A model generated the notes under the pieces. That model was not told the DNA's origin. It searched no databases and saw only the letters and a program-made list of their open reading frames with translations. Below are positions 1 through 64,000 of a DNA stretch of 64,000 nt, one piece after another. The stretch is from a virus, in the IMG/VR virus record IMGVR_UViG_3300032323_002905, positions 1-64,000 of that record. The stretch is one strand, 5' to 3'. Each line of letters opens with the position of its first letter. Positions within the stretch are counted from its first letter, which is position 1. The translations under genes and the position numbers were made by a program.

Positions 1-506
1 GAAATTACATAAATTCTATTCATCATTTGATTAACTAATGGATTTGGATGATACCCATCATGTTGGTAATATATAGATGAATGATTAAATGCAAAATGAG
101 TATAACCTAAAGCAATACACTGATTATATAGATTCATAAAATCTCCTAATGTATGTCCTTGCATCACTACCATTAATTCAGTTTTTTCAGGTAACTGAGC
201 TTTAAGTGTATTCATCCAATACTTAGCATTTCTATAAGTAATAGCTGTATCATTCCATTCATCAGGGACAATAAAAATATCAGGTTTAATTAGATTAATT
301 TTTTCAATTAAATCTTTTTCAGTGTGAGTCACACCTTCAAATAAACCATTATCACAAATTATAAAACGACCATGTCGTCTAGCTCTTATAAAATATTCTT
401 TATAAGCTGTATGTTTATCAATTAAATGAGGAAGACAATAATCATAATCGTTCCACAAATAAGATTTGTTTAATAAATTGAGAGGGAGTTCGTGTGATAT
501 CTGCAT
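1..506 (-). CDS. TGT/DpdA-like 7-deazaguanine transferase family protein (partial, C-terminus outside window)
   Basis: The first 168 residues of a gene that runs off the window start. They resemble the TIM-barrel tRNA-guanine transglycosylase superfamily and its phage DNA-modifying branch DpdA. CDNGLFEG stands where TGT has DSGGFQ, IVPDEWND where TGT has its DE motif, VVMQGHT like the VQG motif, then GYTHFAFN like the substrate-loop GG segment. In phages DpdA exchanges guanine for a 7-deazaguanine in DNA. No queC, queD, queE or folE is in view, so the pathway partners would lie elsewhere. The ATG at 506 sits 14 bases downstream of a class A promoter. The family call is by motif only; another TIM-barrel enzyme is possible. 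Confidence 0.55.
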   Translation of the reverse strand, partial: MQISHELPLNLLNKSYLWNDYDYCLPHLIDKHTAYKEYFIRARRHGRFIICDNGLFEGVTHTEKDLIEKINLIKPDIFIVPDEWNDTAITYRNAKYWMNTLKAQLPEKTELMVVMQGHTLGDFMNLYNQCIALGYTHFAFNHSSIYYQHDGYHPNPLVNQMMNRIYVI

Positions 507-520
507 AACTTTATTTTATA

Positions 521-551
521 TAAATATAAAAGATTTTTTTAATTTGCCAAA
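521..551 (-). promoter_or_regulatory. Class A (Bacteroidetes sigma-A-like) promoter for the TGT/DpdA-like gene
   Basis: On the minus strand TTTG (551-548, within GTTTGGC) is followed after 19 bases by TATATTTA (528-521). The -33 box is inside the last codons of the upstream gene. The predicted leader is about 11 nt. Confidence 0.6.
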
Positions 552-1051
552 CTTAATTTTCTTTGTTCTAACCATTTTGGATAATGTGAAGCTACTTCAG
601 TTAAAGTACCTTCTATTTCTTCAATATATTCATCAACTAAATCTTTAGTACCACCTAAATGATACCTTAATGCTTCTTTAAAATCTTTAATACGATTGAA
701 TTCATCTTTCATCATATCTTCTCTTAAATGTTTTAAACGTTTAGTATATGATACTATAATTTCATCTTCTTTTTCTCGTCTAATGTTGGGGCGTAGATTT
801 TGATTTCTAACAGCTAAAATTTCTTCAGCCATCCAATAATGCTCATAATCTATATGTTTAGCATAAGGAGTATAATCAAAATCTCCATTATCTATTTTGT
901 TTTGTAATGGTTGGTATTTATGGAGATCTTTATGGATTGGAAATCGTCTCCACCAATAAAATTTATTTGCTCCATTCCATTTAGGTTTTTGAGGTGCTTT
1001 AATCTTATGATTATAACCTAATTCTATTAATATATCTTTTACTGTCATCAT
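539..1051 (-). CDS. Hypothetical protein, 170 aa
   Basis: I do not recognise this family. It is charged and aromatic-rich, with a run of Trp/Tyr near residues 32-34, a basic stretch near residue 90 and a predicted helical C-terminal half. It begins MMTVKD. The class A promoter box ends only two bases before the first ATG (1051), so the predicted transcript starts near the second ATG (1048). The real protein may therefore be 169 residues from a leaderless mRNA. Its last codons (SLAN) overlap the -33 box of the next promoter. It looks early-expressed; function unknown. Confidence 0.7.
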   Translation of the reverse strand: MMTVKDILIELGYNHKIKAPQKPKWNGANKFYWWRRFPIHKDLHKYQPLQNKIDNGDFDYTPYAKHIDYEHYWMAEEILAVRNQNLRPNIRREKEDEIIVSYTKRLKHLREDMMKDEFNRIKDFKEALRYHLGGTKDLVDEYIEEIEGTLTEVASHYPKWLEQRKLSLAN

Positions 1052-1052
1052 T

Positions 1053-1084
1053 TAAATATAATAAGGAATGGCCCGAAGGCCAAA
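1053..1084 (-). promoter_or_regulatory. Class A promoter with overlapping UUCG-type hairpin
   Basis: TTTG (1084-1081), 20 bases, TATATTTA (1060-1053). The spacer begins with a small stem, TGGCC-TTCG-GGCCA (1082-1069), that could end the upstream transcript. The box is so close to the start codon that the mRNA should be leaderless. Confidence 0.65.
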
Positions 1085-1090
1085 CCTAAT

Positions 1091-2125
1091 TTAAGATAAT
1101 TCTATGGCTGAGATTCTATGTTTTGATGATTTATCATTAAGTAAATGTTTATTGATATAATCAACTATTAATGCTTTAATAAATGACTCAAATTTAGGTG
1201 AATAATATTTATCCATTAATAAACCCATCACATGACTCATTGGTTCTCTTCCTAACTTATACTCATATTTATATAATTTTAAGAACTTATTAATATTATT
1301 TGTTTTAATAAGTGGGGTTATACTATAATAATTGTTATATAATAATAATGTTACTAATACTCTATTTTCTTCAGGTATTTTTGCGTTCGCTAAAATTTCT
1401 AAAGCTAATAATGTATTTTCTGTATCTGAAGATGCGAACATAGATTTTAATGTTTCATATGTTTCCTCATTTAACTCAATACTATCTTCATTAAATTGAT
1501 GTTGTAATGAACTAGCTAAAACAATTTTTTTAGTTGTGGTTAATGAATCAGCGATTTGTTTTAGTTTTGATATAACTAAACTCATTCCTCTTTGTTCCTC
1601 AATTGTAATAGTTAATTTATTATCTCTATTACTATATAACCATAAATTTACAATTTGATAATAAGATTTAATAGTTGGATTTGTGTTTTTAAAGTGACTG
1701 TTATTATATCTTATAACATAATCTTTTTCTCCAATACATGCCTCACTATTATATACACTTACAAATGAATCATTACTATGTAATCTATCTTTTATATTAC
1801 AAGGTAAAAATAAATATTCTGCTAATTTTGATTCTTTTACTTTATCATTAAACCAAATATCATCTATTACTAATGTATTAGCTTTAGACTCATCTGTTAC
1901 TCGTTTAAATTTAACTCGTTCATTTAAGTCTTTTAATTTATCTCTAGTAATATTATCTTTACCAAAACAAACTATATCTCCATCTTCAATTTTATTATTT
2001 TTAAAATTGAGTAAATTAGCTTTGTAAGTATTAACATCTGAAGCTTGTAAATAGCCATATAAGGTATTTGAATCTATAACAGTGTTTTTTTGGTTAAACC
2101 AACCATTTTTATAAAAATATATCAT
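1091..2125 (-). CDS. Hypothetical protein, 344 aa, in the MoxR-VWA cassette
   Basis: No family recognised. The N-terminal ~110 residues look like a compact alpha/beta domain (MIYFYKNGWF..., then DGDIVCFGKDN and TLVIDDIWFND). The rest looks helical with many Asn/Lys/Leu. It starts four bases after the stop of the AAA+ gene, so it is probably co-transcribed and part of the same functional unit. No signal peptide or membrane segment is evident. It could be a substrate adaptor or the third component of the MoxR/VWA machine; that is inference from position only. Confidence 0.75.
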   Translation of the reverse strand: MIYFYKNGWFNQKNTVIDSNTLYGYLQASDVNTYKANLLNFKNNKIEDGDIVCFGKDNITRDKLKDLNERVKFKRVTDESKANTLVIDDIWFNDKVKESKLAEYLFLPCNIKDRLHSNDSFVSVYNSEACIGEKDYVIRYNNSHFKNTNPTIKSYYQIVNLWLYSNRDNKLTITIEEQRGMSLVISKLKQIADSLTTTKKIVLASSLQHQFNEDSIELNEETYETLKSMFASSDTENTLLALEILANAKIPEENRVLVTLLLYNNYYSITPLIKTNNINKFLKLYKYEYKLGREPMSHVMGLLMDKYYSPKFESFIKALIVDYINKHLLNDKSSKHRISAIELS

Positions 2126-2129
2126 TTTC

Positions 2130-3344
2130 TTACTTCATTAAATATGAAACCAACTCTTTCTTTAACATTAAGCTTTTAAACTTATTAGCATCACCATTAT
2201 AGATTGACTTTACAATATGGTATTTTAAATCAACTGCAAATATATCTCCTATAATAATCTCTTTGATTCGATTAATTAAACTATCATCTATCTTATTATC
2301 ACTAGCATAAAATAAACTATAATTGATTAATCGGGTTGCTAATGTTGAGGCAATATCTGCTCTATAATTTTTGTCAGATCCAATACATCCTTTTAATTCA
2401 CCTAAAATATATTTTTCATTGTCATGAAATAATACATCATGTATTTTTACTAATTTATCTAATTTATTATTGATAAACATTGTGAACATACTTGCGAATT
2501 CAACACCAACACTACCTTCTCCAATCATTTGAATTAATGGTAATGACTTATCAAATGATTCTAATGATGATATTGAATTAAAAAACATTGATGTACTTCT
2601 TGGATTGACATTTTTGTTAATTAGTTCAGGATGTAGTAACATAAAATTGATACATCTGTTATCTAATTGATTTTGTTCAGCCCATTCAGCCCAACATGAA
2701 ACATCATATTTTAAATTAACTGAGATAAATCGTGTTTTTTGAGCGGAGTCAATTGAGTTAACAATATAATCATCTGTATCAGGATTACTTGTTAATATGA
2801 TATGCCAATCTTTAGGTAGTTTCCAGCTAATGTATTCTTGTCTATCAATTAACTCCATTACAGCTTGTATGAATCTCATATCAGCTCTATTCCAGTCATC
2901 TAATAATAGAATTCCACCTTTTGTTTTACCACTAATCCACTCAGGTGGACAATAACTCATTCGATTTTTACCTGTAAATTTATACCCTAATTTAGTGTAT
3001 TCATCTACTGCGTGTTCATCAATCCAAACACATTTCTCTTCCTCGTTTTGACACACTTCAAATTGTCTGATTGGAAAACCTACTATGTCTCCTAATTCTT
3101 CGATTTGAGCTAAATTTAACTTAACAAAATCTACATTCAACTCTTTTGATAATTGAATAATTGATGATGTTTTTCCAATACCACTTTCTCCTACTACTTC
3201 GACACTCACTACTGGTTTGCCTTGTTCCTGAAGAAATCGATTGTTACTAACAATGTGATTTAGGAATGATTTTAAATCCTTTGGATTTAGGGACACTTGA
3301 TTTGATGATGAAGTCTCCGTACTTTTTTTAGAACCTTTTGCCAT
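2130..3344 (-). CDS. MoxR-like AAA+ ATPase
   Basis: An AAA+ ATPase of the MoxR/AAA_5 type, 404 aa. Visible motifs are Walker A GESGIGKT (about residues 52-59), Walker B GGILLLDD (about 143-150), sensor 1 TSNPD (about 185-189), and a likely arginine finger in QKTRF near 205. MoxR ATPases usually act with a VWA protein as chaperones that remodel or insert cofactors into other complexes. Here a VWA protein with a metallopeptidase-like motif lies 0.3 kb upstream in the same direction, which supports a working pair. A class A promoter lies 28 bases before the ATG, suggesting early expression. The target in a phage is unknown. Confidence 0.85.
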   Translation of the reverse strand: MAKGSKKSTETSSSNQVSLNPKDLKSFLNHIVSNNRFLQEQGKPVVSVEVVGESGIGKTSSIIQLSKELNVDFVKLNLAQIEELGDIVGFPIRQFEVCQNEEEKCVWIDEHAVDEYTKLGYKFTGKNRMSYCPPEWISGKTKGGILLLDDWNRADMRFIQAVMELIDRQEYISWKLPKDWHIILTSNPDTDDYIVNSIDSAQKTRFISVNLKYDVSCWAEWAEQNQLDNRCINFMLLHPELINKNVNPRSTSMFFNSISSLESFDKSLPLIQMIGEGSVGVEFASMFTMFINNKLDKLVKIHDVLFHDNEKYILGELKGCIGSDKNYRADIASTLATRLINYSLFYASDNKIDDSLINRIKEIIIGDIFAVDLKYHIVKSIYNGDANKFKSLMLKKELVSYLMK

Positions 3345-3371
3345 AATTTTTATCTTTTATTTCTTAATACC

Positions 3372-3403
3372 TAAATATAACATCAATCTATTGGGAAGCC
3401 AAA
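3372..3403 (-). promoter_or_regulatory. Class A promoter for the MoxR-like gene
   Basis: TTTG (3403-3400, in AGTTTGGC), 20 bases, TATATTTA (3379-3372). The -33 box codes for part of the C-terminal SLASQ of the upstream 81-aa protein. The predicted leader is about 24 nt. Confidence 0.7.
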
Positions 3404-3633
3404 CTTTCGGGATCATACAGTTTAATGTTATTTTTATATAATTCAATGAACTTACCCCAACTGTGCACATCAATTACTAATTGATATAACTCTGTTTTAG
3501 TTGCTTTAATATCAGCTTGTTCATCACTTAAGTTAAATAGAATGGCCATAGCTATTACTAGATTGTCATGGTCGTCTGATTTAATCATACTGATTAATCG
3601 TTCAACAGATTCAAGATTAAATTCTAATTCCAT
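3388..3633 (-). CDS. Hypothetical small acidic protein, 81 aa
   Basis: A small, mostly helical, acidic protein (MELEFNLESVERL...). No recognised domain. It lies between the VWA gene and the MoxR gene with only one base separating it from the VWA stop, so it belongs to the same cassette. Its 3' end contains the -33 box of the MoxR promoter. It may be an accessory subunit of the MoxR/VWA pair. An alternative is an unrelated small early protein. Confidence 0.7.
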   Translation of the reverse strand: MELEFNLESVERLISMIKSDDHDNLVIAMAILFNLSDEQADIKATKTELYQLVIDVHSWGKFIELYKNNIKLYDPESLASQ

Positions 3634-3634
3634 A

Positions 3635-4807
3635 TTAATTCATGTATACTACTTTGCCTGGAAATTTTGATGTTTTAGTTTCACCATCACTTGTCATTAC
3701 CCACAACATTGGACGTTTAGGAGGTGTAGGAGCAGGTGCATAACCGTCTGTGAAAAATACTAACGTATTATATGTTTGAATATTTTTATTAAAATAATCA
3801 ATTGCAGGTTGAAAATCTGTTCCTCCTCTACCTGTAATAGCAATCTCTTTATCTCCTTTATATTTAAATATATTAGTAATTTTAGCATCACACTCCATTA
3901 CTGTTACTTCATGACCTGTTTTATGGATATGTAGTAATTGACCTAAAAACTCAACTAAATTATCACTACTAACTGAGCCTGAAGTATCAATTGCTACTAA
4001 TATATTTTTCTTATGTTTAATTTTTAAAGCTGGGTTGCCTGGAAAACGTTTATTGTATTTGTTTCTAGATTTTTTAGTAACTACTTTATCAGATGATGAT
4101 ACAAAACGTTTAAAATATGATTTCCAATCAGTAACTGGCTTTGGTATTTCAAATAAACTATCAATCCATTCTACTAATGTACCCGGTAATGTACCTCTAA
4201 AATTAGAACCTTTTTTATCTAAATGTTCAGCAATCTCTTTTACTTGATGTTCTAATTGTTTACCAATTAATTTTCTAGTTGCTTCATCCATATTTGGATC
4301 GCCCCACATTTCATGACCATCAGCAAATTCACTACTATCATCTCCTAATCCATCAAGCCATTCTTGAACTTGAGGACAAGTTGATGCTTTATCTTTAATC
4401 ATATCATAATAAACTCTTGTACCTGCTTTTTCAGGTAAAACTAAATTAGGAACTGAAGTTAAACCTAACCAATCCTTTGATTTGTTTTGTTCGTCTATAA
4501 ATTGATTGATTTCTATATCTGCAGCTATGTTTCTTAGTTTAGCATCAGGATACATTGTTGTGTCTAATAGGAAGTGATGAAACATGATATGTAATAATTC
4601 ATGTTTTAATAATCCTATTCGTTGAAGTTCAGGTAATGAATTCCAATACTCCGGATTAATTTCTAAAGATTGGTTAATACCTTGTAATGATACACAAGCA
4701 GTTGGGATCTGTGTGTTTTCTCGTTTATTTAATGTTAATAAGAACAAACCATAAAATGGTTCATCTAACATTAATTTCTTGGCTATTTTACTTAAATCTA
4801 TATTCAT
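3635..4807 (-). CDS. VWA-domain protein with N-terminal HExxH metallopeptidase-like domain
   Basis: 390 aa in two parts. The N-terminal part has HELLHIMFHH (about residues 69-78), an HExxH-type zinc motif seen in DUF2201-like proteins paired with MoxR ATPases. The C-terminal part is a VWA-like fold with a MIDAS sequence DTSGSVS (about 274-280), then GGTDF (about 328-332) and FFTDG (about 351-355). Such proteins bind targets through a metal ion and are worked by a MoxR AAA+ ATPase; the partner lies immediately downstream. The class A promoter box ends just before the ATG, so the mRNA is predicted to be leaderless. Whether the zinc site is catalytic is not known. Confidence 0.85.
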   Translation of the reverse strand: MNIDLSKIAKKLMLDEPFYGLFLLTLNKRENTQIPTACVSLQGINQSLEINPEYWNSLPELQRIGLLKHELLHIMFHHFLLDTTMYPDAKLRNIAADIEINQFIDEQNKSKDWLGLTSVPNLVLPEKAGTRVYYDMIKDKASTCPQVQEWLDGLGDDSSEFADGHEMWGDPNMDEATRKLIGKQLEHQVKEIAEHLDKKGSNFRGTLPGTLVEWIDSLFEIPKPVTDWKSYFKRFVSSSDKVVTKKSRNKYNKRFPGNPALKIKHKKNILVAIDTSGSVSSDNLVEFLGQLLHIHKTGHEVTVMECDAKITNIFKYKGDKEIAITGRGGTDFQPAIDYFNKNIQTYNTLVFFTDGYAPAPTPPKRPMLWVMTSDGETKTSKFPGKVVYMN

Positions 4808-4811
4808 ATCC

Positions 4812-4843
4812 TAAACATAACAAAGATATTTAGGAAAGCCAAG
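4812..4843 (-). promoter_or_regulatory. Class A promoter for the VWA gene
   Basis: CTTG (4843-4840, one mismatch to TTTG, within GCTTGGC), 20 bases, TATGTTTA (4819-4812), which fits TAnnTTT. The box ends four bases before the ATG (4807), predicting a leaderless transcript. Confidence 0.6.
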
Positions 4844-4844
4844 C

Positions 4845-5048
4845 CTATCGTAAAGTTTGAGTACCTTTTGTGTGTTGTGGATGGTAAGGACAATGTCGAC
4901 AACCATTTCCACAACAATAACCACGATTAATAAGAAAATGGGCCGTGAGAACACGGTACCCATTTTCTATGTAATAATCTTGAGTATTATTGGATTTCGC
5001 AATTTCCTCCGGCACATGCGAGTTCGTCTTGTCTTGCTGTGTTGTCAT
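4845..5048 (-). CDS. DUF5522-like small cysteine-rich protein
   Basis: A 67-aa protein with the pattern GYRVLTAHFLINRGYCCGNGCRHCPY split over residues 30-55: an aromatic/hydrophobic segment, then RGYCCG, GC and RHCPY. Cysteines at 45, 46, 50 and 53 look like a metal-binding knuckle. This matches the DUF5522 family of Bacteroidetes and other bacteria, whose function is unknown. The only ATG lies inside the ribonucleotide reductase gene, giving a 62-nt overlap in another frame; a non-ATG start after the reductase stop is also possible. A strong hairpin lies within the coding region. Confidence 0.75.
   Translation of the reverse strand: MTTQQDKTNSHVPEEIAKSNNTQDYYIENGYRVLTAHFLINRGYCCGNGCRHCPYHPQHTKGTQTLR
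4933..4968 (-). other. 15-bp RNA hairpin just after the reductase stop codon
   Basis: On the minus strand AGAAAATGGG-TA-CCGTG-TTCT-CACGG-CCCATTTTCT can fold with ten plus five base pairs, a two-base bulge and a four-base loop. It lies about 20 nt past the stop of the ribonucleotide reductase and inside the DUF5522-like gene. It could attenuate transcription or control translation. No U-tract follows. Confidence 0.55.
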
Positions 5049-6840
5049 TCATTTCTATTACTTTAGATAAGTCAATGTTATGTAAACTTTTTACCATTTC
5101 ATTAAATTTGTTCTCATCTATGGTTTCAAATGGTGCTTGAACGTAAGTGTGATCTGAATGTGGTAGGAATGATAATGCTGTAAAGTATTCTTTGTTTTCA
5201 AATACCCATTCTCCAATTGTATCCCACTCATCAGGTTTAATAGTTACAGTTGCAGAAACATTATGCATGTTAGAGCCTCTTCTATGACCTGGTTTAATCC
5301 ATTCTTTATTAATTTTCTTAATACGTTCTAATAAATCAAGAGCTGATTCTGAACGTGTAATTGCTCCTTGAGGTGCTTTTTGTGGAACTGAAATTACTGC
5401 TTGAATAGTTGGTTTAAAGAAATCATCTTCTAATAATTCTGGATGATAGATACTTAAATAAGTATATAATGCTTCATTTTTACCTACTCTAATTCTTCTA
5501 GCATAAAACTCATCGTGCCAAGCGTGAATTCCAGATGAAGTACCTAATACTAAACTTGTAGTACCTGATGGTTTAACTGTTGTAACACGAGCTGCTTTAT
5601 TAATACCTAATAATTTAGCTACACGTTCGTTTTCTTCAACTGCTACTTTAGCTGCTTCTTTCATGTTTAATTTTAAAACAGCTCCTGAAGCGATACCTGT
5701 CATTCCGATACCTAATAATGCTTCCTTTTCAGTTGTTTTCTTCCAAACATCTCTTAAGTAATGAAAATCAGTATATGAAGCTTGTAACGTTCCGATAAAC
5801 GCTGCTGCTTTTGCTCTATCGTTATATTCTTCTTGTGTCTCAATATCTGAAGCATTGATTTCACATAAGTTACAGAATTGATTTGGTTTTAAATTAATTT
5901 CAGCACATGGATTTGTTCCTGCATCTTTATCATTTGAGAATAAGAAACCAGGCTCACCACTGTTACTCAATTCAATTTTTTTCCATAATTCTAAAAACGT
6001 ATTTTTTTCAATTTTAGAACGTAACAACATTGCTGAGTTATTTGCTCTTCCACGTTGTGGATTTTCTTCCCACCAATTTCCAAATTTACAAGTTAACATT
6101 TCTTCATCATCTAAATTAAATAATGAAATTAATGCTGCTCTTCTAATACCACCTGATAATACAGCGTCAGCTAAGTGGCAAATAATATCATGACATTCTA
6201 ATGATGATAATTTTTGACCATCTTGTTTTCTGTCTAAAATAGCTTGTACGTGTGTTAAAGCAATTTTTAATGGTTCTGGACCTGGTGCTTTACCTCCTAC
6301 AGTAATTAATTCAGCTCCTTTAGGACGAATATCTCTAAAGTCAAAAGCAGGTGCTGCACCTCCTCTTAAGTAAGCTTTCATTAATACCTTAACAGCATCA
6401 GCCCATCCTTCAATTGAGTCACCAACTAAATATCTTTTAGATTTTAATGGTTTTCTAACTTCAGGTAATTTTTCGATGTGATGTTGTTGTACTGAATAAC
6501 CTACTCCACATCCTGAAAGTAATAAGAACATAATTTCAGAAAATGATGCTAAATCATCAATTGGTAAATAAGAACAATTGAATATTCTTGAATTGTTTAT
6601 TTGAATTGGTTTACCACCAAATTGTAAACTACGCATTGAAGGTAATACCTTTTTGTCATACACAAATTTATACGCCCACTCAATTTCTTCTTTTAATGCT
6701 GGATACTTTTCAGTATGCATTTCTTTGTTTCGGGTAACTAATTCGTCCCAAGTTTCTCTTCTTTGTACTTCGGGTAAGTACTTCGCGTACTTAAGGTGGG
6801 TAGTAATCTCACTCAGAATTTGTGATTCTAATGTCAACAT
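4987..6840 (-). CDS. nrdJ: Adenosylcobalamin-dependent (class II) ribonucleoside-triphosphate reductase
   Basis: A 617-aa class II reductase that makes deoxynucleotides using vitamin B12 and no oxygen. The key residues of the Lactobacillus enzyme can be placed: the first redox cysteine in RIFNCSY (C89), the thiyl-radical cysteine and general base in NPCAEINL (C312, E314), the second redox cysteine in QFCNLCE (C323, with the same 11-residue spacing), and the C-terminal pair CAGGNC (C609, C614) that re-reduces the active site. VKPSGTTS is the usual substrate loop. It is shorter than the ~739-aa Lactobacillus protein. The 3' end overlaps a DUF5522-like gene. It would supply dNTPs for phage replication when oxygen is low or B12 is available. 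Confidence 0.95.
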   Translation of the reverse strand: MLTLESQILSEITTHLKYAKYLPEVQRRETWDELVTRNKEMHTEKYPALKEEIEWAYKFVYDKKVLPSMRSLQFGGKPIQINNSRIFNCSYLPIDDLASFSEIMFLLLSGCGVGYSVQQHHIEKLPEVRKPLKSKRYLVGDSIEGWADAVKVLMKAYLRGGAAPAFDFRDIRPKGAELITVGGKAPGPEPLKIALTHVQAILDRKQDGQKLSSLECHDIICHLADAVLSGGIRRAALISLFNLDDEEMLTCKFGNWWEENPQRGRANNSAMLLRSKIEKNTFLELWKKIELSNSGEPGFLFSNDKDAGTNPCAEINLKPNQFCNLCEINASDIETQEEYNDRAKAAAFIGTLQASYTDFHYLRDVWKKTTEKEALLGIGMTGIASGAVLKLNMKEAAKVAVEENERVAKLLGINKAARVTTVKPSGTTSLVLGTSSGIHAWHDEFYARRIRVGKNEALYTYLSIYHPELLEDDFFKPTIQAVISVPQKAPQGAITRSESALDLLERIKKINKEWIKPGHRRGSNMHNVSATVTIKPDEWDTIGEWVFENKEYFTALSFLPHSDHTYVQAPFETIDENKFNEMVKSLHNIDLSKVIEMNDNTARQDELACAGGNCEIQ

Positions 6841-6863
6841 GTTTAAATAAAATTTTAAATTAA

Positions 6864-7127
6864 CTAATTAAATAATTTGTTGTCTAATTCCGTCATTTGA
6901 AGATATAAAATGAAATCATTAAATACTTCTTGTTTTGATTCTGTTAGACTAGAAGCATGTGATTTTAATGCTTCCAGAGTAATAACTGGTTTGTTTGATT
7001 CTACAATCAACTGTTTATACGAGTTTAGGGTCTCGTTAATTAGATCGGGATTCTCATCTCCGAAGGAATAACTATCTTCGATATACTCAGTAATTAGCTT
7101 GTTGATATAATTTTGCTCTAATTTCAT
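6864..7127 (-). CDS. Hypothetical protein, 87 aa
   Basis: A small acidic, probably all-helical protein with no recognised domain. Its ATG overlaps the stop of the DUF6884-like gene (ATGA-type, four bases), so the two are translated together. The N-terminus carries LITEY, an (I/L)xE-like motif of the kind discussed for capsid cargo, but here it may be coincidence. It sits immediately before the ribonucleotide reductase gene. Confidence 0.65.
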   Translation of the reverse strand: MKLEQNYINKLITEYIEDSYSFGDENPDLINETLNSYKQLIVESNKPVITLEALKSHASSLTESKQEVFNDFILYLQMTELDNKLFN

Positions 7128-7603
7128 AGTAAGTTTATTTTTTTAACTTCATTAATAATATATCTTGCAAAACTAATTAGTTGTTCTTTTAAAGCTTTTA
7201 GTAACGCTTTCTTTTGTTGACCTATTCTTAAACCTTCAAATGGAGTTTCAACATGCTTCATTTCTGGTTCTAGATATTGTCTATAAGCTTTACCTGCTAA
7301 AAATATGAACTTATCATTATCTAAACTATAACCTTTTTCTTTGATTTGTTTTAAAACGATATCGGCCCATTCTTTACGTTTATCAGATGGCATATCTTTT
7401 AAAGTTAAATCATATGGTGCTAATGTTTTATTATGAGGTACTAAATGATGTTTTGCAGATACAATATATATGTTTTTTTCGTCAGCATGTTTTTTAGCAT
7501 ATTCCCAATTTTTCTGAAATAAATCAGATGAGTAAAACTGATAAGCGGGAGCTGGTTTACTCAATTTTGTTGCGGAACAAGCTATTAATACTACTGTAGA
7601 CAT
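7124..7603 (-). CDS. DUF6884-like protein
   Basis: 159 aa. It begins TVVLIACSATKLSKPAPAYQ and continues YSSDLFQKNW, IVSAKHHLVPHNKTLAPYDLTL and FLAGKAYRQYL. The ACSxxKL...PAxxxY.S.LF...SAKH.L...PYD pattern is typical of DUF6884 / YaaA-like small enzymes found in phages and genomic islands. The biochemical role is unsettled. Similar folds occur beside TGT-family enzymes in 7-deazaguanine pathways, and this window also has a TGT/DpdA-like gene 6.6 kb downstream, so a DNA-modification role is a hypothesis. A class B element lies 17 bases before the ATG. Confidence 0.7.
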   Translation of the reverse strand: MSTVVLIACSATKLSKPAPAYQFYSSDLFQKNWEYAKKHADEKNIYIVSAKHHLVPHNKTLAPYDLTLKDMPSDKRKEWADIVLKQIKEKGYSLDNDKFIFLAGKAYRQYLEPEMKHVETPFEGLRIGQQKKALLKALKEQLISFARYIINEVKKINLL

Positions 7604-7620
7604 ATTTTCTGTTTGTGATG

Positions 7621-7629
7621 ATAAATATT
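7621..7629 (-). promoter_or_regulatory. Class B (late-type) element
   Basis: AATATTTATCATC on the coding strand, 17 bases before the DUF6884-like ATG. It is a weaker match because CATC replaces AATA after the core. Confidence 0.35.
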
Positions 7630-7634
7630 AAACC

Positions 7635-9011
7635 TTATTTCCCTAATTCAAAAAATTTCTGACTTAGTAACTGCTTATCCATAAAATCAAAATTAGTACT
7701 TGGTGATAAACCTGCTGGTCTAAAGCCTTGTTCTGGTTCTGAATCCTCAATATGCATTTCAGCTGTATTAATGTCTATATGACCTGTAGATGTATCAATT
7801 TTAGCGTTAAATGTCATACCATCCATACCGTATCTGTTCTTCATAATATGAACTCTACCTGTACCGTTTGTTTTATCTAAACGTTTTCTTGATAATGACA
7901 TTGCAAAATCAGCAATCATCATTTTATCATATGAACCTGCGGCTTTATCGCCTTCAATTACATCATCTTTAGCACCTGCGCGATTTACTTGAGACACTGA
8001 CCAAATTGGTAAATTTAATTCTCTTGCTAATCCTTTAGTACTTACATATAAATCATCTACTTCATCCTTACGTTCACCTTTTAAACGTTTAGAGCGCAAT
8101 AAATCAATATAGTCAATAATAACTAAGTCTGGTTTGAAATCTAATTCAATACATTTCTTAATATGTGACTCAACCATTGAAGTTGTTGCTTTACCCATCG
8201 GAAACTCTTTAATAATTAAATTACCTGGTAAATTTGGTACAATATCTTCGATTTCTTTTCTATGTTTTGCAATATTTTGTACTGGTTTATTAGTAAAAAA
8301 TGCATCATAACGTCTTCCTACATAATCTTCGCCTAATTCTAGTGTATAATGTATAACGTTATATCCTAATTTAACTGCATTACCGCCTAACGCAACTAAC
8401 GACCATGATTTACCTCCGCCTGGATTACCAAATATAATACCTAAGTCACCGCCTCCTAAACCACCTTGTAATAATATATTTAAATGGTCCCAAGGTGTCG
8501 GAACAAATGAGCGATTATCTTCTCTATATCGAGATTCAGTATCTTTATTGTATTCGTGACCTAAATTTTTGTCTTGTCCTGCTTTAAGCGCGTTATTAAC
8601 CAATAACCTAATAGAGTCATAATCTCCGGCGTTAAGTAAATCAACGCTGTTTAATAGAGCTCTCTTCAGTTGTTGGTTTCTACAGAAATTAGAAAATTCA
8701 TTTTCTACATATTCTAAATCATCGTCTGATGATGTATATGCTTCTTTTAATTGTTCTTTAATAGATACTTGTAATACTTCGTTAGTTAATTTTTTTAACT
8801 CAACTTTAAGTACTTCCATACTTGGTGTGGTATGGTATTTGTAATAGTAATCTAGAATTTGCTTAATAATCCATTTGTGACCTTGATTTGAAAAATATTC
8901 GTCAGTCAATAAATCATGAATGTTTACTAAAAATTCTTTACGAGTTAATAAAGCTGATATAACTTTAATTTGAAATCCCGTCCCATACTGATCTATCGTT
9001 TGTAATGTCAT
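7635..9011 (-). CDS. DnaB-family replicative DNA helicase (T4 gp41-like role)
   Basis: 458 aa. The N-terminal ~150 residues form the helical DnaB-type domain, followed by a RecA-like motor. Walker A is GNPGGGKSW (about 195-203). Walker B is LVIIDYIDLL (about 296-305). The SVSQVNRAG segment (about 338-346) and the GSYDKMMIADFAMSLSR region match DnaB motifs H3/H4. It would unwind the replication fork as a hexamer. It lies in a tight run with the exonuclease, UvsX and SSB genes (gaps of 3-12 bases), so it is one replication operon. Confidence 0.92.
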   Translation of the reverse strand: MTLQTIDQYGTGFQIKVISALLTRKEFLVNIHDLLTDEYFSNQGHKWIIKQILDYYYKYHTTPSMEVLKVELKKLTNEVLQVSIKEQLKEAYTSSDDDLEYVENEFSNFCRNQQLKRALLNSVDLLNAGDYDSIRLLVNNALKAGQDKNLGHEYNKDTESRYREDNRSFVPTPWDHLNILLQGGLGGGDLGIIFGNPGGGKSWSLVALGGNAVKLGYNVIHYTLELGEDYVGRRYDAFFTNKPVQNIAKHRKEIEDIVPNLPGNLIIKEFPMGKATTSMVESHIKKCIELDFKPDLVIIDYIDLLRSKRLKGERKDEVDDLYVSTKGLARELNLPIWSVSQVNRAGAKDDVIEGDKAAGSYDKMMIADFAMSLSRKRLDKTNGTGRVHIMKNRYGMDGMTFNAKIDTSTGHIDINTAEMHIEDSEPEQGFRPAGLSPSTNFDFMDKQLLSQKFFELGK

Positions 9012-9018
9012 AACTTAT

Positions 9019-10059
9019 TTATTTGTAACTATTTAATATATTAAAATTGTTAGGTAACCAATGTTCTACATTTTTAATTGTAAAACCCATTCCATCCTCA
9101 TGGTATAATTTTAAGAAATCACCTGCTCTTAATTCTGGTGCTTCTTCTAATATTAGTTCTTCTAAGAACTGTTTCTCACTATCGTCTATAATTGGTTTAG
9201 CTAGATTCATAATTTTGAAACAATTTCGTATTGAATCTTCTTCAAATACTATTCTAGAATAGATAATATGTTCCTTATATTTCTCAGCACTAATTCTAAA
9301 AATATCATCTAATGTTAATATTTCAGTTTGTAATTCAGGAAATAATTTAAATATTTTTCCTTTACCTAAACCTTTAACACCAGGTACTTTATCTGAATTA
9401 TCTCCTAATAGTGTTTTATATAAGATAAAATTTTCAGGCGGAATGCCAAACTTGCTCTTTACAGTTTTACTATCATAGAAATCTTTTTCAATCGGAGAAT
9501 AAATAATAATATTTTTATTTACTAATTGTAAAAAATCTTTATCTGAGGATACTATATAAACTTTAGAATCGTAAGTTGAAGCTAAATGAGTACTTAAATG
9601 AGCTATTAAGTCGTCTGCTTCTGCTTTATCTATAGCTACTGTTTTAACAGGTAAACATTTTAGATAATGAATTAAACGAGCAATTTGATTATACTTAGAA
9701 ATATTTTCATCTTCTAAATCATCAAATGTATCCCAATTAGTAACTCGTGTTTGATGTCTTCCTGATTTGTATTCAGGTAATAAGTTCTTCCTATTATTGG
9801 AAGAACCTATACCGTCGAATACTAGATATACAGATGTTGGTTGAATATTGTTAATCAGAAATCCTAATGATCTTAAGAATCCACCTAAACCTCCTATATG
9901 CACTCCATCTGAATTAATATAATTTAATACAGCAAAGTTTCTTAGAAATAAATTTAATCCATCTACTAGAACTACTCTAGAGTGTTTATTTGAGGTAGGT
10001 TCGTCCTTTACTTCTTGAGTTACGTTGTCAAGAAGTTTAAATAATTCATCTGTATTCAT
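9019..10059 (-). CDS. 5'-3' exonuclease / flap nuclease (T4 RNase H-like)
   Basis: 346 aa, a PIN/FEN-type nuclease that removes RNA primers and 5' flaps. Visible motifs: VVLVDGLNLFLRNF (first metal-binding Asp, D33), VYLVFDG, the helical-arch region GRHQTR, AEADDLIAHL (two Asp), IVSSDKDFLQLV (metal Asp pair), then GDNSDKVPGVKGLGKGK, the helix-hairpin-helix DNA-binding loop. It matches the T4 rnh / T5 exonuclease / Pol I N-domain family. The helicase gene follows seven bases downstream. An 8-bp inverted repeat (9784-9806) lies inside the coding sequence. Confidence 0.92.
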   Translation of the reverse strand: MNTDELFKLLDNVTQEVKDEPTSNKHSRVVLVDGLNLFLRNFAVLNYINSDGVHIGGLGGFLRSLGFLINNIQPTSVYLVFDGIGSSNNRKNLLPEYKSGRHQTRVTNWDTFDDLEDENISKYNQIARLIHYLKCLPVKTVAIDKAEADDLIAHLSTHLASTYDSKVYIVSSDKDFLQLVNKNIIIYSPIEKDFYDSKTVKSKFGIPPENFILYKTLLGDNSDKVPGVKGLGKGKIFKLFPELQTEILTLDDIFRISAEKYKEHIIYSRIVFEEDSIRNCFKIMNLAKPIIDDSEKQFLEELILEEAPELRAGDFLKLYHEDGMGFTIKNVEHWLPNNFNILNSYK

Positions 10060-10062
10060 TTT

Positions 10063-11139
10063 TTATTCTGGTTCTTGTGAAAATACATCAGTCCCTTCAA
10101 ATCCCTCTTCTTCTTCAAAGACATCAAAATCTAAACTGCCTAAGATTTTCATCCATTCTTTCGCGTGAGCGTCTTTATAAGATTTTAATTCTTTTTCAGT
10201 ATCGTTAATGAATCCATGAGGTGTCATAATGATTTTACCTCGAGATTGAACTCCGTTAATGTGATTTTTATCAATTTGAATATTTGTACGTTTAGCAAAT
10301 TCTACTTGCTTACCATCCTTAATTGCTTTAATTTTAGATGTTCCAGCATTTGAAATATTACCAAATGTTACTACAAACGTAGCGTCAAACCACATTGCAA
10401 ATCCACCTTTATTCATTAGTTTTGGTTGACCCATAGGCATTTCAGGCTTAGCCGTCCATACTTTATTGATACAAACTAATGTATTAGTGTATTTTGAACT
10501 TTCTTTTCTCGATAATGTGATTTTTTGGTTAACACTATTTCCAAATTGAGTTGACATTGCGCCTGCGTTCCACTCATTATTATTTTTATTTGAACGAACT
10601 GATAATTCACATGGTATAGAACCAATTGAATCCCATAAGAATAATAAATCATATGGTAAATTACCTTTTTTCTGTTCATCTAATAAATCTAAAATAAATG
10701 CTGCTACGTCTTCAATTGTATGTAACGTTTCTCTATCTACGTAAATAAAATTACCTTCATAATTTAATACCTCGCCTGTTGATTCGTCTACAATTGTTTT
10801 AACATCTAATCCCATCTGAATTGCATGTTCCCAATTCCACTTCATCTCAGTAATAATGAATACAGGTAATACTTTCTGTTTTTGAGCAGCTACTGCTGCT
10901 TCAATTAACGCTGTTGTTTTACCTGTATCACTATGACCTCTTAGTAGGACTATATGACCCTGAGGAATCCCAGGAACCGAAGTTACATCTTGAAATGCTT
11001 TAGATAATGGTATCCATTTTTGATCTTTGAATTTCACATTTGAACTTAATAATTTCTTTTCTTTAAATTTATTTAAGTCAAAGCTACCTCTCAATTCAGC
11101 AGATACCGCTGCTGCTAGTGATGTGTCTTTTTTAGCCAT
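10063..11139 (-). CDS. uvsX: UvsX RecA-like recombinase
   Basis: 358 aa. It forms filaments on single-stranded DNA and drives strand exchange for recombination-dependent replication. Walker A is GHSDTGKT (about 68-75). Walker B is LLFLWD (about 165-170). It has the T4-type segment SVRSNKNNNEWNAGAMSTQF and the conserved VCINKVW. The acidic C-terminal tail (DVFEEEEGFEGTD) is typical of UvsX/RecA. It lies directly downstream of the gp32-like SSB gene, in the same operon, and just upstream of the exonuclease gene. Confidence 0.93.
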   Translation of the reverse strand: MAKKDTSLAAAVSAELRGSFDLNKFKEKKLLSSNVKFKDQKWIPLSKAFQDVTSVPGIPQGHIVLLRGHSDTGKTTALIEAAVAAQKQKVLPVFIITEMKWNWEHAIQMGLDVKTIVDESTGEVLNYEGNFIYVDRETLHTIEDVAAFILDLLDEQKKGNLPYDLLFLWDSIGSIPCELSVRSNKNNNEWNAGAMSTQFGNSVNQKITLSRKESSKYTNTLVCINKVWTAKPEMPMGQPKLMNKGGFAMWFDATFVVTFGNISNAGTSKIKAIKDGKQVEFAKRTNIQIDKNHINGVQSRGKIIMTPHGFINDTEKELKSYKDAHAKEWMKILGSLDFDVFEEEEGFEGTDVFSQEPE

Positions 11140-11151
11140 TTTGTTTAATTA

Positions 11152-11976
11152 TTAGTCTTCGTCATCAAATAGTGCGTCAAATTTACTTGCTTTAGGAGCT
11201 GGTTTAGCTGTTAAAGTGTAATTTGGTGTTTTAGTAGTTGTTTCCCAAGGTAAGTCACCTTCTGGTTCTGTAGTAGTACCTTCATCATCAATGATTGAAC
11301 CTTCTTCTGGCTCTTCAGGTGTTAACCACTCTTGTAAAGCTGACTTCATTTCGTCAAATGAATACTTTTTAAACTCTTCTAATGGATTTGGTTGTTCATC
11401 TAACCAATTTTGAATTTGATTCGCATCCTCAGATAATGGAGTAACTTTTGTACGAGCCATAATTGTTGATTTATTATACTGTGTACCAGTTACATCTGGT
11501 CCTACTGTATTAATAATAATGTCTCTACCTTCTGCTACGTCTGTAAAGTCTCCTACGTCCTCGTTATCAGCTAAATTTAAGAAGTCCATATATAACTCCT
11601 TACCAAACTGCCATAACTTAACTCCGTTTGCTTCTTCACCTCTAACAATAACAGGAGCAAAAATTCTCATTTTTGGATCTAATTTCTTAGCTAATCTCCA
11701 ATTTTCTTTGTCATTTGTACTACGTAATTGTTTTGCAAATTCAGCAATTGGATCTTTATCACCCCACGATAGAGGAGAGATCATTACTTTTTTGCCAATA
11801 CCATAGTAGAAATATAATTCTGTGAATGGGTTTTTCTTATTATACTTATTAGGTATAATACGAACGTTTTGTTTTCCGATTGATGGTTTCCAACCTGAAT
11901 TTTTCTTCTCGGTTTTGTTTGAACCGGGTTTAGCTTGTAATTTCGCAAGCTTCGATTTGATTTCTGATAAATCCAT
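11152..11976 (-). CDS. gp32: Single-stranded DNA-binding protein, T4 gp32-like
   Basis: 274 aa from the chosen start MDLSEIKSKL. The basic N-terminal region and the core with WKPSIGKQNVRIIPNKY, ELYFYYGIGKK and DIIINTVGPD match T4 gp32-like SSBs. The C-terminus is acidic and ends FDALFDDED, the protein-interaction tail of this family. A longer reading frame reaches ATG 12057, but a class A promoter (12015-12046) lies inside that extension. The ATG at 11976, about 35 nt after the predicted transcript start, is therefore the real start. It leads the uvsX-exonuclease-helicase operon. Confidence 0.9.
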   Translation of the reverse strand: MDLSEIKSKLAKLQAKPGSNKTEKKNSGWKPSIGKQNVRIIPNKYNKKNPFTELYFYYGIGKKVMISPLSWGDKDPIAEFAKQLRSTNDKENWRLAKKLDPKMRIFAPVIVRGEEANGVKLWQFGKELYMDFLNLADNEDVGDFTDVAEGRDIIINTVGPDVTGTQYNKSTIMARTKVTPLSEDANQIQNWLDEQPNPLEEFKKYSFDEMKSALQEWLTPEEPEEGSIIDDEGTTTEPEGDLPWETTTKTPNYTLTAKPAPKASKFDALFDDED

Positions 11977-12014
11977 AACTGTATATTTGTTTAATTTAAA
12001 ACTATTATTATACT

Positions 12015-12046
12015 CTAATATAATGAACGCATTATACGAGGCCAAA
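12015..12046 (-). promoter_or_regulatory. Class A promoter of the gp32-uvsX-nuclease-helicase operon
   Basis: TTTG (12046-12043, in AGTTTGGCC), 20 bases, TATATTAG (12022-12015). It decides the start codon of the gp32-like gene. A strong hairpin directly abuts its upstream side. Confidence 0.7.
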
Positions 12047-12071
12047 CTAAGGCCCAAAAATTGGACCTTAG
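12047..12071 (-). terminator. Hairpin insulating the gp32 promoter
   Basis: CTAAGG..CCAA-loop-TTGG..CCTTAG with one mismatch forms a 10-bp stem ending exactly at the -33 box. It probably stops transcripts coming from the 118-aa gene. No clear U-tract follows on the minus strand. Confidence 0.5.
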
Positions 12072-12116
12072 ATGATTTTGTTTGATATGTTGGGGTGATT
12101 TATTTTAGATTAAATA

Positions 12117-12473
12117 TTACTTAACTTCTTCTTCTGATGCTACTCCCCATTCTTTTTCTGTTCGATAACCCTTAGCAAATTCACTTAATGATTTTACTAA
12201 ATAAACCTGCCCATCATCTGATACCTGAGCATAATTATATCCTGTGCCATTTTCCTCTGTGTGAAGACCTTCGACACCTAAATATTGATCTAATCTATAA
12301 AGCAATTCGTTTACATTAGAAAAATTTTTAATTTTAAATAATTCAGTTAATCTACCTTGTTTATTTTTTAAAGCAAAAATTCTCATTTTTTCAGCTTCGT
12401 TAATTTGATTTTCAGTAATAATACCCGCTAATTTTTGCATGCGGATAAATTGTTCGTTTAATTGTTTTTTCAT
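12117..12473 (-). CDS. Putative capsid-targeted cargo protein, 118 aa
   Basis: The body is not recognised. The N-terminus carries LNEQ followed by RMQKLAGIITENQINE, nearly identical to the start of the 156-aa protein at 60878-61348. RMQK(L/I)AGII also forms the last residues of the scaffold protein. LNE (5-7) and ITE (19-21) fit the (L/I)xE cleavage rule of T4-type prohead protease gp21. This suggests a capsid-targeting peptide removed during head maturation, leaving a ~97-residue domain inside the capsid. A class B late element precedes it, although its neighbours are early replication genes. Confidence 0.7.
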   Translation of the reverse strand: MKKQLNEQFIRMQKLAGIITENQINEAEKMRIFALKNKQGRLTELFKIKNFSNVNELLYRLDQYLGVEGLHTEENGTGYNYAQVSDDGQVYLVKSLSEFAKGYRTEKEWGVASEEEVK

Positions 12474-12494
12474 GTTTAATGTTGTTTTATAATA

Positions 12495-12503
12495 ATAAAT
12501 ATT
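12495..12503 (-). promoter_or_regulatory. Class B (late-type) element
   Basis: AATATTTATTATT on the coding strand, 21 bases before the 118-aa cargo-like gene. It gives this gene a late signal inside an early region. Confidence 0.4.
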
Positions 12504-12966
12504 ACACTAAGTCTACTATTTTATAAATTTTAGTATTAAGTGTTTTTAACTCGTTATGTTGTGTTAATAAAATACTATTTTTATAATGTTGCCAATCAAT
12601 TCTAAATGATGGATCAACTACACCTCTATTTAATGATTTAATTAATTCATTAAGAGCATTAATTGTATATAATGTATTTGATTCTTTTTTGCGATGTACT
12701 AATATTGTATTTGTTGGTATCGTGTTCACGTTACCTTGGTCAATGTTATAAGTAATAACATACTCACCTGTATTTTGAACATGTAAAACAAAAATCTTGT
12801 TATACATGATATCGTATGTTTTAGAAACCTCGTTTATTAGCCCATCTAATCCCTCTAAAGCTATGAAAGTGCATAGTAACCTATTATTCACGTCGAATGT
12901 ATTAAAAATGTGTTGAAAGTCATAATTTATCGAATTATACATATCGCCGTTTTTATTTAAAGTCAT
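12502..12966 (-). CDS. Hypothetical protein, 154 aa, coupled to the DNA polymerase gene
   Basis: No recognised family. The reading frame is open back to 13056, but the best start is ATG 12966 (MTLNKNGDMYNS), which overlaps the polymerase stop by 14 bases and suggests translational coupling. The longer form would overlap the polymerase by 104 bases and starts with a basic, unlikely sequence. The protein is rich in beta-branched residues with YVITYNIDQGN and FRIDWQHYKN segments. It could be a polymerase accessory protein by position. Confidence 0.6.
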   Translation of the reverse strand: MTLNKNGDMYNSINYDFQHIFNTFDVNNRLLCTFIALEGLDGLINEVSKTYDIMYNKIFVLHVQNTGEYVITYNIDQGNVNTIPTNTILVHRKKESNTLYTINALNELIKSLNRGVVDPSFRIDWQHYKNSILLTQHNELKTLNTKIYKIVDLV

Positions 12967-14230
12967 AACTATTTCCTGTATTGGTTTTAATTTGTAATTT
13001 GTATTTTTTAAAAATTTCATTAATTTTAGGTAAAAGGTCATTCTCATTTTTATCAAAATCTAATAAAAACGAATCATAAGTGTAAAGTACAATTTTTGTA
13101 TTTTTACCCCTTAATACCTTATGTATATCCATCAATATATTCATATTGTTAGATGTTTCCATATTTTGTAATATATAATTAAACAACTTGTTTGGATTCA
13201 TATTTTCCAGCTTACTCAACTCATATCTGTATTTAGATATAGGACAATTGTAATATCCTCCGTATTGTAAAGTGTCCCAAGCATCATCTATAAACATTTG
13301 TATTTTCCTAAAATACTCTAGGTGAGCATATTCTTTAAATACTCCTCCGTATAGTTGTTTGAATGTTAATTCCTTAGCTGTTTTATAATCTACACCATAC
13401 ATTTCTGCGAACGAAGCGTGTATGTCTTTGTCTCCAAAATCATATCCAATTAGTTGTGCCGCTAATGTTGGGTGATAAGCCGATATATCCATTTCTACAA
13501 ATATATCATTACTTGGAATAAAACTTGATCGTGTTTCTTTTTTTAGTGCTGCAAAATTAATACCATTATAGGAATTAGCGGGTCTGCGAGTTGTAGTATA
13601 GATATTATATTGCGTGAATATTTTATCATTGTCAATTGAATAGTAGTCATTATTTGTTTCATAGTATGTTTCAAATATTAGTTTATTAAATGTTATACCG
13701 TTTTTTTCAATCCCAAATAAAGCCAAAGTAACTCGGTTATTATAAAAGTCGAACCACTCGGGCAAATGGTGTGGTATTAATGGTTTGATTTGGTTATACA
13801 CGGTTTCACACAGTTCATAGTGTTTTGATACCGGTATTATACGATTGATATCTTGTTTTTGTGGAAATCGTTGATAAAAATGTTGATGTGTAAAAGTGGG
13901 TTGTATATCCGTAGGAGATATTAGTGATATGTCGCAACATGCTTTTATCTGAAAATAGTATAAAAATTGTTTCTTATTGCGTACCCACAATTCTGGAATA
14001 TTTTTTAAAACACTTTCAACATGATTTTTATTTATGTGTAGTGTTTCACTGTGGTTAACACATATTAGATATCCTTTAGTATCATTAAGTGGTCTAATAT
14101 AGACTAGTGATACTTTATTTAAGGCAGGATGAACATTAGAATTAAATGGAATTACTTCAACAAATGCTTTTTGTGTCTTAAGATTGTATAAGACTTTTAG
14201 TTGATCTAATGTTTCAATAATATAATACAT
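12953..14230 (-). CDS. Divergent family A DNA polymerase
   Basis: 425 aa. The C-terminal half has the palm and finger motifs of family A (Pol I-like) polymerases. There is a TTTRRPANSYNGINFAALKK segment near residue 212. Motif A is FVEMDISAYHPTLAAQL (metal Asp near 248). The O-helix is AKELTFKQLYGG with the K-x3-F-x3-YG pattern (near 286-296). Motif C is VLYTYDSFLLDF (Asp near 386). Motif C has YDS instead of the usual HDE. The first ~200 residues show no clear 3'-5' exonuclease motifs. T4 itself uses a family B enzyme, so this is a different replicase type. A class A promoter precedes it. Confidence 0.8.
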   Translation of the reverse strand: MYYIIETLDQLKVLYNLKTQKAFVEVIPFNSNVHPALNKVSLVYIRPLNDTKGYLICVNHSETLHINKNHVESVLKNIPELWVRNKKQFLYYFQIKACCDISLISPTDIQPTFTHQHFYQRFPQKQDINRIIPVSKHYELCETVYNQIKPLIPHHLPEWFDFYNNRVTLALFGIEKNGITFNKLIFETYYETNNDYYSIDNDKIFTQYNIYTTTRRPANSYNGINFAALKKETRSSFIPSNDIFVEMDISAYHPTLAAQLIGYDFGDKDIHASFAEMYGVDYKTAKELTFKQLYGGVFKEYAHLEYFRKIQMFIDDAWDTLQYGGYYNCPISKYRYELSKLENMNPNKLFNYILQNMETSNNMNILMDIHKVLRGKNTKIVLYTYDSFLLDFDKNENDLLPKINEIFKKYKLQIKTNTGNSYDFK

Positions 14231-14245
14231 AACCTATTTTGTACT

Positions 14246-14277
14246 ATAATATACTAAATGAAAATTAGATTGCCAAA
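14246..14277 (-). promoter_or_regulatory. Class A promoter for the DNA polymerase gene
   Basis: TTTG (14277-14274, in AGTTTGGC), 20 bases, TATATTAT (14253-14246). The predicted leader is about 12 nt. Confidence 0.65.
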
Positions 14278-14278
14278 C

Positions 14279-14872
14279 TTAAACGTAATACTTTGTAAAG
14301 TCAAATTTTAAGTAAGCGTCAAATTGAGGTAACGATAAATTTTTCATAATTAATAAAACCATGTTACGATTTACTGTCGCTACTTGTTCTTTAACACCTG
14401 TTAAGTTCCAAGATAAGAAAAATGGTTGATATAATGACCAAAGTATAGTTGGAGATTGAGAGGATAATTTATCAAATGTATTTTGATCTGTTTCTAAATA
14501 AATTATTTCATTTGTTTTTTTACAAAAATAACGTCTATATTCTCCTATTTGATAATCTTGTTGAGTTGGAGTATTTGGATTATAAACAGGCTTAAAAATT
14601 TGAGTAGTACTAATAGGTTTTATACTATTATAAATTGGACTACGTAATGTTGTTACTTCGGGTAGTACTATTTGATTATTATCAACTGTAACTGATGTGT
14701 TAGTTAGAATTAATTCTAATACTGGATTATCATTTTGGTTACGTCCTGTAAAATATTGGCCTGTAGAAGTTTTAAAATAATAACCAGCATAAGGTATCCC
14801 TGTGGATTTGATTTGAAATTCTCCTCCATTTGAGTATAAATTAGGTGTTATTTGGGATAATGGATAGTACAT
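14279..14872 (-). CDS. Hypothetical virion/baseplate-associated protein, 197 aa
   Basis: No recognised family. A beta-rich sequence (GEFQIKSTGIPYAGYYFKTSTGQYFTGRNQNDNP split over residues 17-50) suggests a structural domain. It overlaps the stop of the 941-aa baseplate protein by one base and is the last gene of the tail operon, so it is probably a baseplate or tail-tip component made late. It ends just before the early DNA polymerase promoter, marking the late-to-early boundary. Confidence 0.7.
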   Translation of the reverse strand: MYYPLSQITPNLYSNGGEFQIKSTGIPYAGYYFKTSTGQYFTGRNQNDNPVLELILTNTSVTVDNNQIVLPEVTTLRSPIYNSIKPISTTQIFKPVYNPNTPTQQDYQIGEYRRYFCKKTNEIIYLETDQNTFDKLSSQSPTILWSLYQPFFLSWNLTGVKEQVATVNRNMVLLIMKNLSLPQFDAYLKFDFTKYYV

Positions 14873-17697
14873 TAGTTATATTTTCCGTCTATTATTTTTT
14901 GATAAATGTCTAAAGCGTAACCAATTCGACTAGCTTCTTCTTGACCTAAAGCTCTTTCATAATATTGTAACCATACTAATGTAGCTTCTTTTACAGCCGC
15001 TAGCTCATTTCCTGGGGTTGATCTTACCTTAAAAAGTTCTACTCTAGCATTTGTTAAACTTGCATCATATCCTTTACCATCTGCTGTTCTATATAATTTA
15101 CGGTCTGTTAATTCTTTTACAACAAAATCTAGTTGAGTTAATAATGGACCTTTAAATGTAGCTTGCTTTTCTAATTCTAATCTTCTAGGACCTAACCATT
15201 GAGCTATACCAACACCATATCCTATTTTATTAGGATCTAATCCAGATTCTTGAATAAAATTACCTAATATACCTGCTATTTGTTCATTAGTAAATCCTTG
15301 ACGTCTAAAGAACTGAACTGCTATTCTAATATTATCTTGATTAAAGTCTTTTGTTTCTTTAACTAAATTAAGGACAGTGAATAATGGAAATGGTTTATTA
15401 GTTATTTTAGGTAAGGATAAAGATTCAATAGTTGTACTCCACATATTATTTTGAATAGTGTGGTTTATTCCTTTAATTAGGAAACTCATTTCCCTATCAT
15501 AATTTGAAGGTAAATATTTAGTATCAACTGTGAATTCTTGATAAATTTTCATACCTGACATTCCAGTCATTCTTAATGAAACATTAATAGGAATAAATCC
15601 AGTTGATGTAGAAGCAGAACTACTAATTTCAGAAGTTATATTTTGAGCGAAAGTTATAAATGAGTTTAAAGTATTTGAATAACTTTTAAAACTAGTTTCA
15701 TCCCATTGTGGTGGTATAGAGTCATCACTCATATTCATACTAATTAAAAATTGTTTATACTTTTCAACTGAATTTTTATATTGATCAATAACAGAAGAAG
15801 TAGTAGCTATAGTTATAATTTTAGGATCTTCATATGTTTCAATATAACTACTAGTTAAACCAGAATTTATTCTAGATAAAGCTGTAGCATCTTCTCCTAC
15901 TACTTTAGATCTTGCCGCAGCTCCAATAGTAATCATACTAGCAAACTGAGGTGTTAATTCAGTTTTCATTGTCATATCTTTTACAAAACCTGCTGAACCT
16001 GAACCATTTGAACCTGAAGGATTATATCCATATATTTCGAATTTACCCGGTGTTGTACTTATTTGAGTTTTATATATTTTATTAAACTCAGCTATTACTG
16101 AGTCTTTTTTATATAATAAGTTTTGATCTATAAATTTGACAGTATTTGTTTCTTCATCTATAATAGGAACTATATTATTAATACCACCTAAGCAATCACT
16201 AATAGTTTTACCTATTGCTTGGAGAAAATCAATTAATAATACTTTAGACCCTGGTGTTAAACGCAATTCATCTAATTTAGTTTTTATAAATTCATAACTT
16301 AGATAAGTATTCATAAGTTTACCATAAGTACTAACATCATCAATAGATTTTTCAAAGTCAGCACATCTTTTATTTAATATTTGAATATTTTTATCATCAA
16401 ACTTTATTTCTTTTTTAATTAATACATATTGAGGATTTGTACTTACTTGATAATCTAAATAGTTTATTAAATTAGATTCAACATCATAGTCAATTTTAAG
16501 AGCCTTAGCATCATTAATAGTAGGTATAACATCACCTTGGATTATTCTTAAAAACGCTCCAAAGCGAATATAATAAGTAGATATATTATTATTCCAAATA
16601 ACTTTAACTATATCTTGTAAATTACCATCACTTAAATATGTAGTAATACTAAAAACATTACCATCTTTAAGAAAATTATTTTTATTTACTCTATTATCTA
16701 AATCATTTTTTAAAGAATATAATCTAAAATTAATATTACTTTTAAAAGCTTCTGGGTCTATAGGTACATCAGTTGGAGAAGAAGTTATAGTAGCCGTAGC
16801 TCCAGCTCCAAAAGATATTAGTTGTGTATTTGTAGTATCTGTAGTGAATAAATTTTCTGGTAGTGTATTAGTGTCAGTAGGAGCAGATGTTGGTACTATT
16901 AAGCCTGTGTCAGAAGAAAAAACATTTACTTTAAGTGATTCTATAATATCACCTACACTTCTAATTGTTATAATTATATCATAACTTCCATCATTATTAA
17001 AATTCCAACTAAAGTTAACTACTTTACCAAATAAAGCATCATAATTACCAAAACCTTCAAGACGTTTTTTTACAATTAAAGATAACATATTATCTATGTT
17101 ATTTTTTTTACTAAAAAATTCAGTTTCTAAAGATAATGGATTTTTTATTATTGTAGGATTACTATTATTATTAGTATAAATAGTATGACCCCACTCTAAT
17201 AAAACATAAAATCCTAAACGTAAATATAAAGTTTCAATTATTTCAAATTGAGCTCTATCCCAACATTTAATATTAACAGTTGCTGTTTTTAATGAACCTA
17301 TATTTTCAGTTTTAATATTAGCTGTTGTTATACCAGGCATTGGTCTTAAACCAAAATCACCTGCTCCCCAACCATAAGCATAATTATTAAAAGGACTACT
17401 TATTTTTCTATCAGGAATTCCACTTTTTAATCCTTTAACACCACCAAACAATATAGCTTCTTTAGCTAAATCTTGTCCAGTTTTATTTAAAGTAGCTACA
17501 AAGGGACTATTTAATTTTTTTGGATCAGCTATTTCAACAGATGACATTAATTGCACAAATGAAGTAGCTGAAGTAGCATAAGTTATAAATTCAGGAGTTC
17601 TTGGATTATTAGAATTGTACCCAGCCGCAAAAATCTTTTGGCGGGCGTCTATTTGATCTAATATAATTTGATTAAAACCTTCACCTAATATATCCAT
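14872..17697 (-). CDS. Baseplate protein with C-terminal tail-tip lysozyme domain
   Basis: 941 aa. The C-terminal ~150 residues match phage tail-tip lysozymes: FFRRQGFTNEQIAGILGNF, IQESGLDPNKI with the likely catalytic Glu, then YGVGIAQWLGPRR and LVWLQYYER. This domain cuts peptidoglycan during DNA entry. The rest is a long beta-rich structural region (for example GWGAGDFGLRPMPGI and LEWGHTIYTNN near the N-terminus), probably part of the baseplate hub, functionally like T4 gp5/gp27. It overlaps the next gene by one base and follows the gp53-like gene by one base. Confidence 0.8.
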   Translation of the reverse strand: MDILGEGFNQIILDQIDARQKIFAAGYNSNNPRTPEFITYATSATSFVQLMSSVEIADPKKLNSPFVATLNKTGQDLAKEAILFGGVKGLKSGIPDRKISSPFNNYAYGWGAGDFGLRPMPGITTANIKTENIGSLKTATVNIKCWDRAQFEIIETLYLRLGFYVLLEWGHTIYTNNNSNPTIIKNPLSLETEFFSKKNNIDNMLSLIVKKRLEGFGNYDALFGKVVNFSWNFNNDGSYDIIITIRSVGDIIESLKVNVFSSDTGLIVPTSAPTDTNTLPENLFTTDTTNTQLISFGAGATATITSSPTDVPIDPEAFKSNINFRLYSLKNDLDNRVNKNNFLKDGNVFSITTYLSDGNLQDIVKVIWNNNISTYYIRFGAFLRIIQGDVIPTINDAKALKIDYDVESNLINYLDYQVSTNPQYVLIKKEIKFDDKNIQILNKRCADFEKSIDDVSTYGKLMNTYLSYEFIKTKLDELRLTPGSKVLLIDFLQAIGKTISDCLGGINNIVPIIDEETNTVKFIDQNLLYKKDSVIAEFNKIYKTQISTTPGKFEIYGYNPSGSNGSGSAGFVKDMTMKTELTPQFASMITIGAAARSKVVGEDATALSRINSGLTSSYIETYEDPKIITIATTSSVIDQYKNSVEKYKQFLISMNMSDDSIPPQWDETSFKSYSNTLNSFITFAQNITSEISSSASTSTGFIPINVSLRMTGMSGMKIYQEFTVDTKYLPSNYDREMSFLIKGINHTIQNNMWSTTIESLSLPKITNKPFPLFTVLNLVKETKDFNQDNIRIAVQFFRRQGFTNEQIAGILGNFIQESGLDPNKIGYGVGIAQWLGPRRLELEKQATFKGPLLTQLDFVVKELTDRKLYRTADGKGYDASLTNARVELFKVRSTPGNELAAVKEATLVWLQYYERALGQEEASRIGYALDIYQKIIDGKYN

Positions 17698-17698
17698 A

Positions 17699-17995
17699 TT
17701 AACTATTTATAACATTGTAAGTATTAACTACACTTGCTGGGTTCGCTGGTATCCTTAATTGTATTCCTGACGGTACTAATAAACTACCTAAAGTAATTTG
17801 GGGATTACCTATTGCTATTACCCACCATAAAGAACTATCTTGATAAAAATTTTGTGCTAATACATCAAAACGATCTCCTTGCTGAGTATAAACATATATA
17901 TCATCTGCTGATAATGGAATTTCTGGGTAGCGTACTGTTGTATATACTACCTTTCCATTAATTTTTGTTTGAGGTATTCTAGCGTATCTATTCAT
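17699..17995 (-). CDS. LysM-like baseplate wedge protein (T4 gp53-like)
   Basis: 98 aa. TQQGDRFDVLAQNFYQDSSL, WWVIAIGNPQITLGSLLVP and SGIQLRIP form the LysM-like pattern (GDrxdxLA..FYgD..LWWvIA..N......l.iPpG..LrIP) typical of small baseplate wedge and tail proteins, including T4 gp53-like ones. It would help close the baseplate ring. It is packed between two baseplate genes with a one-base overlap and a one-base gap. Confidence 0.7.
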   Translation of the reverse strand: MNRYARIPQTKINGKVVYTTVRYPEIPLSADDIYVYTQQGDRFDVLAQNFYQDSSLWWVIAIGNPQITLGSLLVPSGIQLRIPANPASVVNTYNVINS

Positions 17996-19809
17996 TACTT
18001 ATCATAATTGTTATTATCTCCAGTGGATAATGCTATAAATCTTTGATCTCCAAATGTTGTTACATTATTAGCATAATAATATGATTTTCTTCCTTCTTCA
18101 TCTGTAAGAGTTTGTACTAATCTAGTATCACTTCCATAAGTATTTTTTTGCTTTTGTGGAGCAAAAGTATGTATTGGAGTAAAGTTAAATCCTGATACTT
18201 TAATTATATGTGGTAATTCTTTAACAGAAGGATCAATTCCTCCTACATTATTAATTCCTATTTCCCAAGGTGATTCTGATGGTACATCATAAGTTAAACT
18301 AGTTATAAATCCTGGTTGAGAATATAAATATCCTCCTACAGTAAGCCTAACTAAAGTACCAGCCATATATCCATTATCATTATATGTAGGAGCTAAAGAT
18401 GATGCTAAGTAATTTAATTTTTGATGCATTGGAATAAGTTCATCTTTTGATTGTGCTGCTACAGTCCAAGACATATTTATTTGTCTAGTAAAAGAATCAT
18501 ATGTATAAAATTTTTCACCTCTACCTATATATTGAGTTGGTGACCAATCAGCGCTATAATTATCTGAGAATGAATCTATAAACGCTCTAAAATGTATAAA
18601 TGTACCATACGCTGGATCTACATTATCAATAACTTCAATTCTAAATTTAACTAAATCATTAGTTCCAGCAGGATCTACAAATTGAGAACGATATAATGGT
18701 TTAGCATTAATTTTATCTAAAGGTTCTGATCTAGTAGATGTAGATAATATTTTACCCCTTGTATAACTAATAATATTACCTCGAGCACCAGGATTACCTA
18801 AATTTACTCTATTTTCAATATTTTCTTTAGTATAATCTGGAGATTCTGAAATTATGCTGCTTTCTTCTACTCCATTAACTGCAACTCCTGTTAAACTATT
18901 TATTAATGTTTTTCTAAAATCTTCTTGAGGTAAAGGATTATAATTATAAGCGCTTCGTACATTAATATCTGAGAATTTTGGACTAGCTGTTATTGTTATA
19001 ACACCATTATCAACTGAGCCTGTTGTTGTATTTCTTCCTTGAGCTAAATAACCTATACCATTATAAGTAGTGACTAAATAGTTATATATATTTAAATCTG
19101 TATTTTTATATAAATTAACTCTAGGTGCTGAACCTCCTTTATTAGCAAATTGAATGTTAGTAGAACCTACACCTAAAAAAGCACCTGGGCCTCCTGGGTA
19201 TGTTAATATATTAGTATTATCATTACCTGTACGGTTATAATATACAATTTTATTAGTAGTTAATTCTATTAATCTATTACCTATTCCAGTATTGTCTTCT
19301 CCTTTAATTTGTGATATAACATCAATATATTTAGGTGAAAAATAACCATTAGGCAATAAACCTTGTTTATAAAATTGATGACCAAGAAATGGTGCTCCTA
19401 CCTGTGCTAAAGTATTAGTTGGTAAATAAGGACCATTATTTGGTTGTATTTTAGGCTCATTATAATCAGCGGCTTGTGTTCTAACGTTTGTTTGAGATAA
19501 AACATTTTGTTTAGCTATAAAAAGTAAACCTGGTGTAGTAGTAAAAAACTTAGATAAACGTTCTATATCTGTTGCAGAACGAGCTATAACTAATCCATTA
19601 GTATTAAATGTAGCTGAAGCTCCCGGAATTGGAGTAACTATAAAGGGTTGATTACTTGCTCCTCCACCTGGTGTATCTTTACCGTATTTAAGAGTTAAAA
19701 GAGGATCTATCCCATTTACACCACCTGCTAAGCCATTTGGTGTAGGATAACCTGTCCCTCCGTAAAATTTAAATCTACCGGGGTTAGTAAAGATATCTTT
19801 TAATCCCAT
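17995..19809 (-). CDS. Baseplate / tail-tube junction structural protein, 604 aa
   Basis: Not firmly recognised. The N-terminus is Gly/Pro-rich (GRFKFYGGTGYPTPNG). The C-terminal third has FIHFRAFIDSFSDNYSADW, YIGRGEKFYTYDSFTRQINM, SWTV, HQKLNYLASSLAPTY and GGYLYSQPGFITSLTYDV. This looks like the tube-type beta fold of T4 gp19 relatives that cap the baseplate (gp48/gp54 role). The position right after the tape measure, where T4 has genes 48 and 54, supports this. It overlaps its neighbours by one base on each side. Confidence 0.55.
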   Translation of the reverse strand: MGLKDIFTNPGRFKFYGGTGYPTPNGLAGGVNGIDPLLTLKYGKDTPGGGASNQPFIVTPIPGASATFNTNGLVIARSATDIERLSKFFTTTPGLLFIAKQNVLSQTNVRTQAADYNEPKIQPNNGPYLPTNTLAQVGAPFLGHQFYKQGLLPNGYFSPKYIDVISQIKGEDNTGIGNRLIELTTNKIVYYNRTGNDNTNILTYPGGPGAFLGVGSTNIQFANKGGSAPRVNLYKNTDLNIYNYLVTTYNGIGYLAQGRNTTTGSVDNGVITITASPKFSDINVRSAYNYNPLPQEDFRKTLINSLTGVAVNGVEESSIISESPDYTKENIENRVNLGNPGARGNIISYTRGKILSTSTRSEPLDKINAKPLYRSQFVDPAGTNDLVKFRIEVIDNVDPAYGTFIHFRAFIDSFSDNYSADWSPTQYIGRGEKFYTYDSFTRQINMSWTVAAQSKDELIPMHQKLNYLASSLAPTYNDNGYMAGTLVRLTVGGYLYSQPGFITSLTYDVPSESPWEIGINNVGGIDPSVKELPHIIKVSGFNFTPIHTFAPQKQKNTYGSDTRLVQTLTDEEGRKSYYYANNVTTFGDQRFIALSTGDNNNYDK

Positions 19810-20078
19810 TACGCTGGTTTAACGTTTACGTATTTTTGTGCTGGAGTTTTAAGATCAAGGTTTGATGGTTGAGGTAATGTATTTAATGTTCCATCATCAT
19901 ACTTATTATAATCACGTGTTACAGTTGAGTTAAAAGCACCATTTAATGAATATCCTGGAGCTTCTCCAAAAGCATGCATTTTTGATTCTTTAGTTGCTAA
20001 TGGATTAACGGGTGGTGTACCACCGTCGTATTTACTTTGGTTTGAACCTTGTTTTCTTAATCTGTCTAATAAGCCCAT
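19809..20078 (-). CDS. Hypothetical small virion protein, 89 aa
   Basis: A small hydrophilic protein beginning MGLLDRLRKQGSNQSKYDGG and probably largely unfolded (Gly, Asn, Pro-rich). No recognised family. Its stop overlaps the ATG of the 604-aa structural gene by one base. A class B late element lies 22 bases upstream, so it opens the baseplate operon. The first residues form a short amphipathic helix. Confidence 0.7.
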   Translation of the reverse strand: MGLLDRLRKQGSNQSKYDGGTPPVNPLATKESKMHAFGEAPGYSLNGAFNSTVTRDYNKYDDGTLNTLPQPSNLDLKTPAQKYVNVKPA

Positions 20079-20100
20079 AGTTTTATGTTTTAATTTTATT

Positions 20101-20109
20101 ATAAATATT
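20101..20109 (-). promoter_or_regulatory. Class B (late-type) element for the baseplate operon
   Basis: AATATTTATAATAAA on the coding strand, 22 bases before the 89-aa gene. Full match to the window consensus. Confidence 0.5.
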
Positions 20110-20113
20110 AATA

Positions 20114-22453
20114 TTATGTTACTTTGTATGTACCCATACCAAATGCGGTACCTCCTCTAGTAGTGTCAAATAATGCAACTCCTTCTTTATTTAATATAGC
20201 ATTTAATGTGGCGTTCATTTTTTCTAAATGATTTAACATAGGAATATCAGTTGATGATGGAGAAGATGGACTTCTTCCTAAATTAGTACCGGCCACAACT
20301 GTGTCATTAGGATCTAAACTATATGTACCTTTTTTACCTGATACCATTAAACCACCGTCTGGAGATATTTGAGCATCATCAACACTTTTTACATTAGAAT
20401 AAATAGCAGCTCCTATTGTTCCTGCTATCGCTAAACCCGCTAAAGCAGCAATTGGGTTACCAATAGCCTTAGCTACAGCTTGTGCAACTAAAATAGTTAA
20501 TTTATTTTTTTCTACCATAGCTTGTGCTACAGCAGCTACTGTTGATTGTCTTTGAGCCGCAATACTAGCAATCTGTATTCCTTTTATTAACAAATATGTA
20601 CCAGCTATACCACCTAATAATTTACCCATGTCGGCTAACGCCATATTTCCTGTATGGAATAAATCAACTATTGCTTTAATACCTTCTCCTAAAAATTTAA
20701 TTGGGATTAAAATAACATTTAAAGCAGCAGTAATACCAGGAAGTATAACATTAAGTAAATCCATAAAAGGAGATAGTATTTGTAATATTGGTTCAGCTAA
20801 TGATACAAAAACTTCTCTTAATTTTTCTATTGTATTATTATATCGTTCAGCTATTGATTGTTGAGCAAATTGATTCGCTAATTGATCATTACCTAATTGT
20901 TTTTTAGCTTTTTCTAAACCTACTTGTTTAACTAAATTATTAAATTTTTCTTGAGCAGTAGCACCTTCAGTTTCTGATAAAGCTGCTAATGCTTCTCTAT
21001 CCATTAATGATTGAGCTAATTCATTTCGTTCCATTCCTGCTGCTTTAGCAATGGCTTCTTGTTGAATTCTATTCATGTTAGCAAAATCAGCAGATGTACC
21101 TACTTGTTTTGCAATTTCTTCCGCTGCTCCTGCAATATCGTTATTTAAAGCTAAAAATCTTGCTCTTTCAAAGTTAAGATTTTTACCAGTTAATAATTCA
21201 GCTTCTAATTCATTTGTTATTGAACTTTCAAAATTTAATAATCCTGAAGCTATTTTTTCAGCTTGTTCTAAATTTAAACCAAATTGTTTTGCTTTTACTA
21301 CAGCCTCAGCTACCGCAGCTGCACTACCACCTAATGATAATTTAATAGCTGCTGATGTTTTAGATACTTCTTTTAAAACATCTTTTTCATTAACTACTAA
21401 TTTATTTCGAGAAGCATAAGCTTCAGCAGCTCCTAATATTTCAGATGTATTGTCTTTTAATGTTTTACCATTAACTAAAGATATTTTTTCAATACCTATT
21501 AATTCATCATTAGTATAACCAGCTTGTTCTCTTAATTTAGTAAAAGTAATTAAATCTTTTTCATTTAGTATAGCGTTGGAACCTAATGATTTACCAACAG
21601 CTATTACACTTTCATTTAATCCTTTAGTATTAACCGCAGCATCACCTGTTAAAGCTGCAGTTTGTGTTAATTGAGTATTTAATGCTAACGCATCACTATA
21701 ACTCATATTAAATGCTTTAGCTGTATCTCCAGCTAATTTATCTGTTTTACTAAGAGCGTTAACTAATTCTTTAAAAGCTAAAGTAACTAACGCTGCTGGG
21801 TCTACAGAATTTGTAATATTTTTTGTTATTTCTTTAGTTAAATGTCTAGAAGCTTCAAGGTTACTTATATTTCCTTCATTTTTAGCTACCATTTCTTTAG
21901 TAGAAGCTAATGCTTTACTTAAACCTAACTGGGTATCTAAAGCGCCTAAACCAGCTTTTTGTAATCCTTTACTAAGACCTTCAGTAGCTGCTCCTAAACT
22001 ACCTATTGATTTATCAATTTTATCAGCTTCCGCGGCTTGAGATTCTAAAGCTTTTACTATTTCAGCTTCATATGCTTGAGTTTTAGCTAACTCTTCATTT
22101 AAATGTTTCGTATTTCCTAAATTATTACGGGAAGCTATTTCTAATTGTTTTTCAATAGATTGAAGCTTAATTTTTCTAGCTTCAATTTGTTTATTAACTT
22201 CAGCTCTAGTTAATTCACCTTTAGTTAATTTGGTTAGATTTTTTTCAATTACATCTGTAGACTTAGCTAATGAATTTAATCCACCTTGTATATCTCGAGT
22301 TAATGTTTTACTAAATGTACTAGTATTATTTAAAGCGTCTCTAAAGATGTCACCAACTTGACTAGAAATAGACCTTAAAGCATCTTCAACTATAATTGAA
22401 GTTTCTTTAGCGGTCTGTTTTATATTTTCTTTATCGTTTTTATTTAAAGCCAT
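20114..22453 (-). CDS. Tail tape measure protein
   Basis: 779 aa. The long helical N-terminal half has coiled-coil character (TRAEVNKQIEARKIKLQSIE and similar). Hydrophobic stretches lie near residues 565-590 and 615-640, and an Ala/Gly-rich segment (IAALAGLAIAGTIGAA) lies near 670. This layout is typical of tape measure proteins, which fix tail length and may cross the membrane during DNA entry. It follows the tube, gp26-like and gp51-position genes, as T4 gp29 does. A class B element and a terminator-like hairpin separate it from the upstream gene. Confidence 0.85.
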   Translation of the reverse strand: MALNKNDKENIKQTAKETSIIVEDALRSISSQVGDIFRDALNNTSTFSKTLTRDIQGGLNSLAKSTDVIEKNLTKLTKGELTRAEVNKQIEARKIKLQSIEKQLEIASRNNLGNTKHLNEELAKTQAYEAEIVKALESQAAEADKIDKSIGSLGAATEGLSKGLQKAGLGALDTQLGLSKALASTKEMVAKNEGNISNLEASRHLTKEITKNITNSVDPAALVTLAFKELVNALSKTDKLAGDTAKAFNMSYSDALALNTQLTQTAALTGDAAVNTKGLNESVIAVGKSLGSNAILNEKDLITFTKLREQAGYTNDELIGIEKISLVNGKTLKDNTSEILGAAEAYASRNKLVVNEKDVLKEVSKTSAAIKLSLGGSAAAVAEAVVKAKQFGLNLEQAEKIASGLLNFESSITNELEAELLTGKNLNFERARFLALNNDIAGAAEEIAKQVGTSADFANMNRIQQEAIAKAAGMERNELAQSLMDREALAALSETEGATAQEKFNNLVKQVGLEKAKKQLGNDQLANQFAQQSIAERYNNTIEKLREVFVSLAEPILQILSPFMDLLNVILPGITAALNVILIPIKFLGEGIKAIVDLFHTGNMALADMGKLLGGIAGTYLLIKGIQIASIAAQRQSTVAAVAQAMVEKNKLTILVAQAVAKAIGNPIAALAGLAIAGTIGAAIYSNVKSVDDAQISPDGGLMVSGKKGTYSLDPNDTVVAGTNLGRSPSSPSSTDIPMLNHLEKMNATLNAILNKEGVALFDTTRGGTAFGMGTYKVT

Positions 22454-22467
22454 TTAAATATTTTGTT

Positions 22468-22476
22468 ATAAATATT
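22468..22476 (-). promoter_or_regulatory. Class B (late-type) element for the tape measure gene
   Basis: AATATTTATAACAAA on the coding strand, 14 bases before the ATG; one change from the consensus. Confidence 0.45.
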
Positions 22477-22503
22477 AAAGGCACCTATTTTCTAGATGCC
22501 TTT
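22477..22503 (-). terminator. Terminator-like hairpin before the tape measure gene
   Basis: AAAGGCA (22503-22497) pairs with TGCCTTT (22483-22477) around a 13-base loop and overlaps the stop of the 109-aa gene. There is no long U-tract, so it may only attenuate. Confidence 0.35.
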
Positions 22504-22814
22504 GTACTATAAGTTGGTTGATTTGCTGATTGTAATTTTTGTTTAGCTGATTTAGGATCAGCAAAATCAATATTATTTTTGCCTTTTGAAGCATTTGTAT
22601 AAGCATCAGATTCTTTTTGTCTTTGATCTGCTATAAAGTTAAATGTTAATTTTCTTAACCAAATAGGCATTTCATATACAGTATGGAAATCATATCCACC
22701 ATTACCATAATAACATATATCATGGATAACTTTAAATAATTGAAATCTGTATTCGTTACTCAGGCCAAAAAAACGTAATAGTAATAGGAATGTTGATGAC
22801 CTCCGATTCACCAT
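22485..22814 (-). CDS. Tail assembly chaperone-like protein (T4 gp51 position), possibly made by frameshift
   Basis: 109 aa if started at ATG 22814. The meaningful part begins at RFFGLSNEYRFQLFKVIHD, continuing ICYYGNGGYDFHTVYEMPIW and LRKLTFNFI, a pattern I associate with small tail-assembly proteins just ahead of T4-type tape measures. The first ~14 residues (MVNRRSSTFLLLLR) are only a shadow of the gp26-like coding sequence, with which it overlaps by 59 bases. A T7 run in the overlap would allow a +1 (or -2) shift from the gp26-like frame, giving a fused product like lambda G/GT. Both production modes remain possible. Confidence 0.7.
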   Translation of the reverse strand: MVNRRSSTFLLLLRFFGLSNEYRFQLFKVIHDICYYGNGGYDFHTVYEMPIWLRKLTFNFIADQRQKESDAYTNASKGKNNIDFADPKSAKQKLQSANQPTYSTKASRK

Positions 22815-23496
22815 CTGAATTAATATAATTTGCTGTTAATTCAATATCTGGTTGTGTTTTTCTAAGATGTTCTCTAAACTCTTTAGAATCTCTAGCTAAT
22901 AAGTAATTATCAACAAATTCTCTAATTGTTTTTTTATCTGTATTTCCACCAACTGATAAAATCATATATTTTAATCTAGTTGATAATTCTGCAGATGAAT
23001 TTTTATCAATTTTTTTCAATCCATCTAATTCAGCTTGAACTTCTTTTTCATCTTTACCTGTTAATAACTTATATGTTATCTCAGTTTTTGAATGAGGAAA
23101 TGTATAGCTAAATGTATTTGTACCTGGAGTTAGTAATGATTCATCTAAATAGCGAGTTGGACATTCAGTTAAGTCTATTGTCACTATTTCATCTCCCATT
23201 TTAAAACTATAATCTTTACCGTATCCTAAAATACGAGCAGCAATCATAATAGCATTTTTATCACCTACAATTAAATCATCATAATTAATTTTAGATACAA
23301 TTAATGATTGTAATAATTTATCTAAAACTGTACCTTGTTTAATATAATTCTGGTTAGTTAATATATCCTCTTCTTTCGCCGTCATATATTTCATTTCGAC
23401 TTTACCACTTGATAACAGGTTATCTGCGGGGTATATTAAACCTTTTGATGGTAACTCTACCATTTCTGTTGGGAACTTAAATTTGTTATCTTCCAT
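22756..23496 (-). CDS. gp26: T4 gp26-like baseplate hub assembly protein
   Basis: 246 aa. The N-terminal MVELPSKGLIYPADNLLSSG, VEMKYMTAKEEDILTNQNYI and GTVLDKLL match the T4 gp26-type family (LPSkGxxYp...E.iLt). In T4 this protein is needed for baseplate hub assembly and is probably a chaperone. The middle contains DLTECPTRYLDE. The gene ends FFWPE with a T7 run just before the stop, where a shift would lead into the downstream 109-aa frame. It lies between the tail tube and tape measure genes. Confidence 0.8.
   Translation of the reverse strand: MEDNKFKFPTEMVELPSKGLIYPADNLLSSGKVEMKYMTAKEEDILTNQNYIKQGTVLDKLLQSLIVSKINYDDLIVGDKNAIMIAARILGYGKDYSFKMGDEIVTIDLTECPTRYLDESLLTPGTNTFSYTFPHSKTEITYKLLTGKDEKEVQAELDGLKKIDKNSSAELSTRLKYMILSVGGNTDKKTIREFVDNYLLARDSKEFREHLRKTQPDIELTANYINSDGESEVINIPITITFFWPE
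22767..22773 (-). other. Candidate programmed frameshift site (T7)
   Basis: In the gp26-like frame the codons read ACG TTT TTT TGG CCT GAG TAA. Skipping one T (+1, equal to -2) gives TTT TTT GGC CTG AGT and continues into the conserved part of the downstream frame. A -1 shift meets TGA at once. Confidence 0.45.
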
Positions 23497-23529
23497 AAAT
23501 TTGATTTGTTTATAACTATGTTTATATAT

Positions 23530-23538
23530 ATAAATATA
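23530..23538 (-). promoter_or_regulatory. Class B (late-type) element for the gp26-like gene
   Basis: TATATTTATATATAT on the coding strand, 33 bases before the ATG; the core matches but the downstream half differs. Confidence 0.35.
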
Positions 23539-23552
23539 TGAAGAAAAAAGAA

Positions 23553-23570
23553 GCTCGCCAAAAGGCGAGC
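23553..23570 (-). terminator. Intrinsic terminator after the tail tube gene
   Basis: GCTCGCC-TTTT-GGCGAGC stem (7 bp, all but two GC) followed on the minus strand by TTCTTTTTTCTTC. A convincing rho-independent terminator. Confidence 0.8.
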
Positions 23571-23602
23571 CATCTTAGTCCTGTATTTCGGGGGAGGGAT
23601 TT

Positions 23603-24091
23603 TTAGAAATTTAAAATACAATAATCTGGTTGTACAGTTAATGTGATATTTTGAGCTGTTGATTCATTATCCCAATTGTAATCACCAAAGTTCGCATTTG
23701 TAATTAAAGCTCCTTTAATAATCCATTCTGAAACAATATCACCTACTGGTCCTAATACATCTAATGTTAAGTCTTTCTTATAGAAATCACTATAACCATC
23801 TCTACCAGTTACTGATTCGTGATGTAAACGTACCCATTCCATTACTGCTTGAGCACCTGAAGGAGTGATTGGGTCAAATAATGTCATTTGAATTTCACCC
23901 CATTTACTTTTACCTTTAACAAAACGTTGAACGTTAATGTGATTTAAAACTACTGAGTCTTGAGTTAAATTTACACCTGCAACTCCTTTAATAATATACG
24001 CTGGAATTCCATCCATGTATAAAATGAAACGGTTCTGTTGTTTCGGTTCGAACGCTGTGAAAAATATTTCGTTTGGATCTAATACTGCCAT
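23603..24091 (-). CDS. gp19: Tail tube protein (T4 gp19-like)
   Basis: 162 aa, close to T4 gp19 in length. It has NRFILYMDGIPAYIIKGV, a GKSKWGEIQMTLFDPI strand pair and YSDFYKKDLTLDVLGPVG, then WIIKGALITNANFGDYNW, the usual order for myovirus tube proteins. It stacks into the inner tail tube through which DNA passes. It lies just after the sheath gene, with its own class B element and a strong terminator, so it can be made in high amounts. Confidence 0.9.
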   Translation of the reverse strand: MAVLDPNEIFFTAFEPKQQNRFILYMDGIPAYIIKGVAGVNLTQDSVVLNHINVQRFVKGKSKWGEIQMTLFDPITPSGAQAVMEWVRLHHESVTGRDGYSDFYKKDLTLDVLGPVGDIVSEWIIKGALITNANFGDYNWDNESTAQNITLTVQPDYCILNF

Positions 24092-24117
24092 GTTTATTTT
24101 GTTATTTATTCTTTATT

Positions 24118-24126
24118 ATAAATATT
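24118..24126 (-). promoter_or_regulatory. Class B (late-type) element for the tail tube gene
   Basis: AATATTTATAATAAA on the coding strand, 26 bases before the ATG. Full consensus match. Confidence 0.5.
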
Positions 24127-24140
24127 ATTTAATTTAATCC

Positions 24141-26141
24141 TTACGCTGGGAAAGTTGCTCCTGTAGGTAAGATGTTGAAATCTAAGTAAATAAATTCAGC
24201 TGTTCTTGTAGGTTGGATATAAATTTGTCCGATTAACTCATTTCTATCAATTACGTCTGCTGTATTATTTGTTTCATTCATAATTACTCTAAACGCAAAT
24301 AAACCTTGTTTTTGTTGAACTGATTCTAAGTATGGATTTACTTGTGATAAGAATGCATTTCTTGTTGCGATTGTATTTTGTTCAAATACTAATGTATTAG
24401 CAACTTGTGAAATGTAGTTCTTAAGAGCAATTAATAATCTTCTAACATTTACTCTATCTAAAGCTGATGCTTGAGTTTGTAATGTTTTCTGACCATATAC
24501 TACTGTACCTGTTCCAGGGAATGTAGCAATAGGATTTACTTTGTTTGTGTATAAAGTATCTCTAGAAGATTGAGGTAATTTTTGTTCTGCTCTAATTACT
24601 TGTAATCCACCTCTGTTAATACCAGCTGGTGCAAACCAAGGCTCAGCTACTGTATCATTGAATGCAAACACACCTGCCATTACTGTTGATGCTGGAACCC
24701 AAACATTCTTTCCTGTAGCAGGATCAATCATTTGAACCCAAGGCCAGTATGAAGCAGCATATGAAGTATTTCTTGAATTAGCTTGTGTTGTTACTGTTGA
24801 AATAGTAGTGTTATAAGGTACTAAATCTAATACAAATAAACTATCACCTCTTGTTTGAGTATTATTAATCATGTTTGTACACTGTGATGTGTATCCTGAG
24901 TTATATAATCCTGGAGCAAATAAGATATTAAATTTGTATTCATCTTGATTTGATAATAAGTCGATCATATTATCATAATCAGTACCTACTAAACCTTGTG
25001 TATTTGTACCATTGATAGTTTCGTAAAAATTAGCTCCACCTGCTACTTGTCCTACACCACCTGTAAATGAACCACTTGCATTAACTGGAATTGACGCTGT
25101 ATATTGTGGTTTAGCTACTCCTGTATTAGTAAAGTAATATGGAGTTGGAGTATTTACTGCTGATACTCTTACATAACGTGAAGCGTTAAAATAAGAACCA
25201 GATACTTCAATTTGATTTGTTGTTGGGTTATAATTTTGATCTTGATCTCCAATTACTCTTGAAATAAAATTAGGAGCAAATGGGTCTAATGATAATCCTG
25301 TCCAAGTTTCTAATACAATTGGATTATTTGTATTGTCATTACCTTGACGAATTAATAAACTAAATGTTCCAGATGCTGTATCAGCATTTGAAATTTGCCA
25401 TCTGATATTATCTGCTGTTCCTGAAGCTAATGAACCACTTACATCCATTGATGAAGAACTGTTCATAATAATACCTTCAGATAATGTAGTTAAAACAAAT
25501 GCTGGAGTAGTTGAATTTACAATATCTGCCGCTGCTAATGTTACAACTACATTACCAACAGTTCCAATTGAACCTGATAAGAATGTAAATGTTTCACCAA
25601 TAGCATATCCTGTTCCTGCTGTAGTAGCAGTAATACTAGTTACTAACGAGCCACTAGTTTTAGTTATACTAAATACTGCTCCTGATCCTGTTGCGCCTGA
25701 ATAGGTATAACCACTACCTGTAGCTAAACTACCTGTGGTACCTGTTACTGAAGCTGTTGAGTTAGTAGAAATGTTACTTAAAGCAGAACCTGTAGTTAAT
25801 ACTCCACTTTCTACATTATTTAAAATTGCTGTACTAGTTGCTGGTGTCCAAGTATTACTTGCACTTACTACTCTAGCTACTAATAATGATGTACCACCAT
25901 TATTAAAATAATTATAAGCAGCAATTGAAGTGAAAAATGATACATTATCACTACCACTTTGGAATCCTGCACCAAATTTATTTACGTAATCGCTGTATGA
26001 GGTAACAACAGTTGGAATTTCAACGGGACCTAAAACTGTAGGACCTATAATTGCTGCACCTACGTTAACTGGTTGTTGTGTGATAAACGATGAATCGTTT
26101 TCTCTTGCTAATACACCAGGGGAAATTAATGTTTCTGCCAT
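24141..26141 (-). CDS. gp18: Tail sheath protein (T4 gp18-like)
   Basis: 666 aa, similar to T4 gp18 (659 aa). The N-terminus has SPGVLARENDSSFITQQP, VNVGAAIIGPTVLGPVEIP and SYSDYVNKFGAG, the classic sheath start. The C-terminus has NVRRLLIALKNYISQVANTL and FEQNTIATRNAFLSQVNPYL, the conserved inner domain that contacts the tube. A Ser/Thr/Gly-rich insert (about residues 110-200) forms the variable outer domain. The sheath contracts to drive the tube through the envelope. Confidence 0.95.
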   Translation of the reverse strand: MAETLISPGVLARENDSSFITQQPVNVGAAIIGPTVLGPVEIPTVVTSYSDYVNKFGAGFQSGSDNVSFFTSIAAYNYFNNGGTSLLVARVVSASNTWTPATSTAILNNVESGVLTTGSALSNISTNSTASVTGTTGSLATGSGYTYSGATGSGAVFSITKTSGSLVTSITATTAGTGYAIGETFTFLSGSIGTVGNVVVTLAAADIVNSTTPAFVLTTLSEGIIMNSSSSMDVSGSLASGTADNIRWQISNADTASGTFSLLIRQGNDNTNNPIVLETWTGLSLDPFAPNFISRVIGDQDQNYNPTTNQIEVSGSYFNASRYVRVSAVNTPTPYYFTNTGVAKPQYTASIPVNASGSFTGGVGQVAGGANFYETINGTNTQGLVGTDYDNMIDLLSNQDEYKFNILFAPGLYNSGYTSQCTNMINNTQTRGDSLFVLDLVPYNTTISTVTTQANSRNTSYAASYWPWVQMIDPATGKNVWVPASTVMAGVFAFNDTVAEPWFAPAGINRGGLQVIRAEQKLPQSSRDTLYTNKVNPIATFPGTGTVVYGQKTLQTQASALDRVNVRRLLIALKNYISQVANTLVFEQNTIATRNAFLSQVNPYLESVQQKQGLFAFRVIMNETNNTADVIDRNELIGQIYIQPTRTAEFIYLDFNILPTGATFPA

Positions 26142-26170
26142 GTTATTTGTTAATAAGTTTAATGTTTATT

Positions 26171-26179
26171 ATAAATATA
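26171..26179 (-). promoter_or_regulatory. Class B (late-type) element for the tail sheath gene
   Basis: TATATTTATAATAAA on the coding strand, 29 bases before the ATG. Full consensus match. Confidence 0.5.
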
Positions 26180-26195
26180 TTAAGGAGTTTTAAAA

Positions 26196-26447
26196 TCATT
26201 CGTTTCCGATGAATTCTCCACTATCTATATTAATAGTTCCTACACCATATTTTGATTGAAGTTCTTGACTTAATTTTAATTCTGTTATTTTAATTTCTTT
26301 AAGTTCTTCAGTTACTTCTTGTTTTTGTAATTTTAAATCTTGAATTGACATTTCAATTAATCCGTATTTATCAATTACTTCTGCTCTTAATTTTTGAATT
26401 TCTTTTACTGATGAAATTTCTTGTTCTGTTAATTTTTCTATTTTCAT
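26196..26447 (-). CDS. Small coiled-coil protein, 83 aa
   Basis: A charged heptad-rich helix (IQDLKLQKQEVTEELKEIKI, with similar flanks) covers most of the protein and predicts a coiled coil. It ends with a short polar tail. No recognised family. It follows the 1181-aa fibre gene by 22 bases and precedes the sheath gene, so it is probably a late virion or assembly protein, perhaps a fibre-assembly helper. Confidence 0.7.
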   Translation of the reverse strand: MKIEKLTEQEISSVKEIQKLRAEVIDKYGLIEMSIQDLKLQKQEVTEELKEIKITELKLSQELQSKYGVGTINIDSGEFIGNE

Positions 26448-26469
26448 GACTTTTATATTATTTTAATTA

Positions 26470-29400
26470 TTATGCTCCACCTGTAGTTACTGTAGTACTT
26501 AGAGAGTATATTATACCTTGTACTTCTGTATGGAACCAAATAGTAGTTGTAGGTGCTGTTCCTGAATTACTTAAACGTAGGGCAAATACACCATTTGAAT
26601 CTGTTACCGCATGATTAATTGAGCCTGTTGTATTAACCACAACTTGACTTCCTGATGCTATAGTGTATGTTTGAGCGGCGATAGCTGAAGCTGCTCCAAA
26701 TTGAGATGTAGATGTCCACCAATGTATTAATTGGCGTGGATTGCTTAAAGCTGTGCCATCTACTTCTAAAAATGAAGCCGATATCACTCGTGTTGTTGTT
26801 GTTCCTGTTGCTGATAAACTACAACTTACAAATCCATCATTTACAATATTTCTTATAGGTCCTGTCACTATTAATGAACCTGTAATTATAGTATTACCAT
26901 TAACATCTAATGTAGCGTTTGGAGTTGTGGTTTTATTTATTGCTACTCTACTTCCTGTAGTGTATAATTGAACATTTCCATCACCGTCTGATAAAACCAC
27001 TGTATTAGTTAAATTAGAAGTACCTGCGTAAGCACCTATAATAGTGTTTTTATTTCCTGTTGTGATTTGAGTTCCTGCATTATATCCTATAAGTGTATTA
27101 TTATTTCCTGTAGTTAAAATATATCCTGCTATATTTCCTAATGCTGTATTATATGTTCCTGTTGAAGCTGATACTAAAGCTTGATATCCTATAGCTGTAT
27201 TTCCTAAACCAGTGTTATTAGTTGGGGTAGCTCCTCCTCTTAAAGCTTCAAATCCTATAGCTGTATTATCACTAGAAGTCATAAAATACATTGAATACCA
27301 ACCTACTGCTGTGTTATTAGATGTAGCTGTACTTGATCTTAAAGCATTTGTTCCTATACCAATATTAAAACTTCCAGATGTATTAGAAAGCATGGGTGCT
27401 ACACCTATAGCTATATTATCATTTCCTACTGAATTGTTTTGTAATGCTCCTGAACCTAAAGCTGTGTTACCATCTCCAATAGTGTTTGCATTCAATGCTG
27501 CATTTCCTATTGCTGTATTAGCTAAGCCACCGGCGGCGTTATTAGTAAGAGTATTTTTACCAAAAGCTGTATTTCCATCTACTGCTCCTCCTCCTCTACT
27601 AGCTGTTATACCATTTATATATAAAGCAGAACCATCAAAGGTTAAATTAGATTCTACAGTCGCGTTAGGCGCAGTTCCATTTAATGTTATAACACCATTA
27701 TCTGTTGTTCCTGTTAAAGTTAAAGTTCCAGCTGTACCTGAAAGACCTGAACGACCTGATAAACCTGATAGGCCTGAAATGCCTGATAAACCTGAAATAC
27801 CTGATAAACCAGAGATACCTGAAATGCCTGATAAACCTGAAATACCAGAAATACCTGATAAACCAGAGATACCTGATAAACCTGAAATCCCTGAAGTTCC
27901 TTGTTCACCCATAGGTCCAAATCCCACATTAGTGATACCTTCTCCACTTGTGTCATAATTTGAAGAAAAATATAATGGATTACCTATTGATCTAGCTACA
28001 GTTCTTTCTAAATTACTATTTTTGTAATATCTTATATTATAACCATCATATGTTATATAAAAAATATCACTTGTAGTATAAGATAAAGCTGCGCCTACTG
28101 TTGAGCCTAATTCATATATATAAACATCTCCTCCACTATTAGTAAATTGAAATCCATAATTTATAGTGTTTGGATTATTACTAGATGGTGTTTCAGTTAA
28201 ACCAAAAACTGTATCTATGTTACCATTTGTAGCTTTAGCATTTACATAAGCTCCTCTTATATAGCCTTGAGTTGAAGATACATAAGGTTGATAACTACTA
28301 CCTCCTGTTTGTATAAATGTTGAAGAATCAACTCCATAAGAAGTATTTGAAAATATAGGTGTAAATACTGGTATGCCTATAAGACCTGAAATACCTGATA
28401 ATCCTTCTAAACCTGAGATACCACTTATGCCTGAAAGTCCTGAGATACCTGATAAACCTGAGATACCACTTATACCTGAAAGTCCTGAGATACCTGATAA
28501 ACCTGAGATACCACTTATGCCTGATAAACCTGATATTCCTGAAATACCGCTTGTGCCTGATAAACCTGAAATTCCTGAAATGCCTGAAAGACCTGATATA
28601 CCACTTAAGCCTGATATACCTGATAAACCTGATATTCCTGAAATACCTGAAGTACCACTTAAACCTGATATACCTGATATACCGCTTAAACCTGATGAGC
28701 CACTTAAGCCACTTAAACCTGAAATACCTGAAATACCACTTGTACCTGATAAACCTGAAATACCACTAATTCCACTTAATCCTGAGGTACCTAATAGACC
28801 TGATATGCCACTTAAACCTGAAATACCGCTTAGACCTGAAATTCCTGAAATACCACTTAAACCAGAGATACCTGATAAACTTAAATTAGTTCTATAAGCT
28901 ATATTACCTGAAGTATCAGAAACTAATATTCTATCTTCAGTTGTACCTGCTACTAAAGTAGGTAAGGTTAAACTTCCTGAAAGTGAAGTACTACCTGTTA
29001 CTTGTAAACTACCTGATATTTTAGTAGTTCCTATTAATAATTGAATATCATCTGTAGCATCACCAAATTGATTAGAACCAGATGAATATATTACAGATGC
29101 TGTTTCGTATATTGTATTTAAATATGTTATACTACCAGTTCCATTAACTGTTAAATTACCTGTTACTGTTAATGTTGTTCCATCATAAGTAAAATTAGCT
29201 GAACCTGCTGGGTTATTGGATCCATCTTTATAAACTACCTGATTAGCTGAACCAGCTACAGGTCCTATTATTCCTGAAAGACCTGAAATACCGCTTAGGC
29301 CTGATATACCACTTAAACCTGAAATACCACTTAGACCTGATATACCTGATAAGCCACTTAAACCAGAAATACCAGATAATCCTGATGTACCACTTAGGCC

Positions 29401-30015
29401 TGAGATACCTGAGATGCCACTTAAACCTGAGATACCTGATATGCCACTTAGACCAGATATACCTGATATACCACTTAGACCAGACACACCACTCAAACCA
29501 GAAATACCTAATGTACCACTTAAACCTGATAAACCAGATAAACCACTTAAACCTGATAAACCACTTAAACCTGATAAACCAGAAATACCACTTAGACCAG
29601 AAATACCAGAAATACCACTTAGGCCAGAGATACCAGATAGGCCACTTAAACCTGAACGACCAGATAAACCACTAATCCCTGATAATCCACTTATGCCTGA
29701 AATACCGGATAAACCACTTATACCTGAGATACCACTTAAACCTGAAATACCTGAAGTACCGCTCAAACCTGAAACAGTAGGTGTAATTGCATATGATGCT
29801 GTTACAGCATAAGATGAACTTAAAGCTTGTATAGCATAAGAAGAAGTAGCAGTTAATGCACCACTTATATCTACTGAACCTGTAACTGTTAAGGAACCAC
29901 TTATAGTTATATCGTAAGCCGCGTTACCGGTTAAGGCATCAATTGATTGAGATATTTGTTGAGCTTGTACGGTTGCACCTGTTACTATGCCCGCATTAGA
30001 CAGTACTTGAGCCAT
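26470..30015 (-). CDS. Collagen-like tail fibre protein, 1181 aa, with YadA-like head repeats
   Basis: Predicted long trimeric fibre. Residues 1-80 form a beta N-domain (attachment). Three blocks of G-L-S/G-I-S/G-T-S triplets follow (coded by 29265-29775, 28380-28880 and 27720-27905), broken by small globular modules with FTYDGTTLTVTGNLTVNG and similar. After the last block comes a run of NTAIG/NTALG/NIAIG-type repeats (about residues 815-1005), resembling the left-handed beta-roll head of trimeric YadA adhesins, then a C-terminal domain of unknown type. There is no proline in the triplets, unlike ordinary collagen. It probably binds the host surface. It lies next to glycosyltransferase genes. 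Confidence 0.88.
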   Translation of the reverse strand: MAQVLSNAGIVTGATVQAQQISQSIDALTGNAAYDITISGSLTVTGSVDISGALTATSSYAIQALSSSYAVTASYAITPTVSGLSGTSGISGLSGISGISGLSGISGISGLSGISGLSGRSGLSGLSGISGLSGISGISGLSGISGLSGLSGLSGLSGLSGLSGLSGTLGISGLSGVSGLSGISGISGLSGISGISGLSGISGISGLSGTSGLSGISGLSGLSGISGLSGISGLSGISGLSGISGLSGIIGPVAGSANQVVYKDGSNNPAGSANFTYDGTTLTVTGNLTVNGTGSITYLNTIYETASVIYSSGSNQFGDATDDIQLLIGTTKISGSLQVTGSTSLSGSLTLPTLVAGTTEDRILVSDTSGNIAYRTNLSLSGISGLSGISGISGLSGISGLSGISGLLGTSGLSGISGISGLSGTSGISGISGLSGLSGSSGLSGISGISGLSGTSGISGISGLSGISGLSGISGLSGISGISGLSGTSGISGISGLSGISGISGLSGISGLSGISGISGLSGISGLSGISGISGLEGLSGISGLIGIPVFTPIFSNTSYGVDSSTFIQTGGSSYQPYVSSTQGYIRGAYVNAKATNGNIDTVFGLTETPSSNNPNTINYGFQFTNSGGDVYIYELGSTVGAALSYTTSDIFYITYDGYNIRYYKNSNLERTVARSIGNPLYFSSNYDTSGEGITNVGFGPMGEQGTSGISGLSGISGLSGISGISGLSGISGISGLSGISGLSGISGLSGLSGRSGLSGTAGTLTLTGTTDNGVITLNGTAPNATVESNLTFDGSALYINGITASRGGGAVDGNTAFGKNTLTNNAAGGLANTAIGNAALNANTIGDGNTALGSGALQNNSVGNDNIAIGVAPMLSNTSGSFNIGIGTNALRSSTATSNNTAVGWYSMYFMTSSDNTAIGFEALRGGATPTNNTGLGNTAIGYQALVSASTGTYNTALGNIAGYILTTGNNNTLIGYNAGTQITTGNKNTIIGAYAGTSNLTNTVVLSDGDGNVQLYTTGSRVAINKTTTPNATLDVNGNTIITGSLIVTGPIRNIVNDGFVSCSLSATGTTTTRVISASFLEVDGTALSNPRQLIHWWTSTSQFGAASAIAAQTYTIASGSQVVVNTTGSINHAVTDSNGVFALRLSNSGTAPTTTIWFHTEVQGIIYSLSTTVTTGGA
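27720..27905 (-). repeat. Collagen-like triplet repeat, block 3 of the 1181-aa fibre
   Basis: About 186 bases of 9-base units coding G-L-S and G-I-S triplets. It joins a globular domain to the YadA-like repeat region. Confidence 0.85.
28380..28880 (-). repeat. Collagen-like triplet repeat, block 2 of the 1181-aa fibre
   Basis: About 500 bases of tandem 9-base units, mostly G-L-S and G-I-S with some G-T-S. One G-L-E triplet breaks the run near its C-terminal end. Confidence 0.85.
29265..29775 (-). repeat. Collagen-like triplet repeat, block 1 of the 1181-aa fibre
   Basis: About 510 bases of tandem units, almost all G-L-S/G-I-S/G-R-S, near the N-terminal end of the fibre. Confidence 0.85.
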
Positions 30016-30030
30016 TTAATAATTTTTATT

Positions 30031-30039
30031 ATAAATATG
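30031..30039 (-). promoter_or_regulatory. Class B (late-type) element for the 1181-aa fibre gene
   Basis: CATATTTATAATAAA on the coding strand, 15 bases before the ATG. Confidence 0.5.
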
Positions 30040-30051
30040 GAAAGATAAGAG

Positions 30052-30075
30052 AAAAACCGCTACTGCTAGCGGTTT
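30052..30075 (-). terminator. Intrinsic terminator after the 144-aa gene
   Basis: AAACCGCTA-GCAG-TAGCGGTTT stem (9 bp), with TTTTTCTCTT reading on from the stem on the minus strand. It separates the glycosyltransferase group from the fibre gene. Confidence 0.8.
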
Positions 30076-30105
30076 ATAAATATCATATTATAAAGGGATA
30101 ATATA

Positions 30106-30540
30106 TTAATCTATTTGAATTAATTTATAAAATACAATATAATTATCTGATGTTTTAACATCTTTGAATTCTTCTAATTTAAATTCATGATATTCAATTT
30201 CTTTTACTTCTTGCAATAAACTATTGAATTCTTCTTGAAATTGTATGTATGATGAATTAAAATTTGTTTTAGTATCATCAGTCCATACAAGAATTTCAAA
30301 ATTATTATTTTTATCTTTAGAGCCGTATTTTACAATTAAATTTTCTTTTAATTGGTCAATAATTAATTTTTCAATTGATGTTTTTTTAGCTAAATCAGTC
30401 AACCAATATTTAGTGGGTAAACTTAAATTTTCGCTTAATAATCCTAATGATAAAATTTCACCGGTTTCTTGATTTATAAAACCATTAAGTTCTGAGTCAA
30501 GTTTATAGATTTCTCTTAATGATAATTTAATATTAGCCAT
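30106..30540 (-). CDS. Hypothetical protein, 144 aa
   Basis: An acidic, mostly helical protein (MANIKLSLREIYKLDSELNG). No recognised family. Its ATG overlaps the stop of the 88-aa membrane protein by one base, so they form one unit, and a strong terminator follows. It lies between the glycosyltransferases and the fibre gene. A role in fibre assembly or modification is possible but only by position. Confidence 0.7.
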   Translation of the reverse strand: MANIKLSLREIYKLDSELNGFINQETGEILSLGLLSENLSLPTKYWLTDLAKKTSIEKLIIDQLKENLIVKYGSKDKNNNFEILVWTDDTKTNFNSSYIQFQEEFNSLLQEVKEIEYHEFKLEEFKDVKTSDNYIVFYKLIQID

Positions 30541-30806
30541 TATTGATCAGCTTTAACTTGTTTTGGCTTTTTTGTTGATTTTGTTTTATTACTATAATAA
30601 TGTTTTTTCTTTTTAGCTGACTGAGTATGCTCAGTAAATGGTTTTTCTTCTGCTACTGGAGCATCTTCAAATGAAGGATAATCTTCAACAGGAAAGAAAG
30701 AATTTGGTTTTTTTTCTGTAGGTGTGTTTTCTTTTTTTACAACTACAAATCCGATACCAATTGCTACTAGTAACGCGATTACAACAAAGATTAAAAGTGT
30801 TGACAT
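30540..30806 (-). CDS. Small membrane-anchored protein, 88 aa
   Basis: Residues 3-23 (LLIFVVIALLVAIGIGFVVV) form one N-terminal transmembrane segment with no cleavage site visible. The remainder is hydrophilic: an acidic middle, then a Lys-rich C-terminus (KKKKHYY, KSTKKPKQVK). It probably sits in the inner membrane with the basic tail in the cytoplasm or periplasm. No known family. It could be a lysis-related or envelope protein. A class B-like element precedes it. Confidence 0.7.
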   Translation of the reverse strand: MSTLLIFVVIALLVAIGIGFVVVKKENTPTEKKPNSFFPVEDYPSFEDAPVAEEKPFTEHTQSAKKKKHYYSNKTKSTKKPKQVKADQ

Positions 30807-30843
30807 AATTTTTTAATGGGTTTTATGGGTTAAGTTTATATAT

Positions 30844-30852
30844 ATAAATATA
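30844..30852 (-). promoter_or_regulatory. Class B-like element for the membrane protein gene
   Basis: TATATTTATATATAT on the coding strand, 37 bases before the ATG; the core matches, the rest is a TA run. Confidence 0.3.
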
Positions 30853-30875
30853 TAATAATATTTTAAAGATCCAAA

Positions 30876-33530
30876 TTAAAATTTATTTTTTCTTAATTCT
30901 TTTAACTCTTCTAAAGTATATTCATTTTCTTCTACAGGCCAATCATACATTGTACTGTCTATACCTTTGTGTAATACACCTCCAGGTACGCATAGTACAA
31001 AGTTTTGTTTACCTTGTGCACCTGGTGATTTTGGATTCCAATATGTTAATTCCCAGTCTAAACCAGCATTCCATGATGAATTTACATATGAATTGTTATG
31101 CATTCTATCTAAATGAATAGGCATCATATTTTTAATATCTTTAGCTCGCATAACCATATGTCCTGCTCTACAAGCTCTTTTTTCATTTAAACGTCCAAAT
31201 TTAGTTTCAATCCAACCTAATTCTTCATGTTCTTTACTCATGTAACCTGTAGCAACATATTTGTCTGGGAATTGGTTTAATATGTTACAATATGTACTTA
31301 TAGGCTCATTAAATAGATTATCTTGATCTGTAAATTGAATAAAATCATAATTATCAATATCCATGTCATCAAACATTTGAAGCATTGCTGCTCTTTGACC
31401 CATATTAAATTCTGAGTTGTGGATTTTAAATCGACTATCAATATTTTCTTTGATAGTTTTTAATGCTTCTGCTTTATATTCAGGGTGTGAATTTTCAACA
31501 ATATAAATATCATTTATAATACCTGGTTCTTGAATATCTTTTAATGAATTAATAACATTTTTAATATGATGAGGTCTATCATATGATGTTAATAATGTAA
31601 GTACTTTAGTTGGTTTAATTAATTTAGGTAAAATATCATTTTCAAAATTATTAGCTATTTTTTCCCAAGAATAATTTTCAATAATATAATCAGAATTTTC
31701 TTTTAGTACCCCACTTTCAATAATTGAATCATAATTATCATAAACATGTTTCATATGTTTAATTAAATCTTTAAGATTTGGTTCTCCCCAATTACCTAAA
31801 AACCATGGATGATTTTTAACTGGTACTGACTTAGAAGAAACATTATAGTATTTTCCTTTAATTAATTCTGTAGCACCTGGTTCTGAAGTTGCTATTGTTG
31901 GTAATCCACAAGCTATAGCTTCTAATAATGTCATCCCAAATGAATCTCCTCTTGATGGATAAACATAAGCGTGACAACTTCTATATAAGTCCATTACTTT
32001 ATCATGTCCATCATCACTAATATACCAAAATATATTATTGTGTTTTTCTATAATACTTTTTACATCTCGACTATTATAAAACAACATATCACTATTTGAT
32101 TTAATATGTAATTCTACATTATTATTATTTTTAAATAAATCAATAAATGCATCTAAAGTATGAAATATACCTTTTCTATCTGAACATTCTCCAACATATA
32201 AAAATTTAAATTTATCTCCTTTTATTCTAGGAGTATAATTAAATACTTTAGGATCAATTCCATGTGGTAATACAAATATAGGTTTAGTAATACCCATATT
32301 TTTTATTCTATTTTTTGATATATTAGACGGTGTTAAGAAAAAATCAGCTTTATTTCCATTAATTACAAATTGACCAGCTTCACCTGTTGTATCAACTCCA
32401 GTATAAATTACTTTAGTTTTAAATTTATCTAAATGTCCTATTGAATCTGGGTAAGCAAACATGATACCTAATTCATTAGATGATTGTTTATTTAAAAAAG
32501 AATGAATTAATGGATTTGTTGTTGTTGTGTTTCCAATAATAGGTTTACAAAATAAATCTATAGTTTTATCTAATTGTTCTAACATTCTTTGAGACAAAAT
32601 CCCCATTGAAGAAAAATCATCAAATTTAGCTAACCAAGTTAATTTAGTTGTTTTACCATTAATTGATTTTCCTTTAGTTATAGAACTAATAAGAACATCT
32701 ATATTCATTTCTGGTAGACATTCAAATATGTGTGCTTTAGCTATAATATCATTATCAAATCTTATTTTTTCAAATTCATCTCCTGATTTGTTTACAACTA
32801 CATACACTTCATTTCCTTGTACTATTTTTTTAACTTCATCATATAGTAAGTCTTTTAAAACTATAACATTTGAAGCTTGTAAAAATTTATGATGTTTTTG
32901 TTTATTAGTAGAAATTAAATTATCTAAATTTTCTTTTTTAAGATCATAAAATGAAACTCCTTGAATATGTCTAATAGGAAATCCAGTGTCCAAACTTTTT
33001 CCTAAATCATCTTTATAAAAATCGTAACCTAAATTATATCCATTATTTTTTATTCTATAAGAAAATTCAACATCTTCTTCATATCCTAAACCAAATCCTT
33101 CATTTAATAAACCTACTTTATTTAAAACAGATTTTCTAGCTATAAAACAACAACCTAAAATGAAGTCATCTGACATAACTGGACCAATTAATCCATTTTC
33201 TTCTTTATCACATAATACTTGTAAACGTTCTTCCCAGTTATGTTCTAAATAAACATCACTACTTATGCAAAACATATATTCATTTTTACATAATTTAAAA
33301 CCCTCATTTACTGCTTTAGCAAATCCTATACCTTCTTTACGAATATATAATTCAACTAATGGATTTGATTTAGCATATTGTTTTAATTTTTTATTACCTT
33401 CATCTGTAGTACCATTAGAATAAAGAATAATTTGGTCTATTGATGTTGCTGTAGATAAAGTTATATCTAAGTATTCTATAGCCATATCTACATTATTATA
33501 GATAGGCATTATTAATGATAATGGCTTCAT
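30876..33530 (-). CDS. Three-domain glycosyltransferase (GT2 - GT4 - GT2-like)
   Basis: 884 aa with three apparent transferase modules. The N-terminal ~230 residues are GT2 (GT-A): SLIMPIYNNVD, FCISSDVYLE, then GFGLGYEEDVEFSYRI. The middle (about 300-640) is GT4 (GT-B): FKFLYVGECSDRKGIFHTL, YVYPSRGDSFGMTLLEAIAC, GLPTIATSEPGA. The C-terminal ~230 are again GT-A-like (LTLLTSYDRPHHIKNVI, FIQFTDQDNLF). Such fusions build sugar chains on surfaces or proteins. It overlaps the GT9-like gene by one base. Lying between two Ser-rich collagen-like fibres, it may glycosylate them; host surface modification is the alternative. Confidence 0.85.
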   Translation of the reverse strand: MKPLSLIMPIYNNVDMAIEYLDITLSTATSIDQIILYSNGTTDEGNKKLKQYAKSNPLVELYIRKEGIGFAKAVNEGFKLCKNEYMFCISSDVYLEHNWEERLQVLCDKEENGLIGPVMSDDFILGCCFIARKSVLNKVGLLNEGFGLGYEEDVEFSYRIKNNGYNLGYDFYKDDLGKSLDTGFPIRHIQGVSFYDLKKENLDNLISTNKQKHHKFLQASNVIVLKDLLYDEVKKIVQGNEVYVVVNKSGDEFEKIRFDNDIIAKAHIFECLPEMNIDVLISSITKGKSINGKTTKLTWLAKFDDFSSMGILSQRMLEQLDKTIDLFCKPIIGNTTTTNPLIHSFLNKQSSNELGIMFAYPDSIGHLDKFKTKVIYTGVDTTGEAGQFVINGNKADFFLTPSNISKNRIKNMGITKPIFVLPHGIDPKVFNYTPRIKGDKFKFLYVGECSDRKGIFHTLDAFIDLFKNNNNVELHIKSNSDMLFYNSRDVKSIIEKHNNIFWYISDDGHDKVMDLYRSCHAYVYPSRGDSFGMTLLEAIACGLPTIATSEPGATELIKGKYYNVSSKSVPVKNHPWFLGNWGEPNLKDLIKHMKHVYDNYDSIIESGVLKENSDYIIENYSWEKIANNFENDILPKLIKPTKVLTLLTSYDRPHHIKNVINSLKDIQEPGIINDIYIVENSHPEYKAEALKTIKENIDSRFKIHNSEFNMGQRAAMLQMFDDMDIDNYDFIQFTDQDNLFNEPISTYCNILNQFPDKYVATGYMSKEHEELGWIETKFGRLNEKRACRAGHMVMRAKDIKNMMPIHLDRMHNNSYVNSSWNAGLDWELTYWNPKSPGAQGKQNFVLCVPGGVLHKGIDSTMYDWPVEENEYTLEELKELRKNKF

Positions 33531-34843
33531 TATTTTATTTTATTTTTAATAACATTTAATACATCATCTAATTTAATTAGATTCATACATTCTTTTCTTT
33601 CTGGTTGTTGTAAATCTAACCACCATCTTCTGTCATAATAATTTTTGCCACAGTTTTTTTCAATATACTTTACACCTGGATGTTTAGCATGATTATTATA
33701 GAATGGAGTTAAACAAATTCCAGAATGTGGGTTTACAGAAGCTGCAAAATGGTGAACAAATGTATCTACACTTATCCATAGTTTAGCTTCATCAATTAAT
33801 CCTGCTAATTCAGGAATAGATTTATCTAAAAATTTACCATCAACTCCGGCTGGAGCTGGTGTAAGAGGAATTTGATCATCTTTATGAGAACCTACTTGTA
33901 TAACATAAAAACCTAATTTTTTTAATTCAAAAATTAATCTAAACCATCTAACATCAACCCAGTCTTTATTTGAGTCTTGGTTCTGGATTTTAGCGGCTGT
34001 TGTACTTATTAAAGCTAATGGTTTACCTGTTGTATTTTCAAATTTAGTTTTATCTCCTGTATATTTTAAAATATCAGTGATATGTCTTTTTTCTCCATAC
34101 ATTTCAAAAAATGCATCTATAATTGTAGGAGAATTATTAGTTGAACCATAAGTATAAACAAATCGTTTATAACCTCCAAATAATTCATCAGACCAGTCAA
34201 TAAATCCTTTAATATTAATATGATTTATAGAAAAAGGATAAATAGAACAAACATAACACTCACTTCCTATTTTTTCTAATAGTGGATATGCCATGACATG
34301 ATCACCTAATCCACCATCAATATAAATAATTCGTTCATAAAATATAGGATTAATTATTTTTTTACTATATCTTTCTGAGTCTGATGTGTTGTCAGGAATA
34401 AAGGATTGTTTAGTTTTTTGAGTAATTAAATCCGCTATAAACCATGTTATAGATTGGTAATTAGTATCCCAATTAAGGCGTAATAAATCACTTGTTTGTG
34501 CTAATAAATAGGTATTATTAAGTATATCCCATTCTTTAACATTAAAGTGTGTATTAGATTCATCTATAATTAAACTATATTCAGTTTTAGTTTTAGATAT
34601 AAGTTCTACAATTGAAGATACAGGTTGATGTTGAGTAGGAGTAATAACATAATTTTGATAAGCAAGTGTTGTTAACTTGTTTAACATATTTGACTCTAAC
34701 CAAGGAGTAATATCTTTACAATTAACTTGTAGAGTTTGAAATTGAGATTTTAAGGGATGTTGATGTAGTTGATCTAATAAAATTGATAACTTAGTTTCAT
34801 CTTTAGTGTGAATGATAACAGTTATTTTATCATTTTGGGTCAT
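33530..34843 (-). CDS. GT9-like (heptosyltransferase family) glycosyltransferase
   Basis: 437 aa. After a ~170-residue N-terminal part starting ITVIIHTKDETKLS, it shows a GT-B fold of the GT9 type: IIYIDGGLGDHVMAYPLLEK (like the GxGDhv start of heptosyltransferases), WFRLIFELKKLGFYVIQVGS, and LAGLIDEAKLWISVDTFVHH followed by FAASVNPHSG, the nucleotide-sugar site. GT9 enzymes move heptose or similar sugars onto glycans. It leads an operon with the three-domain transferase and has a class A promoter inside a late region, so it may be made early. Confidence 0.8.
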   Translation of the reverse strand: MTQNDKITVIIHTKDETKLSILLDQLHQHPLKSQFQTLQVNCKDITPWLESNMLNKLTTLAYQNYVITPTQHQPVSSIVELISKTKTEYSLIIDESNTHFNVKEWDILNNTYLLAQTSDLLRLNWDTNYQSITWFIADLITQKTKQSFIPDNTSDSERYSKKIINPIFYERIIYIDGGLGDHVMAYPLLEKIGSECYVCSIYPFSINHINIKGFIDWSDELFGGYKRFVYTYGSTNNSPTIIDAFFEMYGEKRHITDILKYTGDKTKFENTTGKPLALISTTAAKIQNQDSNKDWVDVRWFRLIFELKKLGFYVIQVGSHKDDQIPLTPAPAGVDGKFLDKSIPELAGLIDEAKLWISVDTFVHHFAASVNPHSGICLTPFYNNHAKHPGVKYIEKNCGKNYYDRRWWLDLQQPERKECMNLIKLDDVLNVIKNKIK

Positions 34844-34863
34844 AACTTAATTGTATTTACTAA

Positions 34864-34895
34864 TAAATATAATAACTTGATTTTAAAAAGCCAAA
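34864..34895 (-). promoter_or_regulatory. Class A promoter of the glycosyltransferase operon
   Basis: TTTG (34895-34892, in AATTTGGC), 20 bases, TATATTTA (34871-34864). An early-type promoter placed between late structural genes; the predicted leader is about 17 nt. Confidence 0.65.
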
Positions 34896-35291
34896 TTATA
34901 TAGAACTTGAGAGATCAACTATAGTAAAGTCTACTGTTGGATTTTGTATTAATGATTGAGATATAATATATTCATGTCCTGCTAGTAAAATATTACCTTG
35001 AACATCTGTCTCAATACTACCATAATTTAAATTAGCTATTGTTACCGCACCATTATAAACTATTGGAGGTTGGGAGCCTGATGCTGAGCCTGAAGGTAAT
35101 GAACCTGTAATATATCCTGGTTTTTTATCGTATAAATTAGCAGTAACTGAAACTGATGTTCCATTATTTATAGAACATAAAACAAATAAATAAGTTCCAT
35201 CATAAAACTGAGGGATAGCATTAGACATAGGAGCCGTATTAGATTGAACGCATGTCCAAACAGGATTAAAATTTGAAATTTCTATTGCCAT
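34896..35291 (-). CDS. Hypothetical virion protein, 131 aa
   Basis: A beta-rich Ser/Thr/Asn-rich sequence (VSVTANLYDKKPGYITGSLP, GHEYIISQSLIQNPTVDF) with no Cys except near the N-terminus. No family recognised. It resembles small fibre or capsid decoration proteins. A class B element lies 11 bases before the ATG, and the gene follows another structural gene, so it is probably late and virion-associated. Confidence 0.7.
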   Translation of the reverse strand: MAIEISNFNPVWTCVQSNTAPMSNAIPQFYDGTYLFVLCSINNGTSVSVTANLYDKKPGYITGSLPSGSASGSQPPIVYNGAVTIANLNYGSIETDVQGNILLAGHEYIISQSLIQNPTVDFTIVDLSSSI

Positions 35292-35302
35292 TTTGTTTTA
35301 TT

Positions 35303-35311
35303 ATAAATATT
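35303..35311 (-). promoter_or_regulatory. Class B (late-type) element for the 131-aa virion gene
   Basis: AATATTTATAATAAA on the coding strand, 11 bases before the ATG. Full consensus match; the mRNA leader would be very short. Confidence 0.5.
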
Positions 35312-35312
35312 A

Positions 35313-35891
35313 TTAATCATAAAAAGTCATATTAAATTGCATTCTTTGGTATCCATATAATGTAGCTAAAATAGTATCAGGGTAATTAGCTGGATCATCA
35401 CCTGTGACTGAATATATAGTGGCTGATGTATCTGGGTCTGTGACTGATATATCTACAAAATTAATAGTACCAGAAGTTAGTTTTAATGTTAATATTAAAT
35501 CAGCTCCTGTACCTGCTGATGTCGCGGTATCAATATAACCTCCTGAGGAATCTGTAGTACCATTAGCTAATGTTTGGAAACCATATATTGAAGTTCCTCC
35601 AATATTAATTTTTATATCAAGACTATTTGCCGCGTTATTAGTAAATGTATAATCCCAATAATTGTATTCTAAATCATTATAATCATAAAATGTATTTAAC
35701 GCAAAATCTTGACTTGCAACATTTGTTGCATATATATTTTGTCCAGCGGTAGTATTTCTATTTATAGCTCCATATTGAGCAAAAACACCAGCAAATGATT
35801 GAGAAAATGTAAGTGATAATGTTGTAGATGTTCTTCCAAACTCTGTATTTAAATCACTCATCAAAATTGCTCCTGAACCTGTTATAGTCAT
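35313..35891 (-). CDS. Hypothetical virion protein, 192 aa
   Basis: The N-terminus GSGAILMSDLNTEFGR with TLSLTFSQSFAGVF, followed by an all-beta body rich in Thr, Asn and Gly, is typical of phage structural domains with an Ig-like or fibre fold. No exact family named. It follows the 2176-aa fibre gene by two bases, so it is probably a fibre-associated protein such as a tip, adaptor or connector. Confidence 0.7.
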   Translation of the reverse strand: MTITGSGAILMSDLNTEFGRTSTTLSLTFSQSFAGVFAQYGAINRNTTAGQNIYATNVASQDFALNTFYDYNDLEYNYWDYTFTNNAANSLDIKINIGGTSIYGFQTLANGTTDSSGGYIDTATSAGTGADLILTLKLTSGTINFVDISVTDPDTSATIYSVTGDDPANYPDTILATLYGYQRMQFNMTFYD

Positions 35892-35893
35892 AA

Positions 35894-38800
35894 CTATTTA
35901 TTTTTAAGTTGTTCTTCTAAATTAATTACTTTATCATTTAGTTCTTGAATAGCAGCAATTAACAATGGTACTACCTTTTCATATTGTACTGTTAAATAAT
36001 TTTCTCCTGTTTTACTTACTATATTATTGTTCTCATCTTTAGTAACATCAAATGGAGCTGGTTTTACTGCTTCTGGTAATATTTTTTGTATATCTTGAGC
36101 TATAACTCCAACTTGTCTTTCTGTATTAGATTCAAAATAAATATCTGCTAATTCATTTTGATAATAAGTTACCGCTCTTAATGAATTAACTTTATTTAAA
36201 GCACTTTTAATTGGTTCTAATCCTTTTTTAAGTCTTTCATCTGAGTAATATGCTGTTATATTTCCTGTTGCATTTATAGAACCACTAACATCTAATGCTA
36301 CTGCTGGGGCTGTAATACCAATACCTACATTACCACCATTAACCATAGACATAACTTCATTTCCTCCACCATCAACAAATCTTAATCTATCTGTTGTACC
36401 ACCATAATATATTTGAAAAGCATTAGTGTTATTACCTAATCTTATTCCAGATCTAGATGTTGTATTGTTACCATTTGAAGCGTCTCTTTTTATATCTAAA
36501 AAAGTACCCTCTTGTGAAGCATACATTGTAGCTCCATTAGAAATAGATAATTTACTTGTTGGACTAGTAGTACCAATACCTACGTTACCTGAACCAGACA
36601 TAACCACAGTTTGACCACTTGTACTTCCTCCAGGATAAAATGCTAAAAAGGAACTAGCACCTGAGTTAGCTGCTATTGTTGGTATATTAGCTCCATAGGC
36701 TCCACCCCAAGTTAAATTATTTCCACTTGCTAAGTTAACAGAACCATTAATATCCAATTTAACCACAGGTGATGTTGTTCCAATACCTACATCACCTCCA
36801 CTAAGTATAGCTAATCTTGTTGCACCAGCAGTTCCTAATCGTAAACTAGCTACAGCTTCACCCATCATTACTAAGTTACCTCCACCACCAGCATTGTATT
36901 GTAAATATCCAGTACGAGTATTATTAGCTGTGTTATAAAAAGATATATAAGCAGCATCATTTTGTAAACGTAATAATTCCGCTGCTCCTGCTATTTGTAA
37001 TAATGAACCATCAAATGTTAGATTAGATTCTCCATTAAATGGAGTTCCAGAATCTCCTGTAGCTGTTACTACATAATTATTAACATTATTAGATATTGAG
37101 GTTGCCGCTGCTAAACCTGAAATACCTGAAGTACCTACTTGTCCAGAAGCACCACTTGCTCCTGAAGCGCCGCTAGCACCGGATAAACCTGAAATACCAG
37201 ATGTACCAACTTGTCCTGATGCACCTGATGCTCCTGAAGCACCACTAGCACCTGAAGCACCACTTGCACCTGATAATCCTGAAATACCACTTGTACCTAC
37301 TTGGCCTGAAGCACCTGATGCTCCGCTTGCCCCTGAAGCACCTGAGGCACCACTTAGTCCTGAAATACCTGAAGTACCAACCTGTCCTGAAGCGCCACTT
37401 GCGCCTGAAGCTCCTGAAGCGCCACTTGCACCTGAAGCACCTGATAATCCTGAAATACCAGATGTACCAACTTGTCCTGAAGCACCACTAGCACCTGATA
37501 GACCAGAAATACCTGATGTTCCTACTTGTCCAGAAGCACCGCTTGCGCCTGAAGCACCTGAGGCACCACTTAGTCCTGAAATACCTGAAGTACCTACTTG
37601 GCCTGATGCACCTGAAGCGCCACTTAAACCTGAAATACCACTTGTACCTACTTGACCTGAAGCTCCTGATGCTCCGCTTGCTCCTGAAAGTCCTGAGATA
37701 CCTGAAGTACCTACTTGGCCTGATGCACCACTAGCCCCTGAAGCTCCTGATGCTCCACTTGCGCCTGAAAGTCCTGAGATACCTGAAGTACCTACTTGGC
37801 CTGAAGCTCCTGAAGCACCGCTTGCACCTGAAGCTCCTGATAAACCTGAAAGTCCTGAAATACCTACTTGGCCTGATGCACCACTAGCACCTGATGCTCC
37901 TGATAAACCTGATATACCACTTAATCCTGAAATACCACTTGTTCCTACTTGGCCTGAAGCCCCACTAGCACCTGAAGCACCTGAAGCGCCACTTAAGCCT
38001 GAAATACCTGATATACCAACTTGGCCTGAAGCACCACTCGCTCCTGAGGCTCCTGATAAACCACTTATACCTGAAGTACCTACAGTACCACTTAAGCCTG
38101 AAATACCTGAAGTACCTACTTGGCCTGATGCACCACTAGCACCTGATGCTCCTGATAAACCTGATATACCTGATAAACCTGATGTTCCTGCTGCTGTTGT
38201 TGTAATAACATCACCAGTTGTAGTAACAGCTAATAACGCCGCTACAGATCCGGGAAATGCTCCTGAACCTGTGTACGCAGCTAAGTTCATCTGTCTAGAA
38301 CCTAAACTCCATGATGCTACAGAAGCATTTGATGTAGTTGAAGTACCTCTTAATATTCTGATAGTATTTTGCCAGTTATCAATCATTGAACCTGATGTCC
38401 AAGATGTACCTGGTTGTAATGTTAATTGACCGCCTTCATCTGGTCCTAATGGACCTAAATATAAATTAGATTCTGTACTTGTATTTGTAGTACCAATAGC
38501 AACTACACCATCTTTTGTTATATTAAATACACTACCTGTTGCACTACCTGAAGCAGTAACACTAATATAATTTGCTGTTTGTCCTGCTGCTCCTCTAACT
38601 TGTAAACCACCAACTGAAGATGTAATATTAATTACTTCTACAGCATGGGTAGGTACAGGTGTTAAACCATAAGCACCATTTATAAAACTTGTATAATAAG
38701 AAGCAAACTGTAATCTATTAAAAGGAGCATCAGCTCCATATGTACCACCTTGGAATGTGACGTTATTATTAGACCCACCTGAGCCTGAATTTTTTATTTG

Positions 38801-41800
38801 GAAATAAGCTGTTTGTAAATTGTCTGCCCACCCTCCAACATTAGAAGTAATTCTAAGTTGAGCTGAATCAGTAGAATTTCCTCCGGCATTACCTTCTAAT
38901 ATTAATGAACTAGCTAAAGTTTTAATATTAGGAGAAGCATTATTAGGTCCGTTTAATACTAAACTACCTGTAAGGTTTAATATACTACCATCAAATTGTA
39001 AATTAGCTTCTCCATTAAATGGAGTAGTTGAGTTTCCTGTTGCTGTTACAACATAGTTATTTACATTATTAGTAATTGCTGTTGCTGCTGCTAAACCTGA
39101 AATACCTGAAGTACCAGATAATCCACTTATACCAGATGTTCCTGATAAACCTGAGATACCTGAAGTACCACTTAAGCCTGAAATACCTGACGCACCTGAT
39201 AAACCACTTATACCAGATGTACCAACTTGTCCTGAAGCACCACTTGCGCCTGATGCTCCTGAAAGTCCTGAAATACCTGATATTCCACTTAAACCAGATA
39301 TACCTGATATACCACTAGTACCTGAAGCTCCGCTTGCTCCTGATGTACCACTTAATCCTGAAATACCTGAAGTACCACTTAAGCCTGAAATACCGCTTAA
39401 ACCTGATAAACCTAAGGTACCACTTAAACCTGATAGGCCTGAAATACCAGATAGACCTGATGAACCTGATAGACCTGATAGACCTGATTCTCCTGAAAGT
39501 CCTGAGATGCCTGATAAACCTGATATACCTGATAAACCACTTATACCTGACAAACCTGATAATCCAGAAAGTCCTGAAAGACCTGAATTACCTATAGAAC
39601 CTACTGTTGTTATAACAAATGAATAGTAAGCGCTACCTTCTGTATAATATACAACTGAATGTGATGTTGAGTCATCATTATTTAAATACAATCTAACAAT
39701 CATTCTGTTAGTTGGATCTATAGTTGTTGTAGGTAATACTATATCAACATTAGTTTCAACTGGTGTTGAAGCATTTACCCATCCAATTAAAGCATCACTA
39801 GATGTTATAGCAGGACCAATAGGAGTACCTGATGAATTAGCTAATTGTATTTCACAATAAGCATTAATTTGATCATTAGATGCTTGTTTTAAATAATTAA
39901 AATGGAATCTTTGAATACCTGCTGGTATTACCGCGAATCCTAATTGTGGAGTTATATAATCTGAAACAAGAACTCCTTGCTGATTTCCTGTTAAATTTGT
40001 TGTTAATGTTTGTTGAGAAGCTGTTGATGGAGTAGCAGCTAATACTTTGTATCCTGAAACATCTGAATTTTGACTTTCATTAAAATAATATGTTTGACCT
40101 GCTGTTATACCAGTTGCTCCACTTAAACCTGATATACCTGATAAACCAGAAAATCCTGATAATCCAGAGATACCTGAAAGACCGGATAAACCAGAGATAC
40201 CTGATAAACCTGAAATCCCTGATAAGCCTGATATACCACTTAAGCCTGATATACCTGATATGCCTGAAAGTCCTGAGATACCAGATAAGCCACTTAAACC
40301 AGATTCACCTGATAAACCTGAAATACCTGATAAGCCTGATATACCACTTAGACCTAAAAGTCCTGAAATACCAGATGTACCTGAAAGTCCTGATAGACCT
40401 GATAGACCTGAAATACCACTTAAACCTGATAGACCTGAGATACCTGATAAACCACTTAGACCTGATAAACCACTTAGACCTGAAGTAGCTGTAACTCCTA
40501 ATGTAGTTACTAAATATGAATAATGTTGTGTGCCTTGAGTATAAAAATTAACAGTTTTAGGTGAAGGTTGATTATTATTAACATATATTTTATAAACTAA
40601 TCTATCTGTTGGGTCTAATATAGCTGTTGTAGCTACAGCATTATTTTTAACTTCAACAGGTGTTGTGTTATTTGTATCCCAACCTAATTGTATAGTATCT
40701 GATGTGAATAACAAGGTTTCGACACTACCTGTAGTATATTTAGATATAGTGTAGTAAGAAGTAATATTATCATTTACAGCAGGTTTAGTAAAATAACTAT
40801 ATGAATGCCATATTCCATTTGGAATTACAGATACACCAGGAACATCATTATCTGTTATCCATCCTGAATCAACTATAGCATTTTGTTGACTCGCTGATAA
40901 ATTTACTGGGATAACTTGTTCAGATGCTGATACTGTGAATTTACTTAATTGAAAGTAAGGAGATGAACTACCTGAAGCTGAAGAATTTACAAAGAAATTT
41001 TGACCTCCTGAGTTTCCATTTTCTCCACTTAATCCTGATATACCTGAAAGTCCTGATAAACCTGATATACCTGAAATACCACTTATACCTGATAATCCTG
41101 AAAGACCAGAATCACCATTAGTCCCTGATAAACCACTTAAACCAGAATTACCTGATAAACCACTTAAACCAGAAATACCAATTCCACTTAAGCCTGAAAT
41201 ACCTGTACCACTTAAACCTGAAATACCTGAATTTCCTTCTAAACCACTTAAACCAGATAGACCTGAAACTCCAAAGCCATTTAAACCAGAAATACCTTCT
41301 AAACCTGATATACCACTTAGACCTGATAAGCCAGTTCCACTTAAACCTGATATACCAGAATTACCTGATAAACCACTTAAACCAGATGTACCAAATAAAC
41401 CAGAGATACCTTCTAAACCACTTAAACCTGAGAGACCAGATAAACCAATACCACTTATACCTGATATACCACTTAAGCCTGAAGTACCTTCTAAGCCACT
41501 TAAACCAGATATACCACTTATACCAGATATACCTGATATACCTGAAAGTCCTGAAATACCTGATTGACCAGATAAACCTGAAGTACCTATACCACTTAAT
41601 CCTGATAAACCGCTTGTTCCTATTATACCTGATATACCACTTAAGCCTGATATACCTGATAAACCTGAAATACCTTCTAAACCACTTAAACCTGAGAGAC
41701 CAGAGTCACCACTTAAACCTGAAATACCTTCTAAGCCTGAAAGACCTGAAAGTCCTGATATACCTAAAGTACCACTTAAACCAGAGATACCTGAAATACC

Positions 41801-42424
41801 TGAAGTGCCAATAGTTCCACTTAAACCTGAAATACCTGAAGTACCACTTAGTCCACTTATACCAGATATACCTAATGTTCCTGAAAGTCCTGAAATACCT
41901 GAAATACCACTTAGACCTGATATACCACTTATACCTGATAAGCCTGATAAGCCTGACAAACCTGAGCGACCACTTAAGCCTGAAATACCTGATAAACCAG
42001 ATGTACCAATTCCACTTAAGCCTGACAAACCTGAGCGACCACTTAAGCCTGAAATACCACTTGTACCTAATAAACCTGATATTCCACTTATACCTGAAAG
42101 TCCTGAAGTACTATTTCCACTTAAGCCTGAAAGTCCTGAAAGTCCTATTCCGCTTAAACCTGAAAGACCAGATAAGCCAATACCACTTAAGCCTGAAATA
42201 CCACTTAAACCAGATAATCCTGATAAACCAGATAAACCAGATTGACCATTTAAACCTGATAAACCTGATAATCCTGATAAACCAGATTGGCCATCTAAAC
42301 CTGATAAACCAGATACTCCTCCTCCACCTCCACTACCTGAAGTAGGTACTTGAAAGGAAGCTAAAGATACTTGATCTAAAAATCTTACATTGTTTCTTGG
42401 TATAGAGTTATTTATTCTGGCCAT
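35894..42424 (-). CDS. Giant collagen-like tail fibre with C-terminal S74 self-cleaving chaperone, 2176 aa
   Basis: The longest protein here. After ~35 residues it runs through four blocks of collagen-like G-L-S/G-I-S triplets, the last changing to G-A-S/G-Q-V units. Two related ~170-residue beta domains separate the early blocks (around NFFVNSSASG and TYYFNESQNS). Two related 50-residue modules (NNVNNYVVTATG...PFNGE.NL.FDGS) follow later blocks. The C-terminus is a Peptidase_S74 domain starting YYSDERLKKG (catalytic Ser near 2061) with RQVGVIAQDIQKILPEAV. S74 domains help fibres trimerise and then cut themselves off, leaving ~2060 residues. It ends in a coiled coil and is the likely receptor-binding long fibre. 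Confidence 0.9.
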   Translation of the reverse strand: MARINNSIPRNNVRFLDQVSLASFQVPTSGSGGGGGVSGLSGLDGQSGLSGLSGLSGLNGQSGLSGLSGLSGLSGISGLSGIGLSGLSGLSGIGLSGLSGLSGNSTSGLSGISGISGLLGTSGISGLSGRSGLSGLSGIGTSGLSGISGLSGRSGLSGLSGLSGISGISGLSGISGISGLSGTLGISGISGLSGTSGISGLSGTIGTSGISGISGLSGTLGISGLSGLSGLEGISGLSGDSGLSGLSGLEGISGLSGISGLSGISGIIGTSGLSGLSGIGTSGLSGQSGISGLSGISGISGISGISGLSGLEGTSGLSGISGISGIGLSGLSGLSGLEGISGLFGTSGLSGLSGNSGISGLSGTGLSGLSGISGLEGISGLNGFGVSGLSGLSGLEGNSGISGLSGTGISGLSGIGISGLSGLSGNSGLSGLSGTNGDSGLSGLSGISGISGISGLSGLSGISGLSGENGNSGGQNFFVNSSASGSSSPYFQLSKFTVSASEQVIPVNLSASQQNAIVDSGWITDNDVPGVSVIPNGIWHSYSYFTKPAVNDNITSYYTISKYTTGSVETLLFTSDTIQLGWDTNNTTPVEVKNNAVATTAILDPTDRLVYKIYVNNNQPSPKTVNFYTQGTQHYSYLVTTLGVTATSGLSGLSGLSGLSGISGLSGLSGISGLSGLSGLSGTSGISGLLGLSGISGLSGISGLSGESGLSGLSGISGLSGISGISGLSGISGLSGISGLSGISGLSGLSGISGLSGFSGLSGISGLSGATGITAGQTYYFNESQNSDVSGYKVLAATPSTASQQTLTTNLTGNQQGVLVSDYITPQLGFAVIPAGIQRFHFNYLKQASNDQINAYCEIQLANSSGTPIGPAITSSDALIGWVNASTPVETNVDIVLPTTTIDPTNRMIVRLYLNNDDSTSHSVVYYTEGSAYYSFVITTVGSIGNSGLSGLSGLSGLSGISGLSGISGLSGISGLSGESGLSGLSGSSGLSGISGLSGLSGTLGLSGLSGISGLSGTSGISGLSGTSGASGASGTSGISGISGLSGISGISGLSGASGASGASGQVGTSGISGLSGASGISGLSGTSGISGLSGTSGISGLSGTSGISGLAAATAITNNVNNYVVTATGNSTTPFNGEANLQFDGSILNLTGSLVLNGPNNASPNIKTLASSLILEGNAGGNSTDSAQLRITSNVGGWADNLQTAYFQIKNSGSGGSNNNVTFQGGTYGADAPFNRLQFASYYTSFINGAYGLTPVPTHAVEVINITSSVGGLQVRGAAGQTANYISVTASGSATGSVFNITKDGVVAIGTTNTSTESNLYLGPLGPDEGGQLTLQPGTSWTSGSMIDNWQNTIRILRGTSTTSNASVASWSLGSRQMNLAAYTGSGAFPGSVAALLAVTTTGDVITTTAAGTSGLSGISGLSGASGASGASGQVGTSGISGLSGTVGTSGISGLSGASGASGASGQVGISGISGLSGASGASGASGASGQVGTSGISGLSGISGLSGASGASGASGQVGISGLSGLSGASGASGASGASGQVGTSGISGLSGASGASGASGASGASGQVGTSGISGLSGASGASGASGQVGTSGISGLSGASGASGQVGTSGISGLSGASGASGASGASGQVGTSGISGLSGASGASGQVGTSGISGLSGASGASGASGASGASGASGQVGTSGISGLSGASGASGASGASGASGQVGTSGISGLSGASGASGASGASGASGASGQVGTSGISGLSGASGASGASGASGQVGTSGISGLAAATSISNNVNNYVVTATGDSGTPFNGESNLTFDGSLLQIAGAAELLRLQNDAAYISFYNTANNTRTGYLQYNAGGGGNLVMMGEAVASLRLGTAGATRLAILSGGDVGIGTTSPVVKLDINGSVNLASGNNLTWGGAYGANIPTIAANSGASSFLAFYPGGSTSGQTVVMSGSGNVGIGTTSPTSKLSISNGATMYASQEGTFLDIKRDASNGNNTTSRSGIRLGNNTNAFQIYYGGTTDRLRFVDGGGNEVMSMVNGGNVGIGITAPAVALDVSGSINATGNITAYYSDERLKKGLEPIKSALNKVNSLRAVTYYQNELADIYFESNTERQVGVIAQDIQKILPEAVKPAPFDVTKDENNNIVSKTGENYLTVQYEKVVPLLIAAIQELNDKVINLEEQLKNK
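37105..38195 (-). repeat. G-A-S/G-Q-V-rich collagen-like repeat, block 4 of the giant fibre
   Basis: About 1.09 kb of tandem units coding GASGASGQVGTSGISGLSG-like strings of changing length. The number of G-A-S triplets varies from unit to unit, as expected from slippage or unequal recombination. Confidence 0.9.
39090..39595 (-). repeat. Collagen-like triplet repeat, block 3 of the giant fibre
   Basis: About 500 bases of G-L-S/G-I-S/G-T-S units with a few G-A-S, between the second beta domain and the first NNVNNYVV module. Confidence 0.85.
40110..40485 (-). repeat. Collagen-like triplet repeat, block 2 of the giant fibre
   Basis: About 375 bases of G-L-S/G-I-S units linking the two related beta domains. 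Confidence 0.85.
41020..42320 (-). repeat. Collagen-like triplet repeat, block 1 of the giant fibre
   Basis: About 1.3 kb of tandem triplets, with G-L-E, G-I-G, G-N-S and G-Q-S variants among G-L-S/G-I-S. The longest repeat block in the window, next to the N-terminal attachment end. Confidence 0.9.
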
Positions 42425-42425
42425 G

Positions 42426-43322
42426 TTATAATTCGTTTGCTATTATTATAGTAGAAGGTTTTGCTTGAGCTGGGATTAATGGTATGTCTGACAAGGTTGA
42501 TTCTATTCCTACAATAATCTTGCTTTTACTTGAAAATTTCTTAATAGAGTTTAAATCTTTTTGTAACACTTCTGGAACTATATAGCCATATACTTTAATA
42601 TTAAAAGTACTTCTAACTAATCGTTCAGCAGTATTTTGTAATTCTGTTACTGTATTAAATGTATCAATACGAGTTTGGAATTGGAATTGTTCTGGGTTGC
42701 CCCAGTATGCATCAGAAGCGTATTCAATTGCTTCTACTATTTTGTTTAATTGTTCTACATAGTAAGTAAATACTACACAACTATAAGTTAATGTTAAATA
42801 ATCAGGTACTACTGAAGCATAATATGTAGTAACTGGTCTTCTGTTAGTTAAAACATTAAAATTACTATATACATTATTTGGAGAATATTGTTTTTCTGTT
42901 ACTGTATAGTTATTAGGTTTATTAGCGTCTAATTTGTTAGCTATAGTTCTATTTTTTTCTATACTATCTCTTTTAAACATAATAAGTGGAGCCATAATAG
43001 CGCCATTTACATCTCTATAATATCCATCTTTTTGATATGATTTCCATTTTTCAGGTGAACCATATATAACAGGAACTTCTATTCTTTCTTCATTTTGTAC
43101 TACATAAGGTCTAATAACATTTTGAAAGTAATACATAATAGCTCCATCAATATCTTCAAGACCAATACTAAAAGGTTTAGTATCATCATTCCTAAATGAA
43201 GTTTGTGTACCTCTATTAGGATTATTAGATTTATTAGGGTTACCTCTTTCAACATCAAAAGGTACTTGTTGATCTACAAGTATTTGTTTTTGTGTTTTAG
43301 GTATAGGTATTCTTCCAGCCAT
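42426..43322 (-). CDS. gp15: Tail terminator / sheath stabiliser (T4 gp15-like)
   Basis: 298 aa. GAIMYYFQNVIRPYVVQNEE, EVPVIYGSPEKWKSYQ, IMAPLIMFKRDSIEKNRT, YLTLTYSCVVFTYYVEQLNK and FQFQTRIDTF follow the order of T4 gp15, where a VPxxYxS strand is followed by a YELSIFTRYxxxxxxIVEQI-like segment. gp15 caps the finished tail and joins it to the neck. It overlaps the gp14-like gene by one base. Confidence 0.7.
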   Translation of the reverse strand: MAGRIPIPKTQKQILVDQQVPFDVERGNPNKSNNPNRGTQTSFRNDDTKPFSIGLEDIDGAIMYYFQNVIRPYVVQNEERIEVPVIYGSPEKWKSYQKDGYYRDVNGAIMAPLIMFKRDSIEKNRTIANKLDANKPNNYTVTEKQYSPNNVYSNFNVLTNRRPVTTYYASVVPDYLTLTYSCVVFTYYVEQLNKIVEAIEYASDAYWGNPEQFQFQTRIDTFNTVTELQNTAERLVRSTFNIKVYGYIVPEVLQKDLNSIKKFSSKSKIIVGIESTLSDIPLIPAQAKPSTIIIANEL

Positions 43323-43870
43323 TATAATCTTGCTTTAGTTATATTTACTCTATCTTGTGGTACATAATGACAATCACAAACAACTGATTGATCCCAACCA
43401 AAGTTTTGTAATCCTGGGTTTAAAGGATTTACATCATATGGATAATCAGGATCTTTACCTACAAATTGTTGATTCATAATTACATTATCTACTTCAAAAT
43501 AACCATTTTGGAATAAAATAATATCTCCTACTTGTGGTACTAAATTAGCTCCATAAAATTCAGTATCAATATTATAATCATAATTTTTATTTAATAAATC
43601 ATCTTTTAAGAATGCTGCTTTTATACCCCAAACTAAATCAGGACCTAAATCACTTGTAGGGAATGCTTGGTCATTTCTTTCAATTAAACAATTTAATAAA
43701 ACAGGTCCTATATAAAATTTACCTTCTACATTTTCACCATACATATTAACTCTAGTTTGACCTAAGTTATACTTATAGTAAGCAACCTGTTGAGTAATAA
43801 CATTACCCATTAATTCTCTATTAATATATCTTAAAGCTGAAACATCTCTTGTACTTCCAAATAATGCCAT
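43322..43870 (-). CDS. gp14: Neck protein (T4 gp14-like)
   Basis: 182 aa. ALRYINRELMGNVITQQVAY at the start, GPVLLNCLIERND in the middle and LVPQVGDIILFQNGYFEVDNV resemble the T4 gp14 core (xEGDLIYFPxxxxLFEI). gp14 joins gp13 to complete the head-tail neck. The position between gp13- and gp15-like genes agrees with the T4 order 13-14-15. The similarity is remote, so the call rests partly on synteny. Confidence 0.65.
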   Translation of the reverse strand: MALFGSTRDVSALRYINRELMGNVITQQVAYYKYNLGQTRVNMYGENVEGKFYIGPVLLNCLIERNDQAFPTSDLGPDLVWGIKAAFLKDDLLNKNYDYNIDTEFYGANLVPQVGDIILFQNGYFEVDNVIMNQQFVGKDPDYPYDVNPLNPGLQNFGWDQSVVCDCHYVPQDRVNITKARL

Positions 43871-43873
43871 TTT

Positions 43874-45094
43874 TTATGCTATATAAATTACCATTGGTAC
43901 TTGATTTATTTCTGTTACACGTGCAGCTGATTCAGCTGCTCTTCTTTCAAGTAATGCTTGACGAGAAGTTTGATCAAAATATTCTCTTAATCTTAAAATT
44001 AAAGCGTCTTTAGTTGCTGTAGCTGAAGCTAATAAATCTTGTTGATTTAAAGTTACTTCAGCATTAGGAATAGGAACAGTACTATATTTTCCTCTAACAT
44101 ATCCTAATATTTCTTTAGTTAATGCTAAAGTGTATTCATATATCCAACTTCTACCTACTGAATTAAGTTTATTATAATTTGGATTAGTGTAAGGTACATT
44201 TGATGTATTAGTAATTTTATTTGTACCATCTCCAAAAGCTGAATCTAATCTTTCTTGTAATACAATGTATTCAAAATTTAAATACATTCCATAATCTAAA
44301 CTAGGGTCAATTTCTTCATTGAAAAATCCAGTTCCTGGTACTGGGAATACAGATATTACATTGTTTGTAATTTCAAAGGTATAATTAGATAATGTTATAG
44401 TATTTTGCATCTCAATAGCTTGGATAGTTTGAGCTGTAAAACTTGTAGGCATCATTAAATAATTTGTATAACCCATTCCTAAACCATAAGCACCTGCTGC
44501 TGGTACACCACCTAAACCTCCTGCTAATGTCCCTAAGAAAGGAGCAAACATTTGAGATACTGCTGGTGGTGGTTGATAGAATACTCTTTTAATTTCAATT
44601 CCACCTACAATACCTTGAGATTCAGCCCAAGCCTTTAAATCATATCTTTGTACTCCAGGAGTTAAAGTTAATCTACCTTTTCTCCAAGTTACATTACCTC
44701 CTGAACCAGCTTCTTCTCCATATTGTTCAGATAATCTAACAATATTAGCCATTGATGGTGTAATTAAAGCATTATCAGCATCAATAGATGTTGAAGCTCC
44801 TTCAAATGAAAGATAATTATCTCTAGTTAAAAAAGCATATAATTCATTTCCATATGTAGTAACTGCTTCTTCAAAAGCAGCATATATGTTAATATCTTGA
44901 AGTTCAATACCCATAATAGGATATCCTAATCTACGAGTAACAAACATAGCTACACTATCAGCATCTGTTTTAAATTGAGCTTCATTATCATAAAATCCAA
45001 ACGGAGTAGGAGGGATTCCTGATGATGGAGTAGTATAATAAGATGCTGATACTTGAGCAAATGAACTAGAACCAGGCCAAATAGGTATATTCAT
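43874..45094 (-). CDS. gp13: Neck protein (T4 gp13-like)
   Basis: 406 aa. FGFYDNEAQFKTDADSVAMF, VTRRLGYPIMGIELQDINIY and AAFEEAVTTYGNEL correspond to the gp13-type motif (rLGyPvxxvEL.d..i..af.eAv..Y). The C-terminus has SVGRSWIYEYTLALTKEILG and YVRGKYSTVPIPN, also typical of this family. It forms the neck ring under the portal. Four bases separate it from the gp14-like gene. Confidence 0.75.
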   Translation of the reverse strand: MNIPIWPGSSSFAQVSASYYTTPSSGIPPTPFGFYDNEAQFKTDADSVAMFVTRRLGYPIMGIELQDINIYAAFEEAVTTYGNELYAFLTRDNYLSFEGASTSIDADNALITPSMANIVRLSEQYGEEAGSGGNVTWRKGRLTLTPGVQRYDLKAWAESQGIVGGIEIKRVFYQPPPAVSQMFAPFLGTLAGGLGGVPAAGAYGLGMGYTNYLMMPTSFTAQTIQAIEMQNTITLSNYTFEITNNVISVFPVPGTGFFNEEIDPSLDYGMYLNFEYIVLQERLDSAFGDGTNKITNTSNVPYTNPNYNKLNSVGRSWIYEYTLALTKEILGYVRGKYSTVPIPNAEVTLNQQDLLASATATKDALILRLREYFDQTSRQALLERRAAESAARVTEINQVPMVIYIA

Positions 45095-45103
45095 ATTATT
45101 TTA

Positions 45104-45526
45104 TTAAGTAGTTACAATGTAATATTCTATTGATGCAGCACTTCCTGTAGGTTGAGCTTTCACAGATTTAATATCACTAAAATTAAAACCACTTTCACTA
45201 CCAGTCATTTTACTTGTTGATATCATATATGAACTACCAGTAGAAATTAAATAACTCATTGCTTCTGTTGAAGAAGATATGATTAATTTAACTGGAGCTA
45301 CAGTTGAATTATTAGTTACTCTAATGTATTGAATACTACTTGTTACAAATGTTCCAGCACCAGGTACTGAGTCCATTGAGAATAATGTAGTAACTGAACC
45401 TGTAGGTATACTAAGAATTCTGTTATCTACAAAATTAACATTGTTAATAGTGTTAGTAACAGAAGATCCTACATTATCTCCATTTAAAGTTAAAATTTCA
45501 AATATTTGGGAAGTGAAAGTTGCCAT
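45104..45526 (-). CDS. Hypothetical virion protein, 140 aa
   Basis: A beta-rich Ser/Thr-rich protein (MATFTSQIFEILTLNGDNVG) without Cys, similar in style to the 87-aa and 131-aa virion proteins in this window. It probably forms a single beta-sandwich. It leads the neck operon behind a class B element and sits between PhoH and gp13. A capsid decoration or neck accessory role is plausible but unproven. Confidence 0.65.
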   Translation of the reverse strand: MATFTSQIFEILTLNGDNVGSSVTNTINNVNFVDNRILSIPTGSVTTLFSMDSVPGAGTFVTSSIQYIRVTNNSTVAPVKLIISSSTEAMSYLISTGSSYMISTSKMTGSESGFNFSDIKSVKAQPTGSAASIEYYIVTT

Positions 45527-45537
45527 GCCTTTTAATT

Positions 45538-45546
45538 ATAAATATC
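45538..45546 (-). promoter_or_regulatory. Class B (late-type) element for the neck operon
   Basis: GATATTTATAATTAA on the coding strand, 11 bases before the ATG of the 140-aa gene. Confidence 0.5.
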
Positions 45547-45564
45547 GAAAAAATATGGTTCCTA

Positions 45565-46278
45565 TTATTTAAGTTTAATATTAGTCATACCTCTTTCGTA
45601 AGCATCATTATATAATTCAATTAAATCTTCAACTATCGGATTTCTATGATTAGTAGTTAATTTAATACCAATCAAATTTTTAATTTTTGAAGCAGCTGTA
45701 TATAAGAATTTAAATCCAGAGTCACGTTTATTTTTTAAATCTACTTGATTATCATCACCACATATTATCATTTTAGAATCAATACCAATACGAGTAACTA
45801 TCATTTCCATTTGTTCATGTGTTACGTTTTGAGCTTCATCTACAATAACAATTGAGTTAACAAATGTTCTACCACGCATAAATGATACAGGTACAATTTC
45901 TATATTACCTTCATTAATATGTTTTTCTATAGCAACTTTATCATATAATAAAAACATGTTTTGATAAATTGGTTGAACCCAAGGATCCATTTTTTCTCTT
46001 AAGTCACCTGGTAAAAAGCCAATTTCTTCTTTTGATACTGTAGGTCTAGTAATAATTACTTTTTCTACTTCTTTTATAAATAGCTTTTCTAATGCTATTT
46101 GGCATGCTAATAAGGTTTTACCTGAACCGGCTGAACCAGCTAATAATGTAACTGTATTATTTAAAATTTTTTCCTTTGCTTGTTTCTGTTCTTCGTTTAA
46201 TTGAATTTTAAATTTAATTGGATTTTTGGGTTTGCGTTTTTCCGTGAAGATCTCGTCCTCATGATGATTTGAACTCAT
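45565..46278 (-). CDS. phoH: PhoH-like ATPase
   Basis: 237 aa, a PhoH-type P-loop ATPase common in T4-like phages. It has LNEEQKQAKEKIL, Walker A GSAGSGKTLLA (about residues 48-58), ITRPTVSKEEIGFLPGDLRE, then PVSFMRGRTF, Walker B IVIVDEAQN and ICGDDNQVDL. The PhoH role is unsettled (RNA helicase or phosphate response). It lies between head and neck genes, with a 221-base noncoding gap upstream holding the capsid-gene terminator. Confidence 0.92.
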   Translation of the reverse strand: MSSNHHEDEIFTEKRKPKNPIKFKIQLNEEQKQAKEKILNNTVTLLAGSAGSGKTLLACQIALEKLFIKEVEKVIITRPTVSKEEIGFLPGDLREKMDPWVQPIYQNMFLLYDKVAIEKHINEGNIEIVPVSFMRGRTFVNSIVIVDEAQNVTHEQMEMIVTRIGIDSKMIICGDDNQVDLKNKRDSGFKFLYTAASKIKNLIGIKLTTNHRNPIVEDLIELYNDAYERGMTNIKLK

Positions 46279-46436
46279 AATACAGTTGTTTAGTAAATAA
46301 AATTGTTGATTTGTTGATTAGCCCGTCTAATACAGCGGGTAAATAAGAGATAATATAATTGTATATATTAATATTAAAATTGATATTAAGCGGTATTATT
46401 GTGAATTTTCCACTCATAAAACTTATTAGTTTCTAA

Positions 46437-46444
46437 TAAATATA
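46437..46444 (-). promoter_or_regulatory. Possible class B-like element upstream of phoH
   Basis: TATATTTATTAG on the coding strand just after the capsid terminator, about 158 bases before the phoH ATG. The rest of this 221-base gap is AT-rich with only a weak CCCG/CGGG inverted repeat. Confidence 0.3.
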
Positions 46445-46454
46445 AACAAAAAAA

Positions 46455-46473
46455 GGACTCGCTATGCGAGTCC
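46455..46473 (-). terminator. Intrinsic terminator after the major capsid gene
   Basis: GGACTCGC-ATA-GCGAGTCC stem (8 bp) followed on the minus strand by TTTTTTTG. A strong rho-independent terminator 27 bases past the capsid stop. Confidence 0.85.
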
Positions 46474-46499
46474 CTTCTTTTTATTCTATTAATTTAGAA

Positions 46500-48176
46500 T
46501 TAGATAGTGTTTAATCCTTGGATGTAGATCTTACCATAAAATTCTGGTCTTAACATTTTCTTAGCGTAACGAGTCAATAGACCTTTACGTGGTGTAAATG
46601 TATCTGGGTCGTACACAAGTGGAGTCATAATTAATGGAACATATGGAGCAAATACAGCACCAGCTTCTAAGAATTGTGAACCTCTGTAACCTAATAACAT
46701 GATGTTTTCAGTCATGTAAGGGTTTTTGTAAACTGTGTAACGGCCATTTAATTGACCTGCTTTTTGTACACCGAAAGCGTATTCCATTTGAGCAGCATCA
46801 CCATTGTTAGTAGAAGCAAATCCTGGGATTGATTCTAATACTGTAGCTACAGTTGGAGATGTAACAATAAAGTTAGCACCACCTCTTAAAGTTAATTGGT
46901 GAATTTTGTTGCTTAATTTTTGGATTTTAGTTCCTAAAGTTTGGAACCATTGGCCTTGTGTGTTGTAGAACGCTGAACCACCAGTTGAGAAAGTACCTGT
47001 ACCTGGATTGTAAACGTTGTTGTTGATTGTTGACCAATATTCAGTACCTGCTGCTGCGTCTTCGATCAACATATCTAAGATTTCAAGGTCAATTTCCATT
47101 GAAATGTACTCAGACATGATGTTTGTTACTTCAGCTTCAGCATCGATATTTTGGTAAGCAGCTAAATCTTGTGAGAATTCAGGTGTCCATACTGCTTTCA
47201 ATTTCTTGGTTTTAGCAGTGATGGCTTGTGATTGCATTTTCACGTTGATCTCAGGGATAACGATAGTAGTGTTTGATGCCGCGTTTGGAACTGCGAATGA
47301 AGACGAATCTTCAAAATCACCTACATTATACGGACTCATTTGAGTAGCTTTGTTATACTCAATTGTATAAGCACCTGCTGGAGCGATTGTAGCTGTTGAA
47401 GCACTTACAAAGAATGTAATTGTATTGTTAGTGTAATCAAATGTAGTAAATTGTTGTAAGTTGTTAGCAGCTGTAATTGCTGAACCTGACAAGATAATGA
47501 AACCTCTAACAGCATCCATATCAAAGTTAGGGATGTTTGTAGAAGCACTAACTAAAGTAATTGCTTTGATTTGACCTGCAGCAACTGAAGCTGAGTAATC
47601 TGAATCAAAGTTAGTTGTAGCTAATGTACCTGAAACAATAAGTGAACCAGTTTGGATTGTAATAGCTGATGATGAGAATTGGTTGGTAGAGTAAGTAAAA
47701 CGACCTGTTCCGTACAAACCACCTGCTGGAGCTGGAGTAGCAAACGGGAATTCACCTGTTGCGTTTCTGTTACCATACAATGAACCACCTACTGAAAATG
47801 GATCTTTAGCTGTTCCGTATTGGAAATCTAAGAAGAACACAAGACCTGAAGGCATTGACATTGGCTGAACTGAAACAAATTCTTTTGCTGCAATTTGAGC
47901 AAATACTTTACGTACTAAAGGTAAAGCGATACCAGCCCAGTTTTCTGATTGACCAACAGAGAATGAACCTGCTGATGAACCACCACCTGTATCTGATTGT
48001 TCCATAACTAATTGCTTAGCTTGGTTTTCTAATAATAAAGACATGTTGTTTGCCTCTACATTTGTTAAGCCTTCTAATAGACCCGTTTTGTTCCATTTAG
48101 AAGACAATTTAGCTGCATCGCTTTGGAGTGATTTCCAAGGATTAGCTGATTCTAATAATGATTGAATTGTACTCAT
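46500..48176 (-). CDS. gp23: Major capsid protein (T4 gp23-like)
   Basis: 558 aa. After a ~60-residue N-terminal propeptide it has NWAGIALPLVRKVFAQIAAK, EFVSVQPMSMPSGLVFFLDF and FGT/YGT-type segments, SQAITAKTKKLKAVWTPEFS, and NFIVTSPTVATVLES near the C-terminus, all standard for gp23 (HK97 fold). Possible gp21 cleavage points after LLE are at residues 9, 35 and 50. A Gly/Ser linker SDTGGGSSAGSFS follows at about 61-73. It packs the capsid shell. Codon use here is richer in G/C than in its neighbours, as expected for a highly expressed gene. Confidence 0.95.
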   Translation of the reverse strand: MSTIQSLLESANPWKSLQSDAAKLSSKWNKTGLLEGLTNVEANNMSLLLENQAKQLVMEQSDTGGGSSAGSFSVGQSENWAGIALPLVRKVFAQIAAKEFVSVQPMSMPSGLVFFLDFQYGTAKDPFSVGGSLYGNRNATGEFPFATPAPAGGLYGTGRFTYSTNQFSSSAITIQTGSLIVSGTLATTNFDSDYSASVAAGQIKAITLVSASTNIPNFDMDAVRGFIILSGSAITAANNLQQFTTFDYTNNTITFFVSASTATIAPAGAYTIEYNKATQMSPYNVGDFEDSSSFAVPNAASNTTIVIPEINVKMQSQAITAKTKKLKAVWTPEFSQDLAAYQNIDAEAEVTNIMSEYISMEIDLEILDMLIEDAAAGTEYWSTINNNVYNPGTGTFSTGGSAFYNTQGQWFQTLGTKIQKLSNKIHQLTLRGGANFIVTSPTVATVLESIPGFASTNNGDAAQMEYAFGVQKAGQLNGRYTVYKNPYMTENIMLLGYRGSQFLEAGAVFAPYVPLIMTPLVYDPDTFTPRKGLLTRYAKKMLRPEFYGKIYIQGLNTI

Positions 48177-48201
48177 TTTTTTAAAATTTTTTTTAAATTG
48201 A

Positions 48202-49272
48202 TTATTTAATAATTCCTGCTATTTTTTGCATTCTTGTGAATGTGTCATTAACTTCTACAATAGATGTTTTTGCTGTTGGCATAATACCTGTTGTTTTAGA
48301 TGCTAAACTAGTTTTTAATGATTCGTTAACATGTGATTTAGAAGTTTCTTTTAAACCTTCTGATAATGTTTCGAATACTAATTTAGTTTCTTTTACTGTT
48401 GATGCTTTATCAAATGCATTTAAAACCTTTACTTTTTGTGATTCGGTTAAGTTTTTAGCTTTGAAAATTTTGTTAGTGTAAAGTAATTTTGCATTTAACA
48501 AATTAACTTCATTGATGTCAGTTCTCATAGTAGCAATAGTTGACATAGCTTCTTCTAACTCTTTTTTAAGTTTAGTTATTTCTTCTTTGTCTTTTTTGTC
48601 TTCTTTGTCACCTTTTTTCTTAGCTTCATCTAATTCGATTTCAGCTAAAATTTCATCAATTGAAATTTCTTCTTCTTCACTTTCCATTTCTTCGCCTTCT
48701 TCTTCACCTTCCATGCCTTCACCAGCTTCTAATTCACCAGCTTCAACCATGTCTTTAATTACGTCCTCAATAAATGATTTTAATTCTTCTTCAGTCATGT
48801 CTTCGATGTTGATTTCTTCTTCAGTTTCAACTTCTTCTTCACCTTCAGCTTCATTAAGATCTTTTTTGTCTTCGTCTTCTTTAGCCTCATTCATGTCTTC
48901 ATCTTTTGATTCTTCCATGTCTGCTTCTAACTCAGCTAATAATTCATCAAGATTAAGTTCATCTAATTCTTCTTCAGCTACATTACCATGAGCTGTTGGA
49001 CCTTTAGGGTCATTAATTAAACCTTCTTCTTCTTTGACTTCTTTGTAGCCCATTAAGTTTTCTTGTTCTTTAGAATACATTTCTTCCATATCTTCCATTT
49101 CTGCTTCTTCCATATCCATTTCTTCCATTTCTGCAAGTTTAGCTGATAGCATAGATTTTAATTGTGGAGTAAAATGTTCTTCAAGAGCAGCTTTTGCGCT
49201 TGCTATTGCTGTTTCTTTAACAACTTTAGCATCTTCGATTGCTTCTTTAAGCAAATCTCTGTTTTTACTCAT
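48202..49272 (-). CDS. gp22: Prohead scaffold/core protein (T4 gp22-like)
   Basis: 356 aa from the chosen start MSKNRDLLKEAIEDAK; an upstream ATG at 49302 would add ten residues (MYFPNKILGQ). It is highly acidic and helical with long Glu/Asp runs, as in T4 gp22, which fills the prohead and is then cut up by gp21. The extreme C-terminus reads FTRMQKIAGIIK, matching the N-terminal tag of two other proteins here. This suggests the tag is a shared scaffold or shell-docking motif. It lies between the protease and the capsid genes, the T4 order 21-22-23. Confidence 0.85.
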   Translation of the reverse strand: MSKNRDLLKEAIEDAKVVKETAIASAKAALEEHFTPQLKSMLSAKLAEMEEMDMEEAEMEDMEEMYSKEQENLMGYKEVKEEEGLINDPKGPTAHGNVAEEELDELNLDELLAELEADMEESKDEDMNEAKEDEDKKDLNEAEGEEEVETEEEINIEDMTEEELKSFIEDVIKDMVEAGELEAGEGMEGEEEGEEMESEEEEISIDEILAEIELDEAKKKGDKEDKKDKEEITKLKKELEEAMSTIATMRTDINEVNLLNAKLLYTNKIFKAKNLTESQKVKVLNAFDKASTVKETKLVFETLSEGLKETSKSHVNESLKTSLASKTTGIMPTAKTSIVEVNDTFTRMQKIAGIIK

Positions 49273-49325
49273 TTGTCCTAAAATTTTGTTTGGGAAATAC
49301 ACTTATTTGAAGTGTAATAGAATTG

Positions 49326-49338
49326 TTAATTATAGATA
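49326..49338 (-). promoter_or_regulatory. Class B variant for the scaffold-capsid operon
   Basis: TATCTATAATTAA on the coding strand, 53 bases before the gp22 ATG, one base different from TATTTATAATTAA. It lies next to a 7-bp inverted repeat (ATACTGC/GCAGTAT, 49336-49363). Confidence 0.4.
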
Positions 49339-49417
49339 CTGCAAATGCGATTGCGGGCAGTATATTCTAATATACATATGTCCGGATTTTCTTAAAATAC
49401 ACAGAAGTAAAAAAGAA

Positions 49418-49440
49418 ATGCCTCTTTTTTAGAGAGGCAT
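49418..49440 (-). terminator. Intrinsic terminator after the prohead protease gene
   Basis: ATGCCTCT and AGAGGCAT form an 8-bp stem with a 7-base loop; TTTCTTTTTT follows on the minus strand. It separates gp21 from the more heavily expressed gp22-gp23. Confidence 0.8.
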
Positions 49441-49473
49441 CGGTCTAATAATACTATTAATAGAGGGGTTTAT

Positions 49474-50079
49474 TTAAAATAAAGGACATGACCCGTTAGC
49501 ACATAAAATATCAGTAATAATTGAATTAATTTTACCATATTGATTTGTACTAGGAATATATGATTCATTTAAGTTAGTTGGTTGCATCCATGAACCTGGG
49601 TTAGAAGGTGTTGAAACAAAATCCCAACATAGTAATTCAAAGTCTTCTTGTACTTCCATTACATTACCTCTTTGTTCTAATGAACCCATTCCTCTTGATG
49701 ATACACCTACTGTGATGCCACTTTCAATTAATGCTTTTAAAATGTTGCCTGATGGAGTAGGTAAAATTTCAATTAAACCCATTACATTATCTCCATCCCA
49801 CCAGCATTTTTTAATATTATGTGAAACATTTTTTAAGTTGATAACTGAAGAATCCGGATGATCTAATTCGCCTAATGCTCTGTTTTCACGAACAGATTCC
49901 ATATAGCGATTCATTTCACGTTCCCATAATTCTTTAGCGTAATATCTACCATTACCGTTTTTTACTTCGGCGGTAGCTAATACACCTTCTACTAATATGT
50001 TACCTCCAGGATTAGTTCCTTCAGTTAACCTAACAGCTTTAGGAGAAAATAATTGTGTTTCAATTAATACTTGTCTCAT
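49474..50079 (-). CDS. gp21: Prohead core protease (T4 gp21-like)
   Basis: 201 aa, a serine protease of the gp21 family that digests the scaffold and trims capsid proteins after (L/I)xE. Motifs: VEGVLATAEVKNGNGRYYAK, the catalytic His in GELDHPD (H74), and the catalytic Ser in GVSSRGMGS (S127 or S128). The acidic partner is likely in the DFELLCWDFVSTPS region. It carries LIET near its own N-terminus, a possible self-cleavage point. It is encoded just upstream of its substrate, the scaffold. Confidence 0.93.
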   Translation of the reverse strand: MRQVLIETQLFSPKAVRLTEGTNPGGNILVEGVLATAEVKNGNGRYYAKELWEREMNRYMESVRENRALGELDHPDSSVINLKNVSHNIKKCWWDGDNVMGLIEILPTPSGNILKALIESGITVGVSSRGMGSLEQRGNVMEVQEDFELLCWDFVSTPSNPGSWMQPTNLNESYIPSTNQYGKINSIITDILCANGSCPLF

Positions 50080-50083
50080 TATT

Positions 50084-50902
50084 TTATTTTTTATCTAAAT
50101 CACCGTATCCACTTGATTTATATTTACCTTTAGGGGTAATTGTTTCTTTTTCAGTTTTAAATCCTACTCCTTTAGTTCCAAACATAGCATTTTTAGCATA
50201 ATAGTTTATGTCTTTAACCATGTTTTTAAGTACAATTTGTTTTAATTCATCAACTGATTTGTCTTTATTTTTAGGATCTTTCATTTCAGCATAATAACCA
50301 TTTAAGAAAGAGGTACCATAAACATTATCAATATTTTTCTTATCTTCATTATCATATTGATGAGCTAAAGCATCAGCTACTTCTTTAGATGGTTTTTCAA
50401 ACTCATCATAATCACCATATGTTTTTTTCTTTTTAACACCAATAACTTCTGATAAAGTTTCTTCTTTAACTGGTCTTAACAACATTGGTTTAGTTACAAA
50501 TAACTCTCTACCATCTTCTGTTTCGCCTTTAATTTGTTTAATTTTACCATTTACTTTATCAACTAAAGTAATAGTTACTTTATCATCACCTATCATAGCT
50601 TCATCACCAACTTTAACTTTAGAACCAAATGATAAATCACTCATTGGAGTTCCTAATATGTTAGCTTCTTCATTTGTGTTTTCTCTAAATATTTCTAACC
50701 ATGATGGTGATGGTTTATGATTAATAAATCCACCAATACCTTCACTTAAAATACTTTTTGATTTAAGTACTTTAACAGTTGTATTGTAATCAGAATATTG
50801 ATTGATATATTCTGGAAATAAAGTTTTAGCTTGTTTTAAGAAATGATCTTTATTTCCTTTTCCTTCTTTAATAAGAATGTATTGTTCTTGTAATGTTTTC
50901 AT
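50084..50902 (-). CDS. Putative internal head protein, 272 aa
   Basis: No named family. The N-terminus carries LQEQ (4-7) and LIKEG (10-14), two (L/I)xE motifs like those of T4 internal head proteins. The middle has a small beta domain (LSFGSKVKVGDEAMIGDDKV, TITLVDKVNGKIKQIKGE). The C-terminus is Lys-rich. It lies among head genes between the tandem 87-aa proteins and the protease, so a core or packaged protein is likely. Confidence 0.65.
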   Translation of the reverse strand: MKTLQEQYILIKEGKGNKDHFLKQAKTLFPEYINQYSDYNTTVKVLKSKSILSEGIGGFINHKPSPSWLEIFRENTNEEANILGTPMSDLSFGSKVKVGDEAMIGDDKVTITLVDKVNGKIKQIKGETEDGRELFVTKPMLLRPVKEETLSEVIGVKKKKTYGDYDEFEKPSKEVADALAHQYDNEDKKNIDNVYGTSFLNGYYAEMKDPKNKDKSVDELKQIVLKNMVKDINYYAKNAMFGTKGVGFKTEKETITPKGKYKSSGYGDLDKK

Positions 50903-50915
50903 TTATAATGAGTTA

Positions 50916-51179
50916 TTATGTGTAAAATAAAACGTTAGCACTAGCAGCTGCTAATGAAGCACTAGTTACGAATATAGGATAAGTTGCTCCTTCAAGAAAT
51001 CTTAATGTAGCTGGTGAACCAGATATACATAATTCTACTCCATTTGCGTCTTTAAGACCTGTAAAAACAGCATATGATCCTGCTGTGGTTGCTGCTACTG
51101 TGAATCCAGCAAAAGAACCAGTCACTGATTGACCTTGTCTTATAGATACTACTGTTGGGTTTGCGGGTATATTTGCCAT
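50916..51179 (-). CDS. Small virion protein, tandem paralogue B, 87 aa
   Basis: MANIPANPTVVSIRQGQSVT, ending SASLAAASANVLFYT. It shares more than half its residues with the neighbouring 87-aa protein, including the blocks LKDANGVEL, SGSP, EG and YPIFVTSASL. It is a single beta-sandwich by appearance. A tandem duplicate in the head cluster is most likely a capsid decoration or vertex protein that diverged after duplication. The gap to its twin is 11 bases. Confidence 0.7.
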   Translation of the reverse strand: MANIPANPTVVSIRQGQSVTGSFAGFTVAATTAGSYAVFTGLKDANGVELCISGSPATLRFLEGATYPIFVTSASLAAASANVLFYT

Positions 51180-51190
51180 TATTATAATTT

Positions 51191-51454
51191 TTATGTAAAG
51201 AAAACGACGTTAGCACTTGTAGCATCTAATGAGGCACTAGTAACAAATATTGGATATACAACACCTTCTTTAAGATATAAAGCTGCTGGTGATCCTGAAA
51301 CTACTAACTCTACTCCATTAGCATCTTTAAGACTTGTAAAGTGAATATAATTATTTACAGTATTTGAACATCCAACAAAACCAGCAAATGAGCCTGTTAT
51401 TGTTTGTCCTGCTTGTCTTGATACAGCGGTTGCATTAGCTGGTATATTTGCCAT
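51191..51454 (-). CDS. Small virion protein, tandem paralogue A, 87 aa
   Basis: MANIPANATAVSRQAGQTIT, ending SASLDATSANVVFFT. It is the same length as its twin at 50916-51179 and similar throughout; differences cluster in the middle (GFVGCSNTVNNYIHFTS against GFTVAATTAGSYAVFTG). One base separates it from the 177-aa gene upstream. The two copies may occupy different positions on the capsid or form a hetero-oligomer. Confidence 0.7.
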   Translation of the reverse strand: MANIPANATAVSRQAGQTITGSFAGFVGCSNTVNNYIHFTSLKDANGVELVVSGSPAALYLKEGVVYPIFVTSASLDATSANVVFFT

Positions 51455-51455
51455 A

Positions 51456-51989
51456 TTAGTTTTTAAATAAGCTTATTAAGTCGTTTAAATAATCGTTTGC
51501 TAAATCAGTACCATATAACACACTAAAATTAGGTTTATTTTTATAATAATCTAATGTTCTTTGTTTTGCGTTTTGTAATAATGGTAATAATTCGTTTAAT
51601 TTTTGTTCTAAAGTATCAAATCCTTCTAATCTAGATTTGATAAATGTTTTTAATTCTGGTTTATCTATGTTTAAAGAATCAATATAAGCGTCAACATCTA
51701 ATTGTGCTTCGTTTACATTCTCTTTCCACATTTGTTTAACTATAATTCCTTTTGCCTGTTTATTCAGTTTTTTTTGATTAACAGGTTTGTAACCTAGTTT
51801 ATAATAATAATTATTTGTTGTACCTTTAGAATTAGTATTTTTTTTATAAGCAGCATCTGTTCCTGCTTTTGTTGCTGTTTGTGGCCCTTCACCTGGACTA
51901 AAAGCTCCAGCTGATGCTCCACCTCCTGTACCTGATTCTTCAGATATTTTTTTTAATGTATCTTTAATAATACTTTTTAACTTATCCAT
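51456..51989 (-). CDS. Putative prohead core protein, 177 aa
   Basis: The N-terminal helix carries ISE (15-17), an (L/I)xE site, followed by SGTGGGASAGAFSPGEG. That Gly/Ser linker closely resembles SDTGGGSSAGSFSVGQS just ahead of the capsid protein core. The rest is Lys-rich, then helical (KPELKTFIKSRLEGFDTLEQ). It lies in the head cluster where T4 has genes 67 and 68. It may be a core protein cut by gp21 at the same kind of site as the capsid. It overlaps the upstream gene by eight bases. Confidence 0.65.
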   Translation of the reverse strand: MDKLKSIIKDTLKKISEESGTGGGASAGAFSPGEGPQTATKAGTDAAYKKNTNSKGTTNNYYYKLGYKPVNQKKLNKQAKGIIVKQMWKENVNEAQLDVDAYIDSLNIDKPELKTFIKSRLEGFDTLEQKLNELLPLLQNAKQRTLDYYKNKPNFSVLYGTDLANDYLNDLISLFKN

Positions 51990-52836
51990 TTACTTTACGT
52001 AATTCTTCTAATAATTCATAGTAATGAAGTAAATTAGTCATATCATCATTACTAATTTTATCATTTTTATCTAATGTAACTAAAATATTAGACACCTCAT
52101 TAATTTTAATTTGAGTTGTCTTGTCTTTAACTTTTTTATTTAATTTAGTTAAGTCAGATTTAATTTCTGTTATTTTAGTATTGTAAAAATCTTTTAATTT
52201 AGATGGATTATCAACACTGTTGATAAATTCTTTTAATACTGATTTTTGTCCTTCATTTAAATTAGCATATTTAGAATTAAATTTTTCTAATAATGATCTA
52301 TAAGTTAACATACGAATATCTTTATCGTATGACTTAAATTCTTCCATTAATGTATCTTTAGCAACTGTTGTAATTGGTGCTGAAGTTAGATATTCTAATA
52401 TAATTAATTTATTTGAGATTACTTGATTGGGTTCTGGTTGGTTAACACCATCATACATTTCTAATAATGTATAGAACGCGGCTTGGGTTTTGTAGTTAGG
52501 TAATTTAGTTTTGAAAAATTCATCAACATCATAATTTGCTTTAATTTCTTTAATTAAATTATATTTTTGACGACGTAATGCTGATTTGTTTAAGTATTTA
52601 GCACTTTCTAATAAAGTATTGATAATAATATCAGCTTTACCTTCGCTTAACTTAATGTTGTTTAACAATGTTTCGTATAACTTATACTCTTTTCCTAACT
52701 CTGTTTTAACAAAGTGTTTTTTTAAAATAGTTGCTGCCTTTGAGTCTACACCTGACAATGTATCAGACGTAATTTGTCTGACTAAAAGTTCAAATAAAAT
52801 GCCAGTATTCTTGTATTTTGAATGTTTAACAATCAT
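51982..52836 (-). CDS. Conserved hypothetical head-cluster protein, 284 aa
   Basis: It starts VKHSKYKNTGILFELLVRQI, a sequence I associate with a protein found beside the portal in marine T4-like phages; no function is assigned. It looks all-helical with several Leu-rich stretches and a Lys-rich C-terminal third, a plausible core or assembly protein. It follows the portal gene behind a class B element and overlaps the 177-aa gene by eight bases. Confidence 0.7.
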   Translation of the reverse strand: MIVKHSKYKNTGILFELLVRQITSDTLSGVDSKAATILKKHFVKTELGKEYKLYETLLNNIKLSEGKADIIINTLLESAKYLNKSALRRQKYNLIKEIKANYDVDEFFKTKLPNYKTQAAFYTLLEMYDGVNQPEPNQVISNKLIILEYLTSAPITTVAKDTLMEEFKSYDKDIRMLTYRSLLEKFNSKYANLNEGQKSVLKEFINSVDNPSKLKDFYNTKITEIKSDLTKLNKKVKDKTTQIKINEVSNILVTLDKNDKISNDDMTNLLHYYELLEELRKVNG

Positions 52837-52853
52837 TCCTAAAGTGTTTTATT

Positions 52854-52862
52854 ATAAATATA
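52854..52862 (-). promoter_or_regulatory. Class B (late-type) element for the head-core operon
   Basis: TATATTTATAATAAA on the coding strand, 17 bases before the 284-aa gene. Full consensus match. Confidence 0.5.
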
Positions 52863-52871
52863 TAAGGATTA

Positions 52872-54749
52872 TTACTCTCTAATTTGGGATTCATCTAATA
52901 GCGAATCTCCTGGTTTTTCTTGACTAAATACTAATTTTTTATCAACTTGTTCAAACAAACGTTTATTTCTTGCAAAAGCTGATTTAGCGTTTTCTAAAGC
53001 AAACGGTTTAGATGTTGACTTACCATATCCTGGTTGGTCATCAGATTTCATATCTTTAACACCTAATCTATCACGACCTAACGCGCTGTCTTGTGTATTA
53101 ATATTAGATACTTTTTCTTTTGGACGACCTAATTGTGTGTCATTATTATATCCTGGTGGCAATTCACCTTCTGGTCCACCGTTTTTACTATATAAACTAG
53201 CTAAATCATGTGGTGTACCGTATGATTTACCTGTTTCTACTGGATCATTACCTTCTTCTCTAATTTGAGCGATTCTAAATTCACGTTTTGCATCTTCAAT
53301 CATCATATCTCTATATTCATCATATGAATCTTCAGAGAATCTGAATACATTGTCATAAACCCAATCAGTAGGCATTAATTTAGTTTCAATAATATTTTTA
53401 GCTAAATCAACTTTTTCCTTCATTAACATGATACGTTCTTGATCGTATATAATAGACGGTGTAGTTAATGATAACTCAAAGTTAGTTAATTCTTCGTTAG
53501 TATAACCTTGAACATATAAATGTACTAATGCAATTTTATATAATTCTGATAATGTAATACGTTGAATACGATCAATTGTACGAGCAAAACGAATATCTTC
53601 TGCTGCTAATGTTGCTTTACCTTGTAAGTCTTTATCATAACCTAAAAATGCTTTAGGTACTTTTAATGCTGCAAATAACTTATCTCTTAAATATGCGACA
53701 TCTTGAATACCATCATAATCTAAACCTTTAGTATTTTCAATACGTGTTGCTTGGTCATTACCTCTTACTGGAATGTAAAAATCTTCTAGTAAGTTTTGCA
53801 TGTTATATTTAACATTATATTCACCTGTCTTTTGATCCATTAACGGAGTACGTTTCATTGAACTAATAGTTTTCTGCATAAATGCTTCAACTTCATTAGG
53901 TGGAATAGAACCAACATTAATAAAGAAAGTACGTTTTTCTGGTGAACGAACTACACGATGGATTAACATCGCATCTTCCATTAAAGCGTATTGTTTATAT
54001 AAACGACGAGCTGGTTCTAGATAAGATCTACCATATGGTAAATAGTTAACATCTGTAATTAATCTAAAGTGAGCCACCTCATAATTTTCAAAGAAAATAC
54101 CTGGTTCGTTTTGACGACCTAAATTAGGTGTGTTATAATAACCATCACCTGATAAAAATCCTTCTGGTCTAAATTGGAAACGAACTGAAGCTGGTTTGTC
54201 TTTATCATAATTTTCTTGTCTTTCAATATGATATGCTGTATATGGAATAACATTATATACACCAAATTTTTCAGCGATTTCTAATCTTAAGAAAAAGTCA
54301 CCATATTTACACATTTGACGAATCCAAGACCATAAATTAAATTCAATGTTTAATACATCATAAAATAAATTATATAAAATTCTTTGAATATTTTCGTCTG
54401 ATGAACGAATAGATAATACTTCACCCATATCATCTTTTAATGTAGATTCATCAGCTACAATATCTAATGCTGAACCCACAATTGCATCCTGATCCATGAT
54501 ATCATAGTCTGAATATAATTGGGTACGTAAGTATTGGTAATTTAAATTTAATTGTTGTCCATAAAGTGATGATGCATTAGTTGAATAAATTCTATTGTAT
54601 CTATCCATTAATGAGTTAGTAGCGATATCACCAGTTTGTTGAATGGTGTTAACGTCCATCACTTTTAATTGATTACCACCCTGATTTCTCATCACTACAT
54701 CAGTAGAGAACAGTCGTTGTAATCGTGAAAATAAGCCTTTGTCTGCCAT
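52872..54749 (-). CDS. gp20: Portal vertex protein (T4 gp20-like)
   Basis: 625 aa; T4 gp20 has 524. SLMDRYNRIYSTNASSLYGQ, SDYDIMDQDAIVGSALDIVA, GDFFLRLEIAEKFGVYNVIP and NTKGLDYDGIQDVAYLRDKL followed by FAALKVPKAFLGYDKDLQGK form the standard portal order of T4-like phages. The dodecameric portal is the DNA gate and the docking site for terminase. The C-terminal ~130 residues are polar and probably flexible (GPEGELPPGYNNDTQLG). A class B element precedes it. Confidence 0.94.
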   Translation of the reverse strand: MADKGLFSRLQRLFSTDVVMRNQGGNQLKVMDVNTIQQTGDIATNSLMDRYNRIYSTNASSLYGQQLNLNYQYLRTQLYSDYDIMDQDAIVGSALDIVADESTLKDDMGEVLSIRSSDENIQRILYNLFYDVLNIEFNLWSWIRQMCKYGDFFLRLEIAEKFGVYNVIPYTAYHIERQENYDKDKPASVRFQFRPEGFLSGDGYYNTPNLGRQNEPGIFFENYEVAHFRLITDVNYLPYGRSYLEPARRLYKQYALMEDAMLIHRVVRSPEKRTFFINVGSIPPNEVEAFMQKTISSMKRTPLMDQKTGEYNVKYNMQNLLEDFYIPVRGNDQATRIENTKGLDYDGIQDVAYLRDKLFAALKVPKAFLGYDKDLQGKATLAAEDIRFARTIDRIQRITLSELYKIALVHLYVQGYTNEELTNFELSLTTPSIIYDQERIMLMKEKVDLAKNIIETKLMPTDWVYDNVFRFSEDSYDEYRDMMIEDAKREFRIAQIREEGNDPVETGKSYGTPHDLASLYSKNGGPEGELPPGYNNDTQLGRPKEKVSNINTQDSALGRDRLGVKDMKSDDQPGYGKSTSKPFALENAKSAFARNKRLFEQVDKKLVFSQEKPGDSLLDESQIRE

Positions 54750-54769
54750 TTTATTATATGTTATTAATT

Positions 54770-54778
54770 ATAAATATT
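54770..54778 (-). promoter_or_regulatory. Class B (late-type) element for the portal gene
   Basis: AATATTTATAATTAA on the coding strand, 20 bases before the portal ATG; it overlaps the terminase stop codon. Confidence 0.5.
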
Positions 54779-56354
54779 ATCGTATTAACCAACTAATATC
54801 TTCGTTTCCACCCATTCCGTTTTGTATACTATATGGGTTAGGAACACTAGAACCATAAGCACCTGTAAATCCTGTTCTGTTAACAGTCATATTACTTAAT
54901 GTAGCTCTAGACATTTCTAGATTTTGTGATTTAAATCTTAATGATGTATCTCTTAAATACATTCCAATTGCAAAACTCATAATTAAGTCGTCATTGTATC
55001 CTGATTGTGCTTCAGCACGACCATTTTTCCAAATGAATACTTTCATTTCTTCTAGTAAACGTTTAGATTGAATAACAACACTTTTATCGCCTATGTACTC
55101 TCTAAATTTATTAATTACTAAAGGACGAGTTTTCATTGATGTTGTAAAACCAGGTACTAATTTTGAATTGTCCATATACTGGTCAAAATAAGCATCTGAA
55201 TTATTTCCGGCTTCACTTTTAGGTGAGTAATATAAATTTTTATATCCACGTTCTTGAATTGCATCTAATGCTGACCAACCAATATTAGCATTTTCTACTA
55301 CTAATAAGGCTTGATTATATTCTGTGGCTAAACCAACTAAGAAAAATCCGAATTCTTTAGGTGGTAATTGACCTTTATATTCTGCAACTTGTGTATTTGA
55401 TTCAATATGAATAACATGAGCTGCTGAGAAATCCTTGCCGTCACCTCGCGCTACATCGGCTATAACCATATATGATTGAGTATAGTCCGCCGGTTCCCAT
55501 ATCCATAAGTTACGGTCAACTCCACGGCGTTCTAGCGGTTCTTTTATTGTAGTTTGAGATATAAATTCAATCCATTCTGAATAGAATACTGTATCACCTG
55601 ATGTACTAAAATCGCAATCACACTCTTGTGCTGCTAATCTAGGATCACCTAATAAATCATCTTGTCGTTTTCTCCATGCTTCATTTCTTTCAGGATGGAC
55701 ATACCAAGGTAATTTAATAGGCAAGAAATCATTTTGATTAGCTTCAGCCTTAACCCATGTTTGATGAAACCAGTTACCCGTACCATAAGGAGTAGATAAT
55801 ACAATAGCACCACCACCCGTAGCTAAGGTTTGTTGAGCAGAAGCCCAAATTGTATCAATACCGTCAATAAAAGCAGCCTCGTCAATTAATAGCAAAGATA
55901 CTGCTTCAGATCTACCAGCATCACCTGCTGCTGATACTGCTTTGATCTGAGATCCGTTATTTAATCGTAATGTAAGTTTATTATTTTCTTCAGCATTTAC
56001 TTTTAACCATGATGGTAAATTTTCATACATGAATTTTACCTTAGTTACCATGTTTTTAGCGGTTTCTTGCTTTGTAGCGATACATAACACGTTTTTATCT
56101 TTATGGAATAACATTAACCATAAAGAATAACCAGCTGATAGTGTTGAAATACCTAATTGTCTTGATTTAAGTACTATACTGTATGGATTATCTTTCCATA
56201 AATTTAATACTTTATCCTGGAATGGATATAGATTGAATATGATTCTTCCTCTTTGAGGATGTTGAATATGACAGTATTTCTTCATAAAATGAGCCGGATC
56301 AGAGGCACATTTTACATATTCCTGTCTTATAACTTCACGTAAGTCTTGACTCAT
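54777..56354 (-). CDS. gp17: Terminase large subunit (T4 gp17-like)
   Basis: 525 aa, the DNA-packaging motor. ATPase: Walker A SRQLGIST (about 64-71), Walker B SLLLIDEAAF (about 153-162), and a coupling-type motif STPYGTGNWF. Nuclease: YMVIADVARGDGKDFSAA with the metal Asp near 300, VVENANIGWSA (Glu near 354) and SGYNDDLIMSFAIGM (Asp near 455). It is a little shorter than T4 gp17 (610). It overlaps the spanin-like gene below by four bases (ATGA). No small terminase subunit is evident in the window. Confidence 0.95.
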   Translation of the reverse strand: MSQDLREVIRQEYVKCASDPAHFMKKYCHIQHPQRGRIIFNLYPFQDKVLNLWKDNPYSIVLKSRQLGISTLSAGYSLWLMLFHKDKNVLCIATKQETAKNMVTKVKFMYENLPSWLKVNAEENNKLTLRLNNGSQIKAVSAAGDAGRSEAVSLLLIDEAAFIDGIDTIWASAQQTLATGGGAIVLSTPYGTGNWFHQTWVKAEANQNDFLPIKLPWYVHPERNEAWRKRQDDLLGDPRLAAQECDCDFSTSGDTVFYSEWIEFISQTTIKEPLERRGVDRNLWIWEPADYTQSYMVIADVARGDGKDFSAAHVIHIESNTQVAEYKGQLPPKEFGFFLVGLATEYNQALLVVENANIGWSALDAIQERGYKNLYYSPKSEAGNNSDAYFDQYMDNSKLVPGFTTSMKTRPLVINKFREYIGDKSVVIQSKRLLEEMKVFIWKNGRAEAQSGYNDDLIMSFAIGMYLRDTSLRFKSQNLEMSRATLSNMTVNRTGFTGAYGSSVPNPYSIQNGMGGNEDISWLIR

Positions 56355-56740
56355 ATAACTAGTAAAATACCAATTAAAGCAACAGAACTAACTATAAACT
56401 TTAATTTGATTTTTTTTATTTGTTTTTGGTAATTATTGATAATACTATCTTTATACTCTAATTGTTTTTGACGATCTATATCAATTTTTTTATATAATGA
56501 AATAGATGTGTCTTGAGTTTTTATAATAGAATCTTGATTATTTGCTATTGTAACTAAAATATTAACTGAATCTCTAACTACTGTAATTTGATTTTTAAGA
56601 AAATCACGTTCATTTTTTACAATTAAAGCGTTTTTTAATGTTTTAGAAGGAACTGTGACTAAATCCTCAGTCGAAAGCATTTGTGAACTCACTAACAAGG
56701 GCATCATTAGACAAGTTAGTAATACGATTATGTTCTTCAT
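56351..56740 (-). CDS. Membrane/coiled-coil protein, putative spanin partner, 129 aa
   Basis: The N-terminus MKNIIVLLTCLMMPLLVSSQ looks like a secretion signal (a Cys is present but the lipobox is imperfect). Residues ~50-105 form a charged coiled coil. The C-terminal ~18 residues (FIVSSVALIGILLVI) form a transmembrane anchor. It overlaps the 116-aa gene by 74 bases in another frame, an arrangement common for Rz/Rz1-type spanins that fuse inner and outer membranes at lysis. The C-terminal anchor is unusual for Rz1, so the pair may work differently. Confidence 0.6.
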   Translation of the reverse strand: MKNIIVLLTCLMMPLLVSSQMLSTEDLVTVPSKTLKNALIVKNERDFLKNQITVVRDSVNILVTIANNQDSIIKTQDTSISLYKKIDIDRQKQLEYKDSIINNYQKQIKKIKLKFIVSSVALIGILLVI

Positions 56741-57017
56741 TGTATTTAGTTTTATATAAATCGGCTTTATGTTTTAAACCTGATAATTTAATTTTATCTT
56801 CTGCTACTTGTTTTTTATAAACAGTAGCAACTGAATCTAATTGGGTGATTTTAATTTTAGTAGAGTCAATATTTGCTTGTAATGAATCTATTTTATTATT
56901 TAAAGCTTCATTTTCTTTACCCAAACGGAAATTAGGATTAATGTTAAGAATATTTACAATTAATAACACTAATCCTACGTATCCTAGAAACTTTATAATT
57001 TCTTTATACCACATCAA
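56667..57017 (-). CDS. Putative inner-membrane spanin (Rz-like), 116 aa
   Basis: The N-terminal transmembrane segment IKFLGYVGLVLLIVNILNI lies at residues ~8-26, followed by a periplasmic coiled coil (ENEALNNKIDSLQANIDSTK, and similar). This is the layout of i-spanins. It overlaps the next gene by 74 bases and the previous one by 14. No holin or endolysin is obvious nearby. The lysis role is inferred from topology and gene overlap, not from sequence similarity. Confidence 0.6.
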   Translation of the reverse strand: MMWYKEIIKFLGYVGLVLLIVNILNINPNFRLGKENEALNNKIDSLQANIDSTKIKITQLDSVATVYKKQVAEDKIKLSGLKHKADLYKTKYNEEHNRITNLSNDALVSEFTNAFD

Positions 57018-57840
57018 ATTCGAATTTATCTTTTAATGCTTCTAATTCTTTCTTTTGTGCTGTTTTTTCTTTTAATTTAGCAATGATATTTGCTTTTTCT
57101 TCACCTTCAGCATTTTTATATTCACCAGCTAATTCTTTCATTTCTTTTTCTACTTGAATTAAACCTTTTAATACTTTATCTAATTTAGAAGTACGTTTAG
57201 TTAATTTAGTAGCTGCTTTAGCTGCTTGTTTATCAATATCTGATTCTTCTGGTGCTGAATCTTCGTCACCTGCTTTATAGTAGTCATCTGCTTCTTCTTC
57301 ACCTGTCTCCATATCTTTTTCTACCGCTTTAACTGCTTTTTCTATTTTTTCTTTAGATGGTTTTGCAGTAGCTGCTTTAGGTGCTGTTGGTATTCCAGCC
57401 ATTGATACTACACCTTTATCTTTTAACATACCCATTAATTCTCTGAATTTAGGATTGTTAATACTAGCTGTATCAGCTAAACCAAATTCTTTAGCTACAT
57501 CAGCAACTGACATTTCACCTTTATCTAAAAGATATTCTAATGCTTTTTTAACATTACCTTTAGCTTTTTCGATTAATGAAGCTAATTCATCTTTCATTTC
57601 TTTATTTAAGATATAAGATACTTTAGCACGAGCCATTTCATCTAATTCTTCTTCAACAAAATCAACAGGATTTGATGGTGTCCCTAATGAAGGATTTTTT
57701 GTTTTAGTTTTAGCAGTATTAATTAAAGTCCGTTTTTGATCAGGAGTCAATGTATTTGGATTAGGTACATCAATTGTATCTTCAGATAATGTAGCGATAA
57801 TTTCCTCACGTATAAAAGATTTAAATTCTTTGATTTTCAT
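57004..57840 (-). CDS. Putative capsid-targeted protein with winged-helix-like segment, 278 aa
   Basis: The N-terminus KIKEFKSFIREEIIATLSED carries IKE, IRE and LSE, three (L/I)xE sites in an amphipathic helix like T4 capsid-targeting peptides. Residues ~105-145 (KGEMSVADVAKEFGLADTAS then NPKFRELMGMLKDKGVVS) look like a winged-helix DNA-binding fold. The C-terminal half is Lys/Glu-rich coiled coil. Such a protein could be packed with the DNA. A class B late element lies 14 bases upstream. Confidence 0.65.
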   Translation of the reverse strand: MKIKEFKSFIREEIIATLSEDTIDVPNPNTLTPDQKRTLINTAKTKTKNPSLGTPSNPVDFVEEELDEMARAKVSYILNKEMKDELASLIEKAKGNVKKALEYLLDKGEMSVADVAKEFGLADTASINNPKFRELMGMLKDKGVVSMAGIPTAPKAATAKPSKEKIEKAVKAVEKDMETGEEEADDYYKAGDEDSAPEESDIDKQAAKAATKLTKRTSKLDKVLKGLIQVEKEMKELAGEYKNAEGEEKANIIAKLKEKTAQKKELEALKDKFEFDVV

Positions 57841-57854
57841 GTTATATTTTTCTG

Positions 57855-57863
57855 ATAAATATT
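57855..57863 (-). promoter_or_regulatory. Class B (late-type) element for the 278-aa gene
   Basis: AATATTTATCAGAAA on the coding strand, 14 bases before the ATG; weaker after the core. Confidence 0.4.
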
Positions 57864-58392
57864 ATGAAAATATTGTCTCTTTAATTTTTTTAATACGTTC
57901 TTCGTTAGAACCGCTAATTTCTACAAATTTTTTCATACGATATGAATATCTATCAGCAATTCTTTGAATAAAGAAATCAATTGTTGATCTAAACTCAACA
58001 TCAGTTTCACGTACACCATTATCTTCCATCATAGTTCCAATAGGATTTACATAAAATATATAATCATATTGACTAATAAACAACTTAGCATAATCTTCAA
58101 ATGCTTCTTTATCTAAAACATTAATAGATTTAGCACATTTAGCAAATGCTATAACATCAATAACTGTTCTATCAGTAATTAATTTAGGACGCATTAATTC
58201 ACTAACACGTTCTGCTAAAAATATAGTTTGACCATTTAAAGTACTATCAGTATTTAATGGAATACCTAAATCCTTTAAATATTTACTACGTTCAGTTGTA
58301 ACATAGTAGTCTTTAAATTCAGGTAATTCACCTAATGATTTTACTAATGTTGTTTTACCAACACTCATTGTTCCACAAAAACCTATTTTCAT
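57862..58392 (-). CDS. NadR/AAA_28-like P-loop nucleotide kinase
   Basis: 176 aa. KIGFCGTMSVGKTTLVKSLG holds the Walker A motif GTMSVGKTT at residues ~6-14. TERSKYLKDLG, LITDRTVIDVIAF and YDYIFYVNPIG follow the pattern of AAA_28 / NadR-type small kinases. These phosphorylate nucleosides or nicotinamide riboside; the substrate here cannot be told. A role in nucleotide or NAD supply during infection is the natural guess. Confidence 0.8.
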   Translation of the reverse strand: MKIGFCGTMSVGKTTLVKSLGELPEFKDYYVTTERSKYLKDLGIPLNTDSTLNGQTIFLAERVSELMRPKLITDRTVIDVIAFAKCAKSINVLDKEAFEDYAKLFISQYDYIFYVNPIGTMMEDNGVRETDVEFRSTIDFFIQRIADRYSYRMKKFVEISGSNEERIKKIKETIFS

Positions 58393-58444
58393 ATATTATA
58401 ATGTATATAAAGTCTCTAACAAGACCAAGTTGTAATTAATTTGT

Positions 58445-58696
58445 TTAAACTCTAGCACCTGCTGCTTTACCGGCTGGTGATTTGAACCATGGTAAACCTT
58501 CACGTTGTTTACAATGTTCTTTCCATGATTTTTCAGTGTACTTAATACCATATAAATAATACTCACGTTTTTTTCTTTCACCTTGAGGTATTAACGCTGG
58601 TCCATCCCAGTTATGATACTTACCTTCCCAAACGTATGCGATTGTTCCGTCTGCTTTAGTTAATTTTTTAGTTGGTTCAAATTTTTTATTTTCCAT
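58445..58696 (-). CDS. Small MORN-like hypothetical protein, 83 aa
   Basis: TIAYVWEGKYHNWDGPALIP, then REYYLYGIKYTEKSWKEHCK, then GLPWFKSPAG. The G-x-x-H-N-x-D-G-P-A pattern followed by YYLYG resembles small phage and bacterial proteins of the MORN/antitoxin-repeat style. Function unknown. A class A promoter box ends six bases before the ATG, predicting a near-leaderless early transcript. A competing frame at 58396-58581 lacks any such signature. Confidence 0.7.
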   Translation of the reverse strand: MENKKFEPTKKLTKADGTIAYVWEGKYHNWDGPALIPQGERKKREYYLYGIKYTEKSWKEHCKQREGLPWFKSPAGKAAGARV

Positions 58697-58701
58697 ATAA
58701 T

Positions 58702-58733
58702 TAAATATAACATCAAATCAGCGGGAGGTCAAA
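58702..58733 (-). promoter_or_regulatory. Class A promoter for the 83-aa gene
   Basis: TTTG (58733-58730, in AGTTTGAC), 20 bases, TATATTTA (58709-58702). The predicted leader is about 2 nt. Confidence 0.65.
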
Positions 58734-58734
58734 C

Positions 58735-59430
58735 TTATTTGTACAATTTTAATGTTCCACTACCTATTTCATAATTAGATAATTCATATATTACATATGA
58801 TTGGTTTTCAATCCAATCACCTGTGTTGATATATCTAATACCATCTATAGTTTTGTCTATTGGTGTATGAATATGTCCACAAATAACAGTATGGCAGTTT
58901 CGTTTTTTAGCTTGTCTAACCATTTCCTGTTCAAAATCAATCATAAATGAAACAGCAGCTTTAACATTATCTTTTAAATACTTAGATAAACTTGTTTTCT
59001 TATTAATTTTTTTTAATAGTCTATCAATAACAATAGCAGCATCATAACCAATTGAACCTAACATACCTAACCAATGCATTTTAACAATACCATCATATTT
59101 GTCTCCATGACAAAACCAAATACCACCTTCAGTAAATTCATCTACTATTTTAATATTACCTAATTGCATAGGTGTATATTTTCTTAAGAATTCATCATGA
59201 TTACCTGATATCCAAATAATTTCTTTTTCTTTAGATATTTTAAATAAGTTACGTATTACTCTGTTATGATCCTCACTAAACTTCTTATATCGTTGAAATA
59301 ACCAACCATCAATAATATCGCCTACTAATATTAAGCGATCATATTCCTCAGTTTTAAGTAGATTTATGATGGCTTTAGTATTACAACCTTTAGAACCTAT
59401 ATGTAGGTCAGATATTACTAATGTTTTCAT
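58735..59430 (-). CDS. LpxH-like metallophosphoesterase
   Basis: 231 aa, a calcineurin-type phosphoesterase. The five metal-site motifs are SDLH (7-10), VGDIID (36-41), GNHDE (76-80), CHGDKYD (107-113) and GHIH (185-188), in the order of LpxH (UDP-diacylglucosamine pyrophosphohydrolase) and related YbbF-type enzymes. LpxH acts in lipid A synthesis, so a role in changing the host envelope is possible. Its stop is close to the small-gene promoter and its start is one base after the stop of the FAD oxidoreductase. Confidence 0.82.
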   Translation of the reverse strand: MKTLVISDLHIGSKGCNTKAIINLLKTEEYDRLILVGDIIDGWLFQRYKKFSEDHNRVIRNLFKISKEKEIIWISGNHDEFLRKYTPMQLGNIKIVDEFTEGGIWFCHGDKYDGIVKMHWLGMLGSIGYDAAIVIDRLLKKINKKTSLSKYLKDNVKAAVSFMIDFEQEMVRQAKKRNCHTVICGHIHTPIDKTIDGIRYINTGDWIENQSYVIYELSNYEIGSGTLKLYK

Positions 59431-59431
59431 A

Positions 59432-60745
59432 TTATTTTAATAACGATTCAGCAACATATATTCCATGAGCACCACTAACTGTTATACCTCTTGCACTTAA
59501 TGCGTCTCCAACAAAATGTACATTTGGGTATTTAGTTAATGCTAAATTAGTATAATCAACTAATGGTTCTGGTGATAAATACTTTACTTCAGGAATATAT
59601 ATACCCCAATCATCACCTAATGTTGGGAATACTTTTTTCATATCTACTATAAAATCTTCAATATATTTAAAATATCCTTCCATAACTGGTTTAACAACAT
59701 TAGTTAATGTATCTAAACTAATTGGAGTTGAACTTACTACATTTTTTTCTGATGTATCAGATGGTGTACGAGATGGACTATAATACAAACCAGTTCCATT
59801 TGATTGTAATTTATTTACAACATCCCTAGACCAAGTAAATGGATCTTCAATATCCTTAATTTCCATAATAATACCAAAATTAGTCATTCCATTTAGATAT
59901 TTAGGATCTTTTTTAGCGTGACCATTATAAGTAACATCACCATATGTTTCTTCTACAGCAACATAAGCTGCATTATTATTTGTACAAAACGAACGTAATG
60001 AAACACCTTTATCATCAAATTTTCTATATAACTTAAAGTCATATGAAATGTCAATTAGTTTTTGGAAGTGGTGTTGTGGTGCCTCGAACCTACAGCCTAT
60101 TTGAACTGATTTAGGTTCGTCTGGGAGTTCATATTGGTTGGCTAATTCTTGAGCAAAATCAATACCTGATTTACCTACAGCAAAAATAAGTTCATCATAT
60201 GATAATACTTTTACTATCTCACTAATTGGAGGACCTTCATACTTTAATTCATTAATATCAAAATCTATACTTGTAACTTTAGATTTCCAAATAAATTTAA
60301 CACCTTTCTCAACTAAATAATCGTACCAATTTTTAGCAATTTCAGATAGATAATCTGTACCTACGTGCCATACAGGAAATAAACGTAAACCAAAATATGG
60401 TTTAATAAAATCAGGTTCAGCTTCTGGATTTGAACATTGTACTTCTTCAGGTTTAGGATGGAAACGTTTAAAATTGGTAATAACTTGATCCATTAATTCC
60501 ATTGCTTTTTCCTCACCTGTATACTTAGATAACTGACCACCAATAGCTGTATGGTAAGTTAGTTTGCCGTCTGACCAACCTCCCGCACCTAACATTCCTG
60601 TCATTACTTCTTCAGGTAAGCGGTTATATGGATCTTTACCCATATCAATAATAGTAATTAAATTACCATCATACCCATTATCTACTAATTTAGTTGCAGC
60701 ATTAATGCCTGCTACTCCGGCTCCAACGATTACAATTTTTTTCAT
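59432..60745 (-). CDS. FAD-dependent oxidoreductase (COG2509-like)
   Basis: 437 aa. The N-terminal dinucleotide-binding motif IVGAGVAGINAATKLV (about 5-20) and the C-terminal FVGDALSARGITVSGAHG, which closes the FAD site, mark a flavoprotein dehydrogenase. The middle segments GAGGWSDGKLTYHTAIGG and IGCRFEAPQHHF resemble the COG2509 group. The substrate is unknown. Such enzymes are rare in phages. It is the first gene of a two-gene unit with the LpxH-like enzyme, behind a class A promoter with a near-leaderless start. Confidence 0.8.
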   Translation of the reverse strand: MKKIVIVGAGVAGINAATKLVDNGYDGNLITIIDMGKDPYNRLPEEVMTGMLGAGGWSDGKLTYHTAIGGQLSKYTGEEKAMELMDQVITNFKRFHPKPEEVQCSNPEAEPDFIKPYFGLRLFPVWHVGTDYLSEIAKNWYDYLVEKGVKFIWKSKVTSIDFDINELKYEGPPISEIVKVLSYDELIFAVGKSGIDFAQELANQYELPDEPKSVQIGCRFEAPQHHFQKLIDISYDFKLYRKFDDKGVSLRSFCTNNNAAYVAVEETYGDVTYNGHAKKDPKYLNGMTNFGIIMEIKDIEDPFTWSRDVVNKLQSNGTGLYYSPSRTPSDTSEKNVVSSTPISLDTLTNVVKPVMEGYFKYIEDFIVDMKKVFPTLGDDWGIYIPEVKYLSPEPLVDYTNLALTKYPNVHFVGDALSARGITVSGAHGIYVAESLLK

Positions 60746-60750
60746 ATATT

Positions 60751-60782
60751 TTAATATAATTAATTTTTATTTAAAGGCCAAA
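60751..60782 (-). promoter_or_regulatory. Class A promoter of the FAD oxidoreductase-LpxH-like operon
   Basis: TTTG (60782-60779, in AGTTTGGCC), 20 bases, TATATTAA (60758-60751). The predicted leader is about 2 nt. A hairpin lies just upstream, as at the gp32 promoter. Confidence 0.7.
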
Positions 60783-60787
60783 CTAAG

Positions 60788-60816
60788 GTGGCCCACCTTT
60801 TTTTAGGGTGAGCCAC
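60788..60816 (-). terminator. Hairpin insulating the oxidoreductase promoter
   Basis: GTGGC.CACC and GGTG.GCCAC form a 9-bp stem with one mismatch around an A/T-rich loop. It ends five bases before the -33 box and follows the 156-aa gene. There is no U-tract on the minus strand. Confidence 0.5.
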
Positions 60817-60877
60817 TACTTCACAATATTTTTATTAGTCGACAGGCAATGAATCTGTCTATATGTTAAAAAATTTT

Positions 60878-61348
60878 TTAGATTTTTTTAAATGCTTCAC
60901 CTTCTCTATATTGAGGGTAATATGTTTTTCTACCATCTACATCTGAAATTTCCCATGCTGGAATATTATTAGGTTCTACATTTCCATTATACATAAAATT
61001 TCCTTCTAATTTAGTTGCTTTTACAATTTTACCTGGGATGAATTTTTGTTTCATTCTATCAAATACTTCAACTTTATCACCTGGTTTTACAGTTGGCCCT
61101 GATGCTTGTAACATATCAAAATATGCTTCACTATCTTCTAAGTATTCTTGATGTTCTTCATTACCAAATTCTTCGTCAGGATCAACTTCATTTTTTACCA
61201 TATCCATAACTTTTTCTCTATTCCATCCTGGGTTAGCAGACATCATACTTTGGTAAAATGAGTTTGATTCTTTATTGATTTGGTTTTCAGTAATAATACC
61301 CGCTAATTTTTGCATGCGAGCTAATTGTTCGTTTAATATTGGTTTCAT
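60878..61348 (-). CDS. Putative capsid-targeted cargo protein, 156 aa
   Basis: The N-terminus carries LNEQ and RMQKLAGIITENQIN, almost identical to the 118-aa protein at 12117-12473, though the two bodies differ. LNE and ITE fit gp21 cleavage sites. After the tag come SFYQSMMSANPGWNREKVMD and an SH3-like segment with KPGDKVEVFDRMKQKFIPGK and VDGRKTYYPQYREGE. It overlaps the 86-aa gene by four bases. I infer a protein packed in the head and trimmed there. Confidence 0.7.
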   Translation of the reverse strand: MKPILNEQLARMQKLAGIITENQINKESNSFYQSMMSANPGWNREKVMDMVKNEVDPDEEFGNEEHQEYLEDSEAYFDMLQASGPTVKPGDKVEVFDRMKQKFIPGKIVKATKLEGNFMYNGNVEPNNIPAWEISDVDGRKTYYPQYREGEAFKKI

Positions 61349-61605
61349 TTTTTATATATCTTTAATTTTAAAGTACCTGTACCTTTAATGGCTCTATGCC
61401 ATTCATGTCTTGGTATAAATATTGGTTGGTTTATAGAAGTTGGCAATTGGTTTTCAAGTTGTAATTGCCAATTTGTTTTACCTATTACTTCAACTGTTCT
61501 ATCTTCATCATCACGATGCCACATTAGTTCAATTGGGTCTATATTTTCGTTAAATTCACGAATAATATATTTGTCTGTAACTTCTATATCTTTATATGGC
61601 CTCAT
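61345..61605 (-). CDS. Hypothetical protein, 86 aa, possible cupin-like fold
   Basis: KYIIREFNENIDPIELMWHR, then IGKTNWQLQLENQLPTSINQ, PIFIPRHEWHRAIKGTGTLK. The His-containing HRDD and IPRHEWHRAIKGTG segments look like the two halves of a small cupin-type beta barrel with possible metal-binding His residues. Similar short proteins occur in marine phages. Function unknown. It overlaps its neighbours by 14 and 4 bases. Confidence 0.65.
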   Translation of the reverse strand: MRPYKDIEVTDKYIIREFNENIDPIELMWHRDDEDRTVEVIGKTNWQLQLENQLPTSINQPIFIPRHEWHRAIKGTGTLKLKIYKK

Positions 61606-62209
61606 TCATATCATAATAAAATGAATCTCCATCTTCAGTTACCCATCTATCAGATTGGTTTTCAACTGATGGTAATTCAGTGTCTACTTTAAATTGTTTT
61701 AAATCTTCAGGTAATTTTTTAGTTACCCAATTTGAATCTTTCCAAAATAATCTATTATTTGGTTGACACAATAAATATCCATCATCTGCCTTAAATATAT
61801 GTCCACATTTATAGTCTGATGGTTCATCACTATATGGATTATCATACCAATCTACAGTAAACATATAAGTTCCCCAAACTTTGCTTCCGTCTCTTAAGAC
61901 AATTTGAGCTCTATGATATAATAAAAAATCATATTCTATAACTGATACATTAACTGAAAAACAATCCCATAATTGTTTAAAATTAAATGGAATATCATTT
62001 TCTGGAATTTTAGTGTAGATTTCAGATATTGGAACTCTATTTCTAACCATTCCATCATCAGTCATAACATGAAATGTTAATATTTTTCCGGAACATGATT
62101 GTAGTCCAAAAACATAAACATTTAAAAATACTTCTGAATCTTTTTTATTTTTAGTAAAATATGATTTACGAACTAAAGCTTTAAAACTTGGAATATCCGC
62201 GTTTAACAT
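61592..62209 (-). CDS. Conserved hypothetical protein, 205 aa
   Basis: A mainly beta protein rich in Trp, Tyr and Phe (PFNFKQLWDCFSVNVSVIEY, KVWGTYMFTVDWYDN, CGHIFKADDGYLLCQPNNRL). I have the impression of similar proteins in marine T4-like phages but can give no function. It overlaps the cupin-like gene by 14 bases. The superoxide dismutase gene ends 15 bases upstream of its start. Confidence 0.65.
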   Translation of the reverse strand: MLNADIPSFKALVRKSYFTKNKKDSEVFLNVYVFGLQSCSGKILTFHVMTDDGMVRNRVPISEIYTKIPENDIPFNFKQLWDCFSVNVSVIEYDFLLYHRAQIVLRDGSKVWGTYMFTVDWYDNPYSDEPSDYKCGHIFKADDGYLLCQPNNRLFWKDSNWVTKKLPEDLKQFKVDTELPSVENQSDRWVTEDGDSFYYDMNEAI

Positions 62210-62224
62210 ATTATTTTTTATTAA

Positions 62225-62881
62225 TTATTTATTTTGTATTTCTAATCTCTCTTCCGCGGTTTTGTAATCTACTACTCTAAAAAAATCATTAATATAATTT
62301 TTTCTTTGAGATTTGTGTTTTAAATAATAAGCATGTTCCCAAACATCCATAGCAATTAAAATTTTACCTTTAAAATCTTTATTAAGATATGGATTATCTT
62401 GATTAGCATAAGATTCTATAACTAATTTATTTCCTTTTTGGATTAAAAATACCCAACCTGAACCAAATTGTTTTAAACCAGCTTCTTTAAATTTTTCTTT
62501 AAATTCGGAAAATGAGTTAAAGTTTTTTTCTAATAGGTTTTTAAAATTTGTTGAAGGTGCTTTGTAATCAGGTGTCATATTTTCAAAATACAAAATATGA
62601 TTATAAAAACCACCACCATTATTTCTAATAATATCATTTTTAGGATATTTACCTAATATAATTTGGATAGCTTGAATTTGATCTTCGGCATTTACTTTAA
62701 TAGATTTTTTATCTAATTCATCATTAAGTTTATCTGTGTATCCTTTAAAATGTTTATCAAAATGCTCTTCCATAGTTTCCTTATCTATGTAAGGTTGAAG
62801 AGAAGTGTATGAATAACTTAATTTAGGTACTTTAAATTTTGTATCTTTTGCTTCAGTTAGTAATTGAATAAGATTAATCAT
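62225..62881 (-). CDS. Fe/Mn superoxide dismutase with N-terminal (L/I)xE extension
   Basis: 218 aa. All four metal ligands of Fe/Mn SOD can be placed: H40 in MEEHFDKHFKGY, H95 in FYNHILYF, and D179 and H183 in AMDVWEHAYY. GSGWVFLI is the usual core strand. The extra N-terminus (MINLIQLLTEAKDTKF) holds LTE (8-10), the gp21-type cleavage motif, in an amphipathic helix. This suggests the enzyme is packed in the capsid and trimmed. It would remove superoxide during or right after DNA entry. It overlaps the upstream gene by eight bases. Confidence 0.88.
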   Translation of the reverse strand: MINLIQLLTEAKDTKFKVPKLSYSYTSLQPYIDKETMEEHFDKHFKGYTDKLNDELDKKSIKVNAEDQIQAIQIILGKYPKNDIIRNNGGGFYNHILYFENMTPDYKAPSTNFKNLLEKNFNSFSEFKEKFKEAGLKQFGSGWVFLIQKGNKLVIESYANQDNPYLNKDFKGKILIAMDVWEHAYYLKHKSQRKNYINDFFRVVDYKTAEERLEIQNK

Positions 62882-63524
62882 TTTTCATTTTTTTAAATGG
62901 GGCATATCCTGAACCATATGGTGCTGATCTGCCAGATTGTGGATCTGATGTTTCTTGTGTTAAATCTCTATAGTTTTGAGATGGAGGAAATGTTCCCATC
63001 TTTTTTTTAGCTTGTTCCTTAGTTTTATAAGGTCCAAATTCTTGTCTAATACCTGGAGCAAATGGATTATCTTGAATATAATAGTATTTGTCTCCTCTTT
63101 TTTCAATAGCTCTATATCTACTTTGACCTCCAAAACCATTTTTTTCATTTACATCTTTAAATTCTTTTAATTTATTCAAGCGTTCTGTTTTCTTTTTAGA
63201 TGCTTCTTTTTTAGCTGTGATGTATTCTAATCCTTTTTTTAAGCGTGCTTTTACTTCAGGATCTTTTGCTTTACCATAAGCGGCTCTAACACGTTGATGA
63301 ATTAAATTAATAATTTGTGATTGTCTTTTATGTGGTTTTGATTGAAATGATGATTTAGATAAAGTATCTTTTATATCTTGAACAGTTTTAAATTTTATAC
63401 TAACAGTATCATTTGGATTTTCATCAGTATATAAACGACGACCTGATCCTTTAGGTTTTTTACCTGTACCTACTTTAGGATCACCTTCAGTTATTTCTTT
63501 TAATATATCAACTAACTTAATCAT
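62874..63524 (-). CDS. DUF5872-like basic protein with capsid-targeting-like N-terminus, 216 aa
   Basis: The N-terminus IKLVDILKEITEG carries LKE and ITE, two (L/I)xE sites. Next comes GTGKKPKGSGRRLYTDENPN, then DTVSIKFKTVQDIKDTLSKS, the pattern of the DUF5872 family seen in viruses and bacteria. The middle is Lys/Arg-rich and the C-terminus polar (SDPQSGRSAPYGSGYAPF). A basic DNA-binding protein packed with the genome, like T4 internal proteins, is plausible. Its stop overlaps the SOD start. Confidence 0.7.
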   Translation of the reverse strand: MIKLVDILKEITEGDPKVGTGKKPKGSGRRLYTDENPNDTVSIKFKTVQDIKDTLSKSSFQSKPHKRQSQIINLIHQRVRAAYGKAKDPEVKARLKKGLEYITAKKEASKKKTERLNKLKEFKDVNEKNGFGGQSRYRAIEKRGDKYYYIQDNPFAPGIRQEFGPYKTKEQAKKKMGTFPPSQNYRDLTQETSDPQSGRSAPYGSGYAPFKKMKND

Positions 63525-63892
63525 TATGATATAGTCCAGGTTTTAACATCACGTGCTTTTTCTTTTAATTTAAAAGTAACTACACCACGAATTGATTTAA
63601 TATCTTTTTCTACTTTAGTTACAATATTAGCTGTATCATTTAATCCTTTAGGGAATGGTGATGGATCAATTTTAATATCTAAATAAGCGTATTCATATTT
63701 TGATGATGGATTACCTGATTGATATTCTTTATTATTAACAATAGTAACACCTAAAACAGCTCTAACGTCAGATAAAATGTATTTCATTTTAGCAACTTGA
63801 GGATTGATAACTAATACACCACCAATGGCTAATACCTTTTTTGATGATGCGTATTCTTCTTTAATAAGTTGTTTTAGTTCTGATTTTTTCAT
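63524..63892 (-). CDS. Hypothetical protein with capsid-targeting-like N-terminus, 122 aa
   Basis: The start KKSELKQLIKEEYASSKK is an amphipathic helix with IKE at 10-12, typical of small putative internal proteins in marine T4-like phages. After it comes a compact alpha/beta domain (VLAIGGVLVINPQVAKMKYI, YAYLDIKIDPSPFPKG) of unknown function, ending VTFKLKEKARDVKTWTIS. It overlaps the next gene by one base and seems to start the SOD group together with the partial gene upstream. Confidence 0.7.
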   Translation of the reverse strand: MKKSELKQLIKEEYASSKKVLAIGGVLVINPQVAKMKYILSDVRAVLGVTIVNNKEYQSGNPSSKYEYAYLDIKIDPSPFPKGLNDTANIVTKVEKDIKSIRGVVTFKLKEKARDVKTWTIS

Positions 63893-63894
63893 AA

Positions 63895-64000
63895 TTATTT
63901 TAAATCATCTATTAAATTCTGCATCTCTTCATCTGCAGGTCCACGATAACTAAAAGTATATGTTCCTTTTAAGCTTTTATCATCATAATAATTATTATTA
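63895..64000 (-). CDS. Partial hypothetical protein (C-terminal end)
   Basis: The last 34 codons of a gene that begins beyond the window end: YYDDKSLKGTYTFSYRGPAD, then EEMQNLIDDLK and a stop. Two bases separate its stop from the next ATG, so it is in the same operon. There is too little sequence to name a family. Confidence 0.55.
   Translation of the reverse strand, partial: NNNYYDDKSLKGTYTFSYRGPADEEMQNLIDDLK

Follow-up and report, generated by a model that had tools for sequence, protein, structure and literature searches.

A probable +1 ribosomal frameshift in the T4-type tail assembly chaperone gene of an IMG/VR virus and its relatives

Two overlapping frames on the minus strand of the window (the whole stretch of 64,000 nucleotides analysed, positions 1 to 64,000 of the IMG/VR record IMGVR_UViG_3300032323_002905) very probably constitute one tail assembly chaperone gene, in which a programmed +1 ribosomal frameshift would give the long form of the protein. 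We believe, at the level of sequence comparison, that the frameshift is real, that it is most likely a +1 and a ribosomal event, and that its product is the long form of a chaperone of the T4 type. Earlier descriptions hold tail chaperone frameshifting to be widely conserved yet lacking in T4, and the frameshifts known in phage tail genes are mostly in the backward direction. The kind of gene, a G/GT-type chaperone made by frameshift just ahead of the tape measure, is known; a +1 site of this kind that depends on neither a stop codon nor a Shine-Dalgarno (SD) element is new as far as the literature consulted shows.

The locus in the window

The features considered are as follows.

22756..23496, minus strand: gp26-like frame-0 ORF, the short tail assembly chaperone (G / TAC-N), 246 aa, ending ...ITITFFWPE before the stop
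22762..22773, minus strand: putative shift site TTT TTT TGG CCT, based on relatives, column conservation and an independent T-domain search
22485..22766, minus strand: +1-frame extension (T domain), GLSNEYRFQLFKVIHDICYYGNGGYDFHTVYEMPIWLRK..., with its stop at 22485-22487; all site-bearing relatives keep it
22488..23496, minus strand: predicted frameshift product G-T (TAC-NC), 336 aa without the stop, a single chain that takes a +1 step at the shift site
22812..22814, minus strand: ATG codon that opens the downstream ORF, taken as accidental in view of the start-less relatives
20114..22453, minus strand: next gene downstream, 779 aa, presumed tape-measure protein by position and size
23603..24091, minus strand: upstream gene, tail tube protein (PHROG_4542, E 1.2e-22)
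24141..26141, minus strand: tail sheath protein (PHROG_23, E 4.8e-73)

The 3' end of the gp26-like ORF reads ATT ACT ATT ACG TTT TTT TGG CCT GAG TAA on the minus strand, with ACG at 22776-22774, the seven T's (T7) at 22773-22767 and TAA at 22758-22756. The +1 ORF opens with ATG at 22814, runs to the stop at 22485 (109 aa, a 59-nt overlap with frame 0) and carries FFGLSNEYRF...MPIWLRK, also given as FFGLSNEYRFQLFKVIHDICYYGNGGYDFHTVYEMPIWLRK; the -1 frame at the site runs into TGA (CC TGA G). The sequence-only reading had described the same end of the gp26-like frame, FFGLSNEYRF in the +1 frame, the 59-base overlap and the TGA met by a -1 step, and all of this holds, coordinates included. It had also placed a chaperone ahead of the tape measure, which agrees with the gene order (tube, chaperone, tape measure) and with the match to the T4 gp26/gp51 family presented below. 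The order is shared by the relatives with an annotated tape measure; a tail tape measure is annotated at the equivalent place in Flavobacterium phage immuto and Bacillus phage SP-15, and the 779-aa protein of the window had no family match. The search for tRNA genes in the window found none.

Near the sheath gene, positions 26470-30015 hold an ORF of 1181 aa with SGLSGISG-type (Gly-Leu/Ile-Ser) triplet repeats, collagen-like in character, which is probably a fibre or adhesin; the long antisense ORFs there mirror its repeats.

The window is AT-rich and contains 61 T7 runs over both strands, fewer than shuffled sequences give; just 3 of the 61 lie on the minus strand, which is the coding strand here. 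The 12-mer TTTYTTTGGCCT occurs once in the window (0.06 expected). Judged from these counts, a T7 run alone is not unusual, and the site is regarded as more than chance because it is kept in relatives.

The site and the T domain in relatives

Relatives were gathered by searching with the frame-0 protein, which yielded 161 loci with TTY YTT T(GG/AC) CCT, 128 of them distinct. The site is retained down to about 42% protein identity, and the family consensus is NNS TTY YTT T(GG/AC) CCT. Among the 128, the variants are TTTTTTTGGCCT (77), TTTTTTTACCCT (35), TTTCTTTGGCCT (12), TTCTTTTGGCCT (3) and TTCTTTTACCCT (1), and the slippery YUU U is present in every one (128/128). After the site, the +1 frame continues with FF(G/T)L and then the T domain; frame 0 runs only a few codons further to its stop. 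Two isolates bear the site, Flavobacterium phage immuto (as TTT CTT TGG) and Microcystis phage Mel-JY01.

Since relatives found through frame 0 could be biased by their selection, a control search relied on nothing but the T domain. Its queries were one T domain and a smaller alignment, the alignment of T domains being too divergent for scanning. In 116 of the 117 distinct loci obtained, a long frame-0 ORF ends in the same site and the T domain is +1 to it. A frameshift at the T run, as initially suggested, thus finds support in both searches. The exception (L303, positions 1480-1520) reads AAT TTC TTC TGG CCT TCC CGA TAG: its YTTT is lost, and the T domain has moved to -1, next to A AAT TTC, which could be a -1 heptamer. 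This is an apparent switch of frameshift direction, although a single case, which could be an assembly error.

Column conservation was estimated over 61 representatives less than 80% identical. Upstream of the site the third position of frame 0 is the least informative (0.25 bits vs 0.61 and 0.78), and downstream it is the third position of the +1 frame (0.46 bits vs 0.70 and 0.97), so that the codon-position pattern switches from frame 0 to +1 at the site and conservation of the +1 frame starts only past it. The bases inside the site are invariant except for the variants listed. T7 is unbroken in 51 of the 61 representatives and interrupted by a C in the other 10 (TTTCTTT in 7, TTCTTTT in 3). 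The base ahead of the run (22774 in the window), a synonymous third codon position, is G or C in 58/61 and never T; G/C makes up 38% at free third positions elsewhere (binomial P ~5e-21). A G or C there may serve to prevent -1 slipping, or may make the adjacent codon-anticodon pair stronger.

The frameshifted domain is overlooked in public annotation: in immuto (L001:5735-5961) and SP-15 (L174:3229-3428) no more than a short piece of it is called, as a hypothetical protein. Databases label the extension a separate hypothetical protein, or record only part of it.

The nature of the shift

We presume that most ribosomes would stay in frame 0 and stop a few codons past the site, producing the short form G (...FFWPE). 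In some of them the P-site tRNA (Phe or Leu) would re-pair one base further on, from YUU to the overlapping UUU, with UGG (or UAC) in the A site; reading would resume at GGC CUG... and give the long form G-T, whose C-terminal domain is helical. If the analogy with lambda gpG/gpGT applies, the short form would coat the tape measure, and the T part would recruit tube subunits. The sequences show the arrangement of the frames, its conservation and the homology to T4 gp26/gp51; from these we infer the tRNA slip, its efficiency and the role in assembly.

The sequence-only reading had regarded the seven T's as the slip element. Seven are not needed: because 10 of the 61 representatives have a C in the run, the essential element, as far as the alignment tells, is a YTT codon followed by T. 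Re-pairing from YTT to TTT is possible in every site variant of the clade, while in the TTC TTT T variants the first codon could not re-pair (TTC to TCT).

The direction had been left as +1 or -2. A -2 movement of the ribosome, as in phage Mu, leads to a frame identical to that of +1, and re-pairing of a single tRNA by -2 is perfect on T7 and no worse than +1 on TTTCTTT. At the TTC TTT T sites, however, it would put the Phe anticodon on UCU, with a mismatch in the middle, whereas +1 puts it on UUU; and with G or C at position -1 in 58/61, a two-tRNA -2 slip cannot re-pair. We therefore consider -2 unlikely and retain the +1 shift. The two predict different junction peptides, ...ITITFFGLSNEYR for +1 vs ...ITITFFFGLSNEYR for -2; the tryptic junction peptide predicted for the phage of the window is TQPDIELTANYINSDGESEVINIPITITFFGLSNEYR after a +1 shift and longer by one F after -2.

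Still less probable is slippage of the RNA polymerase on T7, which would yield mRNAs with 6 (or 9) U's and the frame restored. Such slippage is established for long T runs, and the run is unbroken in most representatives; but T7 is short for efficient slippage, and the 10 representatives with TTTCTTT or TTCTTTT, where no run exceeds four, have the same arrangement of frames.

The least probable reading, a separate downstream gene started at ATG 22814 or GTG 22811 by translational coupling with an incidental T run, would suit the window and its close kin (L005-L012), which are open for 21 codons upstream with both ATG and GTG, but we find it hardly tenable, as 62 of the 128 site-bearing relatives lack ATG, GTG and TTG all the way from the upstream stop of the +1 frame to the site, often with a stop three codons ahead of FFGL, 73 of the 117 loci of the T-domain search have no start codon in the T frame, and a nearly invariant site precedes the first conserved +1 codons.

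With 73/117 loci start-less, we judge the window ATG an accidental start, in line with the earlier remark that it gives a meaningless N-terminus, though in this one phage, which does have an ATG in the +1 frame, independent initiation may occur. A frameshift would be contradicted by relatives that lack the T run and whose downstream frame has a clear start of its own; they were looked for together with retention of the run, and the result was the opposite.

As to what could make the ribosome pause in the +1 shift, the column profile of the 61 representatives has no SD-like AGGGGG block just upstream of the site; near the site, alifold found no consensus RNA structure, and the mean single-sequence z is -0.58. 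Tryptophan occurs elsewhere in the frame-0 proteins about once per 1000 residues, and TGG follows YTT in 50 of the 61 representatives. With neither an A-site stop nor an SD-like element, the rare Trp codon is possibly the source of the pause. A wider proposal is made only tentatively: that hundreds of aquatic T4-type phages carry a +1 motif independent of stop codon and SD (NNS TTY YTT T(GG/AC) CCT), that an A-site Trp codon, nearly absent elsewhere in the gene, gives the pause, and that the same family has changed the shift direction between +1 and -1 or uses two genes, as T4 does. If the Trp codon did cause the pause, the host supply of Trp-tRNA would set the ratio of short to long chaperone. 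The site would also offer a ready +1 system in Bacteroidetes phages without a stop codon or Shine-Dalgarno element.

The chaperone family and known systems

The frame-0 protein matches PHROG_150 (baseplate hub, E 2.9e-9). PF12322 (T4_baseplate) is matched by 32 of 44 family members (best E 5.6e-19); the window protein alone scores 20.2-22.7 bits against it, just below the 24.5-bit cut-off. The G and T parts were folded separately. The AF2 model of the frame-0 protein (pLDDT 90.9) has Foldseek matches to T4-type baseplate-hub proteins and none significant among solved structures, where the HK97 tail assembly chaperone (HK97 gp13, 2ob9_B) has the top target TM-score of the matches listed (TMt 0.46) at a non-significant E of 3.9. 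The fold search with the T domain and the PDB profile search gave no match.

Single sequences of T4 gp26 and gp51 gave no signal against the profile of the close family; it appeared once deep relatives and gp26/gp51 alignments were added. In hhalign, the alignment of the fused profile to T4-family gp51 spans the entire length, T domain included (prob. 90, score 51.7 vs 27.8 for the best of 60 column-shuffled controls), and that to T4 gp26 ends at the shift point (prob. 88, score 48.2 vs 23.4 for the control). The T domain alone aligns with gp51 weakly (23.8 vs 20.2 for the best shuffle). By these profile comparisons, the protein belongs to the T4 gp26/gp51 (PF12322) family of tail assembly chaperones.

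In the wider family, the T domain is in the +1 frame after TTT TTT C in Bacillus phage SP-15, TTT TTT A in Listeria phage LIS04, TTC TTT C in Streptococcus phage SagM-GXN1 and TTT C in LR756508; a slip in LIS04 or LR756508 could only be on the first TTT. It is in the -1 frame after T TTT TTC in LR756511 (a 595-kb uncultured phage; L176, around 3195-3211) and after T TTT TTT in Stenotrophomonas phage RAS14 (L177, around 3220-3283); these two and L303 are the only cases with the conserved downstream domain in -1. A family that would make the same protein by a +1 shift, by a -1 shift or, in T4, from two genes renders the evolution of recoding direction testable.

In T4 itself, gp26 corresponds to the part up to the shift and gp51 extends through the T domain; T4 has two separate genes for what the phage of the window would make from one gene with a frameshift. 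The gp26/gp51 proteins are reported to be the tail assembly chaperones of T4-like phages (Vladimirov et al. 2022, Virology 566:9-15, cited in both PMC10885494 and PMC12846349), and PMC10885494 cites the same work for chaperones present in these phages as one short copy and one longer, fused copy.

What the gene shares with lambda-type gpG/gpGT is a conserved, start-less second frame, reached through a slippery site close to where frame 0 ends. That system uses a programmed -1 shift (-2 in Mu) through a two-tRNA heptamer, whereas here the shift would be +1 with a slip on YUU U, and the chaperone of the window has no sequence similarity shown to the lambda-type proteins. The -1 heptamer type (X XXY YYZ) is not matched, the downstream domain being +1 in nearly every T-domain locus.

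The chaperone of Vandenendeviridae and Andersonviridae employs a -1 frameshift at a GTTTTT motif; poly-T -1 sites in chaperone genes of T4-like phages are mentioned in the same paper (PMC12846349). There too a poly-T site ends TAC-N, and TAC-NC reads on towards the tape measure; the difference is that the shift is -1, whereas in the clade of the window it would be +1 and the T domain is absent from the -1 frame.

In its presumed slip the site resembles prfB (RF2; CUU UGA, with UUUUUGA in some genomes), where a P-site YUU followed by U also slips +1 to UUU. The prfB slip sequence is almost always CTTT, and 21 genomes have poly-T (PMC12421855); in Bacteroidia, frameshifting in prfB is common (PMC8710568). 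In prfB, however, a stop codon occupies the A site and an SD-like AGGGGG lies upstream, whereas the family described here has UGG or UAC in the A site, its frame-0 stop a few codons later, and a column profile free of such a block.

Follow-up and report, generated by a model that had tools for sequence, protein, structure and literature searches.

In phage T4, the internal proteins IPI, IPII, IPIII and Alt have in common a short, removable N-terminal peptide while being otherwise different proteins, and the system proposed here resembles that of T4 in this respect, in its combination of (L/I)xE sites with a gp21-type protease, and in the gene order portal, core, protease, scaffold, capsid. The peptides differ: those of T4 are MKTYQEFIAEA or MKTFKEF and its scaffold ends VYAKVASRF, whereas the peptide here is RMQKLAGI. 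A further difference is that here one signal equals the scaffold C-terminus and several peptide families are present. A comparison by eye gave no homology of the peptide to T4 MKTYQEFIAEA; ipI, ipII and ipIII start otherwise. By analogy, the system may work like that of T4, and no kinship of the peptide families is implied. In encapsulins, too, a short cargo-loading peptide puts unrelated enzymes inside a protein shell, as proposed here. To our knowledge, and unlike the peptides proposed here, encapsulin peptides are neither copies of a scaffold nor removed by a head protease.

Affinity for the core is all that section 10 of PMC9026906 says of the T4 targeting peptides. Other likenesses are to DarA and Hdf of phage P1, which are head-packaged, DarA being cut by a head protease, and to polyvalent proteins, which are large, multi-domain and presumably injected, and some of which carry zeta-like kinases; the available parts of PMC12810830 and PMC5512222 describe both and, in contrast to the present case, name no scaffold-tail tag for them. 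The term superoxide dismutase does not occur in PMC5512222. In phiKZ-type giant phages such as SPN3US, many head proteins lose N-terminal propeptides by cleavage after Glu. There, however, the motif is AxE, the propeptides are mostly 111-254 residues long (two have 20 and 24), and no scaffold copy is named for them in the available part of PMC10052503.

Head genes and the scaffold C-terminus

The window (the whole stretch of 64,000 nucleotides analysed) carries the following head genes:

46500..48176, minus strand: major capsid protein gp23 (PHROG 138, E = 1.6e-69)
48202..49302, minus strand: scaffold (gp22 position), with the C-terminal segment RMQKIAGIIK at 48205-48234 and IVE before it at 48253-48261
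49474..50079, minus strand: prohead protease of the gp21 type, which would be the enzyme that cuts after (L/I)xE (match to PHROG 207, head maturation protease, E = 3.7e-57)
52872..54749, minus strand: portal gp20 (PHROG 213, E = 1.1e-55)

PHROG and Pfam searches with the scaffold gave no match. Its C-terminal end is IVEVNDTFTRMQKIAGIIK, with FTRMQKIAGIIK as the tag-like end segment, a short helix following a low-confidence stretch. An alignment of 45 scaffolds from related phages shows strong conservation of this C-terminus (R in 45/45, A in 45/45, G in 43/45), and the same tail is kept in the 77 ORFs upstream of the capsid gene that were retrieved whole, from 80 loci listed. The RMQKLAG end was looked for in the scaffolds of T4, S-RIM12, S-CAM8 and nt-1 and is absent from all four, so scaffold mimicry is not a general trait of the T4-like phages. 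The scaffold of Rhodothermus phage RM378 ends ERIKRLAGL, an RMQKLAG-like end.

Tagged proteins and candidate cargo in the window

Two unrelated proteins of the window, and a third just outside it at 67866-68747 of the 89,452-base record, begin with LNEQ-x-x-RMQKLAGII-(T/K)E. The two are listed here with six further proteins that have peptides of a similar kind:

12117..12473, minus strand: N-tagged protein of 118 aa, tag MKKQLNEQFIRMQKLAGIITE at 12411-12473 (sequence and N-tag profile)
60878..61348, minus strand: N-tagged protein of 156 aa, tag MKPILNEQLARMQKLAGIITE at 61286-61348 (sequence and N-tag profile)
50084..50902, minus strand: probable prohead core protein, N-terminus MKTLQEQYILIKEG (position; adjoins gp21)
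51456..51989, minus strand: probable core or internal protein, family B N-terminus MDKLKSIIKDTLKKISEE (sequence and family B search)
57004..57840, minus strand: candidate cargo, family B N-terminus MKIKEFKSFIREEIIATLSE (sequence and family B search)
62225..62881, minus strand: Fe/Mn superoxide dismutase, targeting-type peptide MINLIQLLTE at 62852-62881 (PF02777 E = 1.4e-30, PF00081 E = 6.2e-20)
62874..63524, minus strand: candidate cargo, N-terminus MIKLVDILKEITEG (sequence and module comparison)
63524..63892, minus strand: candidate cargo, family B N-terminus MKKSELKQLIKEE (sequence and family B search)

The N-termini of the first two are MKKQLNEQFIRMQKLAGIITENQINE (12117-12473) and MKPILNEQLARMQKLAGIITENQINK (60878-61348). 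Neither protein matched Pfam at E 0.1, and their bodies fall into separate clusters. The sequence-only reading had described these two as unrelated proteins with a common LNEQ-type start, and its coordinates are correct, both genes lying on the minus strand; it was also right that the scaffold gp22 ends with the tag segment and that (L/I)xE lies near the N-terminus of all six further proteins (50084, 51456, 57004, 62225, 62874 and 63524). The three N-tags of this genome may be recent copies, because a 20-base part of the core is identical in all three at the DNA level.

The family A tag across related phages

We defined the family A tag as L(N/S)E-x3-RMQKLAGI; its search pattern contains no (L/I)xE. 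ORFs were called mechanically, and duplicates were dropped only when their starts were identical. At least 59 proteins in 46 clusters carry the tag at the N-terminus, with at least one counted twice (L168:1 and L215:613). A profile built from N-terminal tags alone gave, among the matches listed, 65 N-terminal, 106 C-terminal and 4 internal matches and 0 in reversed proteins, totals from tag-bearing loci (picked for having the tag) telling position and not frequency. Nearly all of its C-terminal matches are scaffold ends. The profile matched 39 of 41 records, and 31 places read as scaffold ends, 15 of them confirmed from locus sequences. The 80 loci listed, for which the capsid protein was the sole criterion of choice, encode 1262 proteins; among these, the RMQKLAG-like core is N-terminal in 4 cases, C-terminal in 76 and internal in 0. 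A few non-scaffold proteins have a C-terminal tag. Separately, scaffolds with RWQ are accompanied by putative cargo with RMQ.

In the loci listed, the 32 N-type occurrences of RMQKLAGI have 27 different coding sequences and the 102 C-type occurrences have 50; with so many codings, it is the peptide and not the DNA that is kept. No tag in unrelated phages was found among 33 N-tag records checked, a subset of the N-tag records; 8 of these 33 have none of four marker genes, and one of the eight is 41 kb long. Since the tag equals the conserved scaffold C-terminus and none was found in unrelated phages, we take it to be part of head assembly. Of the 156 tagged proteins in families A, B and D, a sample of 105, formed by keeping three proteins from each of the three largest clusters and removing one duplicate, matched six Pfam families, one member each (E < 0.001).

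(L/I)xE sites after the peptides

In this genome, [LI]xE ends within residues 7-26 in 26 of 41 minus-strand ORFs at 46.5-75.5 kb versus 10 of 50 elsewhere (Fisher p = 3.4e-5), the left limit of the region coming from the sequence-only reading and the right one having been picked after the genes were inspected. Among the matches listed, 51 of 59 family A proteins have (L/I)xE in residues 17-28, leaving 8 of 59 without it, versus 493 of 2516 other proteins, and the E of C-type cases lies exactly six residues ahead of R in 128 of 163. The corresponding counts for family B (84/86) and family D (11/11) are partly circular, as the patterns themselves contain I-x-E or L-x-E.

Peptide exchange, superoxide dismutase and fusions

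Further peptide families are KKSELxxxIKEE (family B), FDLKKFLxENKLT (family D) and MIKLxDILxE. Homologous mature proteins bear different N-terminal peptides in different phages: D and A peptides occur on one protein (bodies 56% over 62 residues, E = 2e-24), A and B on another (60% over 78, E = 3e-36), and D and A again in a second swap (32%, E = 2e-10). At least three peptide families therefore look interchangeable.

Twelve internal family B matches were found at iE < 0.01, several flanked by E sites on both sides; five lie in homologues, in other phages, of the 50084..50902 protein, with which they share the N-terminus, and the window protein itself is absent from the matches. Two other candidate origins were rejected. 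The top 130 N-termini for family B include no intact scaffold, with a truncated fragment of one at rank 117, which speaks against an origin from the scaffold N-terminus; an origin of MIKLxDILxE from the N-terminus of the capsid protein is not borne out either, as 0 of 154 capsid proteins reached >=8 bits versus 86 of 2403 other N-termini.

The superoxide dismutase domain of 62225-62881 begins at residue 13-15, after MINLIQLLTE, and in nearby enzymes without such a peptide the domain begins at residues 1-3. Phage superoxide dismutases mostly begin with a further such peptide or sit within giant multi-domain ORFs with (L/I)xE at junctions; the 46 junctions counted across fusions also cover core proteins and some inexact boundaries. 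Of five fusions that contain superoxide dismutase, two (L273 and L277) have no targeting peptide at the called start. The module of 62874..63524 is also found within large fusions of other phages.

Discussion

The sequences show a segment common to tagged proteins and scaffold, its position at protein ends, conserved (L/I)xE sites, exchange of peptides, a protease gene and extra residues before the superoxide dismutase fold. Together these point to capsid targeting of the T4 type, with one signal that probably copies the scaffold C-terminal segment and is removed by a gp21-like protease. The sequence-only reading had envisaged a set of proteins, including an enzyme, with removable head-targeting peptides and a tag tied to head assembly; comparison agrees with both ideas, the enzyme being the predicted superoxide dismutase, and the profile search that it proposed between N-terminal tags and scaffold C-termini does find the scaffold ends. 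The system appears wider than described there: several families look interchangeable, a few proteins other than the scaffold have the tag at the C-terminus, and multi-domain fusions occur.

From these data, we infer packaging, cleavage, a binding partner and delivery into the host. Cargo genes would encode a short peptide, nearly always N-terminal, that retains the protein within the core of the prohead; cleavage after (L/I)xE by the gp21-like protease would then strip off the peptide, and the mature protein would stay in the head. L(N/S)E-x3-RMQKLAGI would reproduce the conserved C-terminal segment of the scaffold, a segment that is itself a predicted short helix on a flexible tether with its own IxE site ahead. 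Cargo would most likely sit where the scaffold tail binds, either on the inner shell face or on the core itself, and would be released upon digestion of the core. KKSELxxxIKEE, FDLKKFLxENKLT and MIKLxDILxE may serve the same job, and the first two could substitute for RMQKLAGI on the same protein. Several observations weigh against this account: co-variation of tag and scaffold tail is not significant, RWQ scaffolds being paired with RMQ cargo; the four T4-like scaffolds named above have no such end; 8 of 59 family A proteins have no site in residues 17-28; four profile matches are internal; and 8 of the 33 records checked show none of the four marker genes.

The tag might instead target proteins to the head by binding the scaffold itself, as the sequence-only reading proposed (tail-to-tail packing in the core would be an example), and not by competing with the scaffold tail for the shell. 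This is quite possible, if short of an even chance: the scaffold bears the same segment, and T4 internal-protein propeptides have core affinity according to section 10 of PMC9026906, but the sequence data fit shell binding equally, and the lack of significant co-variation between tag and scaffold tail within genomes is neutral (mean identity 5.96 of 8 versus 5.73 shuffled, p = 0.085, 12 records). It is improbable that the peptides are cut by gp21 yet serve folding or chaperone recruitment; chaperonin recruitment is among the T4 propeptide functions named in the available part of PMC10052503, but such a role leaves the scaffold-tail identity and the C-terminal tags unexplained.

Spread of a 5' gene end by recombination, with a peptide devoid of function, would suit the three copies with identical core DNA in this genome. 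Synonymous divergence (27 codings in 32 N-type occurrences) largely excludes it, however, and the 3' location of the scaffold copy, the near-fixed distance of the (L/I)xE site from the tag, and the replacement of the tag by unrelated peptides on the same protein also count against it, making it the least credible account. Some (L/I)xE helices, above all those of the short MxxLxxLLxE type, could be ordinary amphipathic N-termini with no common role, the motif being loose enough to occur in residues 17-28 of those 493 other proteins. We consider this unlikely: the type is found at 93 of 2610 N-termini (some of capsid and terminase proteins) versus 64 of 13,353 internal Met starts, and it is kept in all 26 kinase relatives listed, of 32, and in 11 of 18 superoxide dismutase loci.

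A broader version of the targeting system, which we hold tentatively and think somewhat likelier to be wrong than right as a whole, would make scaffold mimicry a rule, the peptides copying assembly segments of core proteins: RMQKLAGI would derive from the scaffold C-terminus and KKSELxxxIKEE from segments inside the gp21-adjacent core protein. The phages would then package and inject a set of redox and nucleotide enzymes (superoxide dismutase, plastocyanin-like domain, zeta-like kinase, nucleotidyltransferase, nucleotidase), either singly, each with its tag, or joined in one polyprotein that the prohead protease cuts. A literature search for a virion proteome of immuto phages found none; in Flavobacterium phage vB_FspM_immuto, tagged proteins lie at 111675 and 25061 of the record, and further proteins of interest as head contents at 102294-125468.

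Overall, sequence comparison suggests that a mostly uncultured group of T4-like phages brings many unrelated proteins, a superoxide dismutase among them, into its heads by means of short removable tags, one of which copies the end of the scaffold. A signal equal to the scaffold tail indicates a definite place of binding, so that one peptide would suffice for a test, and it offers a sequence rule for listing the head contents of aquatic phages known mostly from metagenomes. The tag could become a packaging handle for phage heads. The prediction is that some of these phages would bring superoxide dismutase into the host cell during infection.

Head genes and tagged proteins

The 89,452-base virus record that includes the window belongs to a T4-like phage, whose closest named relatives by capsid protein identity are Flavobacterium phage immuto (56%), Microcystis phage Mel-JY01 (48%) and the uncultured huge phage LR756508 (47%). 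Unlike its portal, protease and capsid protein, its scaffold lacks a strong PHROG match.

Head genes of the phage
52872-54749, minus strand: portal, strong PHROG match
49474-50079, minus strand: gp21-type protease, strong PHROG match
48202-49302, minus strand: scaffold in the gp22 position, no strong PHROG match
46500-48176, minus strand: major capsid protein, strong PHROG match

A glycine-serine stretch is common to the capsid protein (residues 62-78, SDTGGGSSAGSFSVGQSE) and the core-type protein 51456-51989 (residues 20-35, SGTGGGASAGAFSPGEGP), in both directly after a candidate (L/I/V)xE site.

The sequences and coordinates that the sequence-only reading gave for the tagged proteins and scaffold were checked and are correct. 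A third protein with the N-tag is encoded at record 67866-68747, and immuto encodes two (record 25061 and 111675). Among 33 N-tag-bearing records examined, 11 contain a homologue of this phage's capsid protein, 9 further a homologue of its terminase, 2 further of its sheath-sized protein 24141-26141 and 3 further of its baseplate-type protein; the remaining 8, seven of at most 15.4 kb and one of 41 kb, have no homologue of these four. A search of the 60878-61348 N-tag against 50,697 phage records returned the four immuto records only; with 28 residues this is a weak test.

Apparently interchangeable N-terminal peptides

Family A, the L(N/S)E-x3-RMQKLAGI tag, comprises 59 proteins in 46 clusters, and an (L/I)xE site follows the tag in 51 of the 59, versus 493 of 2516 other proteins. 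The 86 proteins of family B (KKSELxxxIKEE) form 27 clusters, and the 11 of family D (FDLKKFLxENKLT) form 10. A short peptide of the type MIKLxDILxE stands at the start of 93 of 2610 proteins, compared with 64 of 13,353 internal methionines. The strongest evidence that the families share a job is their swapping on the same mature protein. One such protein starts with D in one phage and with A in a different one (56% over 62 residues, E = 2e-24), and a second bears A or B (60% over 78, E = 3e-36); another D/A swap is weaker (32% over 121, E = 2e-10). Families A, B and D look interchangeable as signals. Family B is elsewhere N-terminal, but one protein (L004:7784-8428, record 70784-71428) carries it at the C-terminus, MTKKELKEVIREQIKNLTK.

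The scaffold C-terminus resembles the tag

A whole ORF upstream of the capsid gene was called in 77 of the 80 loci fetched by capsid protein, among the matches listed; two of the others begin too close to the capsid gene and one has a split capsid ORF. All 77 have a variant of P-I-x-E-x6-R-(M/W/F)-x-x-L-A-(G/F/N) as their C-terminus. Searched with a fixed pattern, the 1262 proteins of these 80 loci (among the matches listed) have the tag core at the C-terminus in 76 cases, at the N-terminus in 4 and internally in none. An alignment of 45 scaffolds shows R and A in every row, G in 43 and, in the IxE ahead of them, I in 41 and E in 42.

The proposed likeness between N-tags and scaffold ends held up in profile searches. 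A profile made from 22 rows of N-termini found matches in 39 of 41 records; 31 listed places are scaffold ends on reading, 15 of them confirmed from fetched loci. A local N-tag profile gave 65 matches at N-termini, 106 at C-termini and 4 inside proteins; reversed proteins gave none at the same limit. Five non-scaffold proteins also carry a C-terminal tag (L101:10419, L103:12686, L159:9121, L169:47, L218:1839), preceded by INE or MNE in four. The site follows the tag at N-termini and precedes it at C-termini. In 128 of 163 C-type cases E lies exactly six residues ahead of R; in control 14-residue windows a site was present in 0.35.

In a 355-residue AlphaFold2 model of the scaffold (43 rows), residues 342-350 form a short helix (block pLDDT 80) behind a stretch, 322-335, with pLDDT below 50. 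The scaffold C-terminus is thus predicted to be a small motif on a tether. Because mean pLDDT is 69 and pTM 0.29, we make no tertiary-structure claim. The immuto scaffold (L006:15627-16868) contains two copies of a block some 60 residues long (EGFEQWLDSVSAQMDKFGKNNPTIQAIEKAV...). In Rhodothermus phage RM378, an unnamed protein upstream of the capsid gene (L261:9199-10047) has the C-terminus ERIKRLAGL, and the scaffold end may therefore extend back to this distant phage.

Candidate cargo enzymes

Protein 62225-62881 belongs to the Fe/Mn superoxide dismutases. The alignment with its best relative of solved structure starts at residue 13, directly behind MINLIQLLTE, and retains H, H, D and H, which we take to be the metal ligands. 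In 18 related loci, the enzyme stands alone with such a peptide in 11 and lies within an ORF of 1014-1614 residues in 5; the other 2 are parts of a single contig that carries a distant copy (28% identity). A zeta-toxin-like P-loop kinase (record 73663-74418) has such a peptide in 26 of 26 relatives among the matches listed (32 fetched), if an internal methionine is taken as the start in five. In contrast, the domains of three neighbouring enzymes (FAD oxidoreductase, phosphoesterase and the kinase at 57862) begin at residues 1-3, and these enzymes without a leading peptide provide an internal contrast to the tagged ones.

LR756508 encodes a row of similar proteins (L010:27697-33576) whose N-termini are of the MRLKEILLE type and which have a YRGT motif; they are possibly ADP-ribosyltransferase-like, as is T4 Alt, and Pfam gave no match for the two tested.

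Large ORFs chain modules that are separate in this phage: superoxide dismutase, the 62874-63524 protein, kinase and a nucleotidase-like domain. [LI]xE occurs near 28 of 46 module starts, versus 0.336 of random windows (p = 1.4e-4), and flanks superoxide dismutase on both sides in 4 of 4 fusions tested (five exist; background 0.17-0.22). Such a pattern is what one would expect of a polyprotein that the prohead protease cleaves, and the giant ORFs resemble cargo-set polyproteins. Four ORFs of 1253-1614 aa (L276:4186-9030, L274:3071-6832, L275:1485-5405, L273:1431-5663) have a nucleotidyltransferase-like start, HExxH-type stretches and superoxide dismutase in series; some have additional domains, plastocyanin-like in L274 and zeta-like kinase plus nucleotidase-like in L276.

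A proposed model for head packaging

This kind of system is already known, since T4 has removable head-targeting peptides. In the parts of the open-access literature covered, we found no description of a targeting peptide identical to a scaffold C-terminus, or of superoxide dismutase as tailed-phage head cargo. The tag and the tail of the scaffold do not co-vary significantly; had they done so, it would have been strong evidence for the following model. During prohead assembly, the tag may occupy the scaffold tail's place, at a site on the shell or core, and gp21 would cleave both tags and scaffold. The cargo would remain in the head and probably be injected along with the DNA, as in T4 (PMC9026906).
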